Origin: a virus | Length of the DNA stretch: 38,899 bases | Direction: 5' to 3' (one strand) | Virus record (IMG/VR): IMGVR_UViG_3300037172_000103 | Coordinates: 1-38,899 of that record | Shown: one piece after another, positions 1 through 38,899 of the stretch | How the letters are laid out: each line of letters opens with the position of its first letter | How positions within the stretch are numbered: the first letter of the stretch is position 1 | Made by a program: the position numbers and the translations under genes | Notes under the pieces: model-generated | Database searches by the model: none | The model's input: the letters and a program-made list of their open reading frames with translations, nothing else | What the model was told of the DNA's origin: nothing

Positions 1-39
1 CAGATCTTCGGCCGTCGCCGGCATGGGCATCGCTTTCAT
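1..39 (-). CDS. Start of an unidentified gene, cut by window edge
   Basis: An ATG at 39 overlaps the TGA of the methyltransferase gene in an ATGA arrangement, the same coupling seen elsewhere in this operon. Thirteen codons remain open to the window edge, beginning MKAMPMPATAED. The fragment is too short to assign a function. The overlap suggests that the leftward early operon continues beyond the window. Confidence 0.35.
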   Translation of the reverse strand, partial: MKAMPMPATAEDL

Positions 40-623
40 GCGCTCAAATCGAGTAGCTGCTGTTTGGTTCGCGGGCGCCATTCCCAGGTCTTCATCCCCC
101 AGGGTTTTGCGAGGAAGGGGCGGAAGATGACGACGAGCTGCGCAAAGGGCGCTTCGCCGCCGGTGCCCACGTAGCGCAACCGGCCGCGCAGGAAGCGCAC
201 TTCGGCGTGCACGCAAAGCGTATGGAACCACGAGGTGTGGGTACGCGCCGGCACCAGGCAAACCACGGTCGCGCCGGCGTCGGCTTCGGAGTGGGCCTTC
301 GCCATCCAGCGCGTCAGCGCATCGTCGCCATAGGGAGGATTCATCCAACAGGTGGCGGGGGCCCAGCTCTGCGCCAGGCCATTGTCCCGCACCGTGAAAA
401 AGCGCTTGCATTTGGCATTGGTGGGGGTCGAGCAGACGTCGATGGCGAAGCCTCCGAATTCACGGTTGAGCACATCGAAAAACTCCGGCGGGGTTTCGTA
501 TTCGATCGAGGCCGAGCACAGCTCCGGATGATCGGCGTGCGCTTTTTTCTTCGCGGCCGGTTGGGGCCGAACCAGACACTCCCGCGTGCCAGCGCCCGCG
601 CGGCCGTTATGCACAACTTCCAC
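36..623 (-). CDS. Phage Dam-family DNA N6-adenine methyltransferase
   Basis: The protein resembles the phage Dam family (DNA N-6-adenine-methyltransferase). It has an N-terminal ETPPEFFDVLN segment, then GFAIDVCSTP, the catalytic NPPY motif inside WMNPPYG, and a later VCLVPARTHTSWFH segment. The family methylates adenine in DNA and is usually linked to protection from host restriction or to regulation. I chose a GTG start at 623 because an AGGA element lies a few bases upstream. A longer ATG version from 752 would overlap the preceding gene by 70 bases and add an arginine-rich stretch unlike the family. It is the last complete gene of the leftward early operon. The family call is firm; the start is less sure. 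Confidence 0.85.
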   Translation of the reverse strand: MEVVHNGRAGAGTRECLVRPQPAAKKKAHADHPELCSASIEYETPPEFFDVLNREFGGFAIDVCSTPTNAKCKRFFTVRDNGLAQSWAPATCWMNPPYGDDALTRWMAKAHSEADAGATVVCLVPARTHTSWFHTLCVHAEVRFLRGRLRYVGTGGEAPFAQLVVIFRPFLAKPWGMKTWEWRPRTKQQLLDLSA

Positions 624-682
624 AGGTTTTCCTCGAACGCTCTGAGGATAAACCAGTTTCAGCGGCGCTTTCGATAGGCGTG

Positions 683-958
683 TCAGGCAGTTACCTCGTT
701 GTCGGATCCATCGGGCTCCCCCCCGGAGACGATCGATCCGACTTCGAGGCACTGCGCGAACCCGCTAGGATCGAGGCTTTTTTTTATCTTGCGAAGGTCC
801 TCGGTGTGCTCGGGACATCGCATGTGCTCCATGATGAGATCGAGAACCGCCATCTGTTGGCTGCGAGTGAGCCGGTAGCGCTGCGAGATGATAATGAATT
901 GCGACGCCCCCACCGCAATCAGCAGCAACCCAAACAAGGAAAGCAGTCGCATCTTCAT
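683..958 (-). CDS. Small membrane-anchored phage protein
   Basis: This 91-residue protein begins with one hydrophobic segment at about residues 4-24 (LLSLFGLLLIAVGASQF) followed by a charged, soluble tail with two cysteines. The topology suggests a single-pass inner-membrane protein. Its ATG overlaps the TGA of the upstream gene (ATGA at 955-958), so the two are probably translationally coupled. I do not recognise the family. A superinfection-exclusion or other membrane accessory role is possible but is only inferred from size and position. Confidence 0.6.
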   Translation of the reverse strand: MKMRLLSLFGLLLIAVGASQFIIISQRYRLTRSQQMAVLDLIMEHMRCPEHTEDLRKIKKSLDPSGFAQCLEVGSIVSGGEPDGSDNEVTA

Positions 959-1233
959 TTTCGTTCCCCTTCCCGCAGCCCAAGTTCATAGCCCACTTCC
1001 ATGCCAAGGGCGACCGCAGTCAGTAGGCGCGCCTTGCCCATGACCCCGGCTTCCACTCCGGGCAGAATTGGCAGCCTCACGATCATGAGCACAAATTCCG
1101 CCATCTCTACAGAATCGGCGAGATGCTGGCTGATGGCCGCTTCCCGCGCGACGTTGGGGTTGGTTTGGCGCAGCTTCACGATGCGCCGCACCGCCTGGTC
1201 GATCAGCTCCGGATCAAGGTCTTCGAGGTTCAT
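955..1233 (-). CDS. Hypothetical phage protein, 92 aa
   Basis: The start is MNLEDLDPELIDQAV. The first half is charged and helical, and a more hydrophobic segment follows at about residues 45-80. The end overlaps the next gene in an ATGA junction. A heptad array lies directly upstream, and its reverse strand supplies an AGGAG element about a dozen bases before the ATG. No domain was recognised. Membership of the early operon is clear from strand and coupling. Confidence 0.6.
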   Translation of the reverse strand: MNLEDLDPELIDQAVRRIVKLRQTNPNVAREAAISQHLADSVEMAEFVLMIVRLPILPGVEAGVMGKARLLTAVALGMEVGYELGLREGERK

Positions 1234-1242
1234 TGGGGAGCA

Positions 1243-1288
1243 GCTCCTAGCTTCTAGCTCTTAGCTTTTAGCCTTTTAACATTTGGCC
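1243..1288. repeat. Heptad array 1
   Basis: Seven-base degenerate repeat with units such as TAGCTTC, TAGCTCT, TTAGCCT and TTGGCC. It fills the gap between the 1233 and 1438 genes. Confidence 0.85.
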
Positions 1289-1306
1289 TTTTCCCTACGA
1301 TTTCGA

Positions 1307-1438
1307 TCAACAACGTGCCGTCGATCTCTGCCGTTCATGGCCTAAATCTCGCGGCCTGCGGTAGATGACGTAGAGCGGCGGAAATGTCCGCATCGCTTCT
1401 TCGATGGTGAGCTGAGGCCCCTCTGCCTGATTCGGCAT
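1307..1438 (-). CDS. Small phage ORF, 43 aa
   Basis: The ATG at 1438 (MPNQAEGPQLTIEEAMRTFP) is preceded by GGAG about six bases upstream. It lies 2 bases after the stop of the 1441 gene, so the two are probably co-translated. The short protein ends in a basic tail (YRRPRDLGHERQRS). The frame stays open further upstream, but that part overlaps the neighbouring gene and lacks a ribosome site. Function unknown. Confidence 0.5.
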   Translation of the reverse strand: MPNQAEGPQLTIEEAMRTFPPLYVIYRRPRDLGHERQRSTARC

Positions 1439-1440
1439 GA

Positions 1441-1698
1441 TCACTCCACAACCTCCACGGGCGGACCGCAGGTAAAGTGCATGGCATTGACCGCCGCGAC
1501 AATTCGTGCAGCATCTTCCGCGTTGTGACACTGGCACACGGGTCGGTCACCGTCGTAAACGTTCAGGGAAACCTGTTTACCGACGCGCCATGCCTCTTGT
1601 GCGCCCACACGATCTCTTACGTCATAGGCAATCCGCTTCGTCTCAGCGTCAGCTTTGTCGCGGGCTCCTGGTGTCATCGTGAGCGTCCTCTTCGCCAT
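1441..1698 (-). CDS. Hypothetical phage protein, 85 aa
   Basis: The start is MAKRTLTMTPGARDKAD. The second half reads like a small alpha/beta fold (VSLNVYDGDRPVCQCHNAED, then AARIVAAVNAM), in the style of small conserved early phage proteins. It sits tightly between neighbours in the leftward early operon. No catalytic motif was seen and I cannot name the family. Confidence 0.6.
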   Translation of the reverse strand: MAKRTLTMTPGARDKADAETKRIAYDVRDRVGAQEAWRVGKQVSLNVYDGDRPVCQCHNAEDAARIVAAVNAMHFTCGPPVEVVE

Positions 1699-1709
1699 CC
1701 TGTCTTTGC

Positions 1710-2231
1710 CTACATCCCGGTGAACACCTGCTGCGGCGCCGGCACCAGCGGGTTACTCGCGCCCTCGCGGAGGCGCTTCGCCATCAGGTAGGCGCGACCG
1801 CCGATGTCGTTCATCGAACTGCGGCGCTTGTCGTGCCAGCGCCGCCGCCACTCCTCCCGGTTGTGCGGGTCCTCGATCAGCTTCAGCCCGGCGAGGTAGG
1901 TGTCGCGGTCGGTGGCCTTCCCGATCAGGCAGGACTCGAAGCACGCGGCGAGCTCGGTCGCCTTGTCCTTCGTCACACGGTCCACGACGGACTCGAAGCT
2001 CTCGTTCAGGTGCTGCTTGCACCACTCCTCGGTGCCGCCGAACAGGAAGAGCGGGATCTCCTCCGCAGCGACCTTGGTGACCTCGGGTTCGCCGTCGGCG
2101 TCTTCGCCAACGTCGATCGGTTGGAACGAGTACTGGCCGCGGCCCAGGAACACGCAGGCGACGAAGGCGACGTCTAGCGACGCGGCCTCGATCGTGTAGG
2201 CGTCGCTCGGGTTGATGATCTCGTAGAGCAT
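1710..2231 (-). CDS. Hypothetical phage protein, 173 aa
   Basis: The start MLYEIINPSDAYTIEA at 2231 has a strong AGGAGG ribosome site. A longer frame up to 2441 is an arginine-rich antisense-like extension and was discarded. The protein is acidic in the middle (VGEDADGEPEV) with a helical C-terminal half (LIEDPHNREEWRRRW, then AYLMAKRLREGA). Neither a DNA-binding nor a catalytic signature was recognised. It is the best-supported translation start in the early operon. Confidence 0.7.
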   Translation of the reverse strand: MLYEIINPSDAYTIEAASLDVAFVACVFLGRGQYSFQPIDVGEDADGEPEVTKVAAEEIPLFLFGGTEEWCKQHLNESFESVVDRVTKDKATELAACFESCLIGKATDRDTYLAGLKLIEDPHNREEWRRRWHDKRRSSMNDIGGRAYLMAKRLREGASNPLVPAPQQVFTGM

Positions 2232-2242
2232 GGGTTTCCTCC

Positions 2243-2530
2243 TCAGCGCTTCCGGCCGTAGATCACGTTCAGCAAGTGCAGCCAGTCGCGCAGATGGTAC
2301 GCGACCAGATCGAGCAGCAGCCAGACAGCGCCGGCGATCAGCGCCACGATCGCGGCCTCGATCATGGTGACGGTGACCAGCGGATGCCTGTGGCTTATCA
2401 TCGCGGCGTTCGTCCAGACCGCGAAGGTCACGGGCCGACACTCGTAGAAGGAGAAGCCGAGCACGGCGCCCGGCTTGTGATAGTCGCTGGCCTGCCGGCA
2501 GATCACGATACCGATCGGGTTAAAGGCCAA
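2243..2530 (-). CDS. Small membrane protein, TTG start
   Basis: This 95-residue protein has a strong transmembrane segment at about residues 56-80 (IEAAIVALIAGAVWLLLDLV) and a basic C-terminus. Translation probably starts at TTG 2530, about nine bases after AAGGGG. This start overlaps the end of the cysteine-rich gene by 11 bases. The function is unknown. A membrane-associated early protein is the most that can be said. Confidence 0.55.
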   Translation of the reverse strand: MAFNPIGIVICRQASDYHKPGAVLGFSFYECRPVTFAVWTNAAMISHRHPLVTVTMIEAAIVALIAGAVWLLLDLVAYHLRDWLHLLNVIYGRKR

Positions 2531-2729
2531 GGAATGCCGCCCCTTTCACCAGCTTTATGCCATCCTTCAGCGCCCGTTCAAGGCACCGCTGCGAGCTGCA
2601 GACGGTCTGCCGGAAGTCGATCCAGCAGCACGGCGGCCAGCATGGTTTGAAGTATGTGCAACAGCAGTAGCGGCAGACTCCCCGCGCCGGGGCCTTAGTT
2701 TTTGTATTTTTGTAGGCCGTAAAAGCCAT
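2520..2729 (-). CDS. Cysteine-rich small protein, first gene of early operon
   Basis: The 69-residue protein has a tight cysteine cluster at about residues 19-48 (CRYCCC, CWPPCC, CSSQRC), which suggests zinc binding. It is the first gene after the dyad-bearing promoter at 2754-2782 and therefore heads the leftward operon. An AAAGGC element precedes the ATG. The family was not recognised. Candidate roles are a small zinc-finger regulator or a host-takeover protein, both only inferred. Confidence 0.55.
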   Translation of the reverse strand: MAFTAYKNTKTKAPARGVCRYCCCTYFKPCWPPCCWIDFRQTVCSSQRCLERALKDGIKLVKGAAFLGL

Positions 2730-2746
2730 CCGTTGCCTTTCGTATG

Positions 2747-2782
2747 GGATCGCAGTCTAGCGCGATCCTTCCGCGGTTGCAA
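2747..2782 (-). promoter_or_regulatory. Leftward early promoter with GGATCGC dyad
   Basis: On the minus strand TTGCAA (2782-2777) and TAGACT (2759-2754) are separated by 17 bases, a sigma70-like layout. The -10 hexamer lies inside a perfect dyad, GGATCGC-N8-GCGATCC (2747-2768). The dyad and core differ by one base from those at 7905-7926. A repressor-controlled early promoter is inferred. Confidence 0.65.
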
Positions 2783-2790
2783 ATAGAAAA

Positions 2791-2844
2791 GCAGCTAGCC
2801 GTTGGCCATTGGCCATCGACTAGCTGCTAACTGCCAATTGCTAT
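2791..2844. repeat. Heptad array 2
   Basis: Perfectly phased seven-base units (CCGTTGG, CCATTGG, CTAACTG, CCAATTG). It lies between the 3' end of the integrase gene and the early promoter. Confidence 0.9.
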
Positions 2845-2848
2845 CCGC

Positions 2849-3937
2849 TCAAAACAAACTCCCCTGCTGCACCTGGCGCAAGCCACCCTTGCTGCGGATG
2901 GTGGCGCCGATGCGCTGGCCGAGTTCCTCTTCGTCGGCGCGCGTGTACCAGTTCATAGTCTCGATCGACGACCAGCCCATCCATTCCTGGATCTCGTTCA
3001 GCGGGTGCCCCTGGCGCACCAGGTGTTTGGCGATGGTGTGCTTCAGCATGTGGGTTTTGCATTTTCGCCGCGGGATGCCGGCCTGGAGGGCGTAGCCGTG
3101 GACGATTCGCCAGAATTGAACCCGGGAGATGGGAAAAAGGAGCTCTTGGCGACTCTGGTCCCCCCTAAAAGGCACTTTCCCGCTCCCAGGAGCCACGGAG
3201 AGCAACGAAAGCGGTTCGGGAGGTAGGTCAGACCCAGCCGGTGGCTTTCGGACCCCAACTTCCTGTTTCGGCTCCTCAAATGAGGGAGGAAAAGAGGAAG
3301 TCGAGGGGGTTTCTGGCAAAAATGTAACAATCCTAGGAGATTGTTGCATTTTTGCCATAGTCTGGTTGGGCGCGGAGGAGAGCCGAGAAGCTGCTGGAAA
3401 TTTGGGCTTTGGGCCTGGGGCGGCCGGGTCTTCATCACTCCGGAGCCGGCTGCCACTCCGCCGCTTCCGCCCCTTCGGATTGGCGCCGCCTTTGACCCCG
3501 AATTGCGCCCGATTCGCCAGCCACGCGCCCACGGCCGCCTTTTCATCGAGCAGCGGATTCTCGGGGAACGCCTGCAGGTCATGAAGGCCGCCCTGGCTCC
3601 CCTTCCCGCGGACGATGCGCACCGTCCCCTCGTCCAGCTCGAAGTCGCTTTCCACCAGCGCGCAGGTTTCGCTCGCGCGCAGCCCGTGCCAGTAGGTGAC
3701 CAGGATCATCACATAGTCGCGCTGCCGGTGCGCCTTGGCCACCGTCAGCAGGGCGAGGAGCTGCTCATCGCTGAGTGAGACAGGCGGCTTGCGCGGCTTG
3801 CGCGGTTTGCGCGGGCCGGCCGGTCGGGGTCTGAGCATGGGTGGGGCGAGAGGAGTGAGAACGAAAGGACGAATGCCAGCCGTTGGCAATTGGCCGTTGG
3901 CGGGGAACTGCAGAATTCGGGCGGTGGCGGAGTTCAT
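2849..3937 (-). CDS. Tyrosine recombinase (phage integrase)
   Basis: The 362-residue protein carries the tyrosine recombinase active-site pattern. Arg87 is in GLRASE, the beta-turn lysine is about Lys112 in RGKG, the HxLKH box is at 296-300 (Lys replaces the usual Arg at 299), Trp322 is in MGWSS and the nucleophile Tyr331 is in NWYTR. The family integrates and excises phage DNA at att sites. Residues about 147-266 form an unusual Pro/Ser/Lys-rich insertion between the Arg-I region and the HxLKH box. The N-terminus includes residues encoded by a heptad array and an RKPRKPRK repeat. The ATG at 3937 overlaps the TGA of the ASCH gene (ATGA). A longer frame to 4114 lies over that gene and was discarded. 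Confidence 0.88.
   Translation of the reverse strand: MNSATARILQFPANGQLPTAGIRPFVLTPLAPPMLRPRPAGPRKPRKPRKPPVSLSDEQLLALLTVAKAHRQRDYVMILVTYWHGLRASETCALVESDFELDEGTVRIVRGKGSQGGLHDLQAFPENPLLDEKAAVGAWLANRAQFGVKGGANPKGRKRRSGSRLRSDEDPAAPGPKPKFPAASRLSSAPNQTMAKMQQSPRIVTFLPETPSTSSFPPSFEEPKQEVGVRKPPAGSDLPPEPLSLLSVAPGSGKVPFRGDQSRQELLFPISRVQFWRIVHGYALQAGIPRRKCKTHMLKHTIAKHLVRQGHPLNEIQEWMGWSSIETMNWYTRADEEELGQRIGATIRSKGGLRQVQQGSLF
3315..3356. repeat. 18-bp inverted repeat inside the integrase gene
   Basis: Two 18-base arms (3315-3332 and 3339-3356) are complementary with a single mismatch that is a G-U wobble in RNA; the spacer is 6 bases. The stem begins GGCAAAAATG. It lies in the part of the integrase gene that encodes the low-complexity insertion. 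Confidence 0.8.
3876..3904. repeat. Heptad array 3, inside the integrase start region
   Basis: Units CCGTTGG, CAATTGG and CCGTTGG. Unlike the others it is translated, giving integrase residues about 11-21 (FPANGQLPTAG). Confidence 0.75.
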
Positions 3938-4314
3938 TTCCGCAGATCCTTCGACCGGTGAATGATGTCGCCGGAGAAAGGCAGGCGCCCATTCCAGAAC
4001 TCCATCATTTCTTCGAAGGCATGATCCACGCCGCGCGACCGGAAGCCGTCGCAGAAAGCGAGCGCGTTTCTCTCCGAGAGCCTGAGCCGTTCTCCATCGA
4101 CCAGGACGCCGCAATTCTGATCGATGCGGATATCTTCAACCCGGACGCAGATCGCACGGCCGAGCAGCTCCGCATTCTTCGTTCGCAGCCCGGTGTAAAG
4201 ATGCAGGGTATCGCCGGGCTTGTCGGGGTGCTTCCGTTTCGCGCGGATAGTGTGCCGCTTCGATCCGTCGCGCACGAAACGCGCGAAGCGCTTCTGGAAG
4301 TTGTAGAGCCCCAT
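3934..4314 (-). CDS. ASCH-domain (PUA-like) protein
   Basis: The 126-residue protein matches phage ASCH-type proteins. It opens with FQKRFARFVRDGSKRHTIRAKRK, followed by KPGDTLHLYTG, RTKNAELLG, and a C-terminal ALAFCDGF and EFWNGRLPFSGDII. ASCH domains are PUA-like folds thought to bind RNA or modified nucleotides. The ATG at 4314 lies about 13 bases after an AAGGTGG element. The stop overlaps the integrase start (ATGA). The domain call is good, but the molecular role is unknown. Confidence 0.75.
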   Translation of the reverse strand: MGLYNFQKRFARFVRDGSKRHTIRAKRKHPDKPGDTLHLYTGLRTKNAELLGRAICVRVEDIRIDQNCGVLVDGERLRLSERNALAFCDGFRSRGVDHAFEEMMEFWNGRLPFSGDIIHRSKDLRK

Positions 4315-4369
4315 GCACGTGGGTTACCACCTTGGGCCCTGTGCGGGACAGTGGAAACTGTGGAAAAGA

Positions 4370-4502
4370 TCAGTCGGTGACGCAGCGTTCTCCGAAAATG
4401 TGCCCGATCTCGATCGTTTCGCGGCGGTTTGAGTACGATGTATCCGCGCAGCCGGTTTATCTCGGCGAGCACTGAGAGCGCTTTGTGAGAATCAGCATCC
4501 AT
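4370..4502 (-). pseudogene. Small ORF that appears frameshifted
   Basis: From ATG 4502 the frame reads MDADSHKALSVLAEINRLRG and looks coding. It then runs into the ASCH gene region with poor codons. In the other frame, after about 4440, the reading ETIEIGHIFGERCVTD ends at a TGA (4370-4372) and has normal codon use. A single-base change joining the two would give a protein of about 41-44 residues. It could be a real mutation, a sequence error or chance. Confidence 0.35.
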
Positions 4503-4512
4503 GCGCTATTAT
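4483..4512 (+). promoter_or_regulatory. Promoter for the HU-like gene
   Basis: TTGTGA (4483-4488) and TATTAT (4507-4512) with 18-base spacing lie just upstream of the GGAGG and ATG of the HU-like gene. The plus-strand orientation, opposite to the flanking genes, supports a private promoter. Confidence 0.5.
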
Positions 4513-4531
4513 CCCCGCTGGAGGAAACAAA

Positions 4532-4855
4532 ATGGCTGCAACGACCATGACGAAGACCAAGCTTATCGCATACCTGGCCGATGAACTCGGCGATCCGATC
4601 ACACGAAAAACCGTTGGCATCTTTCTCGACGAACTCGCCGACGTGGCCGTCAAAGAGACCAAGAAGAATGGCATCTTCGTTCTGCCTGGCTTGGGCCGGC
4701 TGGTGAAGGCGCATCGCAAAGCCCGCATGGGGCGCAATCCGCAAACCGGCGAGGCCATCCAGATCAAGGCGAAAACCGTAGTGAAGTTCCGCGTGGCCAA
4801 GGCGGCAAAGGAAGCCATCGCGCCCACGGCCGCGTCGAAGAGTAAAGCGGCGTGA
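4532..4855 (+). CDS. HU/IHF-family DNA-binding protein
   Basis: The 107-residue protein has the HU/IHF layout. An N-terminal helical part (TKTKLIAYLADELG, KTVGIFLDELADVAVKE) is followed by the FVLPGLGRL strand, the DNA-contacting arm with GRNPQTGEAI, and a closing KTVVKFRVAKAAKEA. A basic, Ala/Lys/Ser-rich tail ends the protein. The family bends DNA and acts in recombination, replication and packaging. It lies next to the integrase, so a role as an accessory factor for att-site recombination is plausible. A GGAGG six bases before the ATG fixes the start. It is transcribed opposite to its neighbours from its own promoter. Confidence 0.9.
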   Translation: MAATTMTKTKLIAYLADELGDPITRKTVGIFLDELADVAVKETKKNGIFVLPGLGRLVKAHRKARMGRNPQTGEAIQIKAKTVVKFRVAKAAKEAIAPTAASKSKAA

Positions 4856-4861
4856 GATCGG

Positions 4862-4912
4862 CAATTAGCCGTTAGCCATTAGCTTTTAAGCCAAAGGCCG
4901 GCGGCTAAAATT
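4862..4912. repeat. Heptad array 4
   Basis: Units AATTAGC, CGTTAGC and CATTAGC, decaying into TTTTAAG and CCAAAGG. It begins a few bases after the HU stop codon. Confidence 0.85.
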
Positions 4913-4940
4913 GCCCGGACCCTTGGGGGGGGTTCCGGGC
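4913..4940. terminator. Hairpin after HU, possible bidirectional terminator
   Basis: GCCCGGA (4913-4919) pairs with TCCGGGC (4934-4940), with two further C-G pairs near the loop. It lies between the convergent HU gene and the 5018 gene. No T-run follows, so termination is only likely from position. Confidence 0.45.
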
Positions 4941-4993
4941 ACCGGAGAGATAAAGGGGGTAAGCCCTCAGAAATTATGCCACGGAGGGGTTTT

Positions 4994-5036
4994 TAGCCTC
5001 AAGCTAACAGCCAACGGCTAAGAGCTAGGAGCTGGG
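4994..5036. repeat. Heptad array 5, contains a stop codon
   Basis: Units TAACAGC, CAACGGC, TAAGAGC and TAGGAGC. The TAG of the minus-strand 172-aa gene (5018-5020) is part of the array. Confidence 0.85.
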
Positions 5037-5536
5037 CTTTTGTCGCGCACCACCAGCGTGGGCGTGCGGTCCTTCGAGACCGTGCACCGCGCGAAGGCGG
5101 CGAACAGCTTGTCGGGCACGGTTTTCGCGGCATGCTCTTTCAGCAGGATGGCGGAGGCCTGCGCGGTCAGAGTCCAGCGAACCGTCTTCTCGAAGATGCG
5201 TTTCAGCAGCCGCGCTTTCTTGGCCTTCACCAGCGCCAGGCGGAATGCTTCGACGGCCGCGGCATCGATCGAGCTCGAGCTGCCAAACGTGCCCATGAAT
5301 TCGAGCGTGAGGCCATAGAGCAGCTTCGACTTCTCGGCATGCGCCGAACCAAACTTCCGCACCTGGGCCAGCGCCAGCTCCCAGATTTCATCCAGGCGAG
5401 CGACTAGCGGACGGTTCGCGAGGTTGGCCGCGATATCGTTCTCTGCGATTTGCTCCTGCAGCTTGCGATACTCCGCAGCCAGGGCTTCAACTTCGGCGGG
5501 CGAGAGGGGCACGAGTGCTTTGGCAGGACTGGCCAT
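5018..5536 (-). CDS. Hypothetical phage protein, 172 aa
   Basis: An Ala/Lys/Leu-rich, largely helical protein beginning MASPAKALVPLSPAEVEA. No transmembrane segment and no known catalytic motif were seen. Its last residues (SPAPSS) are encoded by the heptad array, which also supplies the stop. It follows the lysis genes on the same strand. An ATG without an obvious ribosome site is the only reasonable start. Function unknown. Confidence 0.6.
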   Translation of the reverse strand: MASPAKALVPLSPAEVEALAAEYRKLQEQIAENDIAANLANRPLVARLDEIWELALAQVRKFGSAHAEKSKLLYGLTLEFMGTFGSSSSIDAAAVEAFRLALVKAKKARLLKRIFEKTVRWTLTAQASAILLKEHAAKTVPDKLFAAFARCTVSKDRTPTLVVRDKSPAPSS

Positions 5537-5545
5537 GGTTAATTG

Positions 5546-5761
5546 CTAATATACGCGGTGTTGCTCCTGGGCATGGCGCTTCATCACCGCCGCGGCCTGC
5601 GTGCGCGGGTTGGCGGCAAACGCCATCCGGTCCAGGCTGGTGGGAGGAATGGGGAGGAAATCGCTGACCTTCACTTCAAACTCGCAATCGCCAACCGTGC
5701 ACAGAAAAGACAAACGGCGGCCGCGACCGTGGATGCGATAGGTCTTGGCCGCCGCGCTCAT
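5546..5761 (-). CDS. Small protein with possible C2H2-like zinc site
   Basis: The 71-residue protein has Cys-x4-Cys (FLCTVGDCEF) near residues 20-27 and His-x4-His (MKRHAQEQH) near the end, a spacing compatible with a zinc-binding fold. Its ATG shares a base with the TAA of the upstream gene (TAATG), so the two are coupled. The stop codon lies in a short heptad-like stretch. A DNA-binding role is possible but not shown. Confidence 0.55.
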   Translation of the reverse strand: MSAAAKTYRIHGRGRRLSFLCTVGDCEFEVKVSDFLPIPPTSLDRMAFAANPRTQAAAVMKRHAQEQHRVY

Positions 5762-6144
5762 TAAGTCTTCGTCGCCGGCGCCGGGGCTGGAGCTAGATTC
5801 AGCACATCTACTACTTTCTGAACGTAGGCAGTCACCGCGGGAGTGTCGCTCGCCTGCCCGGCATCTTTCAAACTGGCAGCGACCACGGGCTCAACCATGG
5901 TGAGCACGTCCGCCATTTTCTTCGTGCCCGATCCGGTCGATTGGCCGAGCGCCGCATACTTCTGTTCGGCCAGAGAAATGGCGCTCACCGTGGAATTGTA
6001 GGCCGGGCCCAGCGCCGGCACGAATAAACTGACGCCCTCCGCGCCCATCGATTCCGCAAAGGGCAGAATTGCCAGGATGCCTTTATTTACGTCGTGGCCG
6101 ATCTTGTCGAGAATGCTGATGAACTTGTTTGGTTTATCCGTCAT
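5761..6144 (-). CDS. Hypothetical protein in the lysis region, 127 aa
   Basis: The start MTDKPNKFISILDKIG follows a GGAGGGA element. The protein is mostly amphipathic helix with a mildly hydrophobic middle (GVSLFVPALGPAYNS) and a Pro/Ala tail (APAPAPATKT). It lies downstream of the lysozyme, holin-like and coiled-coil genes and is coupled to the next small gene. No named family was recognised. Membership of the lysis block is inferred from position. Confidence 0.6.
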   Translation of the reverse strand: MTDKPNKFISILDKIGHDVNKGILAILPFAESMGAEGVSLFVPALGPAYNSTVSAISLAEQKYAALGQSTGSGTKKMADVLTMVEPVVAASLKDAGQASDTPAVTAYVQKVVDVLNLAPAPAPATKT

Positions 6145-6194
6145 GGGAATGATTCCCTCCAGATCGGAGTCTACGCCGAAAGCCAGCGGCAGGC

Positions 6195-6872
6195 TTATTT
6201 GATGGCCGTAATCACGTTGGCGCCCTTGCTGGCCAGGTCGAGCCCGGTATAGAAAAACGTTTTGAAGAATCCCGCCGGCGTGGTCAATTTCTTCTCGTAA
6301 TAGGCTGCCACGTGATCGACGCGCCCCATGGTCGCGACTCCCGTCGACGTCGCCACCGACATGTGCGCGGTGGTCGCCGAGAGATTCTGCGCTGCCTGGT
6401 TAAACGCGCGCAGCGTGTTATCGATTGCGGGATCGTTGATGCGGGCATTCAGCGAGCCGGTTACCGCGGTCACGCCGTCGGCCGTCTTGCCCAGCTTGGC
6501 CGCGGTCTCGCCCAGGTTGCGCGTGGCAAGCTGCAGGCTGTCGCCGTTCGCTTGGATCTGCGCATCGAACTGATTGAGCGTTGTGGTGTTCACGCGCGTC
6601 ATTACGCGATCGGCATGCGCGACCAGGCGCCGAAGATCGAGCGTAATGTCGGCCGAGTTCCTGCTGGTCTGTTCCCAGCTTTGCTTGTCGCTATCGGCCA
6701 GGGCATTGAACTTGTTCACCGTGTCATGCCCCGCGCGCAGAGTTGCGCCCACTTCGGCGAGGTCCTCAGTAGCGCGCCGGGAAACCTGATGGACGTCCGA
6801 GACGACCACCAGGATTCCCACAGCCGCCGCCAGCATCAGGATGAGCAGCGAGATGGCAAGAGCGGTTTTCAT
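6195..6872 (-). CDS. Membrane-anchored coiled-coil protein, candidate spanin-like
   Basis: The 225-residue protein has an N-terminal membrane segment at about residues 4-25 (LAISLLILMLAAAVGILVVV) followed by a long Thr/Ala/Asn-rich helical domain typical of an extended periplasmic coil. Its ATG overlaps the stop of the holin-like gene (ATGA at 6869-6872), a layout common in lysis cassettes. By topology and position it could act like an Rz/i-spanin in outer-membrane disruption. It is longer than typical Rz proteins and no o-spanin gene was recognised, so that role is tentative. Confidence 0.6.
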   Translation of the reverse strand: MKTALAISLLILMLAAAVGILVVVSDVHQVSRRATEDLAEVGATLRAGHDTVNKFNALADSDKQSWEQTSRNSADITLDLRRLVAHADRVMTRVNTTTLNQFDAQIQANGDSLQLATRNLGETAAKLGKTADGVTAVTGSLNARINDPAIDNTLRAFNQAAQNLSATTAHMSVATSTGVATMGRVDHVAAYYEKKLTTPAGFFKTFFYTGLDLASKGANVITAIK

Positions 6873-7207
6873 TTTCCCGGCACGGTGCCCACGGCCGGCG
6901 GGTTGGCGCTGACGGTTGGAATCGCTACTTGTTCCGGCACATCCCGGTTGGGGAACATGTAGAAGGCGCGCAGCGCGATCATGCCGGCAACGCCGGCGCC
7001 CGCAATGTCATGCCGCAGAGTGATCCAGGTGAAATGCGGATTGCCGAAGGTTAAGGCCTGCAGCTCCTTCGCCAGCGTGGTGCCGGCCACGGACGCAAAC
7101 ACCACCGCGCCCGCCTGTACCTGATGCGGCAGCGACGCCCACAGCAGTTTGGCCGAAGTGCGCGAGTCTTTTATTTGGCCAACCGCCCATTGAATCAGCT
7201 TGTTCAT
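6869..7207 (-). CDS. Holin-like protein
   Basis: The 112-residue protein shows two moderately hydrophobic stretches (about residues 30-45, AGAVVFASVAGTTLA, and 68-85, IAGAGVAGMIALRAFYMF), a short N-terminal amphipathic part and a Pro-rich tail. This fits a small two-helix holin that permeabilises the inner membrane to release the lysozyme encoded just upstream. An AAGGGA site precedes the ATG. Holins are too diverse to name a class from sequence alone. Confidence 0.6.
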   Translation of the reverse strand: MNKLIQWAVGQIKDSRTSAKLLWASLPHQVQAGAVVFASVAGTTLAKELQALTFGNPHFTWITLRHDIAGAGVAGMIALRAFYMFPNRDVPEQVAIPTVSANPPAVGTVPGK

Positions 7208-7292
7208 TGTTGATCCCTTCTCGAAAAGTTCCTACCACGGGAACGCTGGGAGACGGGACGGAGCGGGAGCAGCGGGGGAGGAAAGCGAAAGA

Positions 7293-7365
7293 GGCCGTTA
7301 GCCGTTAGCCTTTGGCTGTTGGCTAAAAGTAAGAGCTGAGAGCTAAGAGCTGAGAGCTAAGAGCT
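7293..7365. repeat. Heptad array 6, longest simple run
   Basis: About ten phased units: CCGTTAG, CCTTTGG and CTGTTGG, then alternating TAAGAGC and TGAGAGC. It ends just before the lysozyme stop codon. Confidence 0.9.
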
Positions 7366-7370
7366 GCTTC

Positions 7371-7820
7371 TCACTGCCAAAATCCGGATTCAAACTGCAT
7401 CGCCAGCCGCGCAATGCGCAGCGGCTCTTCGTGATCGGCGGCCGAGCTGAGCAGTTGCGTTTTCGCCGTGGGCCAATCGCCGGCCTTCACCGCCTCCAGA
7501 AATTTCACGAAGCTGGAGAGCTTGTGCGCGCCCATGTTGAAGATCAAATTCTCCATGGCGCCTTTGCGCACCGTGTCGAGGTCCATGGCCCAGGGGAAGT
7601 TGGCCTCGAGCGCGATCGCGGCATTGGCCATGTCTTCGGCCAGCATGAAGTCGCGAACCTTTTTCGAGATCCCGACCGCGGTAAAGTCATGCCCCACGCC
7701 ACCGGTGAGGTTGCCCTTGAGCGTGTCGCCCCGGAGCAGGGTTTTGCCCGTGGCATCGTCGTAAAGGAATTGTTTTTCGTCTTCGTCGCGGCGGAGCTGG
7801 TCTTCGAGGCAGGTGATCAT
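7371..7820 (-). CDS. Endolysin, T4-type lysozyme (GH24)
   Basis: The 149-residue protein has the N-terminal GH24 pattern. LRRDEDEKQFLYDD places Glu13 and Asp22 at the spacing of the T4 lysozyme Glu11 and Asp20 pair. TGGVGHDF corresponds to the TIGIGH region. The C-terminal half (LIFNMGAHKLSSFVKFLEAVKAGDW, then ARLAMQFESGFW) matches the conserved helical lobe of phage lysozymes. It cuts the glycan strands of peptidoglycan. No signal peptide is present, so export through the holin encoded directly downstream is expected. AAAGG seven bases before the ATG supports the start. Confidence 0.88.
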   Translation of the reverse strand: MITCLEDQLRRDEDEKQFLYDDATGKTLLRGDTLKGNLTGGVGHDFTAVGISKKVRDFMLAEDMANAAIALEANFPWAMDLDTVRKGAMENLIFNMGAHKLSSFVKFLEAVKAGDWPTAKTQLLSSAADHEEPLRIARLAMQFESGFWQ

Positions 7821-7840
7821 TTTGAGCCTTTCGCAAATGA

Positions 7841-7896
7841 GCAGTCGGCAGTTGGCAGTTAGCAGCTAGTAGCCAACGGCCAATTGCCAATTGCTG
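7841..7896. repeat. Heptad array 7, adjoins a promoter
   Basis: Units CAGTCGG, CAGTTGG, CAGTTAG, CAGCTAG, then CGGCCAA and TTGCCAA. Its last unit supplies the TTGCTG -35 element of the 7961 promoter. Confidence 0.9.
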
Positions 7897-7926
7897 TTTT
7901 TCTCGGATCGCGCTAGACTCCGATCC
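7891..7926 (+). promoter_or_regulatory. Rightward promoter with GGATCG dyad
   Basis: TTGCTG (7891-7896) and TAGACT (7914-7919) are spaced by 17 bases. A dyad, GGATCG-N10-CGATCC (7905-7926), surrounds the -10. The core is almost identical to the leftward early promoter at 2747-2782. Confidence 0.65.
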
Positions 7927-7960
7927 CAGCAAAGCCCCCCGCTGGGTTTTGGAGGAAGCG

Positions 7961-8203
7961 ATGAAAGTGAATTTCTACTTTGTGTGGGGATCAGGCGCCG
8001 GGGAATGCGACCGCCTGGGCGTGGAGTGTGACGTGTGCGGCGAGCGCTTTTTCGATGTGATGAGCTTCTCGGGCGGCACTGCCAAGGTTCTCGAAAGCTG
8101 CATTCCCGTGGCCATCGAGCACGCCAATGCCATGCATGAATCGCGCGGCGGAAGATTCAAATTCCCCGCGGCAACCGCGCTAAGGGCGTACTTCGATGCC
8201 TAA
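7961..8203 (+). CDS. Small CxxC protein, moron-like
   Basis: The 80-residue protein starts MKVNFYFVWGSGAGEC after a clear GGAGGA site. It has a CDVC motif followed by GERFFDVMSF, and a helical C-terminal half (IPVAIEHANAMHES). It is transcribed rightward, against the late operon, from its own promoter. The stop overlaps the ATG of a following plus-strand frame. No family was recognised. Isolated plus-strand placement with a private promoter is typical of a moron or lysogeny gene. Confidence 0.6.
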   Translation: MKVNFYFVWGSGAGECDRLGVECDVCGERFFDVMSFSGGTAKVLESCIPVAIEHANAMHESRGGRFKFPAATALRAYFDA

Positions 8204-8567
8204 GCCGCGCGTCGAAGAGATCGATACCATCGTCTGCGCCGATGGGCGGGTGCTCTTCCGCCACTACCGGATGGGCGGACGGTACGAGCGGATGCTCTCC
8301 ACCGACACGGTGGCTTTGATCGTGACTTTGGGCGGGTGCTCCCGCGCGCCCAGCTCCGCGGTCGCCGGCGGCAACTCCTCGAGCAGCGCGGTGCAGTCCG
8401 AACAGTATCGCTCGCGCGAGCCGCAGGGGCGCAAGGCCAGCCGGCCACAGCGTTCGCAATATTTGGTCTCAAAGGCTTCGAACATTTGCGCCGTCGGCTG
8501 CTGGACTGCCGCGCTTTCAGCCGGGGCTGTCTTCATGTTCCTTTGGAGCCTCATGCGCGCATTCTAG
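8196..8567 (+). CDS. Possible second moron gene; only the first half looks coding
   Basis: The ATG at 8196 overlaps the stop of the previous gene. About the first 47 residues (MPKPRVEEIDTIVCADGR to LSTDTVALIV) look like real protein. The rest is Ser/Arg-rich and runs antisense to the zinc-ribbon gene at 8264-8554. The end could be a frameshifted or decayed tail, or the whole frame could be spurious. Confidence 0.35.
   Translation: MPKPRVEEIDTIVCADGRVLFRHYRMGGRYERMLSTDTVALIVTLGGCSRAPSSAVAGGNSSSSAVQSEQYRSREPQGRKASRPQRSQYLVSKASNICAVGCWTAALSAGAVFMFLWSLMRAF
8264..8554 (-). CDS. Zinc-ribbon-like small protein
   Basis: The N-terminal half holds two cysteine knuckles, YCERCGRL and YCSDC, 10 residues apart, consistent with a zinc ribbon. 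The C-terminal part overlaps the plus-strand frame and may be less certain. The start could be at Met1 (8554), Met7 or Met24; none has a well-spaced ribosome site. It lies just downstream of the tail hub gene on the same strand. A regulatory or nucleic-acid-binding role is possible. Confidence 0.5.
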   Translation of the reverse strand: MRLQRNMKTAPAESAAVQQPTAQMFEAFETKYCERCGRLALRPCGSRERYCSDCTALLEELPPATAELGAREHPPKVTIKATVSVESIRSYRPPIR

Positions 8568-8591
8568 AGCAATTGGCAGTTGGCAGTTGGC
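8568..8591. repeat. Heptad array 8
   Basis: Units CAATTGG and CAGTTGG (twice) run into the TAG stop (8591-8593) of the tail hub gene. Confidence 0.85.
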
Positions 8592-10696
8592 TACTCCACT
8601 CCCGTCATCACTCCCGTGATCCCGTAAGGCGAGTATTCCCCAAAGTCGCTGGCCGAACTCGGCCCCGTGAATTCATAAATCGATGGATCCGTCTGCCGCG
8701 CAATCAGGTCGACGCCCAGCGCGGGCCCGTCTTTCTCGCCGCGGCCCTCGCCCGCCGGCTCCATCGAAATGGAGGCCTGCGTCACTTCAAAGGTTTGCCC
8801 CAGAATGTTCCAGCGCAAATGGGTATAGCCGAAGGTGTCGCCGGCCTCGAGCTGCAGCGCCGCGGTCTTGCATGGCAGCACCAGCCCTTGCTGGAAGCGC
8901 GTGCGCATCATTGTGATTTTCGCCAGCCGCTGCGCCATCCACAACGACGTCGTGAAATCAAGCTGCAGGTCTTTCCAAAGAATCTGGCCGCCGTCTTCGG
9001 TGTTCAGGTAGTTGGGCTTTCCACCCAGGCCGTTGGCCTGGTAGGCGGGAAAGCTTTGCTCGCGCCAGATGCCGGGCAGTTGCGTCATCGAGACCACGGC
9101 GGCCGGGTTCGCGGGAATGAACGCGGGCCTGAATTTGCCCTTCACTCCATTGCACACATCGCGGATGGAAAGCCGGAAGTCGCCCTTAATGGGCCCGCGC
9201 ATGTCGCCATCGCCCAGGGTCACCAGCGGGGTTTGAAAGCTGCCGGCAAACACATGCCAGAGATCGCCCGGCGGAATCGCCCAGCCCGCCATGGCCGCGC
9301 ACATGGAACTTAAAACGTCGCCTCGATTGGAGGAGTGATCGAACATTCCGTCGGTCGCATACAGGTTTTCGTAGACCACGGTATTGTCGGCGTTCCAGAT
9401 GATCAGTTGCGGCTCTTCGCACACGTTGGCCGCGGCGCTCACCGAATAGAGGTCGATCGAGGCCAGCGGCGCCGCCAGCCCGTAGTCCGTATCCTGCAGA
9501 TAATCGTTCACAATCAGCGCCGAGTTCGAGGGGTTGATGGCATTCCAACTCCGCCCCAGGCAAATCCAGTGCTGCGTACCGTCCACGGCGGTCGCGCCCA
9601 CGCTTGGGATAAAGGCCGGCTCGGTGGCTCCGGAGATGCCGGCCGCTGTCGACTGCTGCAGGTAGCCGAGCGGCGCTTCGATAATCGAGCCCACAGTCCA
9701 GCCGGCGCCCGGCTGCCACGCATCGTTGATCAGGCGCCCGTTCACCAGGTGGCCTTGCGGGTTGCCGTCGCCCCCGGCCGAGATGCTGGCCTGGCCGTCT
9801 CCGTAGCTATTCCAGCTACAGGTGTTGTCGGCCAGCGTTGCGGGAAAGCTGGCAGTGCCTTCGAAATTCGGCCGGGCCCCAGCCGTGCCGCTGGTGGCGC
9901 CGCTGTTTTCCTGCACCCACACAATGGTGCGATTGTCGACAATGTAGGTTTTGGCCTCGTACCCGGTCGAGGGCTTCCACGCGATCGGGACGCGCGTGTC
10001 GATGATCTTCTTTCCCGTCACCAGGAATTGAATGTTTGGGATCTGCCCGGCCTGGAAGACGGCGGTCCACCCCGAATCGGCGCGCAAAATCACATGCACT
10101 TTGGCGCAGCCCTGCTGCCGGCAGGTGGACGAGCTCCACGAAGGATCGGCGCTTACCAGCTCGGGAAAGGGCTGCACGTTGCTGTTGCGCCCGAAATCGA
10201 ACTCGAAAAAGGCGTGCTGCCAGTACATATCGTTGATGCCGCTCGAGCCGCCCGGCATCAGGTGCCACAAGTTATCGCCCACGCCGCCGCCGTAGTAGAG
10301 ATCGCCAATCACGCCGTTGGGGCCAAAGTTGTAAATGATGCCGTCGATGGCCACGCCATCGAAGCTCGAAATCTCATGGCCGGTGAGCGTATAGACCAGG
10401 TGCAGATATTGGTTGGTCGTCTGCAGGTTTTGCGAGGCTGGAAAGCCGGCAAAGGTGAGCACGCCCGCGTCCTGGGATTGCCCATAGATGACGCGCCGCG
10501 GCGAGTTCCCGTTATCAAAGCTGAGCACGCTGACGGAGGCCACGGGCTTGGTGACCGGGCGCAGCGCCATGCCAACGCCGGTGAGCATGGTCGAAACGCC
10601 GATCCCCACCAGCGGGCCCAAGCCGGTGAAGGCGCCCACCGCGATCAGGGCAATGCCGCCAACGATCAGCCCGATTTCTTCAACGGTCTTCGACAT
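8591..10696 (-). CDS. Tail tip hub protein (gpJ-like)
   Basis: The 701-residue protein has a hydrophobic Gly-rich N-terminus (residues about 8-45), then RRVIYGQSQDAGVLTF. A central block with NSALIVNDYLQDTDYGL and AAANVCEE is characteristic of gpJ-type tail hub proteins, and the C-terminal WMAQRLAKITMMRTRFQQGL and LEAGDTFGYTH fit the same family. The hub contacts the host surface at the tail tip and organises central fibres. Two copies of an inserted module (about residues 240-300 and 330-390: W-P-G-x-G-Y/W start, GxSGxxxP middle, W-x-x-G end) interrupt the core. The same module occurs in the connector at 24998. It is the last gene of the tail module. Confidence 0.75.
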   Translation of the reverse strand: MSKTVEEIGLIVGGIALIAVGAFTGLGPLVGIGVSTMLTGVGMALRPVTKPVASVSVLSFDNGNSPRRVIYGQSQDAGVLTFAGFPASQNLQTTNQYLHLVYTLTGHEISSFDGVAIDGIIYNFGPNGVIGDLYYGGGVGDNLWHLMPGGSSGINDMYWQHAFFEFDFGRNSNVQPFPELVSADPSWSSSTCRQQGCAKVHVILRADSGWTAVFQAGQIPNIQFLVTGKKIIDTRVPIAWKPSTGYEAKTYIVDNRTIVWVQENSGATSGTAGARPNFEGTASFPATLADNTCSWNSYGDGQASISAGGDGNPQGHLVNGRLINDAWQPGAGWTVGSIIEAPLGYLQQSTAAGISGATEPAFIPSVGATAVDGTQHWICLGRSWNAINPSNSALIVNDYLQDTDYGLAAPLASIDLYSVSAAANVCEEPQLIIWNADNTVVYENLYATDGMFDHSSNRGDVLSSMCAAMAGWAIPPGDLWHVFAGSFQTPLVTLGDGDMRGPIKGDFRLSIRDVCNGVKGKFRPAFIPANPAAVVSMTQLPGIWREQSFPAYQANGLGGKPNYLNTEDGGQILWKDLQLDFTTSLWMAQRLAKITMMRTRFQQGLVLPCKTAALQLEAGDTFGYTHLRWNILGQTFEVTQASISMEPAGEGRGEKDGPALGVDLIARQTDPSIYEFTGPSSASDFGEYSPYGITGVMTGVE

Positions 10697-10709
10697 AAGA
10701 AATCTCTCG

Positions 10710-10776
10710 ACTGCTAGCTGCTAATTGCTAAATTGCGCTTCCGCGCAGCAGTTGGCCATTTGGCAGTTCGCCAACC
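10710..10776. repeat. Heptad array 9
   Basis: CTGCTAG, CTGCTAA and TTGCTAA units at the hub side, then CAGTTGG, CCATTTG and CAGTTCG units on the NlpC side, with a short interruption between the two. Confidence 0.8.
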
Positions 10777-10779
10777 CCA

Positions 10780-11232
10780 TCAGACTCGCCAGCCGCGTTT
10801 CCAGCGCTGCATGTGCACGCGCACCGTTCCTTTTTCCGACATGCAAACCGCGTAACGGCCGTCGGGTCCCACCACGCCCAGCGCGCCATAGGTGCTCGGG
10901 TTCGCGGGCGTGCTGTTATCCACCCAGACCACATCGCCGCGCCGCGCGCAGGTAATTGGCAGCACTTCCGCCATCGAATGGGCGGCCGCAATGGAGGCGG
11001 CAAAATCGCCCAGCGCGGTCGCTCCGGAAAAGTGCGCGAGAAAAATGGCTTCCGCGCTGGCTTCGTCCGTGGCCACGCCCATGTAGGGCGCGCCCAGCTC
11101 CACGCCCGTGGCCTCGCGGATCCAGCGCGTCACAAAGAGCCCGCAGTTGTAGCGTCCCCAATCGAAGGTGACGTCCTTCGACGAGTGGATAAGAAGGTGC
11201 AAACGGGTTGCCCAATTACTGAATCTCTTCAT
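10780..11232 (-). CDS. NlpC/P60-like tail-associated cysteine peptidase
   Basis: The 150-residue protein resembles phage tail NlpC/P60-type proteins (DUF6950-like). FDWGRYNCGLFVTRWIREATG carries the likely catalytic cysteine, and HSMAEVLP, RRGDVVWVD and GALGVVGPDGRYAV supply the conserved core. These proteins cut peptide crosslinks of peptidoglycan during DNA entry. It lies between the tail tip protein and the hub, the usual place for this peptidase. The catalytic histidine cannot be assigned with confidence. The ATG at 11232 was chosen; an upstream TTG frame is encoded by the repeat array. Confidence 0.7.
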   Translation of the reverse strand: MKRFSNWATRLHLLIHSSKDVTFDWGRYNCGLFVTRWIREATGVELGAPYMGVATDEASAEAIFLAHFSGATALGDFAASIAAAHSMAEVLPITCARRGDVVWVDNSTPANPSTYGALGVVGPDGRYAVCMSEKGTVRVHMQRWKRGWRV

Positions 11233-11245
11233 GAGGAAGGAGCCT

Positions 11246-11279
11246 CTGGCAGTTGGCAATTGGCCAGCGGTTAGCTGTG
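11246..11279. repeat. Heptad array 10
   Basis: Units CAGTTGG, CAATTGG, CCAGCGG and TTAGCTG. It includes the TAA stop (11271-11273) of the tail tip gene. Confidence 0.85.
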
Positions 11280-12200
11280 CACAATCACGGTGCAGGCCAC
11301 GCGGTATTCGCCGATCGGCTGGCTGCCGGAAAACACCACCTGGTGGCAGATGATCAGGCAGGTGCCGGGGCCCACGCCGGTCACCTCCCAGGTAAAAATG
11401 TTTACGGTGGCCACCTTGGGGTTAGTCGATCCCAGGTTGCCCCACCACGCCGCGCCGCTGCCGGCGCCCGAGGGGTAGGTCTTATAGCTGGTGTCGGAGT
11501 AGTTGACCGTCACCTCCATGGTGAAGCTGCCGCCCACGCCAATGTCGGCGCCGTTCGGCGACATAATCATGTCCACCTGGAAGGTGGCGCTGTTGGCGGT
11601 GGGCGAAGGCCAGAACAAAGGGGTGTTGTCGAGCGTGTTCACAAAGCTCATTCCCAGATCGCCGGGAAAATAAATCTGCTGGTCCATGTCGTCGAACTGG
11701 CGGTTGGGCGCCTCATTTAAAAGAATCAGCGGATTTTCGCAGGTGATCGAGAGCGTTGAGGACACGCCGGAGTCTTCCAGCGTGGGCACATCGAGCGCGC
11801 CCGCGAAAACCTGAATCGGGTCGGGGATCAGGAGGCCGGTGGAAGGGTTAAAGAATCCCAGGAAGATTGTGGCCGAGCCGGTGACGCGCACCTGGCCCAC
11901 GGCCTCCGCCACCAGGTTGGCGGGAACGCCGCTCAGCGAAAGAATCACGCTTTGCGCCGCCACTTTGTTGGTTTGCGGAATCGCCGAAATCTTCCCCAGC
12001 CATCCCAGGCCGGTCCAGGCCTGGCCATAAGGAAATGTGGAGAGCGGGCTATAGGCCGGTCCCGCCGGCGTGAGCGTTCCGATCCCGCCAAACAGATACA
12101 GCGTGTTGTCGGCAAACTTCAGAATCACAAAGAAGACAGGCGCGGAAGCGCCGCTGCTCGCGAGCTGCGCAAGAAATGTGGGGGAAAGGGAGCGGGGCAT
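11271..12200 (-). CDS. Tail tip protein with Ig-like C-terminus
   Basis: The 309-residue protein reads like a distal tail/hub adaptor (DUF2163-like). It has WTGLGWLGKISAIPQTNKVAAQSVILSLSGVP, a later IPDPIQVFAGALDVP, and NRQFDDMDQQIYFPGDLGMSFV. From about residue 225 a bacterial Ig-like stretch follows (SFTMEVTVNYSDTSY, NPKVATVNIFTWEVTGVGPGTC). Position between the fibre-like genes and the NlpC/P60 gene matches the distal-tail slot. The stop codon is inside the heptad array. The exact family name is uncertain, while the tail tip role is likely. Confidence 0.65.
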   Translation of the reverse strand: MPRSLSPTFLAQLASSGASAPVFFVILKFADNTLYLFGGIGTLTPAGPAYSPLSTFPYGQAWTGLGWLGKISAIPQTNKVAAQSVILSLSGVPANLVAEAVGQVRVTGSATIFLGFFNPSTGLLIPDPIQVFAGALDVPTLEDSGVSSTLSITCENPLILLNEAPNRQFDDMDQQIYFPGDLGMSFVNTLDNTPLFWPSPTANSATFQVDMIMSPNGADIGVGGSFTMEVTVNYSDTSYKTYPSGAGSGAAWWGNLGSTNPKVATVNIFTWEVTGVGPGTCLIICHQVVFSGSQPIGEYRVACTVIVHS

Positions 12201-12220
12201 GGGGAAAAAAGAAGAGAAGA

Positions 12221-12264
12221 GCCGTTAGCCGTTGGCCGTTGGCGAATTGCCAATTGCGAATTGC
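12221..12264. repeat. Heptad array 11, partly translated
   Basis: Units CCGTTAG, CCGTTGG, CGAATTG and CCAATTG. The 65-aa gene reads into the array, so its C-terminus (IGNSPTANG) is array-encoded. Confidence 0.85.
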
Positions 12265-12422
12265 TCGATCGCCGCTTTCGCGCCCGCGATCCAGCCGCGC
12301 TGCACGTGCTCGCTGAGTGCGTCCCAATCCGATTCGACGGTGGGCATCCATTCGCGGACGCAGGCGAAAAAGCCCTCGTAGCAGGCGCGGCCAAGCGCTT
12401 CGTCGCCGCCGGTCATCATCAT
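12225..12422 (-). CDS. Small tail-region protein, 65 aa
   Basis: The sequence GGDEALGRACYEGFFACVREW, then WDALSEHVQRGWIAGAKAAIEQ, resembles small helical proteins seen near tail genes of many phages. The last nine residues are encoded by the heptad array, which supplies the stop. Three consecutive ATG codons make the start ambiguous by a few residues. Function unknown. Confidence 0.55.
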   Translation of the reverse strand: MMMTGGDEALGRACYEGFFACVREWMPTVESDWDALSEHVQRGWIAGAKAAIEQFAIGNSPTANG

Positions 12423-12451
12423 GGGTTACTCATACTTTACTCATACTTTCA

Positions 12452-15337
12452 TCACGGCAGTTCCGCTTCGCGGGCCTTGAAGCTCACGGTATAAACCTTG
12501 TCCTTATCGATCTTCCATGGGGTCTCGTTCGAGGCCAGGCGAAAGGTTCCCTGGCAGTTGGCGGTCACGATGGTCACGCCATCGGCGAGCGCCTCGCGGA
12601 TGCTGGGGCGAATGCTGAGCGTGACCAGGCCGCCAGAACTGCTCGTGGCATTGGCCAGCACCTTGTGAATGCGCTGCAACCCGCCCACGGCGGTCACCTG
12701 AATGTAATCGCCGGCCGCGGCCCAATTGGCCACCGACGCGATGGCGCCGCGGACGAGGAGCTGATTGGAGCCGCTGAGATTCTCGCCGTTGACCACGGGC
12801 GCGCCGGTCATGGGGCCCTGCGGCGTGGGCCGGTTGTAATCGCCCATCAGGAAAGTGCCGTACTTGCCGAGCAGCATGGCCAGCGCCGAGATCAGCGGTT
12901 CGGCTTGCACCAGCAGCATGGGCGGCCAGGTGGCATCGGCGGTAAACATATCGCCAGGCCACAAGAACACCTGGTCCGAAAGATCGAAGGGCGAATCGTT
13001 CTCGCCGGCAACGTTCTCGAGCGCCAGCGTGAACTCCTGGGGGCCGAGCGTGGAGGGCAGCGTAATGGGATAGGCAAAAGGCACGGGGGGTATGGATACC
13101 TCAAAAATCAAACAGTCCTGGGAGTCGAATAAATGGCCGATGTTCAGCGTGGGCACTTCGTAAATCAGGCAGTCCTGGGTCACGAAAAGCGCGCTCACCA
13201 CCGAGGAAAGCGGCGCCGTGCCGGTGATCGAATCATAGGCCGCGCTGATGGTGCAAGAGCCGGTCGCGACCATGGTCGCAATGCCGTTGGTTGGGGTTGC
13301 GCTGCTGATGGTGGCAATCGCGGTGTTCGAACTGGACCACGTTACGAGGATCGTGATATCGCCGCTCGATCCGTTGCTGTAGTGGCCGGTGGCGAAAAAC
13401 GGAACATTCTGGCCCACAACTTCGGTTGCGGGGTTCGGAACAATCGTGATCGAAGTCAGCGTGATCCCTGTCACCGTCAGGGCTGACGTGCCCGATATCG
13501 AGTGCAGGGTTGCGGTAAGCGTGCTCGAGCCGCCGGCCTCTCCCGTGGCCAGGCCGGTGATGCTAATCTCCGCCACAGCCGGCGCGGAAGAACTCCAGGT
13601 CACGGCCGTGGTCAGGTTCGCGGTGCTGCTATCGCTATAGTGGCCGGTCGCGGTGAACTGCTGCGTGGTGCCCTGGACGATCGTCTGCGGGTTGGGAGTG
13701 ACGACAATCGATGTCAGTGAGATCGATGTAACCGTCAGCGCGGCCGTCCCGGTCTTCCCGCTGAGCGTGGCCGTGATGGTTGCGGTGCCAGCCGAAACTC
13801 CGGTGGCCTGTCCACTCGATCCCGAAGTATTGCTGACCGTCGCCACGCCCGTCGCCGAGGAAGACCAGGTAACGAGTGTGGTGATGTTCGCGGTCGAGCC
13901 ATCGCTGTAAGTACCGGTGGCCGTGAATTGCTGAACGCCGGAAGATGGAATGCTCGCCGTCGCCGGCGTCACCGCAATCGATGAGAGCGTGACCGATCCG
14001 CCCGGCGTGTAACTGATACTGCTGTTCGATTGCGTGCGCACATTCGGAATGCCCTGTGCGATCACGTAAATCGTGTAAGTCGTGCCGGCGGCCCATCCGG
14101 TGACGGTGCTTAAATCAAAAGTCTTCGATCCGCCGGTCGCCTGCGTTCCCAGCACGGCGGCGTTGATCCCATCCGGCGATGCCAGCAGAATGTATTCGCT
14201 GATCGTGGTCTCATCGCCAGTTCCACCCGAGACCGACCAGGAAACGATGGAGCCCGCCAAAGACGCGGCCACAACGATGCCGTTGTCAATGGCATCCTCC
14301 ATCTCCGTACCTTCTTCCCAATCGTTATAAGTGACGTCGAGAATCTCAGCGACGGTTCCACCGCCGGCCTCCGCCGCGGTGATGTGGGAATTTACGAAGG
14401 CCGCCTGCGTGATCCAGCATTTGCCGGAGTCGCGCGGCATCATCTTGCCCTTCGACCAGGAGTAGCTGAAGGTCTCCGTGCCGTTAAAGCCGGCGGAGAT
14501 GGTTAAGACGCTGCCCTTCGAAGATGCCCCCGCGCTGCTGACAAACGAACCTTTCGCGGCGAGGTTGTAGGGATCGGTTCCGCTAACGCCGTTCAGCCAG
14601 GGCTGCACCCAATCAAAGCCGGCATTGCACCAGGACAAGCCCAGCGCTCCCGGGCCCAGGCCAATCACATAGACGCTGCTGGCGTAAGGAGCAAAGGCGG
14701 TCGCATAGTCCACGCCGGCCACTGCGTCGCTCCACACGTAGAGCACCTTCTTGCCGCCGAAGGTGCGGTAATTCGCATCGGGGAAGTAAGTGGTGTTGAC
14801 GTAGGCGAGCCAGCTTTCGAGCAGCGCGGTGGTGAGCGTTGTGCCGCCGCTCGAATCAAGCATCAGCGCATAAGAGAAGCCGCCGCTCATCCCGGCGATT
14901 TGCGATTTGATGAGCAGCGTTACGCTGTCTTCGTATCGCCCGGGCCCGTACCAGTCGATGGTGACGCCATCGTATCCGCGGGCCTGGATGCCGTTCATGG
15001 CGGCACTCACCCAGGCGGTCGTATCGGTATCGACGCCGATGTTTAAGTGGGGAGCGCCTGAGCCGTAGCCTCCAAAATCGTACGGCTCGATCTGAATGAT
15101 TCGCTTCCCGGAGTAGCCCGGCGTCATGGTCTTGACGCTCACCGGCGACACGTGGCAGGGAGTGACGGGATTAAAACTGTCGTCCGAAAGCGCCGAGTTC
15201 ACGGCGATGGTCGCGCCCGCCTGGGTCACATACGAAGTGCCGGTAAAGTTCGGCGGAAAATTCGTCTGGTTATAGGCCGGGTTGGCGGAGGTGTTGTGCG
15301 CCGTGTATGCGGCGACTGTCGTGGTGAGGAATGCCAT
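12452..15337 (-). CDS. Tail fibre/tip fusion: glycosidase-like domain, three Ig-like repeats, tail domain
   Basis: The 961-residue protein is a clear multidomain fusion. Residues about 75-350 look like a GH71/GH99-like TIM barrel, with YDGVTIDWYGPGRYED near 122-137 and YNDWEEGTEME near 337-347. A fibronectin-like segment follows (about 360-450), then three tandem Big_2-type Ig domains of about 85-90 residues with the FTATGTYSDGS / VTWSSS signature. The C-terminal 220 residues (PFDLSDQVFLWPGDMFTAD, LLGKYGTFLMGDYN) look like a phage tail tip domain. A virion-bound glycan hydrolase that clears host surface polysaccharide is inferred. The start directly follows the upstream stop (no gap). Confidence 0.7.
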   Translation of the reverse strand: MAFLTTTVAAYTAHNTSANPAYNQTNFPPNFTGTSYVTQAGATIAVNSALSDDSFNPVTPCHVSPVSVKTMTPGYSGKRIIQIEPYDFGGYGSGAPHLNIGVDTDTTAWVSAAMNGIQARGYDGVTIDWYGPGRYEDSVTLLIKSQIAGMSGGFSYALMLDSSGGTTLTTALLESWLAYVNTTYFPDANYRTFGGKKVLYVWSDAVAGVDYATAFAPYASSVYVIGLGPGALGLSWCNAGFDWVQPWLNGVSGTDPYNLAAKGSFVSSAGASSKGSVLTISAGFNGTETFSYSWSKGKMMPRDSGKCWITQAAFVNSHITAAEAGGGTVAEILDVTYNDWEEGTEMEDAIDNGIVVAASLAGSIVSWSVSGGTGDETTISEYILLASPDGINAAVLGTQATGGSKTFDLSTVTGWAAGTTYTIYVIAQGIPNVRTQSNSSISYTPGGSVTLSSIAVTPATASIPSSGVQQFTATGTYSDGSTANITTLVTWSSSATGVATVSNTSGSSGQATGVSAGTATITATLSGKTGTAALTVTSISLTSIVVTPNPQTIVQGTTQQFTATGHYSDSSTANLTTAVTWSSSAPAVAEISITGLATGEAGGSSTLTATLHSISGTSALTVTGITLTSITIVPNPATEVVGQNVPFFATGHYSNGSSGDITILVTWSSSNTAIATISSATPTNGIATMVATGSCTISAAYDSITGTAPLSSVVSALFVTQDCLIYEVPTLNIGHLFDSQDCLIFEVSIPPVPFAYPITLPSTLGPQEFTLALENVAGENDSPFDLSDQVFLWPGDMFTADATWPPMLLVQAEPLISALAMLLGKYGTFLMGDYNRPTPQGPMTGAPVVNGENLSGSNQLLVRGAIASVANWAAAGDYIQVTAVGGLQRIHKVLANATSSSGGLVTLSIRPSIREALADGVTIVTANCQGTFRLASNETPWKIDKDKVYTVSFKAREAELP

Positions 15338-16387
15338 CTACACGATCTCTTCTTTGTAATGCTGGGCCGCGTTCGCGCCGGCCGCGGTCCAGGGCACTCC
15401 GGTGCTGGGATCGTTCGGAATGCAGCCATCGACAAAGCCATAGGTGGAAGCGAGCGCCGTGGTGGGGCCCAGGCTGCCCACTCCGGCGCTCGCGGCGCCC
15501 ACGCCCAGGCTGCGCGTGGAGCTGTCGTCTTTGCGCGCGTAGCTGCGTCCCACCACCATCAGCGGAGAGACGGTCAACAGCGGGTTCTGCATGGCATAAG
15601 CATCCTGCAGCCCGGCGGTCGAGCCGGAAACGTAGGTGGTATCGCCATCGGGCGGGTTGTCATCGGTGCACTGCCAGTTGGCCGCGGCGCCGTTGGGCGT
15701 GAATTGGGTAAAGGCGCCAGGCCCGGCGGGCAGCACGGTGATCAGCCGGGTATCCTGCAGCGAAGCTCCCACGGGCGTGTTCTGCGTGGTGCCCGTCGAA
15801 TCCCACAGGCGCACATCGTCGTAGTAGCAACCGATCGAGCCATCGGAGATTTGTATCTGGTTCACATAGCCGCTCGAAGTGGGTGCCGTAATGATGCCGG
15901 TCACGTTCATCACTTCCAGGCCGTTCACCCAAACCTGGACAATGCCGGCGGCGGCCGTGCTGATGGTCAGCAGCATCTCGATGCCGTTGTAGGAGTTGGG
16001 AGCGATAATTCCGGGGGCAGTCGAGGCTCGCAGGGTCAGATAAGGCGAAGCCCACGCGGTCCAGAGCTCGAGCGCGCCGGCCGGAGTCCACACCAGGGCG
16101 GTCTGATATCCGCCGGTGTTTGCATCGGGAAACCCCATGATCTCGGCGCCGCTGCCGGTCGGGGTAGCGGTCGCATAGTAAGCGACCTTGCCAATCACCG
16201 TGGATTGATTGGAGATCATATTCCGGCGCGCATACGCTCCGCTCGGCAAATAGAGTCCCTGGCCGGCCAATCCGGAAGGCGGAGCGAAACGCTTGTAGGC
16301 CGATCCGATCACGGGGCTGCCCGCGGTAAACTGCCAAAGCTGCGAGAGCGTGTTGTAGTTGTCGAAGCCGTCAGCGAACTGATACAT
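15338..16387 (-). CDS. Tail protein with lectin-like beta-sandwich
   Basis: The 349-residue protein begins MYQFADGFDNYNTLSQLWQF. It carries the pattern of concanavalin/LamG-like phage tail proteins (ALVWTPAGALELWTAW, IVQVWVNGLEVMNVTG, YYDDVRLWDSTG). It lies between the tape measure and the fibre fusion, 2 bases after the tape measure stop. A distal tail, receptor-binding or glycan-binding structural role is likely. No enzyme motif was seen. Confidence 0.65.
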   Translation of the reverse strand: MYQFADGFDNYNTLSQLWQFTAGSPVIGSAYKRFAPPSGLAGQGLYLPSGAYARRNMISNQSTVIGKVAYYATATPTGSGAEIMGFPDANTGGYQTALVWTPAGALELWTAWASPYLTLRASTAPGIIAPNSYNGIEMLLTISTAAAGIVQVWVNGLEVMNVTGIITAPTSSGYVNQIQISDGSIGCYYDDVRLWDSTGTTQNTPVGASLQDTRLITVLPAGPGAFTQFTPNGAAANWQCTDDNPPDGDTTYVSGSTAGLQDAYAMQNPLLTVSPLMVVGRSYARKDDSSTRSLGVGAASAGVGSLGPTTALASTYGFVDGCIPNDPSTGVPWTAAGANAAQHYKEEIV

Positions 16388-16389
16388 CG

Positions 16390-19300
16390 TTAATATCCTC
16401 GCGGCGTGCGCCGGGCGATCTCGCTCACATGGTTCACGGCTTCGCCCACGGCTTGCCGTTTGGTCGCGGCCATCATGCGGGCGGCATCGGCTTTGCGCAT
16501 CACGTCATCGGCCACGATGGCGCCGCGCATGTCGTAATGGTTGTGGGTATCGCCACCGCCCCGCGTGGCTTCGGAGTTGGGCGTAATTTGGGATCCGCGC
16601 GAAAGGTTTAAAATCTCCGGGCCTTGTTCGCCCACCCAGGTGGGGCCTCCGGACCAGTCATTCGTGCCGGCCGCGTTGGCGCCAATATCACCGCCCACAT
16701 CGCCGCCGCCATCACCGCCGCCATCACCGCCGCCACTATCGCCGCCGCTGCTACTCGACGAGTCCAGCGAACCCAGGCCGCCTCCATCGCCGCCTCCATC
16801 GCCGCCGGCCGAACTGCTCATCGATGAGCTCAATTTATTTAGGGCTGCGGTGTTCGCGCCCAGAGCCGTGGTGTTGCTGGATACGGCCGTAGTGAGGCCC
16901 GTAAGCGCGCCGGCCACACCTCCGCCGCCAAGTCCTCCCGCAGTTCCTCCCGCGGTCCTGCTGCCCAGAATTCCGCCAATGACAGGGATCGATGCGAGTG
17001 GCCCAGCCGTTGCGGCCGCGGTTCCGCTGCCCGTCCCCGTCACGCTTCCGGGGGCGCCACCGCCGAGCGCTGCCGTCAGGGCAGTCACGGCCTGGGTGTT
17101 CGCGGTGAGCGCCGTGGTATTCGCGTCCTTGCCTCCGAGCGCTCCGCCGAGTCCGGGGATTTTCGTTGCGATCTTTGCCGTGATCGGCGCCAGCAGCCGG
17201 TCGAGCTGATGCTTCAAGGCCATTTCCGCCAGGCTGTTGAAGTAGCCGGCCCACATCGAGCGCAATTCTTTGATCAGCTTGGCGTGGCCGCCGCGCTCGG
17301 TCTCGAGGATGTCGAGAAACGATTTCACCGCATTGTCTTCAAAGCCCTTGGTCGCCTGCGTCAGCAGGTCGAAGGTGAACTCGCCTTCCGATTTCACGCG
17401 CTGCAGGTCATCCACCCAGGCACGAATGCCGGCGCCAATGCCGCCAGTCTTCAGCAGCATCTTGTCTTCTTCTTCTTCCATGTCGCGGATGGCCAGCTTG
17501 ATCGGGGTCACGTCGCGGCCAATCGCTTCCCACTGCACCTGCATGGCGCGCAGGTCGGCGAGTTGCTGCGTGAGTTCCTGCATCTTGGCGCCCGCGGGGT
17601 TCAGGGCATCGACGCGCTCAAAGGCTTTTGTGGCGTTCTGCACCGCCTGGAGCTGAATCAGTTCCTGGCGCGCGCGGGTAATCTCATCGGCGCTCATGTG
17701 GAATTCGTGCCCAAGTTTCTGCGCTTCCGCATCCAATTTGGCGAACGGAGATCCCGAGCCCAGAGCCGTGGCTTCGATCTGTGCTTCCTTCAATTGCTCT
17801 GCCAGCTTCGAGAACTCGTTGCCGATCTTTGTGTTTTGCAGGGCGACGAACTTCTGCCGCAGCTTCTCCACTTCCTCCGCCGGAACTTTGTGACCCAGGT
17901 CTTCGAGATCGTGCGTCGCCTTCTTGACCTGGCTATCGATCGATTCAAACGCCGAGCCGCCGTTGTGCGCGAGCGAAAGAATCTCATCATCGATTTTGTG
18001 ACTCTCGGCGGCAAAGGCCGCAGCTTGAATTCTGGGCAGCACCACATCGGTCTTGTTGGCCGTCTCCGCCTGCAGCCCGCTTTCGCCCGCGCCGATCGAG
18101 CGGCGTAGTTGCTGTGCATAGGCCTGACCCTGATTCGCCGGGGGCCCGATCGTCGGCACGAGTTTGTCCGCCGCCGGCAGGCTGGCATACAGGTCTTTCA
18201 GGTTTTGCAGTTCCTCGCGGATGGGCGTGAGCCCGGCCAACACCTTTGCCTGCTCAGCAGCCACCTTGCCGGCGGAGCTGGCTTCGGCGTCCAGGGCGGA
18301 AAGGCGCTCCGCATCGTGGGTGTGCTCTTCGCCCAGCTTGCGGTTGAACTCCTCTTCGGCTTTCGCCGTCTGCTCAATCAGGGCAGTGCGCCGTTCGGTC
18401 ACGGCGTTTTCCGCCAGCAGCCGCACAATCGCCTGGTTGTCGCGCAGCTCCGGTTTCACGCTGGCGCGCTGGTCGAGAATTTTCTTTTCCGCCTCCGCCG
18501 CGGCCGTGGCGCGAATGGTCTCGGCGGTTCCCTTCCCGGTCGATTCCGCCATCAGCACCGCCGAAGCGGCCGCCGCGCGCGAGGTATCGCCGAGGCGGGT
18601 GAGCGCCTGAATTTCGGCCTTCACTTCATCGGTGTATTTCTTTCGGGCTTCCAGGTCTTCGGCAATTTTCGTGTCGTTGGCTTTGGTATCGCTCTGGCCT
18701 TCGAGCACGTGCATCCGGCGCAGAACCTCCTGGTACTGATACAGGGCGTTCAGTTTCTCCTGGGTTACAGGAGTGGCGAAGGGATCGTCGATGAGGCTCT
18801 TGGCGCTGTAGCCTTTCGCCTGCTGATCGGTGAAAAGCGCAATCTGCGCGTCCATATTGGTCTTTGCTCTTTCCGTTTCATCGGCCAGATAGGCGGCGCT
18901 TTCCGCCTTGGCCTTGAAGGGATCGGACTGAGACGCCAGATCGGCGTAGTGCTGCTCAAACTCTTTGACGTGCTTATTGATCTCTTCCACTTCGCGCGTG
19001 GGCGCCGTGGTGCCCAGAATGTGCAGGCCCTCGCCCACGATCGCCAGGAAGCGGGTGAACGGCGCGTTGGCCTCTGCGGCGGCTTTACCTTCACGCTCGC
19101 TGGCTTTGGCCAGGGCGTCCACCTGTTTCGCGAGCTCCTCTACCTCTTTCGAAACGCCTTCTTTGATCTTGAAGTTGGCTTCGGCGGTTTTGTCGCCGCG
19201 CAGCCCGGCAATCTTGGCCTCGAGCTTGTCGATATCGCGCTCGTTGCCGGAAGAGGCATCGGCAAACACCGTGCGGGTGTTGCGCACCGATTCGGTGTAT

Positions 19301-19656
19301 TCGTCCTGCTTTTTCTTGGCTTCATCGATTCTGCGCGAGAGGCCTTCGGCGAATTCAAAAATGGCAATGCCCAGCGCGGAGAACGCGACGCCCGGCAGAA
19401 TGCCGCCGAGGGCCTTGCCCAGCGCGGGAAAGGTTTCGCTCACAATGCGCGCGACCGGGCGCGCAACATGAATTCCGAGAGCTTCATCGATCAGGCGCAG
19501 GCCTTCCTGGCCATCGCGTCCGGTCTTTTTCCACTGGCGCGCCATTTCGGCCGAAGCAAAGCCGTTGAACCCCTGCACGCCCTTCATCTTGTCGAGGAAG
19601 TCGCTCGGGTCCAGGCCCAGCCGGGCCGCCATTGCGCCTACGTTAAGAGTCGCCAT
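16390..19656 (-). CDS. Tape measure protein
   Basis: This is the longest regular tail gene (1088 residues). It has a TMP-like N-terminus (LDPSDFLDKMKGVQGFNGFASAEMARQWKK), a hydrophobic stretch near residues 85-105 (LGGILPGVAFSALGIAIFEFAEG), very long Ala/Glu/Lys-rich helices, and a Gly/Ser/Asp-rich low-complexity zone near residues 950-1000. The C-terminus has WVGEQGPEILNLSRGSQI, a motif common at tape measure ends. The family sets tail length and is ejected with the DNA. At about 1.5 angstrom per residue the tail would be roughly 160 nm (inference). The ATG at 19656 was preferred to a GTG nine codons upstream. Confidence 0.9.
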   Translation of the reverse strand: MATLNVGAMAARLGLDPSDFLDKMKGVQGFNGFASAEMARQWKKTGRDGQEGLRLIDEALGIHVARPVARIVSETFPALGKALGGILPGVAFSALGIAIFEFAEGLSRRIDEAKKKQDEYTESVRNTRTVFADASSGNERDIDKLEAKIAGLRGDKTAEANFKIKEGVSKEVEELAKQVDALAKASEREGKAAAEANAPFTRFLAIVGEGLHILGTTAPTREVEEINKHVKEFEQHYADLASQSDPFKAKAESAAYLADETERAKTNMDAQIALFTDQQAKGYSAKSLIDDPFATPVTQEKLNALYQYQEVLRRMHVLEGQSDTKANDTKIAEDLEARKKYTDEVKAEIQALTRLGDTSRAAAASAVLMAESTGKGTAETIRATAAAEAEKKILDQRASVKPELRDNQAIVRLLAENAVTERRTALIEQTAKAEEEFNRKLGEEHTHDAERLSALDAEASSAGKVAAEQAKVLAGLTPIREELQNLKDLYASLPAADKLVPTIGPPANQGQAYAQQLRRSIGAGESGLQAETANKTDVVLPRIQAAAFAAESHKIDDEILSLAHNGGSAFESIDSQVKKATHDLEDLGHKVPAEEVEKLRQKFVALQNTKIGNEFSKLAEQLKEAQIEATALGSGSPFAKLDAEAQKLGHEFHMSADEITRARQELIQLQAVQNATKAFERVDALNPAGAKMQELTQQLADLRAMQVQWEAIGRDVTPIKLAIRDMEEEEDKMLLKTGGIGAGIRAWVDDLQRVKSEGEFTFDLLTQATKGFEDNAVKSFLDILETERGGHAKLIKELRSMWAGYFNSLAEMALKHQLDRLLAPITAKIATKIPGLGGALGGKDANTTALTANTQAVTALTAALGGGAPGSVTGTGSGTAAATAGPLASIPVIGGILGSRTAGGTAGGLGGGGVAGALTGLTTAVSSNTTALGANTAALNKLSSSMSSSAGGDGGGDGGGLGSLDSSSSSGGDSGGGDGGGDGGGDVGGDIGANAAGTNDWSGGPTWVGEQGPEILNLSRGSQITPNSEATRGGGDTHNHYDMRGAIVADDVMRKADAARMMAATKRQAVGEAVNHVSEIARRTPRGY

Positions 19657-19691
19657 AAGAATTTTATTTGCTGCGGGTAGCACGTTCGTGC

Positions 19692-19723
19692 TTGACTTCG
19701 CGATCCCTGCTGCTAGGATCGCG
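19692..19723 (+). promoter_or_regulatory. Promoter and dyad for the secreted moron
   Basis: TTGACT (19692-19697) and TAGGAT (19714-19719) are spaced by 16 bases, with an extended -10 TGC. A perfect dyad, CGCGATCC-N9-GGATCGCG (19699-19723), covers the spacer and -10. The -10 ends only eight bases before the ATG, which suggests a leaderless or nearly leaderless mRNA. Confidence 0.6.
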
Positions 19724-19727
19724 GCCT

Positions 19728-20051
19728 ATGAAAGCCATTCACGTTTTACTCGCAGTTATGTTGCTTGGTGCCGCGGTCGAAGCTCGATCCCAATCCTGCG
19801 ACAGCCTATTGCCCTCATCGGGCAAGACCTACCAGCAGGCCGTCGACGAGGCCTTTGCCGGCTATTCCGTGAACCCGGATGCGGACAGCCGCGCTCGCGC
19901 CGAAGCCATCATGGCCCGGAACCTGTTCGATAGCCTGTGCCAGCTCGATGAAGAGAATGGAACCTTTGAGGCTCACGTCTTCATGCGGGAGGAAGAAAAG
20001 CGTCTCGATCGCATCGCCGCCGCCTGGGAGAAGCGGAAGAAGAAGAACTAG
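19728..20051 (+). CDS. Secreted moron protein, 107 aa
   Basis: The protein starts MKAIHVLLAVMLLGAAVEARS, a Sec signal peptide with probable cleavage near residues 20-22. A mature helical domain of about 85 residues follows, with two cysteines and a very basic end (EKRKKKN). It is on the plus strand between two minus-strand tail genes, has its own promoter and dyad, and its stop overlaps the stop of the 20048 gene. These are hallmarks of a moron. A periplasmic lysogeny or superinfection-exclusion role is an inference. No family was recognised. Confidence 0.65.
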   Translation: MKAIHVLLAVMLLGAAVEARSQSCDSLLPSSGKTYQQAVDEAFAGYSVNPDADSRARAEAIMARNLFDSLCQLDEENGTFEAHVFMREEEKRLDRIAAAWEKRKKKN

Positions 20052-20695
20052 ATTCCCAGCGCGCCCAGCTCGCTCTCGATCACTTCCGCCATCTTGGCCA
20101 CAGCCTGGTCCTTGCTCTGGTCGAATGCCGGCTCCAGCCACGGGTAGGGCGGCGTGCTCAGGTTGCCATAATCGCGCGACGTCGGCGTCGTATAGCTATT
20201 GAGCCGTTTACCCTGTTTGCGCGCGGCCGCGGCATCCCGCCGGTATTTCTGGTTGCTGTTCAGGCCTTCGCCGGGGGCGCGATGCCCCACTTCCAAAAAG
20301 TATCCATACACGCCGGGGTTGGTGGTCGCATCCGCCGGTTTCACTTCGCGGTTGGAGGCCTGGCGGCTGATGGCGCCGAGCTTGGTCGCATAGGGCCCGC
20401 GCGATACGCCAAAACCGCTGTGCCGCGTCAGGTCCGGATTCCAGCCCGGTCCAATCAACACATACTTCTGATCGGTGCCGGTCGCCTGCGAAGCGGTGCG
20501 CATGCGCGTCACCACCACAATATCGCCGGCCAGCATGCCAGTCAGCCGGTGCACCAGTTGCTCGGCTTTGTCTTTGATCACCTTGCCGCCCGCCTGCAGT
20601 GCATCGCGCGTGACGGGGTTGGCTACGACGACCGCGATCTTATCCAGCCGGGCATTGAGTTCCGGCAGCCCGTCGATGGAGAAGACAAACTGCAT
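20048..20695 (-). CDS. HK97 gp10-like tail/head-tail protein
   Basis: The 215-residue protein has FSIDGLPELNARLDKIAVVVANPVTRDALQAGGKVIKDKAEQLV at its N-terminus, then GVYGYFLEVGHRAP and a C-terminal PYPWLEPAFDQSKDQAVAKMAEVIE. This is the layout of HK97 gp10-type proteins, which act at the head-tail junction or tail completion. The insertion around residues 75-125 makes it longer than the usual 120-160 residues. Its place between the chaperones and the tape measure is unusual, since it normally precedes the tube gene. Confidence 0.75.
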   Translation of the reverse strand: MQFVFSIDGLPELNARLDKIAVVVANPVTRDALQAGGKVIKDKAEQLVHRLTGMLAGDIVVVTRMRTASQATGTDQKYVLIGPGWNPDLTRHSGFGVSRGPYATKLGAISRQASNREVKPADATTNPGVYGYFLEVGHRAPGEGLNSNQKYRRDAAAARKQGKRLNSYTTPTSRDYGNLSTPPYPWLEPAFDQSKDQAVAKMAEVIESELGALGI

Positions 20696-20706
20696 AGGGA
20701 GCTCGC

Positions 20707-20752
20707 AGCAATTGGCAACCGGCCGTTTGCTAACCGCTAATTGCTAACTGCT
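20707..20752. repeat. Heptad array 12
   Basis: Units CAATTGG, CAACCGG and CCGTTTG, then CTAACCG, CTAATTG and CTAACTG. It ends four bases from the TAA of the chaperone extension. Confidence 0.9.
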
Positions 20753-20755
20753 TTC

Positions 20756-21202
20756 TTAACTCTTTCCCGTGGTCAGCCGCTTCACCAGCTCCCCCTGCGC
20801 GGCTTTTTGTTCCGGGGTCAGGCTGGCCAGGGCGGAAAGGCCTTCTTTGAAGGCCGCGAATTGCGGCGTGGTTTGGGGCGCGGTGCGCATCAGTTCCTCT
20901 TCGGCTTCGCGCTGGGCGCGGTCTTCCGGCAGTTCCGGCAAAAAGTCTTTTGCCGAAAATCCGTCCGGATGTTTCTTTTGGTCGCGGGCAATGTTCCAGG
21001 TCTCGGCGCAAATCATGGCGGCGCCGTGCAGATTCTTGCGGTCGCGCGCGCGCAGTTGACGCATGAGCAGCTCGAAGGCCGCGGGCAGCATTTGCAGAAA
21101 TTCGGAATCGGACAGGCCCAGATCGACGCGAGCGATCGACCACAGTTTGCCGATGGTTACTTCTTCGACGTCGCTACTTCCGCCGGCGCCACCGGCTGCG
21201 CG
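20756..21202 (-). CDS. Tail assembly chaperone extension (gpT-like), reached by -1 frameshift
   Basis: This open frame continues after the slippery heptamer and gives 148 residues: a short Gly-rich linker, then VTIGKLWSIARVDLGLSDSEFLQMLPAAFELLMRQL, a helical chaperone-like domain. The frame has no ATG, GTG or TTG between its upstream TGA (21229-21227) and an internal ATG at 21091. The conserved-looking N-terminal helix can therefore only be made by frameshifting from the 21157-21804 gene. The fusion would be 349 residues. In the lambda system gpGT bridges tube subunits and tape measure. An ATG start at 21091 would give a truncated 111-residue product instead. Confidence 0.7.
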   Translation of the reverse strand, partial: RAAGGAGGSSDVEEVTIGKLWSIARVDLGLSDSEFLQMLPAAFELLMRQLRARDRKNLHGAAMICAETWNIARDQKKHPDGFSAKDFLPELPEDRAQREAEEELMRTAPQTTPQFAAFKEGLSALASLTPEQKAAQGELVKRLTTGKS

Positions 21203-21804
21203 TTTGGGAGTGGCTCGATATCGGTTTCAGGCGGCGCGATCAGGCCGGCACGCAAGGCCTTGGCAATCGCCGAGGTCAGCTCGTCGCCATTCTTCAAATG
21301 GATGTGCGAGCCGAGGTCCTCGCGCGTGACCGTCTCGCGATAAACCTTCTTGCCTTTCTCTTCCTCGAATTTGTGCAACCCCACCCACAACGCCAGCAGC
21401 ATTCGCTCCGGGTCGCCCTCCGGAGAAATCTTCCACCAGGTGGCCTTGTTATAGAGCGAGTCGCCGGCGGCCGCATCTTCGTCGAGCGTCGCTTTCAGCG
21501 CCAGGGCTTCGCCCAGCAATTCCTCGAAGCGGGCATATTTGGCATCGTCCCAGGCCTCGCCTTTGGCGGGTCGCTGCGCATCGGCTTCGCTGAGCACTTC
21601 GACGCGTTGCTCGCGCAGCGTGCGCTTCTCTTCCCGCGTGAGCGCCGGACGTCCGCTGGCTTTGTGGCGCTCGCGATCGAGCGCGGCGGTTGCCTTCTTG
21701 TACAAGATGACGCCTTGAATCGGGTAGGCGAGCGGATAGCTCTGGCCGCCGAGAGTCACGGTTGCCGGCGCGCCGGCGAGGGCTTCCTGCAAAACTGGAT
21801 CCAT
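21157..21804 (-). CDS. Tail assembly chaperone (gpG-like)
   Basis: The 215-residue protein lies between the tail tube genes and the tape measure, the standard slot for gpG. It starts MDPVLQEALAGAPATVTLGGQSYPLAYPIQGVI, as in chaperones that resemble tube-adaptor proteins, followed by a charged helical body and an Ala/Pro linker. AAAGGA eight bases before the ATG fixes the start. A CCCAAAC heptamer in frame at codons 200-201, followed by a hairpin, predicts a -1 shift into the next frame. Family assignment rests mainly on position and architecture. Confidence 0.7.
   Translation of the reverse strand: MDPVLQEALAGAPATVTLGGQSYPLAYPIQGVILYKKATAALDRERHKASGRPALTREEKRTLREQRVEVLSEADAQRPAKGEAWDDAKYARFEELLGEALALKATLDEDAAAGDSLYNKATWWKISPEGDPERMLLALWVGLHKFEEEKGKKVYRETVTREDLGSHIHLKNGDELTSAIAKALRAGLIAPPETDIEPLPNAQPVAPAEVATSKK
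21182..21208 (-). promoter_or_regulatory. Programmed -1 frameshift site
   Basis: The minus strand reads C CCA AAC in the zero frame (21208-21202), a canonical X XXY YYZ heptamer that re-pairs as CCC AAA. Five bases downstream a GCCGG-TGGCG-CCGGC hairpin (21196-21182) can stimulate slippage. The -1 frame is closed upstream by TGA (21229-21227) and open downstream for 148 codons. Confidence 0.75.
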
Positions 21805-21822
21805 GAGATGTCCTTTGAGGCC

Positions 21823-21885
21823 AGCAATTGGCAGCTAGCCGTTAGCGAAAATCGATTCGCAGTGGCCAATGGCCAATGGCTAACT
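21823..21885. repeat. Heptad array 13
   Basis: Units CAATTGG, CAGCTAG and CCGTTAG, then a CGAAAAT-like degenerate part, then GCCAATG (twice). It lies between the chaperone and the 70-aa gene. Confidence 0.8.
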
Positions 21886-21888
21886 TCT

Positions 21889-22101
21889 TCAGCCGAGGCC
21901 AGGGAAAAGCGGCCGATCGGCGGGTAAATGGCGGGCGATTTGTTCGAGCCAGGCGCGCACTTCGGCGTCCTGGAGAGACCGGTCGAGCTTCACCATATCG
22001 CCGAGGCTGCCCGCCGGCGAGAGGTAGTGGTCGAGGCGGGCGACAATCGCGCCCAGCTTCAACACCAGTTCCTGCGATGGCTGGAAGGCCGCTTCGCCCA
22101 T
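21889..22101 (-). CDS. Small tail-region protein, 70 aa
   Basis: A helical protein (MGEAAFQPSQELVLKLGAIV, later SLQDAEVRAWLEQIARHL) between the second tube protein and the chaperone. No ribosome site is obvious before the ATG. Two hairpins separate it from the tube gene. No family was recognised. It might be a small chaperone-associated factor, by position only. Confidence 0.55.
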   Translation of the reverse strand: MGEAAFQPSQELVLKLGAIVARLDHYLSPAGSLGDMVKLDRSLQDAEVRAWLEQIARHLPADRPLFPGLG

Positions 22102-22124
22102 CTCGCTATCAATATAAGGGAGAC

Positions 22125-22154
22125 CGCGGGGCGGACAGGTGCATCCGCCCCGCG
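22125..22154. repeat. GC-rich inverted repeat, 11-bp stem
   Basis: CGCGGGGCGGA (22125-22135) pairs perfectly with TCCGCCCCGCG (22144-22154) around an 8-base loop. No T-run follows on either strand. It is the second of two hairpins downstream of the tube gene. Confidence 0.8.
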
Positions 22155-22182
22155 TTCATGGGCAACCGATTGATCATTGGCA

Positions 22183-22213
22183 TGAATATCCCGCATCCTC
22201 TGCGGGATATTCA
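22183..22213. terminator. 13-bp perfect hairpin directly after the second tail tube gene
   Basis: TGAATATCCCGCA (22183-22195) pairs with TGCGGGATATTCA (22201-22213) around TCCTC. It abuts the TAG of the tube gene (22214-22216). It lacks a T-run, so partial termination or mRNA 3'-end protection is more likely than full termination. Confidence 0.55.
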
Positions 22214-22672
22214 CTACTCGGCGATTCCACCGCCGCCAACCGTCGTCAGGGTTTCCACGCCATAAACGTTGATCCCGAACTCGTACATGTTCACCTTGTA
22301 GCGATCCACTTTCGCGGCGCCAAAGGTTTCCACATAGCAAAGCCCGGTGAAGGTCGATCCATCGACCAGCGTCACCTTAAAGCCCAGCAGCGTGAGCGCC
22401 TGCATATACCCCATCAGCGCGGTGATGCCGGCATTCTGCGGATCGAACACGCCTTCCCCGCTCCACTTGCCGTTGTCGACTACAACCGGGATCGGGAACT
22501 TATTGACCCCTGGGCTGTCCAAACAGGTCGCATCGTCAAAATCGACTTTGGCTGAAGTCTTGTCGAACTTCTCTAACTGCGGCAGAGCCGCATAAACGCT
22601 GCCTCCGGTGACGGGTGCGACGGTGAAAGCGATGACCGTGCCGCGCCCTTGATAACCTACGGGTATACCCAT
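22214..22672 (-). CDS. Tail tube protein, second paralogue
   Basis: The 152-residue protein starts MGIPVGYQGRGTVIAF after AAGGAG. It shares a skeleton with the 22781 gene: PVGY-GRG start, LPQLEKF versus LAQLQSF, a D-x-TC motif, LVDGSTF versus LVDGSYF, and a closing beta-rich half. This is the size and fold style of a siphovirus tube subunit. With its paralogue it may form a mixed or decorated tube, or one copy may be specialised for the tube ends. The hairpin after its stop is unusual. Confidence 0.7.
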   Translation of the reverse strand: MGIPVGYQGRGTVIAFTVAPVTGGSVYAALPQLEKFDKTSAKVDFDDATCLDSPGVNKFPIPVVVDNGKWSGEGVFDPQNAGITALMGYMQALTLLGFKVTLVDGSTFTGLCYVETFGAAKVDRYKVNMYEFGINVYGVETLTTVGGGGIAE

Positions 22673-22720
22673 GATGAATCTCCTTTTTGAGTTTTTGCTG
22701 AGTGTGGTGCGGAAAAGTCG

Positions 22721-22780
22721 GGCAGCTAGCGATGAGCAGCTAGCAAAAATGAATGTGGAATTTGGCGAATTGCCAATTGC
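22721..22780. repeat. Heptad array 14
   Basis: CAGCTAG-type units and ATTTGGC, GAATTGC and CAATTGC units, separated by an A-rich degenerate part. It ends at the TAA of the first tube gene. Confidence 0.75.
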
Positions 22781-23206
22781 TTAAACCAGCGTGGGCACCA
22801 TGCCGCCGGAGAGGCGGAGTTGGGCGCTCCACACATTGAGCTTGTTGATCTTCACGCCGAAAGCCTTGAATTCGCTGACGAAGGCCTGGAAGCTGAAATA
22901 CGATCCATCCACCAGCAGCACTTTCCAAAAGACCAGCGCGTTGGTTACGTGAAAGCCCTCGAGCGCCAGGTAGGTCGGATCTTCCTGATTGAGCAACCCG
23001 GTGATGTCGAGTTCGCCGGCATCGACGCGCACCGCCAGGGCGCGGGTAAAGTTGTCGGGCGTGGTAATGCAAGTCTGGTCGACGATGGTTTGCTTCGAGC
23101 CCGAGTGCTCGAAGGACTGCAGTTGCGCGAGCGACGTGTAGGTCACGCCCAGCGCGGAATACTCGAGCAGCGAGCCGCGGCCGTTATATCCAACCGGAAG
23201 AGACAT
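22781..23206 (-). CDS. Tail tube protein, first paralogue
   Basis: The 141-residue protein starts MSLPVGYNGRGSLLEYS. It aligns by eye with the 22214 gene across its length (tube motif pairs listed there) and has a typical beta-rich tube composition. The Shine-Dalgarno sequence AGGAG lies nine bases before the ATG and is part of the adjoining heptad array (TAGGAGC unit). Position after tail completion and before the chaperones supports major tail protein identity. Confidence 0.75.
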   Translation of the reverse strand: MSLPVGYNGRGSLLEYSALGVTYTSLAQLQSFEHSGSKQTIVDQTCITTPDNFTRALAVRVDAGELDITGLLNQEDPTYLALEGFHVTNALVFWKVLLVDGSYFSFQAFVSEFKAFGVKINKLNVWSAQLRLSGGMVPTLV

Positions 23207-23212
23207 TGAAAT

Positions 23213-23234
23213 CAGCTCCTAGCTCTTAGCTGTT
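23213..23234. repeat. Heptad array 15, carries a ribosome site
   Basis: Units CTAGCTC and TTAGCTG (plus strand). On the minus strand the TAGGAGC unit supplies the AGGAG of the first tube gene. Confidence 0.8.
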
Positions 23235-23247
23235 GTACAATTCGGCC

Positions 23248-23529
23248 ATGGAAGCGGTCAGCCCCGTATTCAGCAGCAGCAACGTCGAGACGATCTACGC
23301 GAAAAAGATCAGCCGGAGTACACTCCGCTTCCCCACGTTCCGGACTGAAAAGGCCGTCATCAGCCGGTGGAAGTTGACGGAAGAGGAACGGAAACACATC
23401 GCGGATGGCGGCGACCTGTTTATATGCGTGCTGAATTTCGGAATGCCGCTGCAGCCCATTCTGCCGATCGCGGCCGATGCTGACGCCGCCCTCACCATCA
23501 TGCTGGCGGTTGTGGAAGAGTTCGGCTAG
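23248..23529 (+). CDS. Small plus-strand phage protein, 93 aa
   Basis: The protein MEAVSPVFSSSNVETIYAKK has a conserved-looking second half, WKLTEEERKHIADGGDLFICVLNFGMPLQPILPI. I associate this type with small phage proteins of unknown role. It is antiparallel to the tail genes and lies between tail completion and tube genes. A TACAAT -10-like element ends six bases before the ATG, which suggests a leaderless message. No good -35 was seen. The start could also be five codons upstream. Confidence 0.65.
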   Translation: MEAVSPVFSSSNVETIYAKKISRSTLRFPTFRTEKAVISRWKLTEEERKHIADGGDLFICVLNFGMPLQPILPIAADADAALTIMLAVVEEFG

Positions 23530-23551
23530 AAGCTAATTCCAAACCCCTGCA

Positions 23552-24040
23552 TCACTGCGGCTCCGTGAACAGCATGCCCACCTGCAGCACGCGCCGGTAG
23601 AGATAGCCTTGGCCGCCAGGTTCGAAGTGGGCGTCGAATTCATCGGCAATCCAGAGATCGCCAATGATCGTGCCATCGGGCAGCGCGTAGTTGCCCGTCG
23701 CCATGCCCAGTACTTGTTCGCGCACCGTCCGCGAAAGTTCGCGCGCGGTCAGATAGCCGGATGGGTTGAGCGGATTCTCCGGGTTGTCGTTGGCCACGCA
23801 GCCAAACTGGAAGCGCCCTTCGAGCATGCTGGCTCCCGCCGTCCGTCGATCCAGGGTATCGAAGGCTTCGCGGGAGGAAACCCGATCAAGAACCAGCGCC
23901 GGCAGCGTGGGATTCTTGGGCAGGAAGGAAAAATAGAATGCGCTCCAGATCTTCTGCGCCTTCTCTTCCGCCGATTGCCCGAGTTGCGGCTGGAGTGCGG
24001 CATTTGCCAGCGCCCAATTCGATAGCCCGCTTTCGATCAT
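23552..24040 (-). CDS. Tail completion/terminator protein
   Basis: The 162-residue protein (MIESGLSNWALANAALQPQL, PALVLDRVSSREAFDTLD, ARELSRTVREQVLGM, YLYRRVLQVGMLFTEPQ) has the layout of DUF3168/gp17-like tail terminators, with a hydrophobic strand ending and a central RTVREQ helix. These proteins cap the tail tube and dock the tail to the head. It follows the head-closure gene and precedes the tube genes, the standard place. Assignment is by layout more than by motif. Confidence 0.65.
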   Translation of the reverse strand: MIESGLSNWALANAALQPQLGQSAEEKAQKIWSAFYFSFLPKNPTLPALVLDRVSSREAFDTLDRRTAGASMLEGRFQFGCVANDNPENPLNPSGYLTARELSRTVREQVLGMATGNYALPDGTIIGDLWIADEFDAHFEPGGQGYLYRRVLQVGMLFTEPQ

Positions 24041-24063
24041 TTTTTGGAAACCCCGCTGGGTTT

Positions 24064-24084
24064 TGGCTAATGGCTAAGAGCTAG
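24064..24084. repeat. Heptad array 16, contains a stop codon
   Basis: Units TGGCTAA, TGGCTAA and GAGCTAG. The TAG of the head-closure gene (24081-24083) is part of the last unit. Confidence 0.8.
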
Positions 24085-24449
24085 GTTTGACTTCCCGCGT
24101 TCTGGCCGATCTCGGCGCAATACAAATCGAGAAAGAAATGCAGCTCGTCTTCATCCTCGATGTACTTGATCTGGAACGTGCGCCCTTCAAACTTCACTGT
24201 CATATCGAGCGTGACCGGCGACTGGTAAGGGATGCGGACGATGTGGTCCGCTTCCTGCGCAATCTGGTCGGCCTTGTCGAGTTCGTCGCCCTTGAGGGCG
24301 CGGATGCTGGCCCAGCTCGTCACCGCAGGGCTTGGCGGCAAAGGCCCGCCATCGGTGGGGTTGCGGCCGGCCGACGCATAATTGAGCGTGATCTGCCGCG
24401 ACATCCCACCAATGGAGTAGGGCGAAGAGCTGAGGCGTTTGAGGGGCAT
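24081..24449 (-). CDS. Head closure/head-tail joining protein (gp16-like)
   Basis: The 122-residue protein has the shape of head-tail adaptor proteins (SPP1 gp16/Phage_H_T_join type): an N-terminal strand region (MSRQITLNYASAG), a central TSWASIRALKGDELDKADQIAQEADHIVRI helix-strand, and a closing EGRTFQIKYIEDEDELHFFLDLYC. The family seals the connector and binds the tail. The frame continues 18 codons upstream through heptad-array sequence, so the ATG at 24449 was chosen; a start at MSRQ is also possible. Confidence 0.75.
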   Translation of the reverse strand: MPLKRLSSSPYSIGGMSRQITLNYASAGRNPTDGGPLPPSPAVTSWASIRALKGDELDKADQIAQEADHIVRIPYQSPVTLDMTVKFEGRTFQIKYIEDEDELHFFLDLYCAEIGQNAGSQT

Positions 24450-24460
24450 GGGAGAGGACA

Positions 24461-24513
24461 GCCGTTGGCAATTGGCAATTAGCGAACGGCTGCTAACTGC
24501 CAACTGCGAATTG
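24461..24513. repeat. Heptad array 17, two-armed
   Basis: Left arm units CCGTTGG, CAATTGG and CAATTAG are followed by inverted units CTGCTAA, CTGCCAA and CTGCGAA. The two halves can pair to form an imperfect hairpin. Confidence 0.9.
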
Positions 24514-24520
24514 CTTTTTC

Positions 24521-24880
24521 TTACGTGGTGCGCAGCACGGAGACGAAGACCAGGGCGGAATTCGTGGCCAGGTAAACCAGCGCGCCGCTCTCGAGCCAGC
24601 CCTGGAGCTGCTTCATCTGGATCATGCAGGTGGCGCCGGCGGCAATCGAATAGGCCGTCAGGGAAGCATCGGTACGACCGTAAGGATCGGCCACGCTGGT
24701 GATGGTGATGGTGTGCGGGGCGGTGTCGGTGTTTTTGAACAGCAACACTTCCTGCCCGGTGGCGGCGAATGAATTGCCGTTGACGGCATCCATGGCGACA
24801 GGCGTTACCACGAGATCGCCCGCAGCGACGGCATAATTGTTCAGCTTGAGTTGGACTGGAGTTAACGCGGTTTGTGCCAT
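24521..24880 (-). CDS. Phage structural protein, probable head decoration, 119 aa
   Basis: The protein starts MAQTALTPVQLKLN after GGGAG. It has a beta-rich sequence (EVLLFKNTDTAPHTITITSVADPYGRTDAS, LQGWLESGALVYLATNSALVFVSVLR) that I associate with small structural proteins of siphoviruses with an Ig-like/beta-sandwich pattern. It sits between the connector and head-closure genes. A longer frame from 24928 has no support. A decoration role is inferred. Confidence 0.6.
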   Translation of the reverse strand: MAQTALTPVQLKLNNYAVAAGDLVVTPVAMDAVNGNSFAATGQEVLLFKNTDTAPHTITITSVADPYGRTDASLTAYSIAAGATCMIQMKQLQGWLESGALVYLATNSALVFVSVLRTT

Positions 24881-24947
24881 TTTGAAATCTCCCTTGATTT
24901 GCTGGATTGATTGAAGTGCGAAAGGCAAAGTACGAAAAGGTTTTGAA

Positions 24948-24992
24948 GCAGTTGGCCGTTGGCGGTTGGCGAAACCGCGAATTGCTAGTTGC
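24948..24992. repeat. Heptad array 18, two-armed
   Basis: Units CAGTTGG, CCGTTGG and CGGTTGG, then CGAAACC, GCGAATT and GCTAGTT. It ends at the TAA of the connector gene. Confidence 0.9.
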
Positions 24993-24997
24993 TCTTT

Positions 24998-26236
24998 TTA
25001 CGGTGTGGGCGCGTAGTCGTGAACGGTGACACAGCCGAGCATCTCTTCAAGCGAGAGCGGAACCTTGCTCACCGATCCCTGAGTGACGGGCTCGCGGTTG
25101 TAATACCAGTGGTGCACCAGGGCCTTACAGAAGCGCGTCACAATTTTCGGCAGCGTGCGGTCCACCAGGAACACGCCTTGTTGCTCGGGCGAGTTTGGCA
25201 GCGCGAGACCGGTATCGCCCAGAGCCGTATAAGGTCCCAGGCAGCGCCAGGCGTTCGCAATTCCGTTGTCGGCCGTGTAGCCGCCCCTGGTGGTCGACCA
25301 GGGCAGCGGTTCCACGCCCACCACCTGCAGCGAGTAGGGCGCGATCGGCTGGCTGATCAAAGCGGCCACGTTCAGCAGTTGGAGGTTGCTGTTGAAGTCG
25401 AGAATCACATAGGCCTGCAGGCCGGCAAATTGCGTGCCCGGCGTCCAGAAGCCGCGGATGGGGCCCACGTTCAGCCAGTTGACGCTGTTGTCGGCGATGG
25501 TCTGGCCGATGGCGCCAGCTTCGAAATTCGGCCGCGGCAAAGTTCCCGTGGTGCCCGCGGGCGCCGTCTGCATCCAGAGGTTGCCATTCAGGTCCGTGGT
25601 GTAGGCGTATTGCGCCACCGTCACGCTGGGCTGCCAGGTGGGGTTCACCGCGCTGGTTTCCGTCTCTGGCTCGGCGATGGCGGTTTGCCCGGCGGCAATT
25701 CCGGCGCTGTTGGGGGCATAGCCCGCGGTGAACGGAATGGCGATCGCCGCCGGCACGTGCAACGTCAAAGGCCAAATGGTGTAGGGGATCTGGCGAATGC
25801 GGCCGGGCTGGCTCGCCGCGTCCACAATAAAATCCTGCCCTGGGTTCAACGTGTAAGGCCGGCCATCGGTGCCGATGAAGACGATGGGCTGCACCGAAAC
25901 CAGCGGCGGCCGCTTGATTTTGATTTCCCCCTGCCAGCGGTGATGACGGTCATAGCCCATGGCGCCGTATCCGGAGCCGCCGGATCCACCGCCGGCAAAT
26001 TCGCCGCGGTGCCCGTGGCTATCCCAGCCGGGCCAGTGGTCGAGGTACTGCACAAAGGTCGAGCGCACCAGGGCGCAATTGGTGATCAGCTCGGCGGCCT
26101 CGCGCGCTTCCTGGATGAGATCCGTGATGTCCCCATCGTCATTCACCACGCTCGGGGGCACGCGCAGCCAGTTCTTCATGGCGGCAAGCGAGACGGGTTC
26201 CTCGGAAATGATGGAGGTGCGGACCAGAGAATTCAT
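24998..26236 (-). CDS. Head-tail connector (gp6-like) with large internal insertion
   Basis: The N-terminus (VSLAAMKNWLRVPPSVVNDDGDITDLIQEAREAAELITNCALV, then YLDHWP) matches gp6/phiE125 gp8-like connectors. The C-terminus (LPKIVTRFCKALVHHWYYNREPV) matches the end of the same family. Between them, about residues 170-365, lies an extra 190-200 residues; such connectors are usually around 200 residues. The insertion carries the module W-P-S-V/G-x-x-x-A-x-Y, GTTGTLPRPNFE, then TIADNSVNWLNVG. This module is also found twice in the tail hub at 8591. The core acts between portal and head-closure protein. Confidence 0.75.
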   Translation of the reverse strand: MNSLVRTSIISEEPVSLAAMKNWLRVPPSVVNDDGDITDLIQEAREAAELITNCALVRSTFVQYLDHWPGWDSHGHRGEFAGGGSGGSGYGAMGYDRHHRWQGEIKIKRPPLVSVQPIVFIGTDGRPYTLNPGQDFIVDAASQPGRIRQIPYTIWPLTLHVPAAIAIPFTAGYAPNSAGIAAGQTAIAEPETETSAVNPTWQPSVTVAQYAYTTDLNGNLWMQTAPAGTTGTLPRPNFEAGAIGQTIADNSVNWLNVGPIRGFWTPGTQFAGLQAYVILDFNSNLQLLNVAALISQPIAPYSLQVVGVEPLPWSTTRGGYTADNGIANAWRCLGPYTALGDTGLALPNSPEQQGVFLVDRTLPKIVTRFCKALVHHWYYNREPVTQGSVSKVPLSLEEMLGCVTVHDYAPTP

Positions 26237-26261
26237 GTTTTGGGGGAGCCTTTAGTTTTGG

Positions 26262-26306
26262 AGCAACCGGCAATTGGCAGTTAGCCAACGGCCAGTTGCC
26301 AACTGC
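26262..26306. repeat. Heptad array 19, two-armed
   Basis: Units CAACCGG, CAATTGG and CAGTTAG, then CCAACGG, CCAGTTG and CCAACTG. It ends near the TAA of the 26313 gene. Confidence 0.9.
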
Positions 26307-26312
26307 TTTTTC

Positions 26313-26666
26313 TTACAGGTAGGCCTCGGGAAACAGGTCCGAAAGCGGCTGCTCGTCGTCGCAGGGCACGTCCGCGGCCAGGGGAGGAAAGCTGGCATTT
26401 GCAGGCGATTGGCGGGCGTTTCGCGCGGGTTTTTCCACTTCGTTCCCTGGTCCAGCGGCGAAGAGCTCGAGCTGCACGCCCTGCAGCCGTCCGCTGCTGT
26501 TTTTGCAGTCTTTCGCTGCAACTTCGGCAGCTTTTCCAGGACGAACTTTCCCAGGTCGAACCCGGGTTTTGGGCCGGTAGAAGTCGTCTTCGTAAAACTG
26601 CTTGGCCACCTGGTGGCCGCCGCCCGCCTCGCGCACCGCGCGCATCTGATAGGAACGATTGAACAT
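26313..26666 (-). CDS. Hypothetical head-region protein, 117 aa
   Basis: The start MFNRSYQMRAVREAGGGH at 26666 was preferred over a GTG eight codons upstream, because the latter lacks a ribosome site. The protein has a basic middle with a duplicated RPGK unit (VRPGKVRPGK) and an acidic C-terminus (DVPCDDEQPLSDLFPEAYL). No family was recognised. It is flanked on both sides by heptad arrays. Confidence 0.5.
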   Translation of the reverse strand: MFNRSYQMRAVREAGGGHQVAKQFYEDDFYRPKTRVRPGKVRPGKAAEVAAKDCKNSSGRLQGVQLELFAAGPGNEVEKPARNARQSPANASFPPLAADVPCDDEQPLSDLFPEAYL

Positions 26667-26689
26667 GGCCAGAAACCCCGCAATGAGCA

Positions 26690-26724
26690 CTTAGCAGTTC
26701 GCCAACCGCCAACTGCTAGCTGCC
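26690..26724. repeat. Heptad array 20, contains a stop codon
   Basis: Units TTAGCAG, TTCGCCA, ACCGCCA and ACTGCTA. It includes the TAG (26716-26718) of the 26716 gene. Confidence 0.85.
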
Positions 26725-26952
26725 GCTTTTGATTTGCCCCTGCATTCCGAACCTTTGCACCAGTATAGGTGCAGATGTTCCAACCGGAACATTTCGGCTG
26801 CGATACTCGGCGGCGCTGCTGGCCATCAACTCGTCCCGGCGCCCAAAGACGTCCCAATAGGCTCTGTACTCGTCCCAGGTCATGGCGGGCGTCTTCCAGC
26901 CGGCGCATTCGCGCGCATAGCGCAGGTACCGGGCTGGGAGGGTGGTGATCAT
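26716..26952 (-). CDS. Small head-region protein, 78 aa
   Basis: The sequence MITTLPARYLRYARECAGWKTPAMTWDEYRAYWDVFGRRDEL is tyrosine- and tryptophan-rich and helical. The ATG overlaps the previous stop (TGATG); a GTG one codon upstream is an alternative. The stop is inside the heptad array. Function unknown, though the genes are coupled to the upstream fibre-like gene through the 98-aa gene. Confidence 0.55.
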   Translation of the reverse strand: MITTLPARYLRYARECAGWKTPAMTWDEYRAYWDVFGRRDELMASSAAEYRSRNVPVGTSAPILVQRFGMQGQIKSGS

Positions 26953-27248
26953 CACCGGCCGCGCCTAAAGGCACCCGCTGGCTTCCTAGGAGCTACTGTG
27001 GGGGCCGCGGAGGGAGTGGGTAGGGGTTCAGGGGGCGCCGAGCCGGAAATGTCGACCTTGGTGGCCAAATCGAGGCCGGCAAAGTAGGGGCCCACGTCGA
27101 GCGGCAGCTCCCGAAAGCCGAGAGCATCGGGTTCGTCAAAGTTCACTGGCAGCGCCTGGCCTTTTTGGAGCATCACCTGGGCGTCGATAAAGGGCATATC
27201 TTTCACGTGGCCGCGATCGCGGCCGCCGGTCATGCGGATGTAGGTCAT
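26952..27248 (-). CDS. Small head-region protein, 98 aa
   Basis: The protein MTYIRMTGGRDRGHVKDMPFIDAQVMLQKGQALPV has a compact N-terminal half and a Pro/Ala-rich disordered tail (APPEPLPTPSAAPTVAP). Its ATG overlaps the TGA of the beta-helix gene (ATGA at 27245-27248). The first half resembles small phage proteins that accompany head genes. A longer frame to 27515 lies antisense to the beta-helix gene and was rejected. Confidence 0.55.
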   Translation of the reverse strand: MTYIRMTGGRDRGHVKDMPFIDAQVMLQKGQALPVNFDEPDALGFRELPLDVGPYFAGLDLATKVDISGSAPPEPLPTPSAAPTVAPRKPAGAFRRGR

Positions 27249-29398
27249 AAAATCCTTTCCCACGCCTGGAACAATTCGCGCTCCAGCTCGAAAATCTCGC
27301 TCAACAGCAGCCCGTTCACATTGGCCGAGGGCAGCACGGCGCTGAGGGTAAAGTTTGCGGTCACGCTCTCGGCCGCGGTCATGGTGACGGAGCATCCACC
27401 GGTTCCGCTGCAGCCGGAGCCGCTCCATCCCGCGAACGTGTAACCGCCGCCGGCCGCGGCCGTGAGAGCCACGACGGTTCCGCTGGTAAAGCTGGCGGAG
27501 CAGGTGGACGGGCATGAGACGCCGCTGGGGCTGCTGGAGATGAAGCCCGTGCCCACGCCGGTCGCCGTAAGCGCATACGAAAGGCTGCCGGCATATTGAA
27601 ACGCGCCAATGTCCCAGCAGGCCGGAGTTCCCTGGGTGGAGCAGGTGGCAGTGGCTGGCCGCGCCAGGGGCGTGCGCGTGCCGCCTTCGCTGGTATCGAA
27701 AGCCAGCGAGGCCAGCGTCAGAGTCGCCAGGCTTCCTAAATTTGCGCCCTGTTGAATGTTGGGTGCGCCGGCCTGCGGGGATCCGTTCGTATTGAAGAGC
27801 GTGCTGTTATTTTGCATCGAATGAGCATCGCAAGAGCAGTAAGCCTGCCATGCCGAGAATGATCCTTCGAAGGTGTTCGACTGGCTGACAAAACAATTCC
27901 CGCCATTCGCGCAGGTGTAGTTGCCGTAGAAGTTCGAATCGATGGTCGCCGAGCCGGGCGCGGTGCCCACCAGGCTGATTGGGTCGCCAAGCTGATAGGT
28001 GAAATTGTCTTCAAAGGTGAGGGAGTTCAGGCCCTGCATGCCAAAACCCAGCGTGTTATCCGCGCCGGTCGCCGGCCCCGCGATGGTGTTCGAATAGACC
28101 TGTTGCGTGCCGCCCTGCCCGCTTGCCAGATCAAACCAGCCATTCGTATTGACCGCGGCGCCGGAGGCGATCACCAAATTGTTATTCCACCAGGCGCTCG
28201 AAAACATGTGCGAGTGCGTGGTGGAAGTGCCGCCCTCAACGAAGATGAAAGCAGTGGGGCAGGTGCCCCAATTGCCGTAAAAGTAATTGTTGTAGCCGTT
28301 GATCCCGGTCATGCTGCTCTTAGGATCGGTGTACTGATAGTAAGCGACCGGCGTGCTGTTGGTACCCGCCGAGCTGGTCAGGGTCAGCGATGTGGCGCTA
28401 TTCCGGGTTGCGACCGTGTACGTGATGTAGGCCGAGGTGCCAGGGTTATAGATGGCGATCGGCTCGCCCGCGAAGGGGCCTTGGAATTGATCGCCGGTCG
28501 ACAAATTAACCGCTGTCCCGGCGGTCGTGACAGTGCCATTCCAATCGGTGCCAAAGGTATGAATGCCATCGTGATGGAAGTGGCAGCCGGCGGTGTCCCA
28601 ATTCGCGGTGTCATGCACCAGGTTGTCGTGAAAAAAGGCGTTGCTGAAAGCATTCGTGCCCGATCCCGCCGCGAGCATCCAGCCGTGGTCCATGTTGTAA
28701 ATATTGTTTCCTGAAATCGTCGTCCCGGAATCGCCGTTGGAATAGGGCTCTTTCAGGCAGAAGCCGGCATCGTGCAGCGTGTTGCCGGAGATGGTCCAAT
28801 TCGATCCGGAGAAGGCGATGCAATTTTGCTGCGTCTGATCGACGGTTATCGAACCGCCCGCGGCATGCACGTAGATGTTGGCGATGGTGACATTTTCGAC
28901 GGTGCAATTGTTGCAAGCGTAACCGTCGATTCCGGTCGAGTCATTCGGGGTTCCGAAGGAATCGCCGTTCTGGAAATTCTCAATGGTCAGGTTGCCATCG
29001 CCGTTGAGCACGATGTAGCTCTGATTGCACATCGAAACGGCGCCGCCGCATCCCACGCCATTGGCCGAGGCGGCGAAGTAGCCGGCCTCGAAAGTGACGG
29101 CGCCCTGATCGGCAATCATCGTGATCGGATTGCTGCTGGTGCCCGAGCCTGAAAATGTGGCCAGCGTCGTCGCGGTGCTGGTGGTGTTGCCGTACGTGCC
29201 GATGCAGAGATGGAAGTTGACGCCCGGCGTAAAGTCTCCACTCGAGAGAGAGCTGAGGGCCCGCGCGTTGCTGCATGACGTTAAGCCGCTGCCCGATCCC
29301 GCAAGCGTAGGAGCAACGTAAATATCGGTAGTCGAGGCGAACGCACTTCCGCCCGCGCTCAGCAGGAGCGCGGCCAGCAAGAAGAGGAATCGTTTCAT
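27245..29398 (-). CDS. Secreted parallel beta-helix protein with InlB-like C-terminal domain
   Basis: The 717-residue protein starts with a clean signal peptide (MKRFLFLLAALLLSAGGSAFA). Beta-helix-like repeats follow (IYVAPTLAGSGSG, LTIENFQNGDSF, NCTVENVTIANIYVH, WTISGNTLHDAGF, TTISGNNIYNMDHG). Near residues 620-690 lies a divergent InlB-like repeat (GTGFISSSPSGVSCPSTC to YTFAGWSGSGC). Such proteins are secreted polysaccharide-active or adhesive proteins in bacteria. Signal peptides are rare in virion proteins. It is coupled to the small gene downstream. Fibre, depolymerase or secreted accessory protein are all possible. Confidence 0.7.
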   Translation of the reverse strand: MKRFLFLLAALLLSAGGSAFASTTDIYVAPTLAGSGSGLTSCSNARALSSLSSGDFTPGVNFHLCIGTYGNTTSTATTLATFSGSGTSSNPITMIADQGAVTFEAGYFAASANGVGCGGAVSMCNQSYIVLNGDGNLTIENFQNGDSFGTPNDSTGIDGYACNNCTVENVTIANIYVHAAGGSITVDQTQQNCIAFSGSNWTISGNTLHDAGFCLKEPYSNGDSGTTISGNNIYNMDHGWMLAAGSGTNAFSNAFFHDNLVHDTANWDTAGCHFHHDGIHTFGTDWNGTVTTAGTAVNLSTGDQFQGPFAGEPIAIYNPGTSAYITYTVATRNSATSLTLTSSAGTNSTPVAYYQYTDPKSSMTGINGYNNYFYGNWGTCPTAFIFVEGGTSTTHSHMFSSAWWNNNLVIASGAAVNTNGWFDLASGQGGTQQVYSNTIAGPATGADNTLGFGMQGLNSLTFEDNFTYQLGDPISLVGTAPGSATIDSNFYGNYTCANGGNCFVSQSNTFEGSFSAWQAYCSCDAHSMQNNSTLFNTNGSPQAGAPNIQQGANLGSLATLTLASLAFDTSEGGTRTPLARPATATCSTQGTPACWDIGAFQYAGSLSYALTATGVGTGFISSSPSGVSCPSTCSASFTSGTVVALTAAAGGGYTFAGWSGSGCSGTGGCSVTMTAAESVTANFTLSAVLPSANVNGLLLSEIFELERELFQAWERIL

Positions 29399-29413
29399 TT
29401 GGGCTTTAGGGTG

Positions 29414-32400
29414 TTACTGGTTGATGTGGCATTCGGCCTGATAAGCACCGATGTTGATGGCGTCGCTGGAGGTGCCGGTGGCGCCGCCAAGGGTGAAGGT
29501 GCCCGCGGTCGAAGCGTTCCACTGGATCACGAAATTCAGCGAGAACGGATAGTTCGTTCCCACAGCCGCGACGTTGCCGCCAGTTTGAAGAATCCCGCCT
29601 CCGGTGGTCTGAGCCGCAGTTCCAACCGAAGCGCCAGATCCGCTATAAGTAGCGAACATGCCGAATTCGATGGCTTGTGCCGCCACGGTGGTCGAGATCG
29701 AGAATCTTGCAGGTGCTACGGCCGTCGAAATGTTGTAAATGCCGGTGCAGGTTCCCGTGATCACCGCTCCCGCGGCGATCGTTCCGGAAGTAATAATCGC
29801 GGTGATGCTGGTGGTGGAATTGGTGAATGAACTGGTCAGGACCATCGGCGCGTAAGCCGTATAGCCCAGATCCTGCGCAGCGCCGGCCCCATTGGTGCCG
29901 AGAGCATTGCCCGTCGACGTCCAGGTGCCGGTAATGCCCGCGCCAGCGCATCCCGTGGTGGTGAGCCCGCCGTTGGCATCCGTGCACAGCGCTACGCCGG
30001 TACTGGCGGAGACTGTCCCCGCGCTCATCAGTTTCGAATCCGTACCTTGCACGCTGACCGCTGTCGGTACCGCGCTGGCGTTGGTCTGGTTGGCCACCAC
30101 GGTGTAAGCCGCTTGAGCCGCCAGACTCGCAAGCGGCAAGGCCGTGCCGGCGACAAGTTGATTCGAGCTGTTGGTCTTCACGAAAGCCGCGCTGGCCGGA
30201 ACCGCCGCGCCATTCACATCCACAGTATTGGGCGCAGTTCCCTGCCCGCTCAGATAGCCCTCGAAGTTCGTGCCGTCAAAATAGATGGTGGCTGAGGTGG
30301 GAGCGGTTTCAGAAGCGGCGGCCAGCACCAGGTTGGCGGTGCCGCCGTTCAAGGTCAGGCCGGAAGCGGTGGGGTTAATGTTGACCACCGAAGAGCTGTA
30401 ATTCGCGACCGTGATCCATTGTCCAATCAGGCAAGTTGCGCAAGTTGGCAAGTTGACGGTTGCGGTCGACGCCATCGAATTTGGCGCATAGAACATCGCC
30501 GATTCGGCGAACTGCGCTGCCGTGGGTGAGTTTCCACCGGCGGCGATGGCTGCCGCAGTGTTGGCCGGGCATCCGCTGGTGGTCGCCCCGCCGTTGGCAT
30601 CCGTGCACAGCGCTATGGCTGCGCTGGTAGAGACCGTGCCCGCACTCATCAGTTTCGAATCCGTGCCCTGCACGGCCACCGCTGTCGGTACCGCGCTGGC
30701 ATTCGTCAGGTTGGCCACGGCGGTGTAGGCTGCCTGGGCCGCCAGACTGGCCAGCGGGAAGGAAGCGCCAGCGATAAGCTGCCTCGAGCTGTTGGTGGAC
30801 AGGAAGGTGGCGCTTGCCGGAACTACCGCTCCGTTCACATCCACGGCGTTGGGCACAGTCCCCTGCCCGACGAGATAGCCTTCGAAGTTCGCGCCATCAA
30901 AAAATACGATTGCGGCCGTGGGAGCGGTTTCGGAAGCGGCCAGGAGTTGCAGGTTGGCCGTGCCCCCATTCAGGGTCAGGCCGGAAGCGGTGGGATTGAT
31001 GTTGACCACCGAAGAGCTGTAATTCTGTACCGTGATCCACTGCCCGGCAAAGCACGTCAGGCAAGTGGGAAGGTTGACGGTCGCGGTGGAAGCCATCGTA
31101 TTCGGCGCATAGAACATGGCGTACTGGCTGAATTGCGCCGTGGTGGCGGAGTTTCCCCCGGCAGCGATGGTGAGCACGGAGTTGAAGGCATTTTTCGGAA
31201 CGATATCGGCGTCAAAGTTGGTCGCAACCGCGGGATCGACAAAGAAGCTCGCGACCTGGCCGGCATACAGAACAAATGTGCCTGCGCCGTTGATCGTGCC
31301 GGCGGCGGTAATCGTTACCTGGGTCACGGGGTTCGGCGATCCCGAAGCTAGTGTGACCGGAATGGCCAGCTTGAAGTTGCACTTCGGTACGCCCAGCGTG
31401 GCGGCCGTGGGCAAAGTGTCGGTGCCTGCGCCCGTATAGGACTGATACACCACGCGCGTGCCGCAGTCGGTCGCCACAATTCCGGTACCGGTTGCGTTAT
31501 TTTGCACTCGCCCATTCACGCCTGGCAGAAAGTCAGAAATCGGGCCGGCGGTGGTGCCATCCGGAGTGTGCCCAATCATGCGCACAACGTTCGCCACCGT
31601 GGTTCCGAAGCTGGCGTAAGGCACCAGCCCATTCGGATTCACCTGGCTGGTATCGATCTGCACGTTGCCGGCAGCATCGGTTGAGTATTCATCTTCACTG
31701 CGGGAAGCAGCCGTGCAGGAAATGGTCAGGTGATTCGCGTCCGCGATTAGATTGGTGGGCGCGTTCGGAGAGCCGCAGGCCGCCGACTTGATGGTCAAGC
31801 TCTTCTCGGCCGTCGCTCCCAAAGCAACCGCGACCACCGAGGCTGTCGCCTGATAAGCGGCGTCCACGCAGCAAGCTTCAGGATTGGTAATGCTGACGGC
31901 AGTCGATCCGCCGGTAGTCACCGCGTCGGAGATCGAGATGAGCACGCTGGCGCTGGTACCGCATCCCGTGAAGGTGCCAGAAATCGTAAGCGAGGTGATC
32001 ACGCCACTGATGAGGTTCGGGGTGAGTGTGCCGCCGGTGCAGGTCGTAGGAAAAACTTTTACGGTCGGAGCGGTATAGGCCAATCCGCCGCTGACTTGCG
32101 TGGTTGCCGTGATGTTTCCGCCGGAGGTGGTTGCGGTGAAGTAGGCGCCGTAACCCGGCGTCTTTCCACCCATCAGTGCGCCTGCCACTTCAAAGGTCTC
32201 AAAGTGGGGCTTGTCGGTGATCGGCGTTGAGGCCGCCACTACTTCCATGTTGTAGAGCGGATAAGCCGCCCAGCCATTGGTGGTGCTCAGCGTCTTGCAA
32301 TACGTGTTGCCAATGGTGATCCCGCTAACTTTTTTCGGTCCGCCGGCGATGGCATCCAGGTAGATTCCGACCGCGCCTTCCTGGCAAAACCGCCAGGGGT

Positions 32401-33220
32401 TCGCGACGCTGTTGGTCAGATTCAGGAGCTGATAGGTGGCGTTGCCGCCGCTGCCGCTGGCGCTCGAAGTGCCCACCCACAACCCGCGGCCGTTGTTATC
32501 CCAACCGCGAAGATCGGCGTCATAGGCGCCGGAATTTTCTTGCGCGGCCTCATTGAACATCGCCGTGCAGCCGGGCACGCCATTACAGTCGGAAGTGAAA
32601 TGGATCATCTGCGCGCCGTAACCCTGCGCGCTCGCCGAAGTGGAGCAAGTGATAAAGCAAATGTTCGGGGTATCGGGCGTCTGGCTGCCGCTATTACAAA
32701 AGGCGGCGTGCGAGGTATCGAGGGCGTTGCAGGCCTGAATGGTGAAGACGCCAATGCCGGGCGATCCCGAACCGGAGCCAATCACCAGAGTCTTGGAAGG
32801 CAGAATCCACGAAGCGCCGTTCCACATATGGAACGTGTGCCCGGAGTTCATGACGATGTTGCCGGCAAAGTTCGAAATAATCGGAGAAGTGGGGCAGGAT
32901 AAATCCGCCACCGGAAAATCGATCAGGATGTCTTGCCCGATGGGGCCGGCGATCGATTCATTTTCGGCCGTAACCATCTGGTCGCAAGGCGTCGCGCCGG
33001 TCTGGCTCGAGGCCGAAATTGCGGGCAGGATGCCGAGCGGCAACAGGCCTTCGGCATTCAGGGTCACCAGGTCGCCAGGGGCGCTCCCCACTACGTAAGG
33101 CCCGTAAGGTTGGATCTGGGGAGCCGAAGTTACATAACTTTGCGCGCAGGCGGGCAGCGCGAAGGCACACAGGAGCGCGGCCGCGGCGAGCGCGGAAGAA
33201 AGCTTGCTGAATATGTTCAT
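29414..33220 (-). CDS. Secreted giant protein with tandem 207-aa modules
   Basis: The 1268-residue protein starts MNIFSKLSSALAAAALLCAFALPACAQS, a Sec signal peptide. The N-terminal half is Gly/Thr/Ser/Asn-rich and beta-helix-like. From about residue 690 two near-identical modules of about 207 residues follow (GGNSATTAQFSQYAMF to DANGGATTSGC, then GGNSPTAAQFAESAMF to DANGGLTTTGC). A C-terminal beta-sandwich ends with GTSSDAINIGAYQAECHINQ. Its ATG overlaps the stop of the preceding gene (TAATG), so they are translationally coupled. An extracellular or virion fibre role is inferred. No enzyme motif was seen. Confidence 0.65.
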   Translation of the reverse strand: MNIFSKLSSALAAAALLCAFALPACAQSYVTSAPQIQPYGPYVVGSAPGDLVTLNAEGLLPLGILPAISASSQTGATPCDQMVTAENESIAGPIGQDILIDFPVADLSCPTSPIISNFAGNIVMNSGHTFHMWNGASWILPSKTLVIGSGSGSPGIGVFTIQACNALDTSHAAFCNSGSQTPDTPNICFITCSTSASAQGYGAQMIHFTSDCNGVPGCTAMFNEAAQENSGAYDADLRGWDNNGRGLWVGTSSASGSGGNATYQLLNLTNSVANPWRFCQEGAVGIYLDAIAGGPKKVSGITIGNTYCKTLSTTNGWAAYPLYNMEVVAASTPITDKPHFETFEVAGALMGGKTPGYGAYFTATTSGGNITATTQVSGGLAYTAPTVKVFPTTCTGGTLTPNLISGVITSLTISGTFTGCGTSASVLISISDAVTTGGSTAVSITNPEACCVDAAYQATASVVAVALGATAEKSLTIKSAACGSPNAPTNLIADANHLTISCTAASRSEDEYSTDAAGNVQIDTSQVNPNGLVPYASFGTTVANVVRMIGHTPDGTTAGPISDFLPGVNGRVQNNATGTGIVATDCGTRVVYQSYTGAGTDTLPTAATLGVPKCNFKLAIPVTLASGSPNPVTQVTITAAGTINGAGTFVLYAGQVASFFVDPAVATNFDADIVPKNAFNSVLTIAAGGNSATTAQFSQYAMFYAPNTMASTATVNLPTCLTCFAGQWITVQNYSSSVVNINPTASGLTLNGGTANLQLLAASETAPTAAIVFFDGANFEGYLVGQGTVPNAVDVNGAVVPASATFLSTNSSRQLIAGASFPLASLAAQAAYTAVANLTNASAVPTAVAVQGTDSKLMSAGTVSTSAAIALCTDANGGATTSGCPANTAAAIAAGGNSPTAAQFAESAMFYAPNSMASTATVNLPTCATCLIGQWITVANYSSSVVNINPTASGLTLNGGTANLVLAAASETAPTSATIYFDGTNFEGYLSGQGTAPNTVDVNGAAVPASAAFVKTNSSNQLVAGTALPLASLAAQAAYTVVANQTNASAVPTAVSVQGTDSKLMSAGTVSASTGVALCTDANGGLTTTGCAGAGITGTWTSTGNALGTNGAGAAQDLGYTAYAPMVLTSSFTNSTTSITAIITSGTIAAGAVITGTCTGIYNISTAVAPARFSISTTVAAQAIEFGMFATYSGSGASVGTAAQTTGGGILQTGGNVAAVGTNYPFSLNFVIQWNASTAGTFTLGGATGTSSDAINIGAYQAECHINQ

Positions 33221-34824
33221 TAAACTCCAGTGATCGAAACGGATGCCCCGGTGGTGGTGGAAATCACGTAGCGCAGATTGGTGTTCGAAAGCGGCCATCC
33301 CGCGCACTGCCCGGGTTCGAGCTGCAGGCCTGCAGTCGAGCCCGAGGTGGTCACGCTCGAGGGGCCGATGAAGACGCTGATGGTGTTATTCGGCGAAGCG
33401 CACACGCTGAAGCTGTGCGCGGCATTGGAGGCCAGAGCCACGGCCGTGGTTGTGACCGCTTGCGTGAAGTCGATGGCCGCGCCAAACCCCGCCGGCTGGG
33501 TGGGCGTGGTGGGCGCCGTCGCCATACTGATCGGCTGCGTGGCCTGATAGAAAGCGCCCGCAACGTTCAGCGTGCTTTGGTTGCTGGCGATGACCACCGG
33601 CTGCGAAGCCGCCATGGTCGCCTGGCCGGGAGTGCCGCCACTGCAACCCACTTTGCAATCCGTTTCTACGTAGCCGCTGCCATCCACCGGCGAGATCACG
33701 CTGCTGGGCGTATTGGGCGCAATGGCCAGGCTCACCGGCTGCGTCGATTGATAGAAAATTCCTGTCACCGGCGTAGTGGGCGCGGTCGCCATGCTCACCG
33801 GCTGGGTTGCCTGATAGAAAGTGCCGGTCACCGGCGTGGTGGGCATCGTCGCGATACTCACCGGCTGTGTCGACTGAAAGAAAGTTCCCGCCACGTTCAG
33901 CGTGCTCTGGTTGCTCGCAATCACCACCGGCTGCGAAGCCGCCATGGTCGCCTGGCCAGGGGTGCCGGCTGCGCATCCAGTCTCGCAATTCACTTTTACG
34001 TTGCCGCTGCCATCCACCGGCGAGGTAATGGTCGAGGGAGTGTTCGGCGCGGTCGCCAGGCTCACCGGTTGCGTCGCCTGATAGAAAGTGCCGGTCACGG
34101 GCGTGGTGGGCGCCGTCGCCAGGCTTACCGGCTGCGTCGCTTGAAAGAAAGTTCCCGCCACGTTCAGCGTGCTCTGGTTGCTCGCAATCACCACCGGCTG
34201 CGAGGCCGCCATGGGCTGCTGGCCAGGAGTGCCGGCAGCGCATCCCACTTTGCAATTCGTTTCGATGTAACCATTGCCATCCACCGGCGAAGTGATGCTG
34301 CTCGCGCTGCCACCGGCCGCGGACGGATTATCGGTATAGCCAAAGAGAATCACGATCACGCTGCCGGTACCGGTAATGGTGGGTGTGATCTGGCCATAGG
34401 CGGAAATGCCCGCGGCGGTCGAGGTCACGTATTCGCCAGCGGTCAGGCAGTTGCCAATCGTCGAGGCTGGCAAAATGCCGCCAATCACCGGCGAGACCAG
34501 CGCACCCGTACCCGCGGCCACTGCCGTGGCGGAATCGAGCGAGAGCGTGCAACCGCTCATCCCGCCCACGGGGTTCGGGATCCACAGAATCCGGTAATAG
34601 CTGATGCCGCGCGTATCAAAGCCCGCGGAGGCCGTGGAACTCGAGTTGAAGGCGAAGTCGCCGCCCAATTGCCAGGGATACCCGCCGGTCTGCTGCAACT
34701 TGGTCGAGCCTGGGCCCACAATTTGGGCCGTGGCCAGCGGGACCAGAAACACATCGAGCGTGGCGAGTGCGGGCGCGATCGCGAGCAGCGCCAGAACGAA
34801 CAGGAATTTTTGCAGCGTCTTCAT
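33220..34824 (-). CDS. Secreted repeat protein with QATQPVS units
   Basis: The 534-residue protein starts MKTLQKFLFVLALLAIAPALA, a Sec signal peptide. The central region holds six copies of a repeat around QATQPVSLATAPTTP and three copies of an SPVDGxGxxxxNCxxGCxxGTPGQ block followed by SQPVVIASNQSTLNV. The latter motif also occurs in other phage structural proteins. It ends with an FSVCASPNNTISVFIGPSSVTTSG beta-sandwich. Cysteine pairs repeat in each block. It is the first of three coupled secreted-type genes. The start at 34824 was chosen over an upstream frame encoded by repeat and terminator sequence. Confidence 0.65.
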   Translation of the reverse strand: MKTLQKFLFVLALLAIAPALATLDVFLVPLATAQIVGPGSTKLQQTGGYPWQLGGDFAFNSSSTASAGFDTRGISYYRILWIPNPVGGMSGCTLSLDSATAVAAGTGALVSPVIGGILPASTIGNCLTAGEYVTSTAAGISAYGQITPTITGTGSVIVILFGYTDNPSAAGGSASSITSPVDGNGYIETNCKVGCAAGTPGQQPMAASQPVVIASNQSTLNVAGTFFQATQPVSLATAPTTPVTGTFYQATQPVSLATAPNTPSTITSPVDGSGNVKVNCETGCAAGTPGQATMAASQPVVIASNQSTLNVAGTFFQSTQPVSIATMPTTPVTGTFYQATQPVSMATAPTTPVTGIFYQSTQPVSLAIAPNTPSSVISPVDGSGYVETDCKVGCSGGTPGQATMAASQPVVIASNQSTLNVAGAFYQATQPISMATAPTTPTQPAGFGAAIDFTQAVTTTAVALASNAAHSFSVCASPNNTISVFIGPSSVTTSGSTAGLQLEPGQCAGWPLSNTNLRYVISTTTGASVSITGV

Positions 34825-34878
34825 GAGAGTGGAGACCTTTCGGGAATGGAAGATCAAAGACCAAGGACGAGACGCGCG

Positions 34879-34922
34879 ATTAGCAGCTAGTTTTTTTTCT
34901 AACTGCCAATTGCCAGTTGCTG
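34879..34922. repeat. Heptad array 21
   Basis: Units TTAGCAG and CTAG, a T-run of eight, then CTAACTG, CCAATTG and CCAGTTG. It lies next to a terminator hairpin. Confidence 0.85.
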
Positions 34923-34935
34923 AGGAAGAGCCTTC

Positions 34936-34972
34936 GAAAGCCGCGCTGGGCAGGTTCTCCCGCGCGGCTTTC
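34936..34972 (-). terminator. Strong hairpin after the 178-aa head gene
   Basis: GAAAGCCGCGC (34936-34946) pairs with GCGCGGCTTTC (34962-34972), with a further GGG/CCC pairing in the loop. It sits directly downstream of the 34986 gene on the minus strand and separates it from the secreted protein genes. A long T-run is absent. Confidence 0.6.
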
Positions 34973-34985
34973 AAGAGGGTTTGAA

Positions 34986-35522
34986 TTACGTGGTAACGGT
35001 GGGGCTGGAGACGTTCGCAAAGCGAGCGCCCGTCAGAATGGCCACAACCGAAGCCATATCGATCGCCGTGGGTGCGCCCAGGCCGATTCCCACATAGGAA
35101 TCGACGCCGAGCGAGCCCGCCAGAACTCCGCCTACCGTGGCGGATTCCAGTTCGTTCGCATCGATCGAAATCACGATCAGGCCATTCGCCGGCCAGTTCG
35201 CAGCCGATAAGACCACGCCGGTGGCAGGAGCATTCTGAATGGTGCCCAGAACGTCATTGCCGGCGCCGCCCGCCGCCTGGAAGTAGTAGTTGAAGGGGAT
35301 TGCCGTGGCGCCAGCGCCGGCGGCGCTCGAACACAAGTACACCAGCAGCGTGGTCGCATCCTGGGTAGCTTCCGCTCCCGCGATGACCAGAACGTCGGCA
35401 TGCTTGTAGTTCTTCATGGAGAACGCGGGATTGATCGGTGCCGATGAGGCGTCCGCGCTGATGCTTTGCGGCGGCAGAATCACTGCAATGTGCCCCGCTT
35501 CGGAAAGATTGAAACCGTTCAT
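34986..35522 (-). CDS. Capsid-adjacent structural protein, 178 aa
   Basis: The protein starts MNGFNLSEAGHIAVILPP after AAGGAGA (seven-base spacing). It is beta/alpha mixed with AFSMKNYKHADVLVIAG and IPFNYYFQ, a pattern I associate with structural proteins encoded directly after major capsid genes. It probably decorates the head. It is followed by a strong hairpin, so the capsid pair may form its own transcription unit. A longer frame to 35594 is array-encoded. Confidence 0.6.
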   Translation of the reverse strand: MNGFNLSEAGHIAVILPPQSISADASSAPINPAFSMKNYKHADVLVIAGAEATQDATTLLVYLCSSAAGAGATAIPFNYYFQAAGGAGNDVLGTIQNAPATGVVLSAANWPANGLIVISIDANELESATVGGVLAGSLGVDSYVGIGLGAPTAIDMASVVAILTGARFANVSSPTVTT

Positions 35523-35569
35523 AGAGAATCTCCTTAAATCGAATTGGTTTGGGATCGGGACGGGAAAAG

Positions 35570-35621
35570 CAATTGGCAGTCGGCCGTGAGCCAACTGCCA
35601 ACCGCTTATTGCAAATTGCTA
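35570..35621. repeat. Heptad array 22, two-armed, contains a stop codon
   Basis: Units CAATTGG, CAGTCGG and CCGTGAG, then CCAACTG, CCAACCG and CAAATTG. It includes the TAG (35619-35621) of the capsid gene. Confidence 0.9.
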
Positions 35622-37076
35622 TCGCGTGGCGCCGCTGTTGAGGGCGACGAATGGCGACATGGTCGGTCCGCCATTTTTCGGGGTGAGTGGTTTCTTCCAG
35701 GTCGTTTGCCCGTCGATTCTGCAGGTGAAGCGGAAGCATTGCTCGCCCTGTAAGAATCGAACGTGCATCGAACTGGCCACCTGGATGGCTCCCTTGTCGG
35801 CCAAGAGCATCTGGCTCATGTCCGCGAGCACAATGTCGCCGACCGTGCCCAATTGAGCGTTATGTTCGGTCGGGATCACCGGCAGCCCAAGCAGTTCGCC
35901 GTAAGGACCAAACAACGGATTCGCTCCAGGTGGGTGATACAGCAGGATCACACCCGGGCCCGCGCCCGTGCCGACCTGCATGCTGAAGAGCTGAGGGATC
36001 ACGGTCTGGTCGATGAACCAGGCGGCAGCGGGCACATTGCCCACGGCCTGGCCAGCCGTCAAGTTCTCGGTCGCAATGGAGGCGATCGAGTTCTTCAGGC
36101 CTGGGTGCCAGAAGCGCGCCCACATGGCTTCCACGTCGGTCCCGGTTACAACACCTGCGGTCGCACCCGGTGAGATCGGCAGAAAGGCCTGTGAGTTGAA
36201 GATGCCGAGCGGTTGGCCGGCGCCGGTTCCCAGGAAGAGCGCGTCCTCAATGCGGAACGCCAATTCTGTGGGCATGTTATTCATGATCCATGCTTCTAAA
36301 GCCGGACCATCCGCCAGTAATTCGTCGGTCGCGAAGACCAACGCAGTGAGCTTGTTCAGGAACATTTCCACTTCGCGGAATTTCGGCCGCGAGCTCAGGA
36401 AGGTGTCCGCTTCGTTCGCCCAGAAGGCCAGCACTCCACCCATACGGCTGCCATCCGCACGCGAATCTTCGTCGACCACCCGAAGTTTGAGGCGGTTGGA
36501 AGTGGAAGTAATAGGCTGTTTCTGGCAGCGTCGTGTGATCTCACCTGTCAAATAGGTGCGCTGATAAATCTTGTCGCTGACGTCGGCGCCTACGAGGAAA
36601 CCTCCCTCGCTCGGAACCGCTTCGTTCATGGCGCCATCGGAGCCGCCCGCGGCCTGGAACACGCCGTTTTGATCGAAGTCACCAAACTTGCCGAAAAGTC
36701 TGGGATCGGTGCCTTGGCCGGTATCGGCCTGGTGCACAGCCCTGAGCTGCTGGGCAAAGCCCTTCACCCAAAGCTTGCGGGATTTCACCGCGGCATTCGG
36801 ATCGTCTTTCACGGCGACCGCGTCAATATTCTTTTCGCGCTCGAGCTGGCCGGCAATCTCGGTGAGCATGAAGTCCTGCAGATCGAGAGCCTTTTTCTGC
36901 GTATTGCGATCTTCGACCAGCTTCATGAACGTGGACTGTTCTTCGGCGGTCAGATCGCGCTTTTCGGTTTCGGTTTTGTCGTTGAGCTCTTGCGCTTTGG
37001 CGACGATGACCGCGAGCTTGGCTTCAATCTCAACCTTGCGCTGGCGGATGGAATCGATGCTGACTGGTTTTGCCAT
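35619..37076 (-). CDS. Major capsid protein, HK97 fold
   Basis: The 485-residue protein has the HK97-type layout. An N-terminal coiled-coil delta domain (IRQRKVEIEAKLAVIVAKAQELNDK, about residues 8-85) is followed by a charged linker, then EAVPSEGGFLVGADVSDKIYQ, which is typical just after the prohead cleavage region. Next come LTALVFATDELLADG, AFRIEDALFLGTGAGQPLGIFN, and C-terminal DMSQMLLADKGAIQVASSMHVRF and FRFTCRIDG. It forms the icosahedral shell, and the delta domain is expected to be removed by the protease encoded upstream. GAGGAGA seven bases before the ATG fixes the start. Confidence 0.93.
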   Translation of the reverse strand: MAKPVSIDSIRQRKVEIEAKLAVIVAKAQELNDKTETEKRDLTAEEQSTFMKLVEDRNTQKKALDLQDFMLTEIAGQLEREKNIDAVAVKDDPNAAVKSRKLWVKGFAQQLRAVHQADTGQGTDPRLFGKFGDFDQNGVFQAAGGSDGAMNEAVPSEGGFLVGADVSDKIYQRTYLTGEITRRCQKQPITSTSNRLKLRVVDEDSRADGSRMGGVLAFWANEADTFLSSRPKFREVEMFLNKLTALVFATDELLADGPALEAWIMNNMPTELAFRIEDALFLGTGAGQPLGIFNSQAFLPISPGATAGVVTGTDVEAMWARFWHPGLKNSIASIATENLTAGQAVGNVPAAAWFIDQTVIPQLFSMQVGTGAGPGVILLYHPPGANPLFGPYGELLGLPVIPTEHNAQLGTVGDIVLADMSQMLLADKGAIQVASSMHVRFLQGEQCFRFTCRIDGQTTWKKPLTPKNGGPTMSPFVALNSGATR

Positions 37077-37170
37077 TACGATCTCCTCGTTGGGTATGGG
37101 GTGGAACGGATGTACTGCGCCGGAGACCGTCAAAATCGAAGGATTCGAAAGCTGGCCGGTTGAAGCGTGC

Positions 37171-37195
37171 AATAAAAAAGCCCGCATCGGCGGGC
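37171..37195 (-). terminator. Intrinsic terminator between protease and capsid genes
   Basis: On the minus strand GCCCGC-CGAT-GCGGGC is followed by six T and then ATT (plus strand A-run at 37174-37179). This is a textbook rho-independent terminator, downstream of the protease gene and upstream of the capsid gene. Confidence 0.85.
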
Positions 37196-37205
37196 CTGAA
37201 ATTTG

Positions 37206-37248
37206 GGCAATTGGCCGTTAGCCAACCGCTAGCTAGCTGCTAATTGCT
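37206..37248. repeat. Heptad array 23, two-armed
   Basis: Units CAATTGG and CCGTTAG, then CCAACCG, CTAGCTA, GCTGCTA and ATTGCTG. It lies between the protease stop codon and the terminator. Confidence 0.9.
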
Positions 37249-37255
37249 GTTTTCC

Positions 37256-38479
37256 TTACACCGCCAACATGCGGCGACGTCGCTGCGCTGCCAGTGCCGC
37301 ATTCGCAGCCTGAGCCGCGGCTGTGGCCTTCGCGCAGGCCTTGCAGGCTCCGCACGGGCATGAGCAGCTCATGTCGTCGCCTTTGGCCTTGGCGGCCGTA
37401 CCGGTGCAGCCCTTGCAAGGCTCACAGGAGCAATCGCAGAAAGTTTGGTCGTCGTCTTCCGCTTTGGCGGCCGCGGCCAGCGTTGGGTCGGTTCCTTCCG
37501 CGCGTGCCCCGGATCCTCCAGGCTTTTTCACGCCATATTTTTCGAGCACGCTATCGAGCGTGCCCACGCGATCGGCCAGACCTGCCTTCACCGCATCGCC
37601 GGCGAGCAGACTGCGTCCCTGGCCGAAACCATCGCGCACCGCGGCCTGCGACGTCCCGCGATGCTGGGCCACGGCTTTAATAAAGCTGCTGTTGACCGAA
37701 TCCACCTGGGATTGCAGGTAAGCCTGCGCTTCATCGGAAAGCGGCTGCGAAGACGATCCCTCCGCCTTGTATTTGCCGGCCTTGATGATGGTCACTTTCA
37801 CGCCTTCATTCTCGAGCGCTTTTGACATGTCCTGGTGGACCATATACACGCCGATCGAGCCGCACTGTCCGCTGGGCGTGCAAACCACTTCACTCGCGGC
37901 CGAGGCCAACCAGTAAGCCGCGCTGCAGGCCATGGCGTTCGAGACGGCCGTCACCGGTTTCACCTTGCGCGCGTCGTAAATCTCCTGGGCGAGTTCCATC
38001 ACGCCCTCCACCGATCCGCCGGGCGAGTCCACATCGAACACAATGGCTTTGCAGTTGCCATCCTGGAGCGCCTGGCGGAATTGGGCGGTAAGCGCCTGAA
38101 TGGATCCGCCGCCGCTTCCGGAAATCTCGCTCATCATGCTCATGCGGTGCGAAATAATTCCCGTCATGGGGATGAGTGCCACGCTGCCGGGCGCTGCGGC
38201 GTTGCGTTTGCCGCCTGCGCCCATCATGGGCAGGTGGGGCAGGTCTTCATACGCATCGTCAGCTTTGTCCTGGGCGACGATGTAGCGCGCCTCGAGCGCC
38301 TCGTGTCCCAGATATCCGCTGGCCGCGTTGGCTTCAGCGATGCGATCGCGAATCTCTTCCGGCGTCCACTTCATGCCGGCAGCCTGGTAGCGAATCAGTT
38401 CTTGCATGCGCAGCAGTGTCTCTTCGCGCAGGGCCCAGATGTGGCTTTCGAACTCGGCGATGATGCGGGCGTACTTCAT
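37256..38479 (-). CDS. Prohead protease, S49/SppA-like, with cysteine-rich tail
   Basis: The 407-residue protein has an N-terminal helical part, then the S49 peptidase core: VALIPMTGIISHR, IVFDVDSPGGSVEGV, AMACSAAYWLASAA (probable catalytic Ser), GSIGVYMVHQDMS and IIKAGKYKAEGS (probable catalytic Lys). It is expected to mature the capsid and scaffold. The C-terminus, about residues 350-390, holds two copies of C-x-C-x-C-x2-C-x2-C (ten cysteines) separated by an Ala/Lys linker. This is not a usual part of S49 proteases. The ATG at 38479 was chosen over an upstream frame read from the array. Confidence 0.85.
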   Translation of the reverse strand: MKYARIIAEFESHIWALREETLLRMQELIRYQAAGMKWTPEEIRDRIAEANAASGYLGHEALEARYIVAQDKADDAYEDLPHLPMMGAGGKRNAAAPGSVALIPMTGIISHRMSMMSEISGSGGGSIQALTAQFRQALQDGNCKAIVFDVDSPGGSVEGVMELAQEIYDARKVKPVTAVSNAMACSAAYWLASAASEVVCTPSGQCGSIGVYMVHQDMSKALENEGVKVTIIKAGKYKAEGSSSQPLSDEAQAYLQSQVDSVNSSFIKAVAQHRGTSQAAVRDGFGQGRSLLAGDAVKAGLADRVGTLDSVLEKYGVKKPGGSGARAEGTDPTLAAAAKAEDDDQTFCDCSCEPCKGCTGTAAKAKGDDMSCSCPCGACKACAKATAAAQAANAALAAQRRRRMLAV

Positions 38480-38481
38480 AA

Positions 38482-38520
38482 GTCTCTTAGCTCCTAGCTC
38501 AGTTTCCACAGCAGCTCAGT
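38482..38520. repeat. Heptad array 24, contains a stop codon
   Basis: Units CTTAGCT and CCTAGCT, then a degenerate CAGCTCAG part. The TAG of the 95-aa gene (38494-38496) is in it, and an AGGAG lies upstream of the protease ATG. Confidence 0.7.
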
Positions 38521-38781
38521 CTCCACAGCTTTTTGCAGGTTCTCCTGCGTCCATTCCAGTTTGTTGGCCACGAGATATCCGCGCACTCCGGCGGCGAATT
38601 CCGCTCCCCGCGGCAGTTCTGGGTGGGCTTGAACGAATTTCGATTCTTCGCGCATCGCCTTCACGGCCCTGATGTCATCCCCGAGCAGCTCCGCCAGTTT
38701 GTCGAAGGCGGCGCTGCCTTTACAGCGGCGTGCCACTTCCGCATCGGGAAGACCAGGCCGGGGGTTGAAGAGTTCATCCAT
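38494..38781 (-). CDS. Small protein upstream of the protease, 95 aa
   Basis: The protein MDELFNPRPGLPDAEVARRCKGSAAFDKLAELLGDDI is helical and charged, ending VETELLWKLS with the stop in the heptad array. No ribosome site is clear before the ATG. It sits between the preceding structural gene and the protease. A scaffold or portal-associated role is possible by position only. Confidence 0.55.
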   Translation of the reverse strand: MDELFNPRPGLPDAEVARRCKGSAAFDKLAELLGDDIRAVKAMREESKFVQAHPELPRGAEFAAGVRGYLVANKLEWTQENLQKAVETELLWKLS

Positions 38782-38785
38782 AAAA

Positions 38786-38807
38786 ATATGCAGTTATGCA
38801 GTTAGCG
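38786..38807. repeat. Short heptad array 25
   Basis: The TATGCAGT unit is repeated twice and followed by TAGC. It overlaps the 3' end of the partial upstream gene. Confidence 0.6.
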
Positions 38808-38899
38808 CGAGATCGGTCAATTCCTTGGCGCTGGTTTCTTCGATCCGGTCAATCGCCATCTCGCGCAGCGCGTTGCTCCTGGCCGTCACCATCAGAGCG
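38794..38899 (-). CDS. C-terminal end of an upstream gene, cut by the window edge
   Basis: Thirty-four codons remain open from the window edge to the TAA at 38794-38796, giving ALREMAIDRIEETSAKELTDL near the end. The fragment is helical and acidic. Directly upstream of the small protein and protease, a portal or similar head gene would be expected, but the fragment is too short to identify. Confidence 0.5.
   Translation of the reverse strand, partial: ALMVTARSNALREMAIDRIEETSAKELTDLALTA

Follow-up and report, generated by a model that had tools for sequence, protein, structure and literature searches.

Most gaps between the genes of a soil phage carry short, degenerate seven-base arrays, usually as a hairpin directly behind a stop codon; the arrays are lineage-specific, recent gains at gene boundaries and are best filed as a variant of the bacterial intergenic heptameric repeats, extended here to a phage and to Acidobacteriota. 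The arrays were studied in a window of 38,899 nucleotides (IMG/VR record IMGVR_UViG_3300037172_000103, positions 1 to 38,899) and compared with those of related phages and bacteria. They keep a period of seven bases, often have an inverted layout, are present or absent between relatives, and at one acidobacterial gap have exchanged words in both arms together. The reading that we favor, with a probability of about 45%, is that degenerate arrays of the bacterial heptamer class were gained at gene boundaries through strand-symmetric slippage and inverted copying.

Self-matching at lag 7 in the phage gaps exceeds that of dinucleotide shuffles with a z of 11.2, followed by lags 14 (z = 6.7) and 21 (z = 5.7), and a second gene caller gives a z of 9.9 at lag 7. 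The autocorrelation check proposed in the initial annotation of this DNA thus confirms the excess over shuffled gaps. No excess comparable to that at lag 7 is seen in the gaps at lags 4 to 6 or 8 to 13 against the same shuffles, and the signal is absent from the coding DNA of the phage. Eight period-7 arrays lie wholly within gaps, against 0.3 in shuffles, and none with a period of 5, 6, or 8 to 12 does. A relaxed scan together with reading of the gaps retrieved 25 arrays covering 1372 bp, in agreement with the earlier count of about 25; the repeat units listed earlier were also correct, and gene pairs without a gap carry no array, as had been claimed for coupled genes. Arrays in gaps are therefore real, but their placement in nearly every intergenic gap was overstated, since an array is present in 14 of the 21 same-strand gaps that are 35 nt or longer. 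Copies have words and phase in common, not a common sequence. Some gaps, such as that at 22102-22213, hold ordinary hairpins in place of a heptad array. Assembly error is ruled out because independent contigs, a complete chromosome, and many genomes all contain these classes of array.

Two features that the initial annotation had missed are an inverted, hairpin-forming layout and a position next to stop codons. Many of the arrays consist of an inverted pair, with a TTRGCNR arm followed by its reverse complement, giving a hairpin. For neighboring arrays of one vocabulary, in the window, its relatives, and the Acidobacteriota samples, the order F..R occurs 27 times, R..F never, and the same orientation 7 times. 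Seven elements fold more than 4 standard deviations below shuffles, and seven retain a P value of ≤0.05 after shuffling of heptad blocks. The heptad stems contain 40 G.U against 45 A.C, showing no sense-strand G.U bias (ordinary hairpins of the same genomes contain 116 and 83), and the folds are equally strong on the sense and antisense strands. Terminator-like sites in the window do not exceed those in shuffles, one of them overlapping an array, and TTTT follows the stem only in the elements at 2849 and 35619. Identity with intrinsic (Rho-independent) terminators, defined by a G+C-rich hairpin and a U-tract on the gene strand, was rejected; the stems have no sense-strand G.U bias and mostly no U-tract and are therefore not ordinary terminators. 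The window has no match at the gathering score in Rfam 15.

Several tests were set aside. When the arms were cut out by folding, an arm-swap test returned a P value of <0.001, but this design is biased by construction. Unbiased versions within the window gave P values of 0.42 and 0.95, showing no complementarity specific to the arrays, so the claim of array-specific covariation within the window was dropped. The null of a chi-square test of column variability was unsuitable, and columns anchored on RGC do not serve as evidence of constraint, as anchoring fixes G and C by construction.

Among arrays in same-strand gaps, 9 of 14 start no more than 3 nt from a stop codon, against 1.2 expected. 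The mean distance to the stop is uninformative (P = 0.75), owing to two arrays located at start codons, and this count was used in its place. Arrays at the stop codon of the adjoining gene lie at 4853-4914 (inverted, beginning at the stop of the HU-like gene 4532-4855(+), whose product matches PF00216), 8569-8603 (gene 8591-10696(-)), 11241-11282 (gene 11271-12200(-)), 20700-20765 (inverted; gene 20756-21091(-)), 21816-21894 (inverted, z = −4.7; gene 21889-22101(-)), 22718-22785 (two short blocks; gene 22781-23206(-)), 24056-24091 (short; gene 24081-24404(-)), 24455-24524 (inverted, z = −5.9; gene 24521-24880(-)), 24945-24997 (inverted, adjoining the stop of gene 24998-26236(-)), and 26258-26312 (inverted, z = −4.6; gene 26313-26690(-)). 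The array at 4995-5044 overlaps the predicted last codons of gene 5018-5536(-) at its 3′ end, that at 12204-12276 enters the 3′ end of a small predicted open reading frame (12225-12422(-)), and that at 7287-7375, with two blocks of the AGAGCTN and TTAGCCG types, is 3′ of gene 7371-7820(-). An inverted array at 2781-2849 (z = −6.2) lies 3′ of the integrase gene 2849-3840(-), whose start was taken as about 3840, its hairpin being followed by TTTT on the minus strand. The inverted array at 35560-35624 (z = −6.6) lies 3′ of gene 35619-37076(-), which encodes the major head protein, and its 19-pair stem precedes TTTT; some hairpin is found in this gap 3′ of the capsid gene in every phage examined. 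The array at 37220-37256 is flanked on one side by the stop of the head protease gene 37256-38479(-) and on the other by a separate intrinsic-terminator-like site (37178-37197). Further arrays are found at 3872-3906 (short, between the ASCH-domain and integrase genes), 7830-7900 (inverted, within the divergent gap 7821-7960; z = −5.5), 10708-10779 (inverted), and 34875-34925 (inverted, z = −4.4, downstream of an ordinary hairpin in the gap 34825-34985).

A few arrays sit at start codons, where AGCTAGGAGCT provides an AGGAG Shine-Dalgarno sequence: an ATG follows it by 6 to 12 nt in 7 of 11 places, against 0 of 12 on the opposite strand. The unidirectional array at 1235-1296 (minus strand, AGCTAGA/AGCTAAG type), directly upstream of gene 955-1233(-), ends in such units, and AGCTAGGAGCT there is the Shine-Dalgarno sequence of that gene. 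Upstream of gene 22781-23206(-), the array at 23207-23245 (minus strand) ends in AGCTAGGAGCTGATTTCAATG, which comprises Shine-Dalgarno sequence and start, and the array at 26677-26728 lies at the start of gene 26313-26690(-). At 38480-38500 (minus strand), the AGCTAGGAGCTAAGAG word provides both the upstream gene's stop and the Shine-Dalgarno sequence of gene 37256-38479(-). This array and the short repeat TATGCAGT/TATGCAGT/TAGC at 38787-38806, which has an 8-nt step and is the weakest of the set, have 2 to 3 units each.

At six homologous gaps the arrays are missing in related phages, whose gaps are often just 4 to 27 nt long. The gap that holds the array at 10708-10779 is 4 to 9 nt in L242, L243, L244, and L246, and that at 11241-11282 is 5 to 8 nt in L242, L243, and L246. 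L244 has no counterpart of the array at 7287-7375, and none of that at 24945-24997 was found in L009. In L002, the stop at the 24455-24524 site abuts the next start, and the gap at the 26258-26312 site is only 21 nt. The proposal of a conserved intercistronic element is not supported, because related phages lack arrays at homologous gaps.

The arrays are specific neither to phages nor to Acidobacteriota. The same heptad words occur across many bacterial phyla and in 36 of the 45 genomes of one acidobacterial genus, so the earlier picture of an element peculiar to the phage does not hold. Related bacteria gain, lose, and rewrite these arrays: orthologous gaps in this genus are empty, heptad-filled, or occupied by another repeat family, and their palindromes use one vocabulary (TTRGC or TCAGC) in both arms. 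At one such gap, the arms share vocabulary across species, with words changing in both together (P = 0.001). A control for octad spacing turned up octad arrays, with 6 of 10 control genomes lacking heptads, and a single genome can hold several unrelated words and two periods. The capsid relatives are prophages in Acidobacteriota (up to 47% identity), and this likeness points only weakly to that phylum as the host. Regions sampled around one set of these prophages contain no such heptads. Shared 12-mers were rejected as a host pointer, as loci of other phyla, chosen for the pattern, share more.

Heptamer repeats are known in bacteria, with GGGNATC in Xanthomonas and GGGGAYT in Nostoc; those of Xanthomonas are intergenic and include inverted pairs near the upstream open reading frame, about 70 per genome (Rehm et al. 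2015, PMC4692102). Like the phage arrays, these repeats are degenerate and intergenic, have mostly about four units, vary between related species, lie closer to the stop codon of the preceding gene, and form many inverted pairs. Their units contain a GGG or GGGG tract, whereas the phage units (TTRGCNR and variants) have no G-tracts and therefore form no G-quadruplex; the phage and its homologous gaps without arrays likewise set the present case apart. TAACTGA repeats of Beggiatoaceae, Cyanobacteria, and Bacteroidetes (MacGregor 2015, PMC4679880) are also intergenic heptamer arrays, patchy across distant phyla and in part overlapping ribosome-binding sites, but they are direct repeats of a single, nearly invariant word and mostly precede start codons. 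No paper on such repeats in Acidobacteria or phages was found in the open-licence literature searched, but the heptamers already described in other bacteria qualify the claim of an undescribed element. Cyanobacterial STRR are cited for Calothrix as tandem heptanucleotide repeats (in PMC4692102). The likeness to STRR noted in the initial annotation stands as to kind, heptads between genes, but not as to class, since the words differ and the genome is a phage with capsid relatives in Acidobacteriota, not a cyanobacterium. The STRR consensus is CCCCART, and we know of no description of an inverted arrangement as their hallmark. REP/BIME elements are palindromic, lie behind genes, and have many copies, as the arrays do, but their copies have a conserved core, which the arrays lack; the arrays have an internal 7-nt period and words that are replaced between congeners. 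The gap-enriched period, degenerate units, variable unit number, and turnover are those of bacterial intergenic heptameric repeats.

In the favored origin, arrays would arise as replication slips by 7 nt at a time (8 nt in some genomes) and template switching copies one arm into the other, and selection would then purge them from all places other than the stretch from a stop codon to the next ribosome-binding site. Some would have been co-opted, either to form the hairpin behind the capsid gene or to serve as the Shine-Dalgarno sequence of the gene that follows. The near parity of G.U and A.C in the stems favors a strand-symmetric DNA process, the excess of arrays at stops favors tolerance between genes, and the starts following AGCTAGGAGCT together with the constant capsid hairpin favor co-option. 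Slippage at separate loci leaves unexplained both the recurrence of words at unlinked loci and in different genomes and the fixed polarity, and no slippage or template-switching step was observed among the genomes compared. The outcome of the unbiased arm-swap tests within the window also counts against this origin, and stop adjacency is compatible with function too. In a rival reading, the arrays would be functional RNA hairpins at mRNA 3′ ends and, as attenuators, exonuclease barriers, or processing sites, would adjust the relative levels of neighboring phage genes. We regard this as the less likely account: the position directly behind stop codons, the stable folds, the capsid hairpin in all relatives, and the paired word change in the bacterial gap speak for it, but strand-symmetric pairing and folding, scarce U-tracts, terminator-like sites without excess, and relatives that do without arrays at most gaps do not.

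Presence or absence at homologous gaps, words common to unlinked loci, fixed polarity, and the entry of an unrelated dispersed repeat into the same gap would also suit heptad palindromes, specific to each genome, that were inserted at gene boundaries as copies of a dispersed REP- or MITE-like mobile element or as products of an enzyme, such as a tandem-repeat-making reverse transcriptase. This appears unlikely, as copies have no conserved element sequence, each site has its own words, unit number, and loop, no target duplication was seen by eye, and no dedicated gene was identified. Slightly more doubtful still is a machinery in soil Acidobacteriota and other bacteria that would write genome-specific heptad or octad inverted arrays at chromosome and phage gene boundaries, rewriting both arms together. 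Binding sites for a nucleoid or regulatory protein with a 7-bp pitch might keep words similar across unlinked loci, and an HU-like protein is encoded beside one array; the use of several unrelated words and of two periods by one genome, together with the arrays missing in relatives, makes this proposal very improbable.

The heptamer repeats of bacterial intergenic DNA, familiar for many years, have no accepted cause. In a phage and in a 45-genome acidobacterial genus, they can now be followed to insertions that are lineage-specific and whose empty sites are identifiable, with paired arms whose words change together. This offers a workable system in which a mutational process can be set against selection on hairpins, and the same system bears on the reason for a step of 7 (or 8) bases and on the spread of non-coding words between genomes. 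Moreover, the arrays provide Shine-Dalgarno and stop signals and can therefore reshape operons.

The gaps between the genes of the window carry about 25 arrays of degenerate seven-base units (for example, TTGGCAG, TTAGCAA, GCCAATT, and AGAGCTA), which confirms the arrays reported at gene boundaries in the initial annotation. Lag-7 identity of the gaps lies 10 to 11 standard deviations above dinucleotide shuffles, with harmonics at 14 and 21, and the coding DNA of the window shows no lag-7 excess. Inside gaps, eight arrays were detected at period 7, where shuffles gave 0.3, and periods 5, 6, and 8 to 12 yielded none.

Many arrays are inverted pairs on the coding strand, in which TTRGCNR units (F arm) are followed by a short loop and then by their reverse complement (R arm). 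Upon folding, 7 of 16 elements were more than 4 standard deviations below dinucleotide shuffles, and 7 of the 16 still gave a P value of ≤0.05 against a shuffle in which whole heptads were permuted, preserving the words. Nine arrays in the 14 same-strand array-bearing gaps start within 3 nt of the stop codon, against 1.2 for random placement. Arrays of the start-codon class are rarer than this stop-adjacent class. The sequence AGCTAGGAGCT is present at 11 distinct places in the fetched sequences, with an ATG 6 to 12 nt downstream at seven of them, compared with 0 of 12 places on the opposite strand; its AGGAG can therefore act as a Shine-Dalgarno site. The word occupies this position in the window, in phages L003 and L005, and in one acidobacterial genome. 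At 22102 to 22213, a stop codon is directly followed by an ordinary strong palindrome, TGAATATCCCGCAGAGGATGCGGGATATTCA, at a location that resembles those occupied by heptad arrays.

Head, protease, tail, and integrase genes are present in the 38.9-kb window. With no match to one terminase model and no identified portal gene, the record is probably a fragment. Capsid protein relatives in the sampled genomes (up to 47% identity) belong to Acidobacteriota; we infer, rather than assign, this host phylum because other phyla were scanned for close relatives only. The phage also encodes an HU-like DNA-binding protein (PF00216; 4532 to 4855), with a heptad palindrome directly 3′ of its stop codon. 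The predicted gene at 33220 to 34824 (minus strand), with almost no family match, contains large tandem repeats at 33503 to 34297 (periods of 63, 267, and 330 bp; approximately 80 to 86% match).

Homologous gaps were compared in phages found via capsid, protease, and tail proteins, with flanking proteins mostly 50 to 81% identical (one flank, 32%). In relative L002, the stop codon corresponding to gap 24405 to 24520 abuts the next start, and the window sequence past the array matches that gene start; gap 26237 to 26312 is 21 nt in the same phage. Gap 10697 to 10779 measures 4 to 9 nt in four relatives, gap 11233 to 11270 measures 5 to 8 nt in three, and gap 7208 to 7370 measures 27 nt in L244, and the array of gap 24881 to 24997 is absent from L009. 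From these comparisons, we call the arrays at all six gaps putative insertions in the window lineage; loss in the relatives is a formal alternative that needs repeated losses. A hairpin 3′ of the capsid gene is found in all phages seen; the window and L003 build it from heptads, L005 and L006 from octads (TCAWTGAN), and L002, L004, L007, and L008 from ordinary sequence. By eye, L002, which has the closest capsid (88%), carries octads CACAGAGN in other gaps in place of heptads.

The best evidence is provided by orthologous gaps in one acidobacterial genus, in which 36 of 45 genomes contain the heptad. A gap flanked by two same-strand genes was located in 11 species: heptad arrays were detected in seven, a weaker one was seen by eye in an eighth (L297), two species have just 8 or 15 nt, and one has other sequence. 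The palindrome words are either TTRGC or TCAGC. Own arms outpair arms permuted between species (P = 0.001), and pairing across vocabularies is weak (mean of −24.7 versus −38.9 kcal/mol), so the palindrome structure persists or re-forms while the words switch in both arms. Other gaps of the genus contain heptads, are empty, or have an unrelated dispersed repeat in the same place. The gap orthologous to positions 8946 to 9008 of locus L274 holds GTACCGA heptads in congeners; in L285, L291, L292, and L295, it is taken up by, or shared with, a different dispersed repeat (TGTCATCCTGAGCGGAGC...).

More widely, a 23-nt heptad pattern is matched at no fewer than 118 sites across genomes from many phyla and in 65 stretches of viral contigs, and many gaps of other phages contain different heptad words. 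The three-core heptad is present in 22 of 199 Acidobacteriota genomes and the octad version in 10, six of them without the heptad. Further acidobacterial genomes, sampled for having matches, each use several words (GTGAATN, AAAGTTC, TCAGCTN, and GGTCTTN), with lag-7 z scores of 7 to 15. Viral loci with no link to the window, including L128, L133, and L150, carry CCAACTG, AAATCTC, and GTTGAGN in many gaps; several of these heptads end right at an ATG in a single orientation, possibly a start-codon class. The cyanobacterial genome of Microseira wollei (G005, source of locus L014) has 3477 matches to TTRGCNRTTRGCNRTTRGC.

Neighboring arrays of the same vocabulary in the window, its relatives, and the Acidobacteriota samples are arranged F..R in 27 cases, R..F in none, and in the same orientation in 7, whereas TTRGC arrays at pattern-selected loci of other phyla gave 10, 17, and 27, respectively. 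Polarity is thus fixed in the former set and not everywhere.

Ordinary terminators do not account for the arrays: terminator-like matches in the window are not above shuffles, with only a single one overlapping an array. In the protease/capsid gap, a separate terminator-like site (37178 to 37197) follows downstream of the array. On the sense strand, in modest samples, G.U and A.C departures are equal in heptad stems (40 and 45), but hairpins of ordinary sequence from these genomes lean to G.U (116 versus 83; 13 versus 5 among the strongest), which argues for a strand-symmetric process or constraint acting on heptad stems at the DNA level.

Intergenic heptameric repeats are already known from bacteria (PMC4692102, PMC4679880): the Xanthomonas GGGNATC repeats are inverted and 3′ proximal (PMC4692102), whereas the TAACTGA repeats are start proximal (PMC4679880). 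No report of such repeats in Acidobacteria or phages was found in the open-licence literature. New here are the words, the hosts, the occurrence of arrays at most gene boundaries of a phage, and the direct presence/absence evidence.

A mutational origin by slippage in 7-nt steps combined with inverted template switching would account for the period, palindromy, strand symmetry, and turnover. A hypothesis quoted in PMC4692102, in which the abundance of heptamers would mirror the DNA segment that the polymerase holds, is compatible with these data. Slippage and template switching alone leave the shared words and fixed polarity unexplained, and it is possible that the arrays act as RNA hairpins, constitute a mobile element, or are bound by a heptad-recognizing protein. 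Overall, the arrays fit fast-turning intergenic heptad palindromes that would persist at the least damaging positions, between a stop codon and the next ribosome site.

Follow-up and report, generated by a model that had tools for sequence, protein, structure and literature searches.

A probable lambda G/GT-type −1 frameshift in the tail assembly chaperone genes of an uncultured phage

In a 38,899-base record from an uncultured virus (hereafter the window, meaning the whole stretch of DNA that was analysed), we describe a programmed −1 frameshift of the lambda G/GT type, which very probably takes place at C CCA AAC, a heptamer situated close to the 3′ end of a gene encoding a G-type tail assembly chaperone. 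The first-pass annotation had proposed such a frameshift in these genes, and the proposal is supported by the conservation of the heptamer and of the two-frame layout in related phages, as well as by the purifying selection acting on the T frame; judging from the sequences, the frameshift is probably real and functional. The phenomenon itself is long known and belongs to the textbooks, and the case presented here is a convincing, ordinary example of it from an uncultured phage group. For the gene model, it means a correction: a predicted 349-aa fusion and a 215-aa short form instead of one gene with a truncated neighbour.

The region under study comprises the following features:

21157..21804, minus strand: G-like tail assembly chaperone ORF, zero frame, 215 aa, with homologues in five IMG/VR contigs
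21202..21208, minus strand: putative slippery heptamer C CCA AAC, codons 200–201 of G, recognized by sequence and phase
21182..21196, minus strand: downstream hairpin GCCGG(T)-GGC-(G)CCGGC after a 5-nt spacer, recognized by its fold and by the hairpins of relatives
20756..21226, minus strand: T-like −1 frame, open for 148 codons after the shift

In the ORF list of the window, the zero frame extends from ATG 21804 to TAA 21159–21157, with the CCA and the AAC of the heptamer as codons 200 and 201 of the G ORF. The −1 frame is closed at TGA 21229–21227 and then remains open until TAA 20758–20756, and the shift window common to both frames comprises 23 codons. The spacer separating the heptamer from the hairpin is GCGCA. 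A −1 shift was computed to yield a fusion of 201 + 148 = 349 residues, and both this length and that of the 215-residue short form, recomputed from the sequence, coincide with those predicted by the first-pass annotation. The heptamer lies where it had been placed (21208–21202) and in the zero-frame phase, the hairpin at 21196–21182 is present with its five-base spacer, and the −1 frame opens after the TGA named and continues for the 148 codons claimed. The original observation is thus confirmed to the single base, every coordinate and number in it being right.

Taken by itself, the window sequence makes a merely suggestive case, the heptamer being mildly unlikely by chance (P about 0.03–0.07). 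The coding sequences of the window contain 31 in-phase X XXY YYZ heptamers per 10,153 codons, and two of these 31 are CCCAAAC. When the sequence of the shift window was dinucleotide-shuffled, the probability of finding at least one heptamer in the 23 codons was 0.07 for any such heptamer and 0.026 for those with Y = A/T. The hairpin folds at −10.4 kcal/mol in isolation, and an equally good hairpin at such spacing appeared in 7% of the shuffles. That the window hairpin is significant by itself was therefore rejected (P = 0.07, z = −0.5, in a GC-rich sequence). The signal exceeds chance because it is conserved in relatives.

Scans of IMG/VR gave five distinct related contigs, L005, L009, L015, L018 and L011, whose G proteins are, respectively, 67%, 50%, 58%, 40% and 32% identical to that of the window (L010, an identical copy of L009, was not counted as a distinct contig); the T identity between the window and L005 is 76%. 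The scans of genome contigs revealed no relatives, and nothing was found when annotated phages were searched with G, T and the major tail proteins. With the window included, six contigs are now available for comparison from a phage group in which these searches detected no cultured relatives.

All five related contigs retain a two-frame G/T layout that can be joined by a −1 shift. The heptamer CCCAAAC is found in phase at the corresponding place in L005, L009 and L015, the site in L018 is A AAA AAC, and that in L011, the most distant relative, is A AAC CCT, both being in phase for a −1 shift. The first-pass annotation had made its reading depend on whether related phages conserve the heptamer and the −1 frame, and both were found to be conserved: CCCAAAC in 3/5 contigs, AAAAAAC in 1/5 and AAACCCT in 1/5, with the layout kept in 5/5. 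The heptamer has thus turned over while the place and the direction of the shift stay fixed. With the shuffling procedure described above, heptamers with Y = A/T were found to arise by chance in the shift window with a probability of 0.05 for L005, 0.16 for L009, 0.03 for L015 and 0.01 for L018, values that are non-independent owing to shared ancestry. In L005, the seven bases of the heptamer are identical to those of the window and the flanks are variable. Synonymous substitution has come close to saturation or passed it (dS of 0.9 for the closest pair, window/L005, and >1 for the rest), and CCA accounts for only 36 of the 452 proline codons in the window. Since exactly these seven bases were kept despite the near-saturated synonymous sites and the rarity of CCA, the encoded Pro-Asn does not explain their retention.

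The comparison also bears on the idea that the change of frame reflects a gene in decay or an indel introduced by sequencing or assembly. The window is a record of an uncultured virus, and assemblies do carry single-base indels; nevertheless, the same two-frame layout in five other distinct contigs and the purifying selection on both the G and T frames largely refute this reading, to which we assign next to no probability. For the −1 frame, the comparison with L005 gave dN 0.16, dS 0.90 and dN/dS of about 0.18. Nor is it at all likely, even if slightly less implausible than an indel, that the fusion arises by transcriptional rather than ribosomal slippage. The six-A run in the A AAA AAC of L018 would be a plausible site for polymerase slippage, but CCCAAAC, the site in the window and three relatives, contains no runs longer than three bases, and three-base runs are too short for efficient polymerase slippage.

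A frameshift at the ribosome would be assisted by the downstream hairpin, and GC stems follow the heptamer in L005 (7 bp, at a distance of 5 nt), L009 (8 bp, 5 nt), L015 (6 bp, 7 nt) and L018 (8 bp, 6 nt), with stem sequences and loops that differ among these contigs. The shuffle P values are 0.018, 0.002, 0.009 and 0.003, respectively, and when they were combined with the 0.07 of the window by Fisher's method, the five loci gave about 1e-6, a figure that calls for caution given the relatedness of the loci. The hairpin of L011 is weak (shuffle P 0.11). As the variable loops fall out of register in the MAFFT alignment, no formal covariation count is claimed.

The T domains, when aligned, open with a conserved IGKLWxIAR-type helix and share an invariant DFLP motif. 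Pfam PF06223 (Phage_tail_T, gpT) matches the window T at E 6e-4, under the curated cut-off, and 4/6 T domains show weak matches to it at E ≤ 0.1. The alignment T vs. lambda gpT in hhalign gave no detectable similarity, and the AlphaFold model of T (pLDDT 60) was too poor for fold comparison. The earliest ATG, GTG or TTG of the −1 frame is ATG 21091, which lies within the conserved T domain, in agreement with the earlier claim that the N-terminal helix of the −1 frame lacks a usable start. In L005, L009, L015 and the window, T lacks any start codon before its conserved LW..A helix; in L018, the GTG at 4606 is a possible start before this helix, and L011 has one GTG before it.

These data allow us to weigh the possibility that ribosomes, after terminating at the G stop, reinitiate at ATG 21091 and translate T as a gene in its own right, with the heptamer present by chance. 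Such a start would open an ORF of 111 aa, and tail genes are packed tightly; however, ATG 21091 is located 66 nt beyond the G stop without a Shine–Dalgarno sequence ahead, and the heptamer is kept in phase across relatives. Moreover, a protein initiated at ATG 21091 would lack the conserved first helix, IGKLWSIARVDLGLSDSEFLQ, so that T does not suffice as a gene by itself. We consider independent translation of T improbable, if a little less so than transcriptional slippage, and retain the programmed −1 shift.

The G protein of the window has no direct Pfam or PHROG match, remaining under the threshold for phrog_2115 ('tail protein'), a family which its L011 homologue matches over nearly the whole profile (E 2e-10). 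Unlike this homologue, the window G carries an inserted segment of ~70 residues (about residues 40–113), modelled with low confidence by AlphaFold as two or three long helices. The AlphaFold model of G as a whole (pLDDT 63) was too poor for fold comparison, a Foldseek search with it gave no significant match, and hhalign revealed no detectable similarity between G and lambda gpG.

The genes surrounding the pair are as follows:

22781..23206, minus strand: second, paralogue-like major tail protein gene (phrog_158, E 2e-8; Pfam Phage_tail_3, E 0.005, under the cut-off)
22214..22672, minus strand: major tail protein gene upstream of G/T (phrog_158, E 5e-9)
20048..20695, minus strand: HK97-gp10-like tail completion gene between T and the tape measure gene (phrog_5, E 1e-12; TIGR01725 above the cut-off)
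16390..19683, minus strand: gene of a 1097-aa product, a probable tape measure protein judging solely from its size and its place in the gene order

Farther upstream, the same strand also carries head protease and capsid genes. The two overlapping frames are located between the major tail protein genes and the probable tape measure gene, with the gp10-like gene interposed, and this is the standard location of lambda G/GT. The gpG/gpGT arrangement claimed for the pair is in keeping with the major tail protein genes upstream and with the weak gpT-family match in 4/6 members. The 1097-aa ORF matched nothing in Pfam or PHROG, and nothing significantly in NCBIfam. The gp10-like gene sits after T and not at its usual place upstream of the major tail protein gene; a similar ORF follows T in L005, L009, L015, L018 and L011. 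The two adjacent genes matching phrog_158 are both present in L005 as well, and the pair possibly represents a duplication of the tube protein.

In lambda, G is the product of most ribosomes and GT that of the minority that shift by −1; the fusion binds the tape measure through its G part and the tail tube protein through its T part (PMC5009743). The window resembles lambda in the placement of G/T between the major tail protein and the probable tape measure, in the heptamer located towards the 3′ end of G, in the −1 direction and in a T domain without its own start, and its T has the weak gpT-family match. It differs in the site, which is G GGA AAG in lambda vs. C CCA AAC with an AAC A-site in the window, in the length of G (140 aa in lambda vs. 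215 aa with the ~70-residue insert), in the gp10-like gene separating T from the tape measure, and in the absence of direct sequence similarity of its G and T to those of lambda. What the sequences establish is the layout of the site, its retention in relatives and the coding selection on the −1 frame; the occurrence of the slip and its efficiency are inferred, as are, by analogy with lambda, the binding roles of both products. Most probably, the majority of ribosomes would end at TAA 21159–21157 and produce the 215-aa G-like protein, while a minority would slip back by one base with the P- and A-site tRNAs on CCA and AAC, which would then pair anew with CCC and AAA. A pause would be promoted by the GC hairpin that follows after five bases, and the shifted ribosomes would read 148 further codons to give the 349-aa GT-like fusion. 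As in lambda, the tape measure protein may then become covered with many copies of G, and the rare fusion may use its T part to recruit the tail tube protein.

With its AAC A-site codon, the heptamer belongs to a eukaryote-like and not an E. coli-like class of sites (PMC5009743), which makes its efficiency in the host of this phage uncertain. The haloarchaeal viruses HCTV-1 (G_GGA_AAC) and HCTV-2 (A_AAA_AAC, exactly as in L018) are documented to have X XXA AAC sites in their g-t genes and also share the −1 layout (PMC5009743); their hosts, however, are halophilic archaea, and the likeness considered here is that of layout and site type. More generally, the PRFect paper counts 2,397 tail-chaperone frameshifts annotated across 3,679 SEA-PHAGES genomes (PMC10885494). 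One may speculate, although we find it rather doubtful, that the fixation of X XXA AAC sites in this phage group, whose asparagine A-site codon is less typical of bacterial sites than AAG and which are followed 5–7 nt downstream by a GC hairpin of changing sequence, reflects a host tRNA-Asn that is unusually shift-prone, and that the G:GT ratio is tuned unlike that of lambda.

Apart from the frameshift region, many intergenic gaps of the window contain degenerate 7-nt-periodic repeats (units like TTGGCCA/GCCAATT) that form long hairpins with z down to −6.3. Examples are found at:

2782–2845, 7831–7899, 12208–12267, 20700–20760, 21815–21890, 24455–24520, 26250–26315 and 35560–35620: gaps with 7-nt-periodic repeats

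The [AG]GC triplets spaced by 7 are ~4× denser in intergenic than in genic sequence, and two such repeat hairpins flank the G/T pair. A similar 7-nt repeat array occurs in L009 (8537–8575), and GCCAATTGCCAATTGCC is present in 11 IMG/VR contigs. These hairpins may be terminators or mobile palindromes. Finally, imperfect direct repeats of about 300 nt, 67–81% identical, were observed at 29948–30868 and 33503–34399, inside the ORFs of 1297 aa and 584 aa, which suggests repeated domains of structural or fibre-like proteins.

Follow-up and report, generated by a model that had tools for sequence, protein, structure and literature searches.

A predicted export-tagged, fibre-like protein cassette at a variable site in a phage head operon

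Virus-particle proteins normally carry no export tag, and cytoplasmic assembly is the expectation for structural proteins of tailed phages. Why, then, does the head operon of the phage described here contain three large genes whose products begin with what appear to be Sec signal peptides, and where would such proteins act? The window, that is the whole stretch of DNA analysed, is an IMG/VR virus record of 38,899 bases whose genes named here lie nearly all on the minus strand, as do all window features given below with a start and an end. It encodes an integrase (phrog_1, E 3e-22), an S49 head maturation protease (37256 to 38509), an HK97-type major capsid protein (35619 to 37076; PF05065, 110.5 bits), a head-tail connector (24998 to 26236; phrog_40, E 4e-11), and tail completion, major tail and central-fibre genes. 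Between the capsid and connector genes lie SP1 (33220 to 34824; 534 aa, with an ATG at 34824 and an upstream extension of the frame reaching a TTG at 34974), SP2 (29414 to 33220; 1268 aa, ATG at 33220), and SP3 (27245 to 29398; 717 aa), which together occupy 7.6 kb of the 38.9-kb record. The stop of SP1 and the start of SP2 overlap in TAATG at 33220, a 15-base gap (29399 to 29413) separates SP2 from SP3, and SP3 ends in an ATGA (27245 to 27248) that also holds the start of the following gene. These junctions were read directly from the letters and, with the reading frame coordinates, confirm the sizes, positions and couplings given in the initial annotation.

The block has a well-defined border on each side. 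Upstream, between it and the capsid gene, is a conserved 178-aa gene (34986 to 35522) that has no match in PHROG; its working name, deco180, reflects a guess from position that it encodes a decoration protein. Downstream, on the connector side, is a conserved 98-aa gene whose product starts MTYIRM (26952 to 27248); the SP3 stop overlaps the start of this gene and so couples the block to the head operon. A further conserved gene, deco2 (24521 to 24880; 119 aa, without a signal peptide), is positioned between the connector and the stopper and has a weak match to phrog_16194, annotated as a tail protein (E 1.6e-5). Words resembling GGCAATTGGCAGTTAG are repeated in the intergenic stretches 26237 to 26951 and 34840 to 34930 and are present in relatives too.

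Export of SP1, SP2 and SP3 through Sec is well supported by features of their predicted sequences. Leaders were called with a home-made rule that looks for a positive n-region, a hydrophobic h-region and small residues at -3 and -1, and all three proteins pass it, with likely cleavage (arrow) at LATA↓QIVG near residue 33 in SP1, where an earlier site, ALA↓TLD, passes as well, at ALPACA↓QSYV in SP2, and at GSAFA↓STTD in SP3. When the first 110 residues were shuffled, the rule was passed by 2.7% of shuffles for SP3, 5.1% for SP2 and 11.3% for SP1, the product, calculated by hand, being 1.6e-4. Two of the 30 other minus-strand frames listed for the window pass as well, one a probable membrane protein of 225 aa and the other a doubtful tail protein of 152 aa. 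In relatives the rule also accepts the capsid protein of L002 and, at four loci, a start internal to the 178-aa gene, so it is to be taken as a screen and not as proof. The Sec-type N-termini proposed for all three proteins in the initial annotation hold up under the rule, and three independent observations add support. One is purifying selection on SP1, described below. Another is the conservation of leaders in the SP1 family, in which an alignment shows divergent sequence, preserved hydrophobicity and mostly an A↓Q or G↓Q end. The third is cysteine content: mature SP1 to SP3 contain 58 Cys in 2429 residues (2.39%) versus 53 in 6263 (0.85%) in a comparison set of 18 further window structural proteins (odds ratio 2.9, Fisher p 8.6e-8). 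The S49 protease, at 3.4%, is the exception to the low content elsewhere, and fibre-like window proteins lacking a signal peptide (at 15338, 12452, 11271 and 8591) contain 0.7 to 1.3%. Leaders and cysteines together point to export accompanied by disulfide formation, and with a leader found joined to deco2 in a relative, described below, they lead us to reject plain chance as the origin of the hydrophobic N-termini.

The style of the leaders also bears on the host. Among 27 phage signal-peptide proteins, a set curated by hand with starts also chosen by hand, 20 have [A/S/G]↓Q at residues 13 to 44, compared with a mean of 11.3 and a maximum of 18 in shuffles (n=2000). The seven that lack this motif include SP3, and two of the 27, one of them the leader-bearing deco2 of L002, are devoid of Cys after the leader. 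On a Granulicella plasmid, the one comparison made, about 17 of 32 N-termini counted by eye in two stretches have the same motif. We infer from this acidobacterial style that the host is an acidobacterium. Scans of genome contigs with the capsid and SP3 alignments found no prophage relatives in cellular genomes, so the host assignment stays at that level.

What kind of proteins would be exported? All three are low in Lys and Arg and rich in Thr, Ser, Gly, Ala and Asn, a fibre-like composition. SP1 has, after its leader, a conserved β-rich domain of about 170 aa with two invariant Cys, then a linker, AASQPVVIASNQSTLNVAG, in three copies, and a C-terminal β domain of about 80 aa. It is under purifying selection, with Nei-Gojobori dN/dS of about 0.12 to 0.34 over the first 175 residues. 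Its PHROG match to "virion structural protein" falls short of significance (E 0.22), and sub-threshold Pfam matches to hepatitis C NS5A and DUF7464 were taken as chance. SP2 has a fibre-type composition and two internal repeats, and no family match or relative was found for it in PHROG, Pfam, phage tblastn or PDB sequence searches. SP3 contains an InlB B-repeat (PF18998, 33.1 bits against a curated cut-off of 23.6) and a C-terminal helix. The structure prediction proposed in the initial annotation was run with AF2 on SP1 and SP3 and returned low-confidence models (mean pLDDT 39.8 and 37.4, respectively), of which that of SP3 resembles a β-helix. Its Foldseek matches in the PDB, all above E 1e-3, are mostly β-helix carbohydrate enzymes or phage tailspikes, and SP3 is probably a right-handed β-helix, judging from this model. 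Neither PHROG nor Pfam yielded a significant fibre or spike domain or any lysis domain in the three proteins, and no CAZyme, glycoside hydrolase or polysaccharide lyase catalytic family was matched. Likewise, PDB sequence searches with SP3, SP2 and the SP1 alignment, tblastn of SP1, SP2, SP3 and deco2 against 50,697 phage records, a search of plasmids with SP3, and Rfam at its gathering threshold gave no match.

Comparison with related phages, collected by searches with the capsid, SP1, SP3 and 178-aa genes, indicates that the block is an accessory, swappable cassette. The site between the 178-aa gene and the small conserved gene was scored in 12 distinct phages including the window, with contigs of one phage merged (L006 into L005, L007 into L009), repeat contigs (L022-L024, L040-L042, L044 and L045) counted once, and the count leaving out L003, L007 and L013, whose contigs end before or within the site, and L016-L021. 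It is occupied in five, namely the window (7.7 kb), L002 (5.0 kb), L004 (where the site runs off the end of the contig), L005 (5.2 kb) and L009 (3.4 kb), and empty, with about 75 to 110 bp, in seven (L008, L012, L014, L015, L043, L046 and L047). Presence and absence at a single site is the accessory behaviour expected of moron genes, and it agrees with the earlier view of the block as a costly insertion. An SP1 homologue is the first large gene in all five occupied sites, preceded in L005 by a 79-codon frame. The genes that follow it vary between phages and nearly all bear leaders: one encodes 1043 aa in L002, and those of L004, L005 and L009 have fibre-like products. The L009 cassette also has a GDSL hydrolase frame without a leader of its own (6910 to 7593; PF13472, 44.8 bits). 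This frame overlaps the 3' end of the fibre-like gene before it, and the two are possibly a single gene split by a frameshift. SP3 homologues occur in the L009 contig, L010 and L011, the latter two having structural genes that differ from those of the window lineage; all four members including SP3 have leaders, that of L010 assigned by hand, at differing genome positions.

Export-tagged genes are found outside the insertion site as well. L015, whose site is empty, has leader-bearing genes of 1829 and 552+ aa further downstream, the L009 contig has a second leader-bearing pair close to its tail genes, and L005 and L043 have a leader-bearing or lipoprotein-like gene ahead of the connector. Two copies of deco2 are present in L002, one with a leader (13621 to 14067) and one without (14114 to 14476), each preceded by AGGAG, and the sole deco2 homologue found in L046 (11775 to 12215) has a leader-like N-terminus. 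The L011 contig encodes a leader-bearing, incomplete 792-aa protein that ends in a Peptidase_S74 domain (29.9 bits, cut-off 22) and matches the PHROG "long tail fiber protein distal subunit" (E 5.7e-9). The 1829-aa protein of L015 shares a domain (E 3.9e-13) with a fibre-like protein of L014 that lacks a signal peptide. Host-type domains, namely the InlB repeat, choice-of-anchor D and CHB_HEX_C/NosD, occur on some tagged proteins. By sequence, then, the tagged proteins are both phage-like (deco2, S74, the fibre domain) and host-like (domains, leader style). In the 52-kb contig of L014 no structural-region gene passes the leader rule, so such proteins look dispensable. A long fibre-like protein without a signal peptide, starting MAVTNKFNRG, is encoded there at 16272 to 18665, by position between the tail-completion and major tail genes. 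The same contig (as locus L035) has frames at 7365 to 8852, 9091 to 9726 and 11135 to 11911 with glycosyltransferase-like starts (MKILIAVVQC..., MKALIAISSCG...), which by inspection are possibly surface-modifying.

When the cassette is expressed can be approached from its surroundings. A scan for sigma-70-like sites, a consensus that may not fit this host, found none in 24000 to 38899 against 4.0 expected from shuffling. The coupling of the block into the head operon and this lack of a promoter-like site suggest late expression. Directly 3' of the 178-aa gene, and just upstream of the cassette, is a strong hairpin (34936 to 34972) whose apical loop, AGAACCTG, is kept in seven of nine phages examined (window, L002, L004, L005, L008, L012 and L014) with varying stems; the hairpins of L009 and L015 have different loops. 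Of 15 predicted pairs, six are changed on both sides in one or more sequences, with a covariation term that is not favourable (+0.86). The hairpin has no T run and is found both with and without the cassette.

Taken together, we give about even chances to a reading in which the block forms an accessory cassette of fibre- or spike-type proteins, exported, expressed late with the head operon and acting outside the cytoplasm on glycans of the host or its matrix. SP1, SP2 and SP3 would be made late in infection together with the head proteins, pass through Sec, and shed their leaders, mostly at [A/S/G]↓Q. The mature proteins would fold in the periplasm with disulfides. Beyond the cytoplasm, either on the outside of the cell or released by lysis, they would then bind or cleave glycans of the host or its matrix. 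That the target is a glycan at the surface or outside the cell is suggested by the kinds of domain present and by the weak β-helix model of SP3. The benefit would probably be that the burst spreads more readily through exopolysaccharide, or that progeny and competitors are kept from sticking to the dying cell and what is left of it. The earlier suggestion of adhesins or glycan-active proteins is partly upheld, in that the InlB repeat, the weak β-helix model and the GDSL frame of L009 favour it, but SP1 to SP3 match no CAZyme family.

A less probable but still credible alternative is that the block is lysogenic conversion cargo, with secreted adhesins or glycan enzymes that the phage captured from the secretome of its host and that the lysogen expresses, in the manner of lambda lom or bor. 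The integrase marks the phage as temperate, the content of the site is accessory and variable with empty sites in relatives, the leaders and domains are host-type, and Lom, according to excerpts of PMC12309495, sets a precedent for expression in lysogeny. However, the sigma-70 scan gave the block no independent promoter, its genes overlap or directly adjoin one another and the head gene that follows, for which late-operon expression is the simpler account, and some tagged proteins are homologous to phage structural proteins. The promoter scan and the gene coupling also give no support to the proposal in the initial annotation that the proteins are made by the lysogen.

It is rather unlikely that the proteins are exported virion fibres, matured in the periplasm and bound to capsids or tails once lysis mixes the compartments. 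The location in the head operon, the tagged deco2 copies of L002 and L046, and relatives with S74 and fibre domains speak for such fibres; the tagged copies of this conserved structural gene, deco2, lend some support to the periplasm-passing head fibres first envisaged for this locus. Nevertheless, no binding partner was identified, the cassette is dispensable at the head-operon site, and the titles and abstract openings searched hold no description of exported fibre-like proteins in tailed phages and no precedent for such a route. A broader version is similarly improbable: a tailed-phage lineage would finish its virion outside the cytoplasm, with fibre- and decoration-type proteins Sec-exported, disulfide-bonded in the periplasm and docked on capsids or tails only after lysis, the tagged deco2 duplicates following the same strategy. 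Finally, virion fibres of the ordinary kind, with a hydrophobic N-terminus that serves as an uncleaved virion-attachment or membrane segment, would fit the fibre-like composition and late location but are very improbable given the n/h/c organisation with A↓Q sites, the Cys enrichment, and the leader cleanly added ahead of deco2.

If the late-expressed, exported cassette is the correct reading, a recurrent and interchangeable set of export-tagged, fibre-like proteins in late operons, tagged copies of a structural gene among them, would suggest that during the burst these soil phages affect the surface of the cell or its surroundings. Disulfide formation and decoration after lysis is a testable route to which little thought is usually given in tailed phages. 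Genes of this type are also easily mis-annotated as tail fibres or auxiliary metabolic genes.

Several known systems resemble the cassette in part. Like secreted β-helix or InlB-repeat surface proteins of hosts, SP3 combines a leader with an InlB B-repeat; unlike them, it is encoded in a phage late operon and has no relative in the genome-collection scan or in plasmids. Tail fibres and β-helix tailspike depolymerases share the composition, the probable β-helix of SP3, and the S74 domain of one exported relative, but they are assembled in the cytoplasm without a signal peptide, whereas SP1 to SP3 have Sec leaders, are rich in Cys, and are located in the head operon. In the portions of the literature searched, the nearest published cases found are lambda Lom and the Sec-exported endolysins. 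Lambda Bor, like Lom, is an exported moron. The endolysins are, from excerpts of PMC8951688 and PMC7143992, phage proteins made late and exported by means of a Sec leader, a description that SP1 to SP3 appear to share, except that they are not peptidoglycan enzymes. Lom, as excerpted from PMC12309495, is a leader-bearing outer-membrane protein whose gene lies between tail genes. As with the Lom and Bor morons, SP1 to SP3 are predicted to be exported and occupy an accessory position in the late or tail region of a temperate phage. Unlike those morons, they have no promoter of their own that we found and show no sign of an outer-membrane barrel, and they form one coupled head-operon cassette of three large fibre- or β-helix-like proteins.
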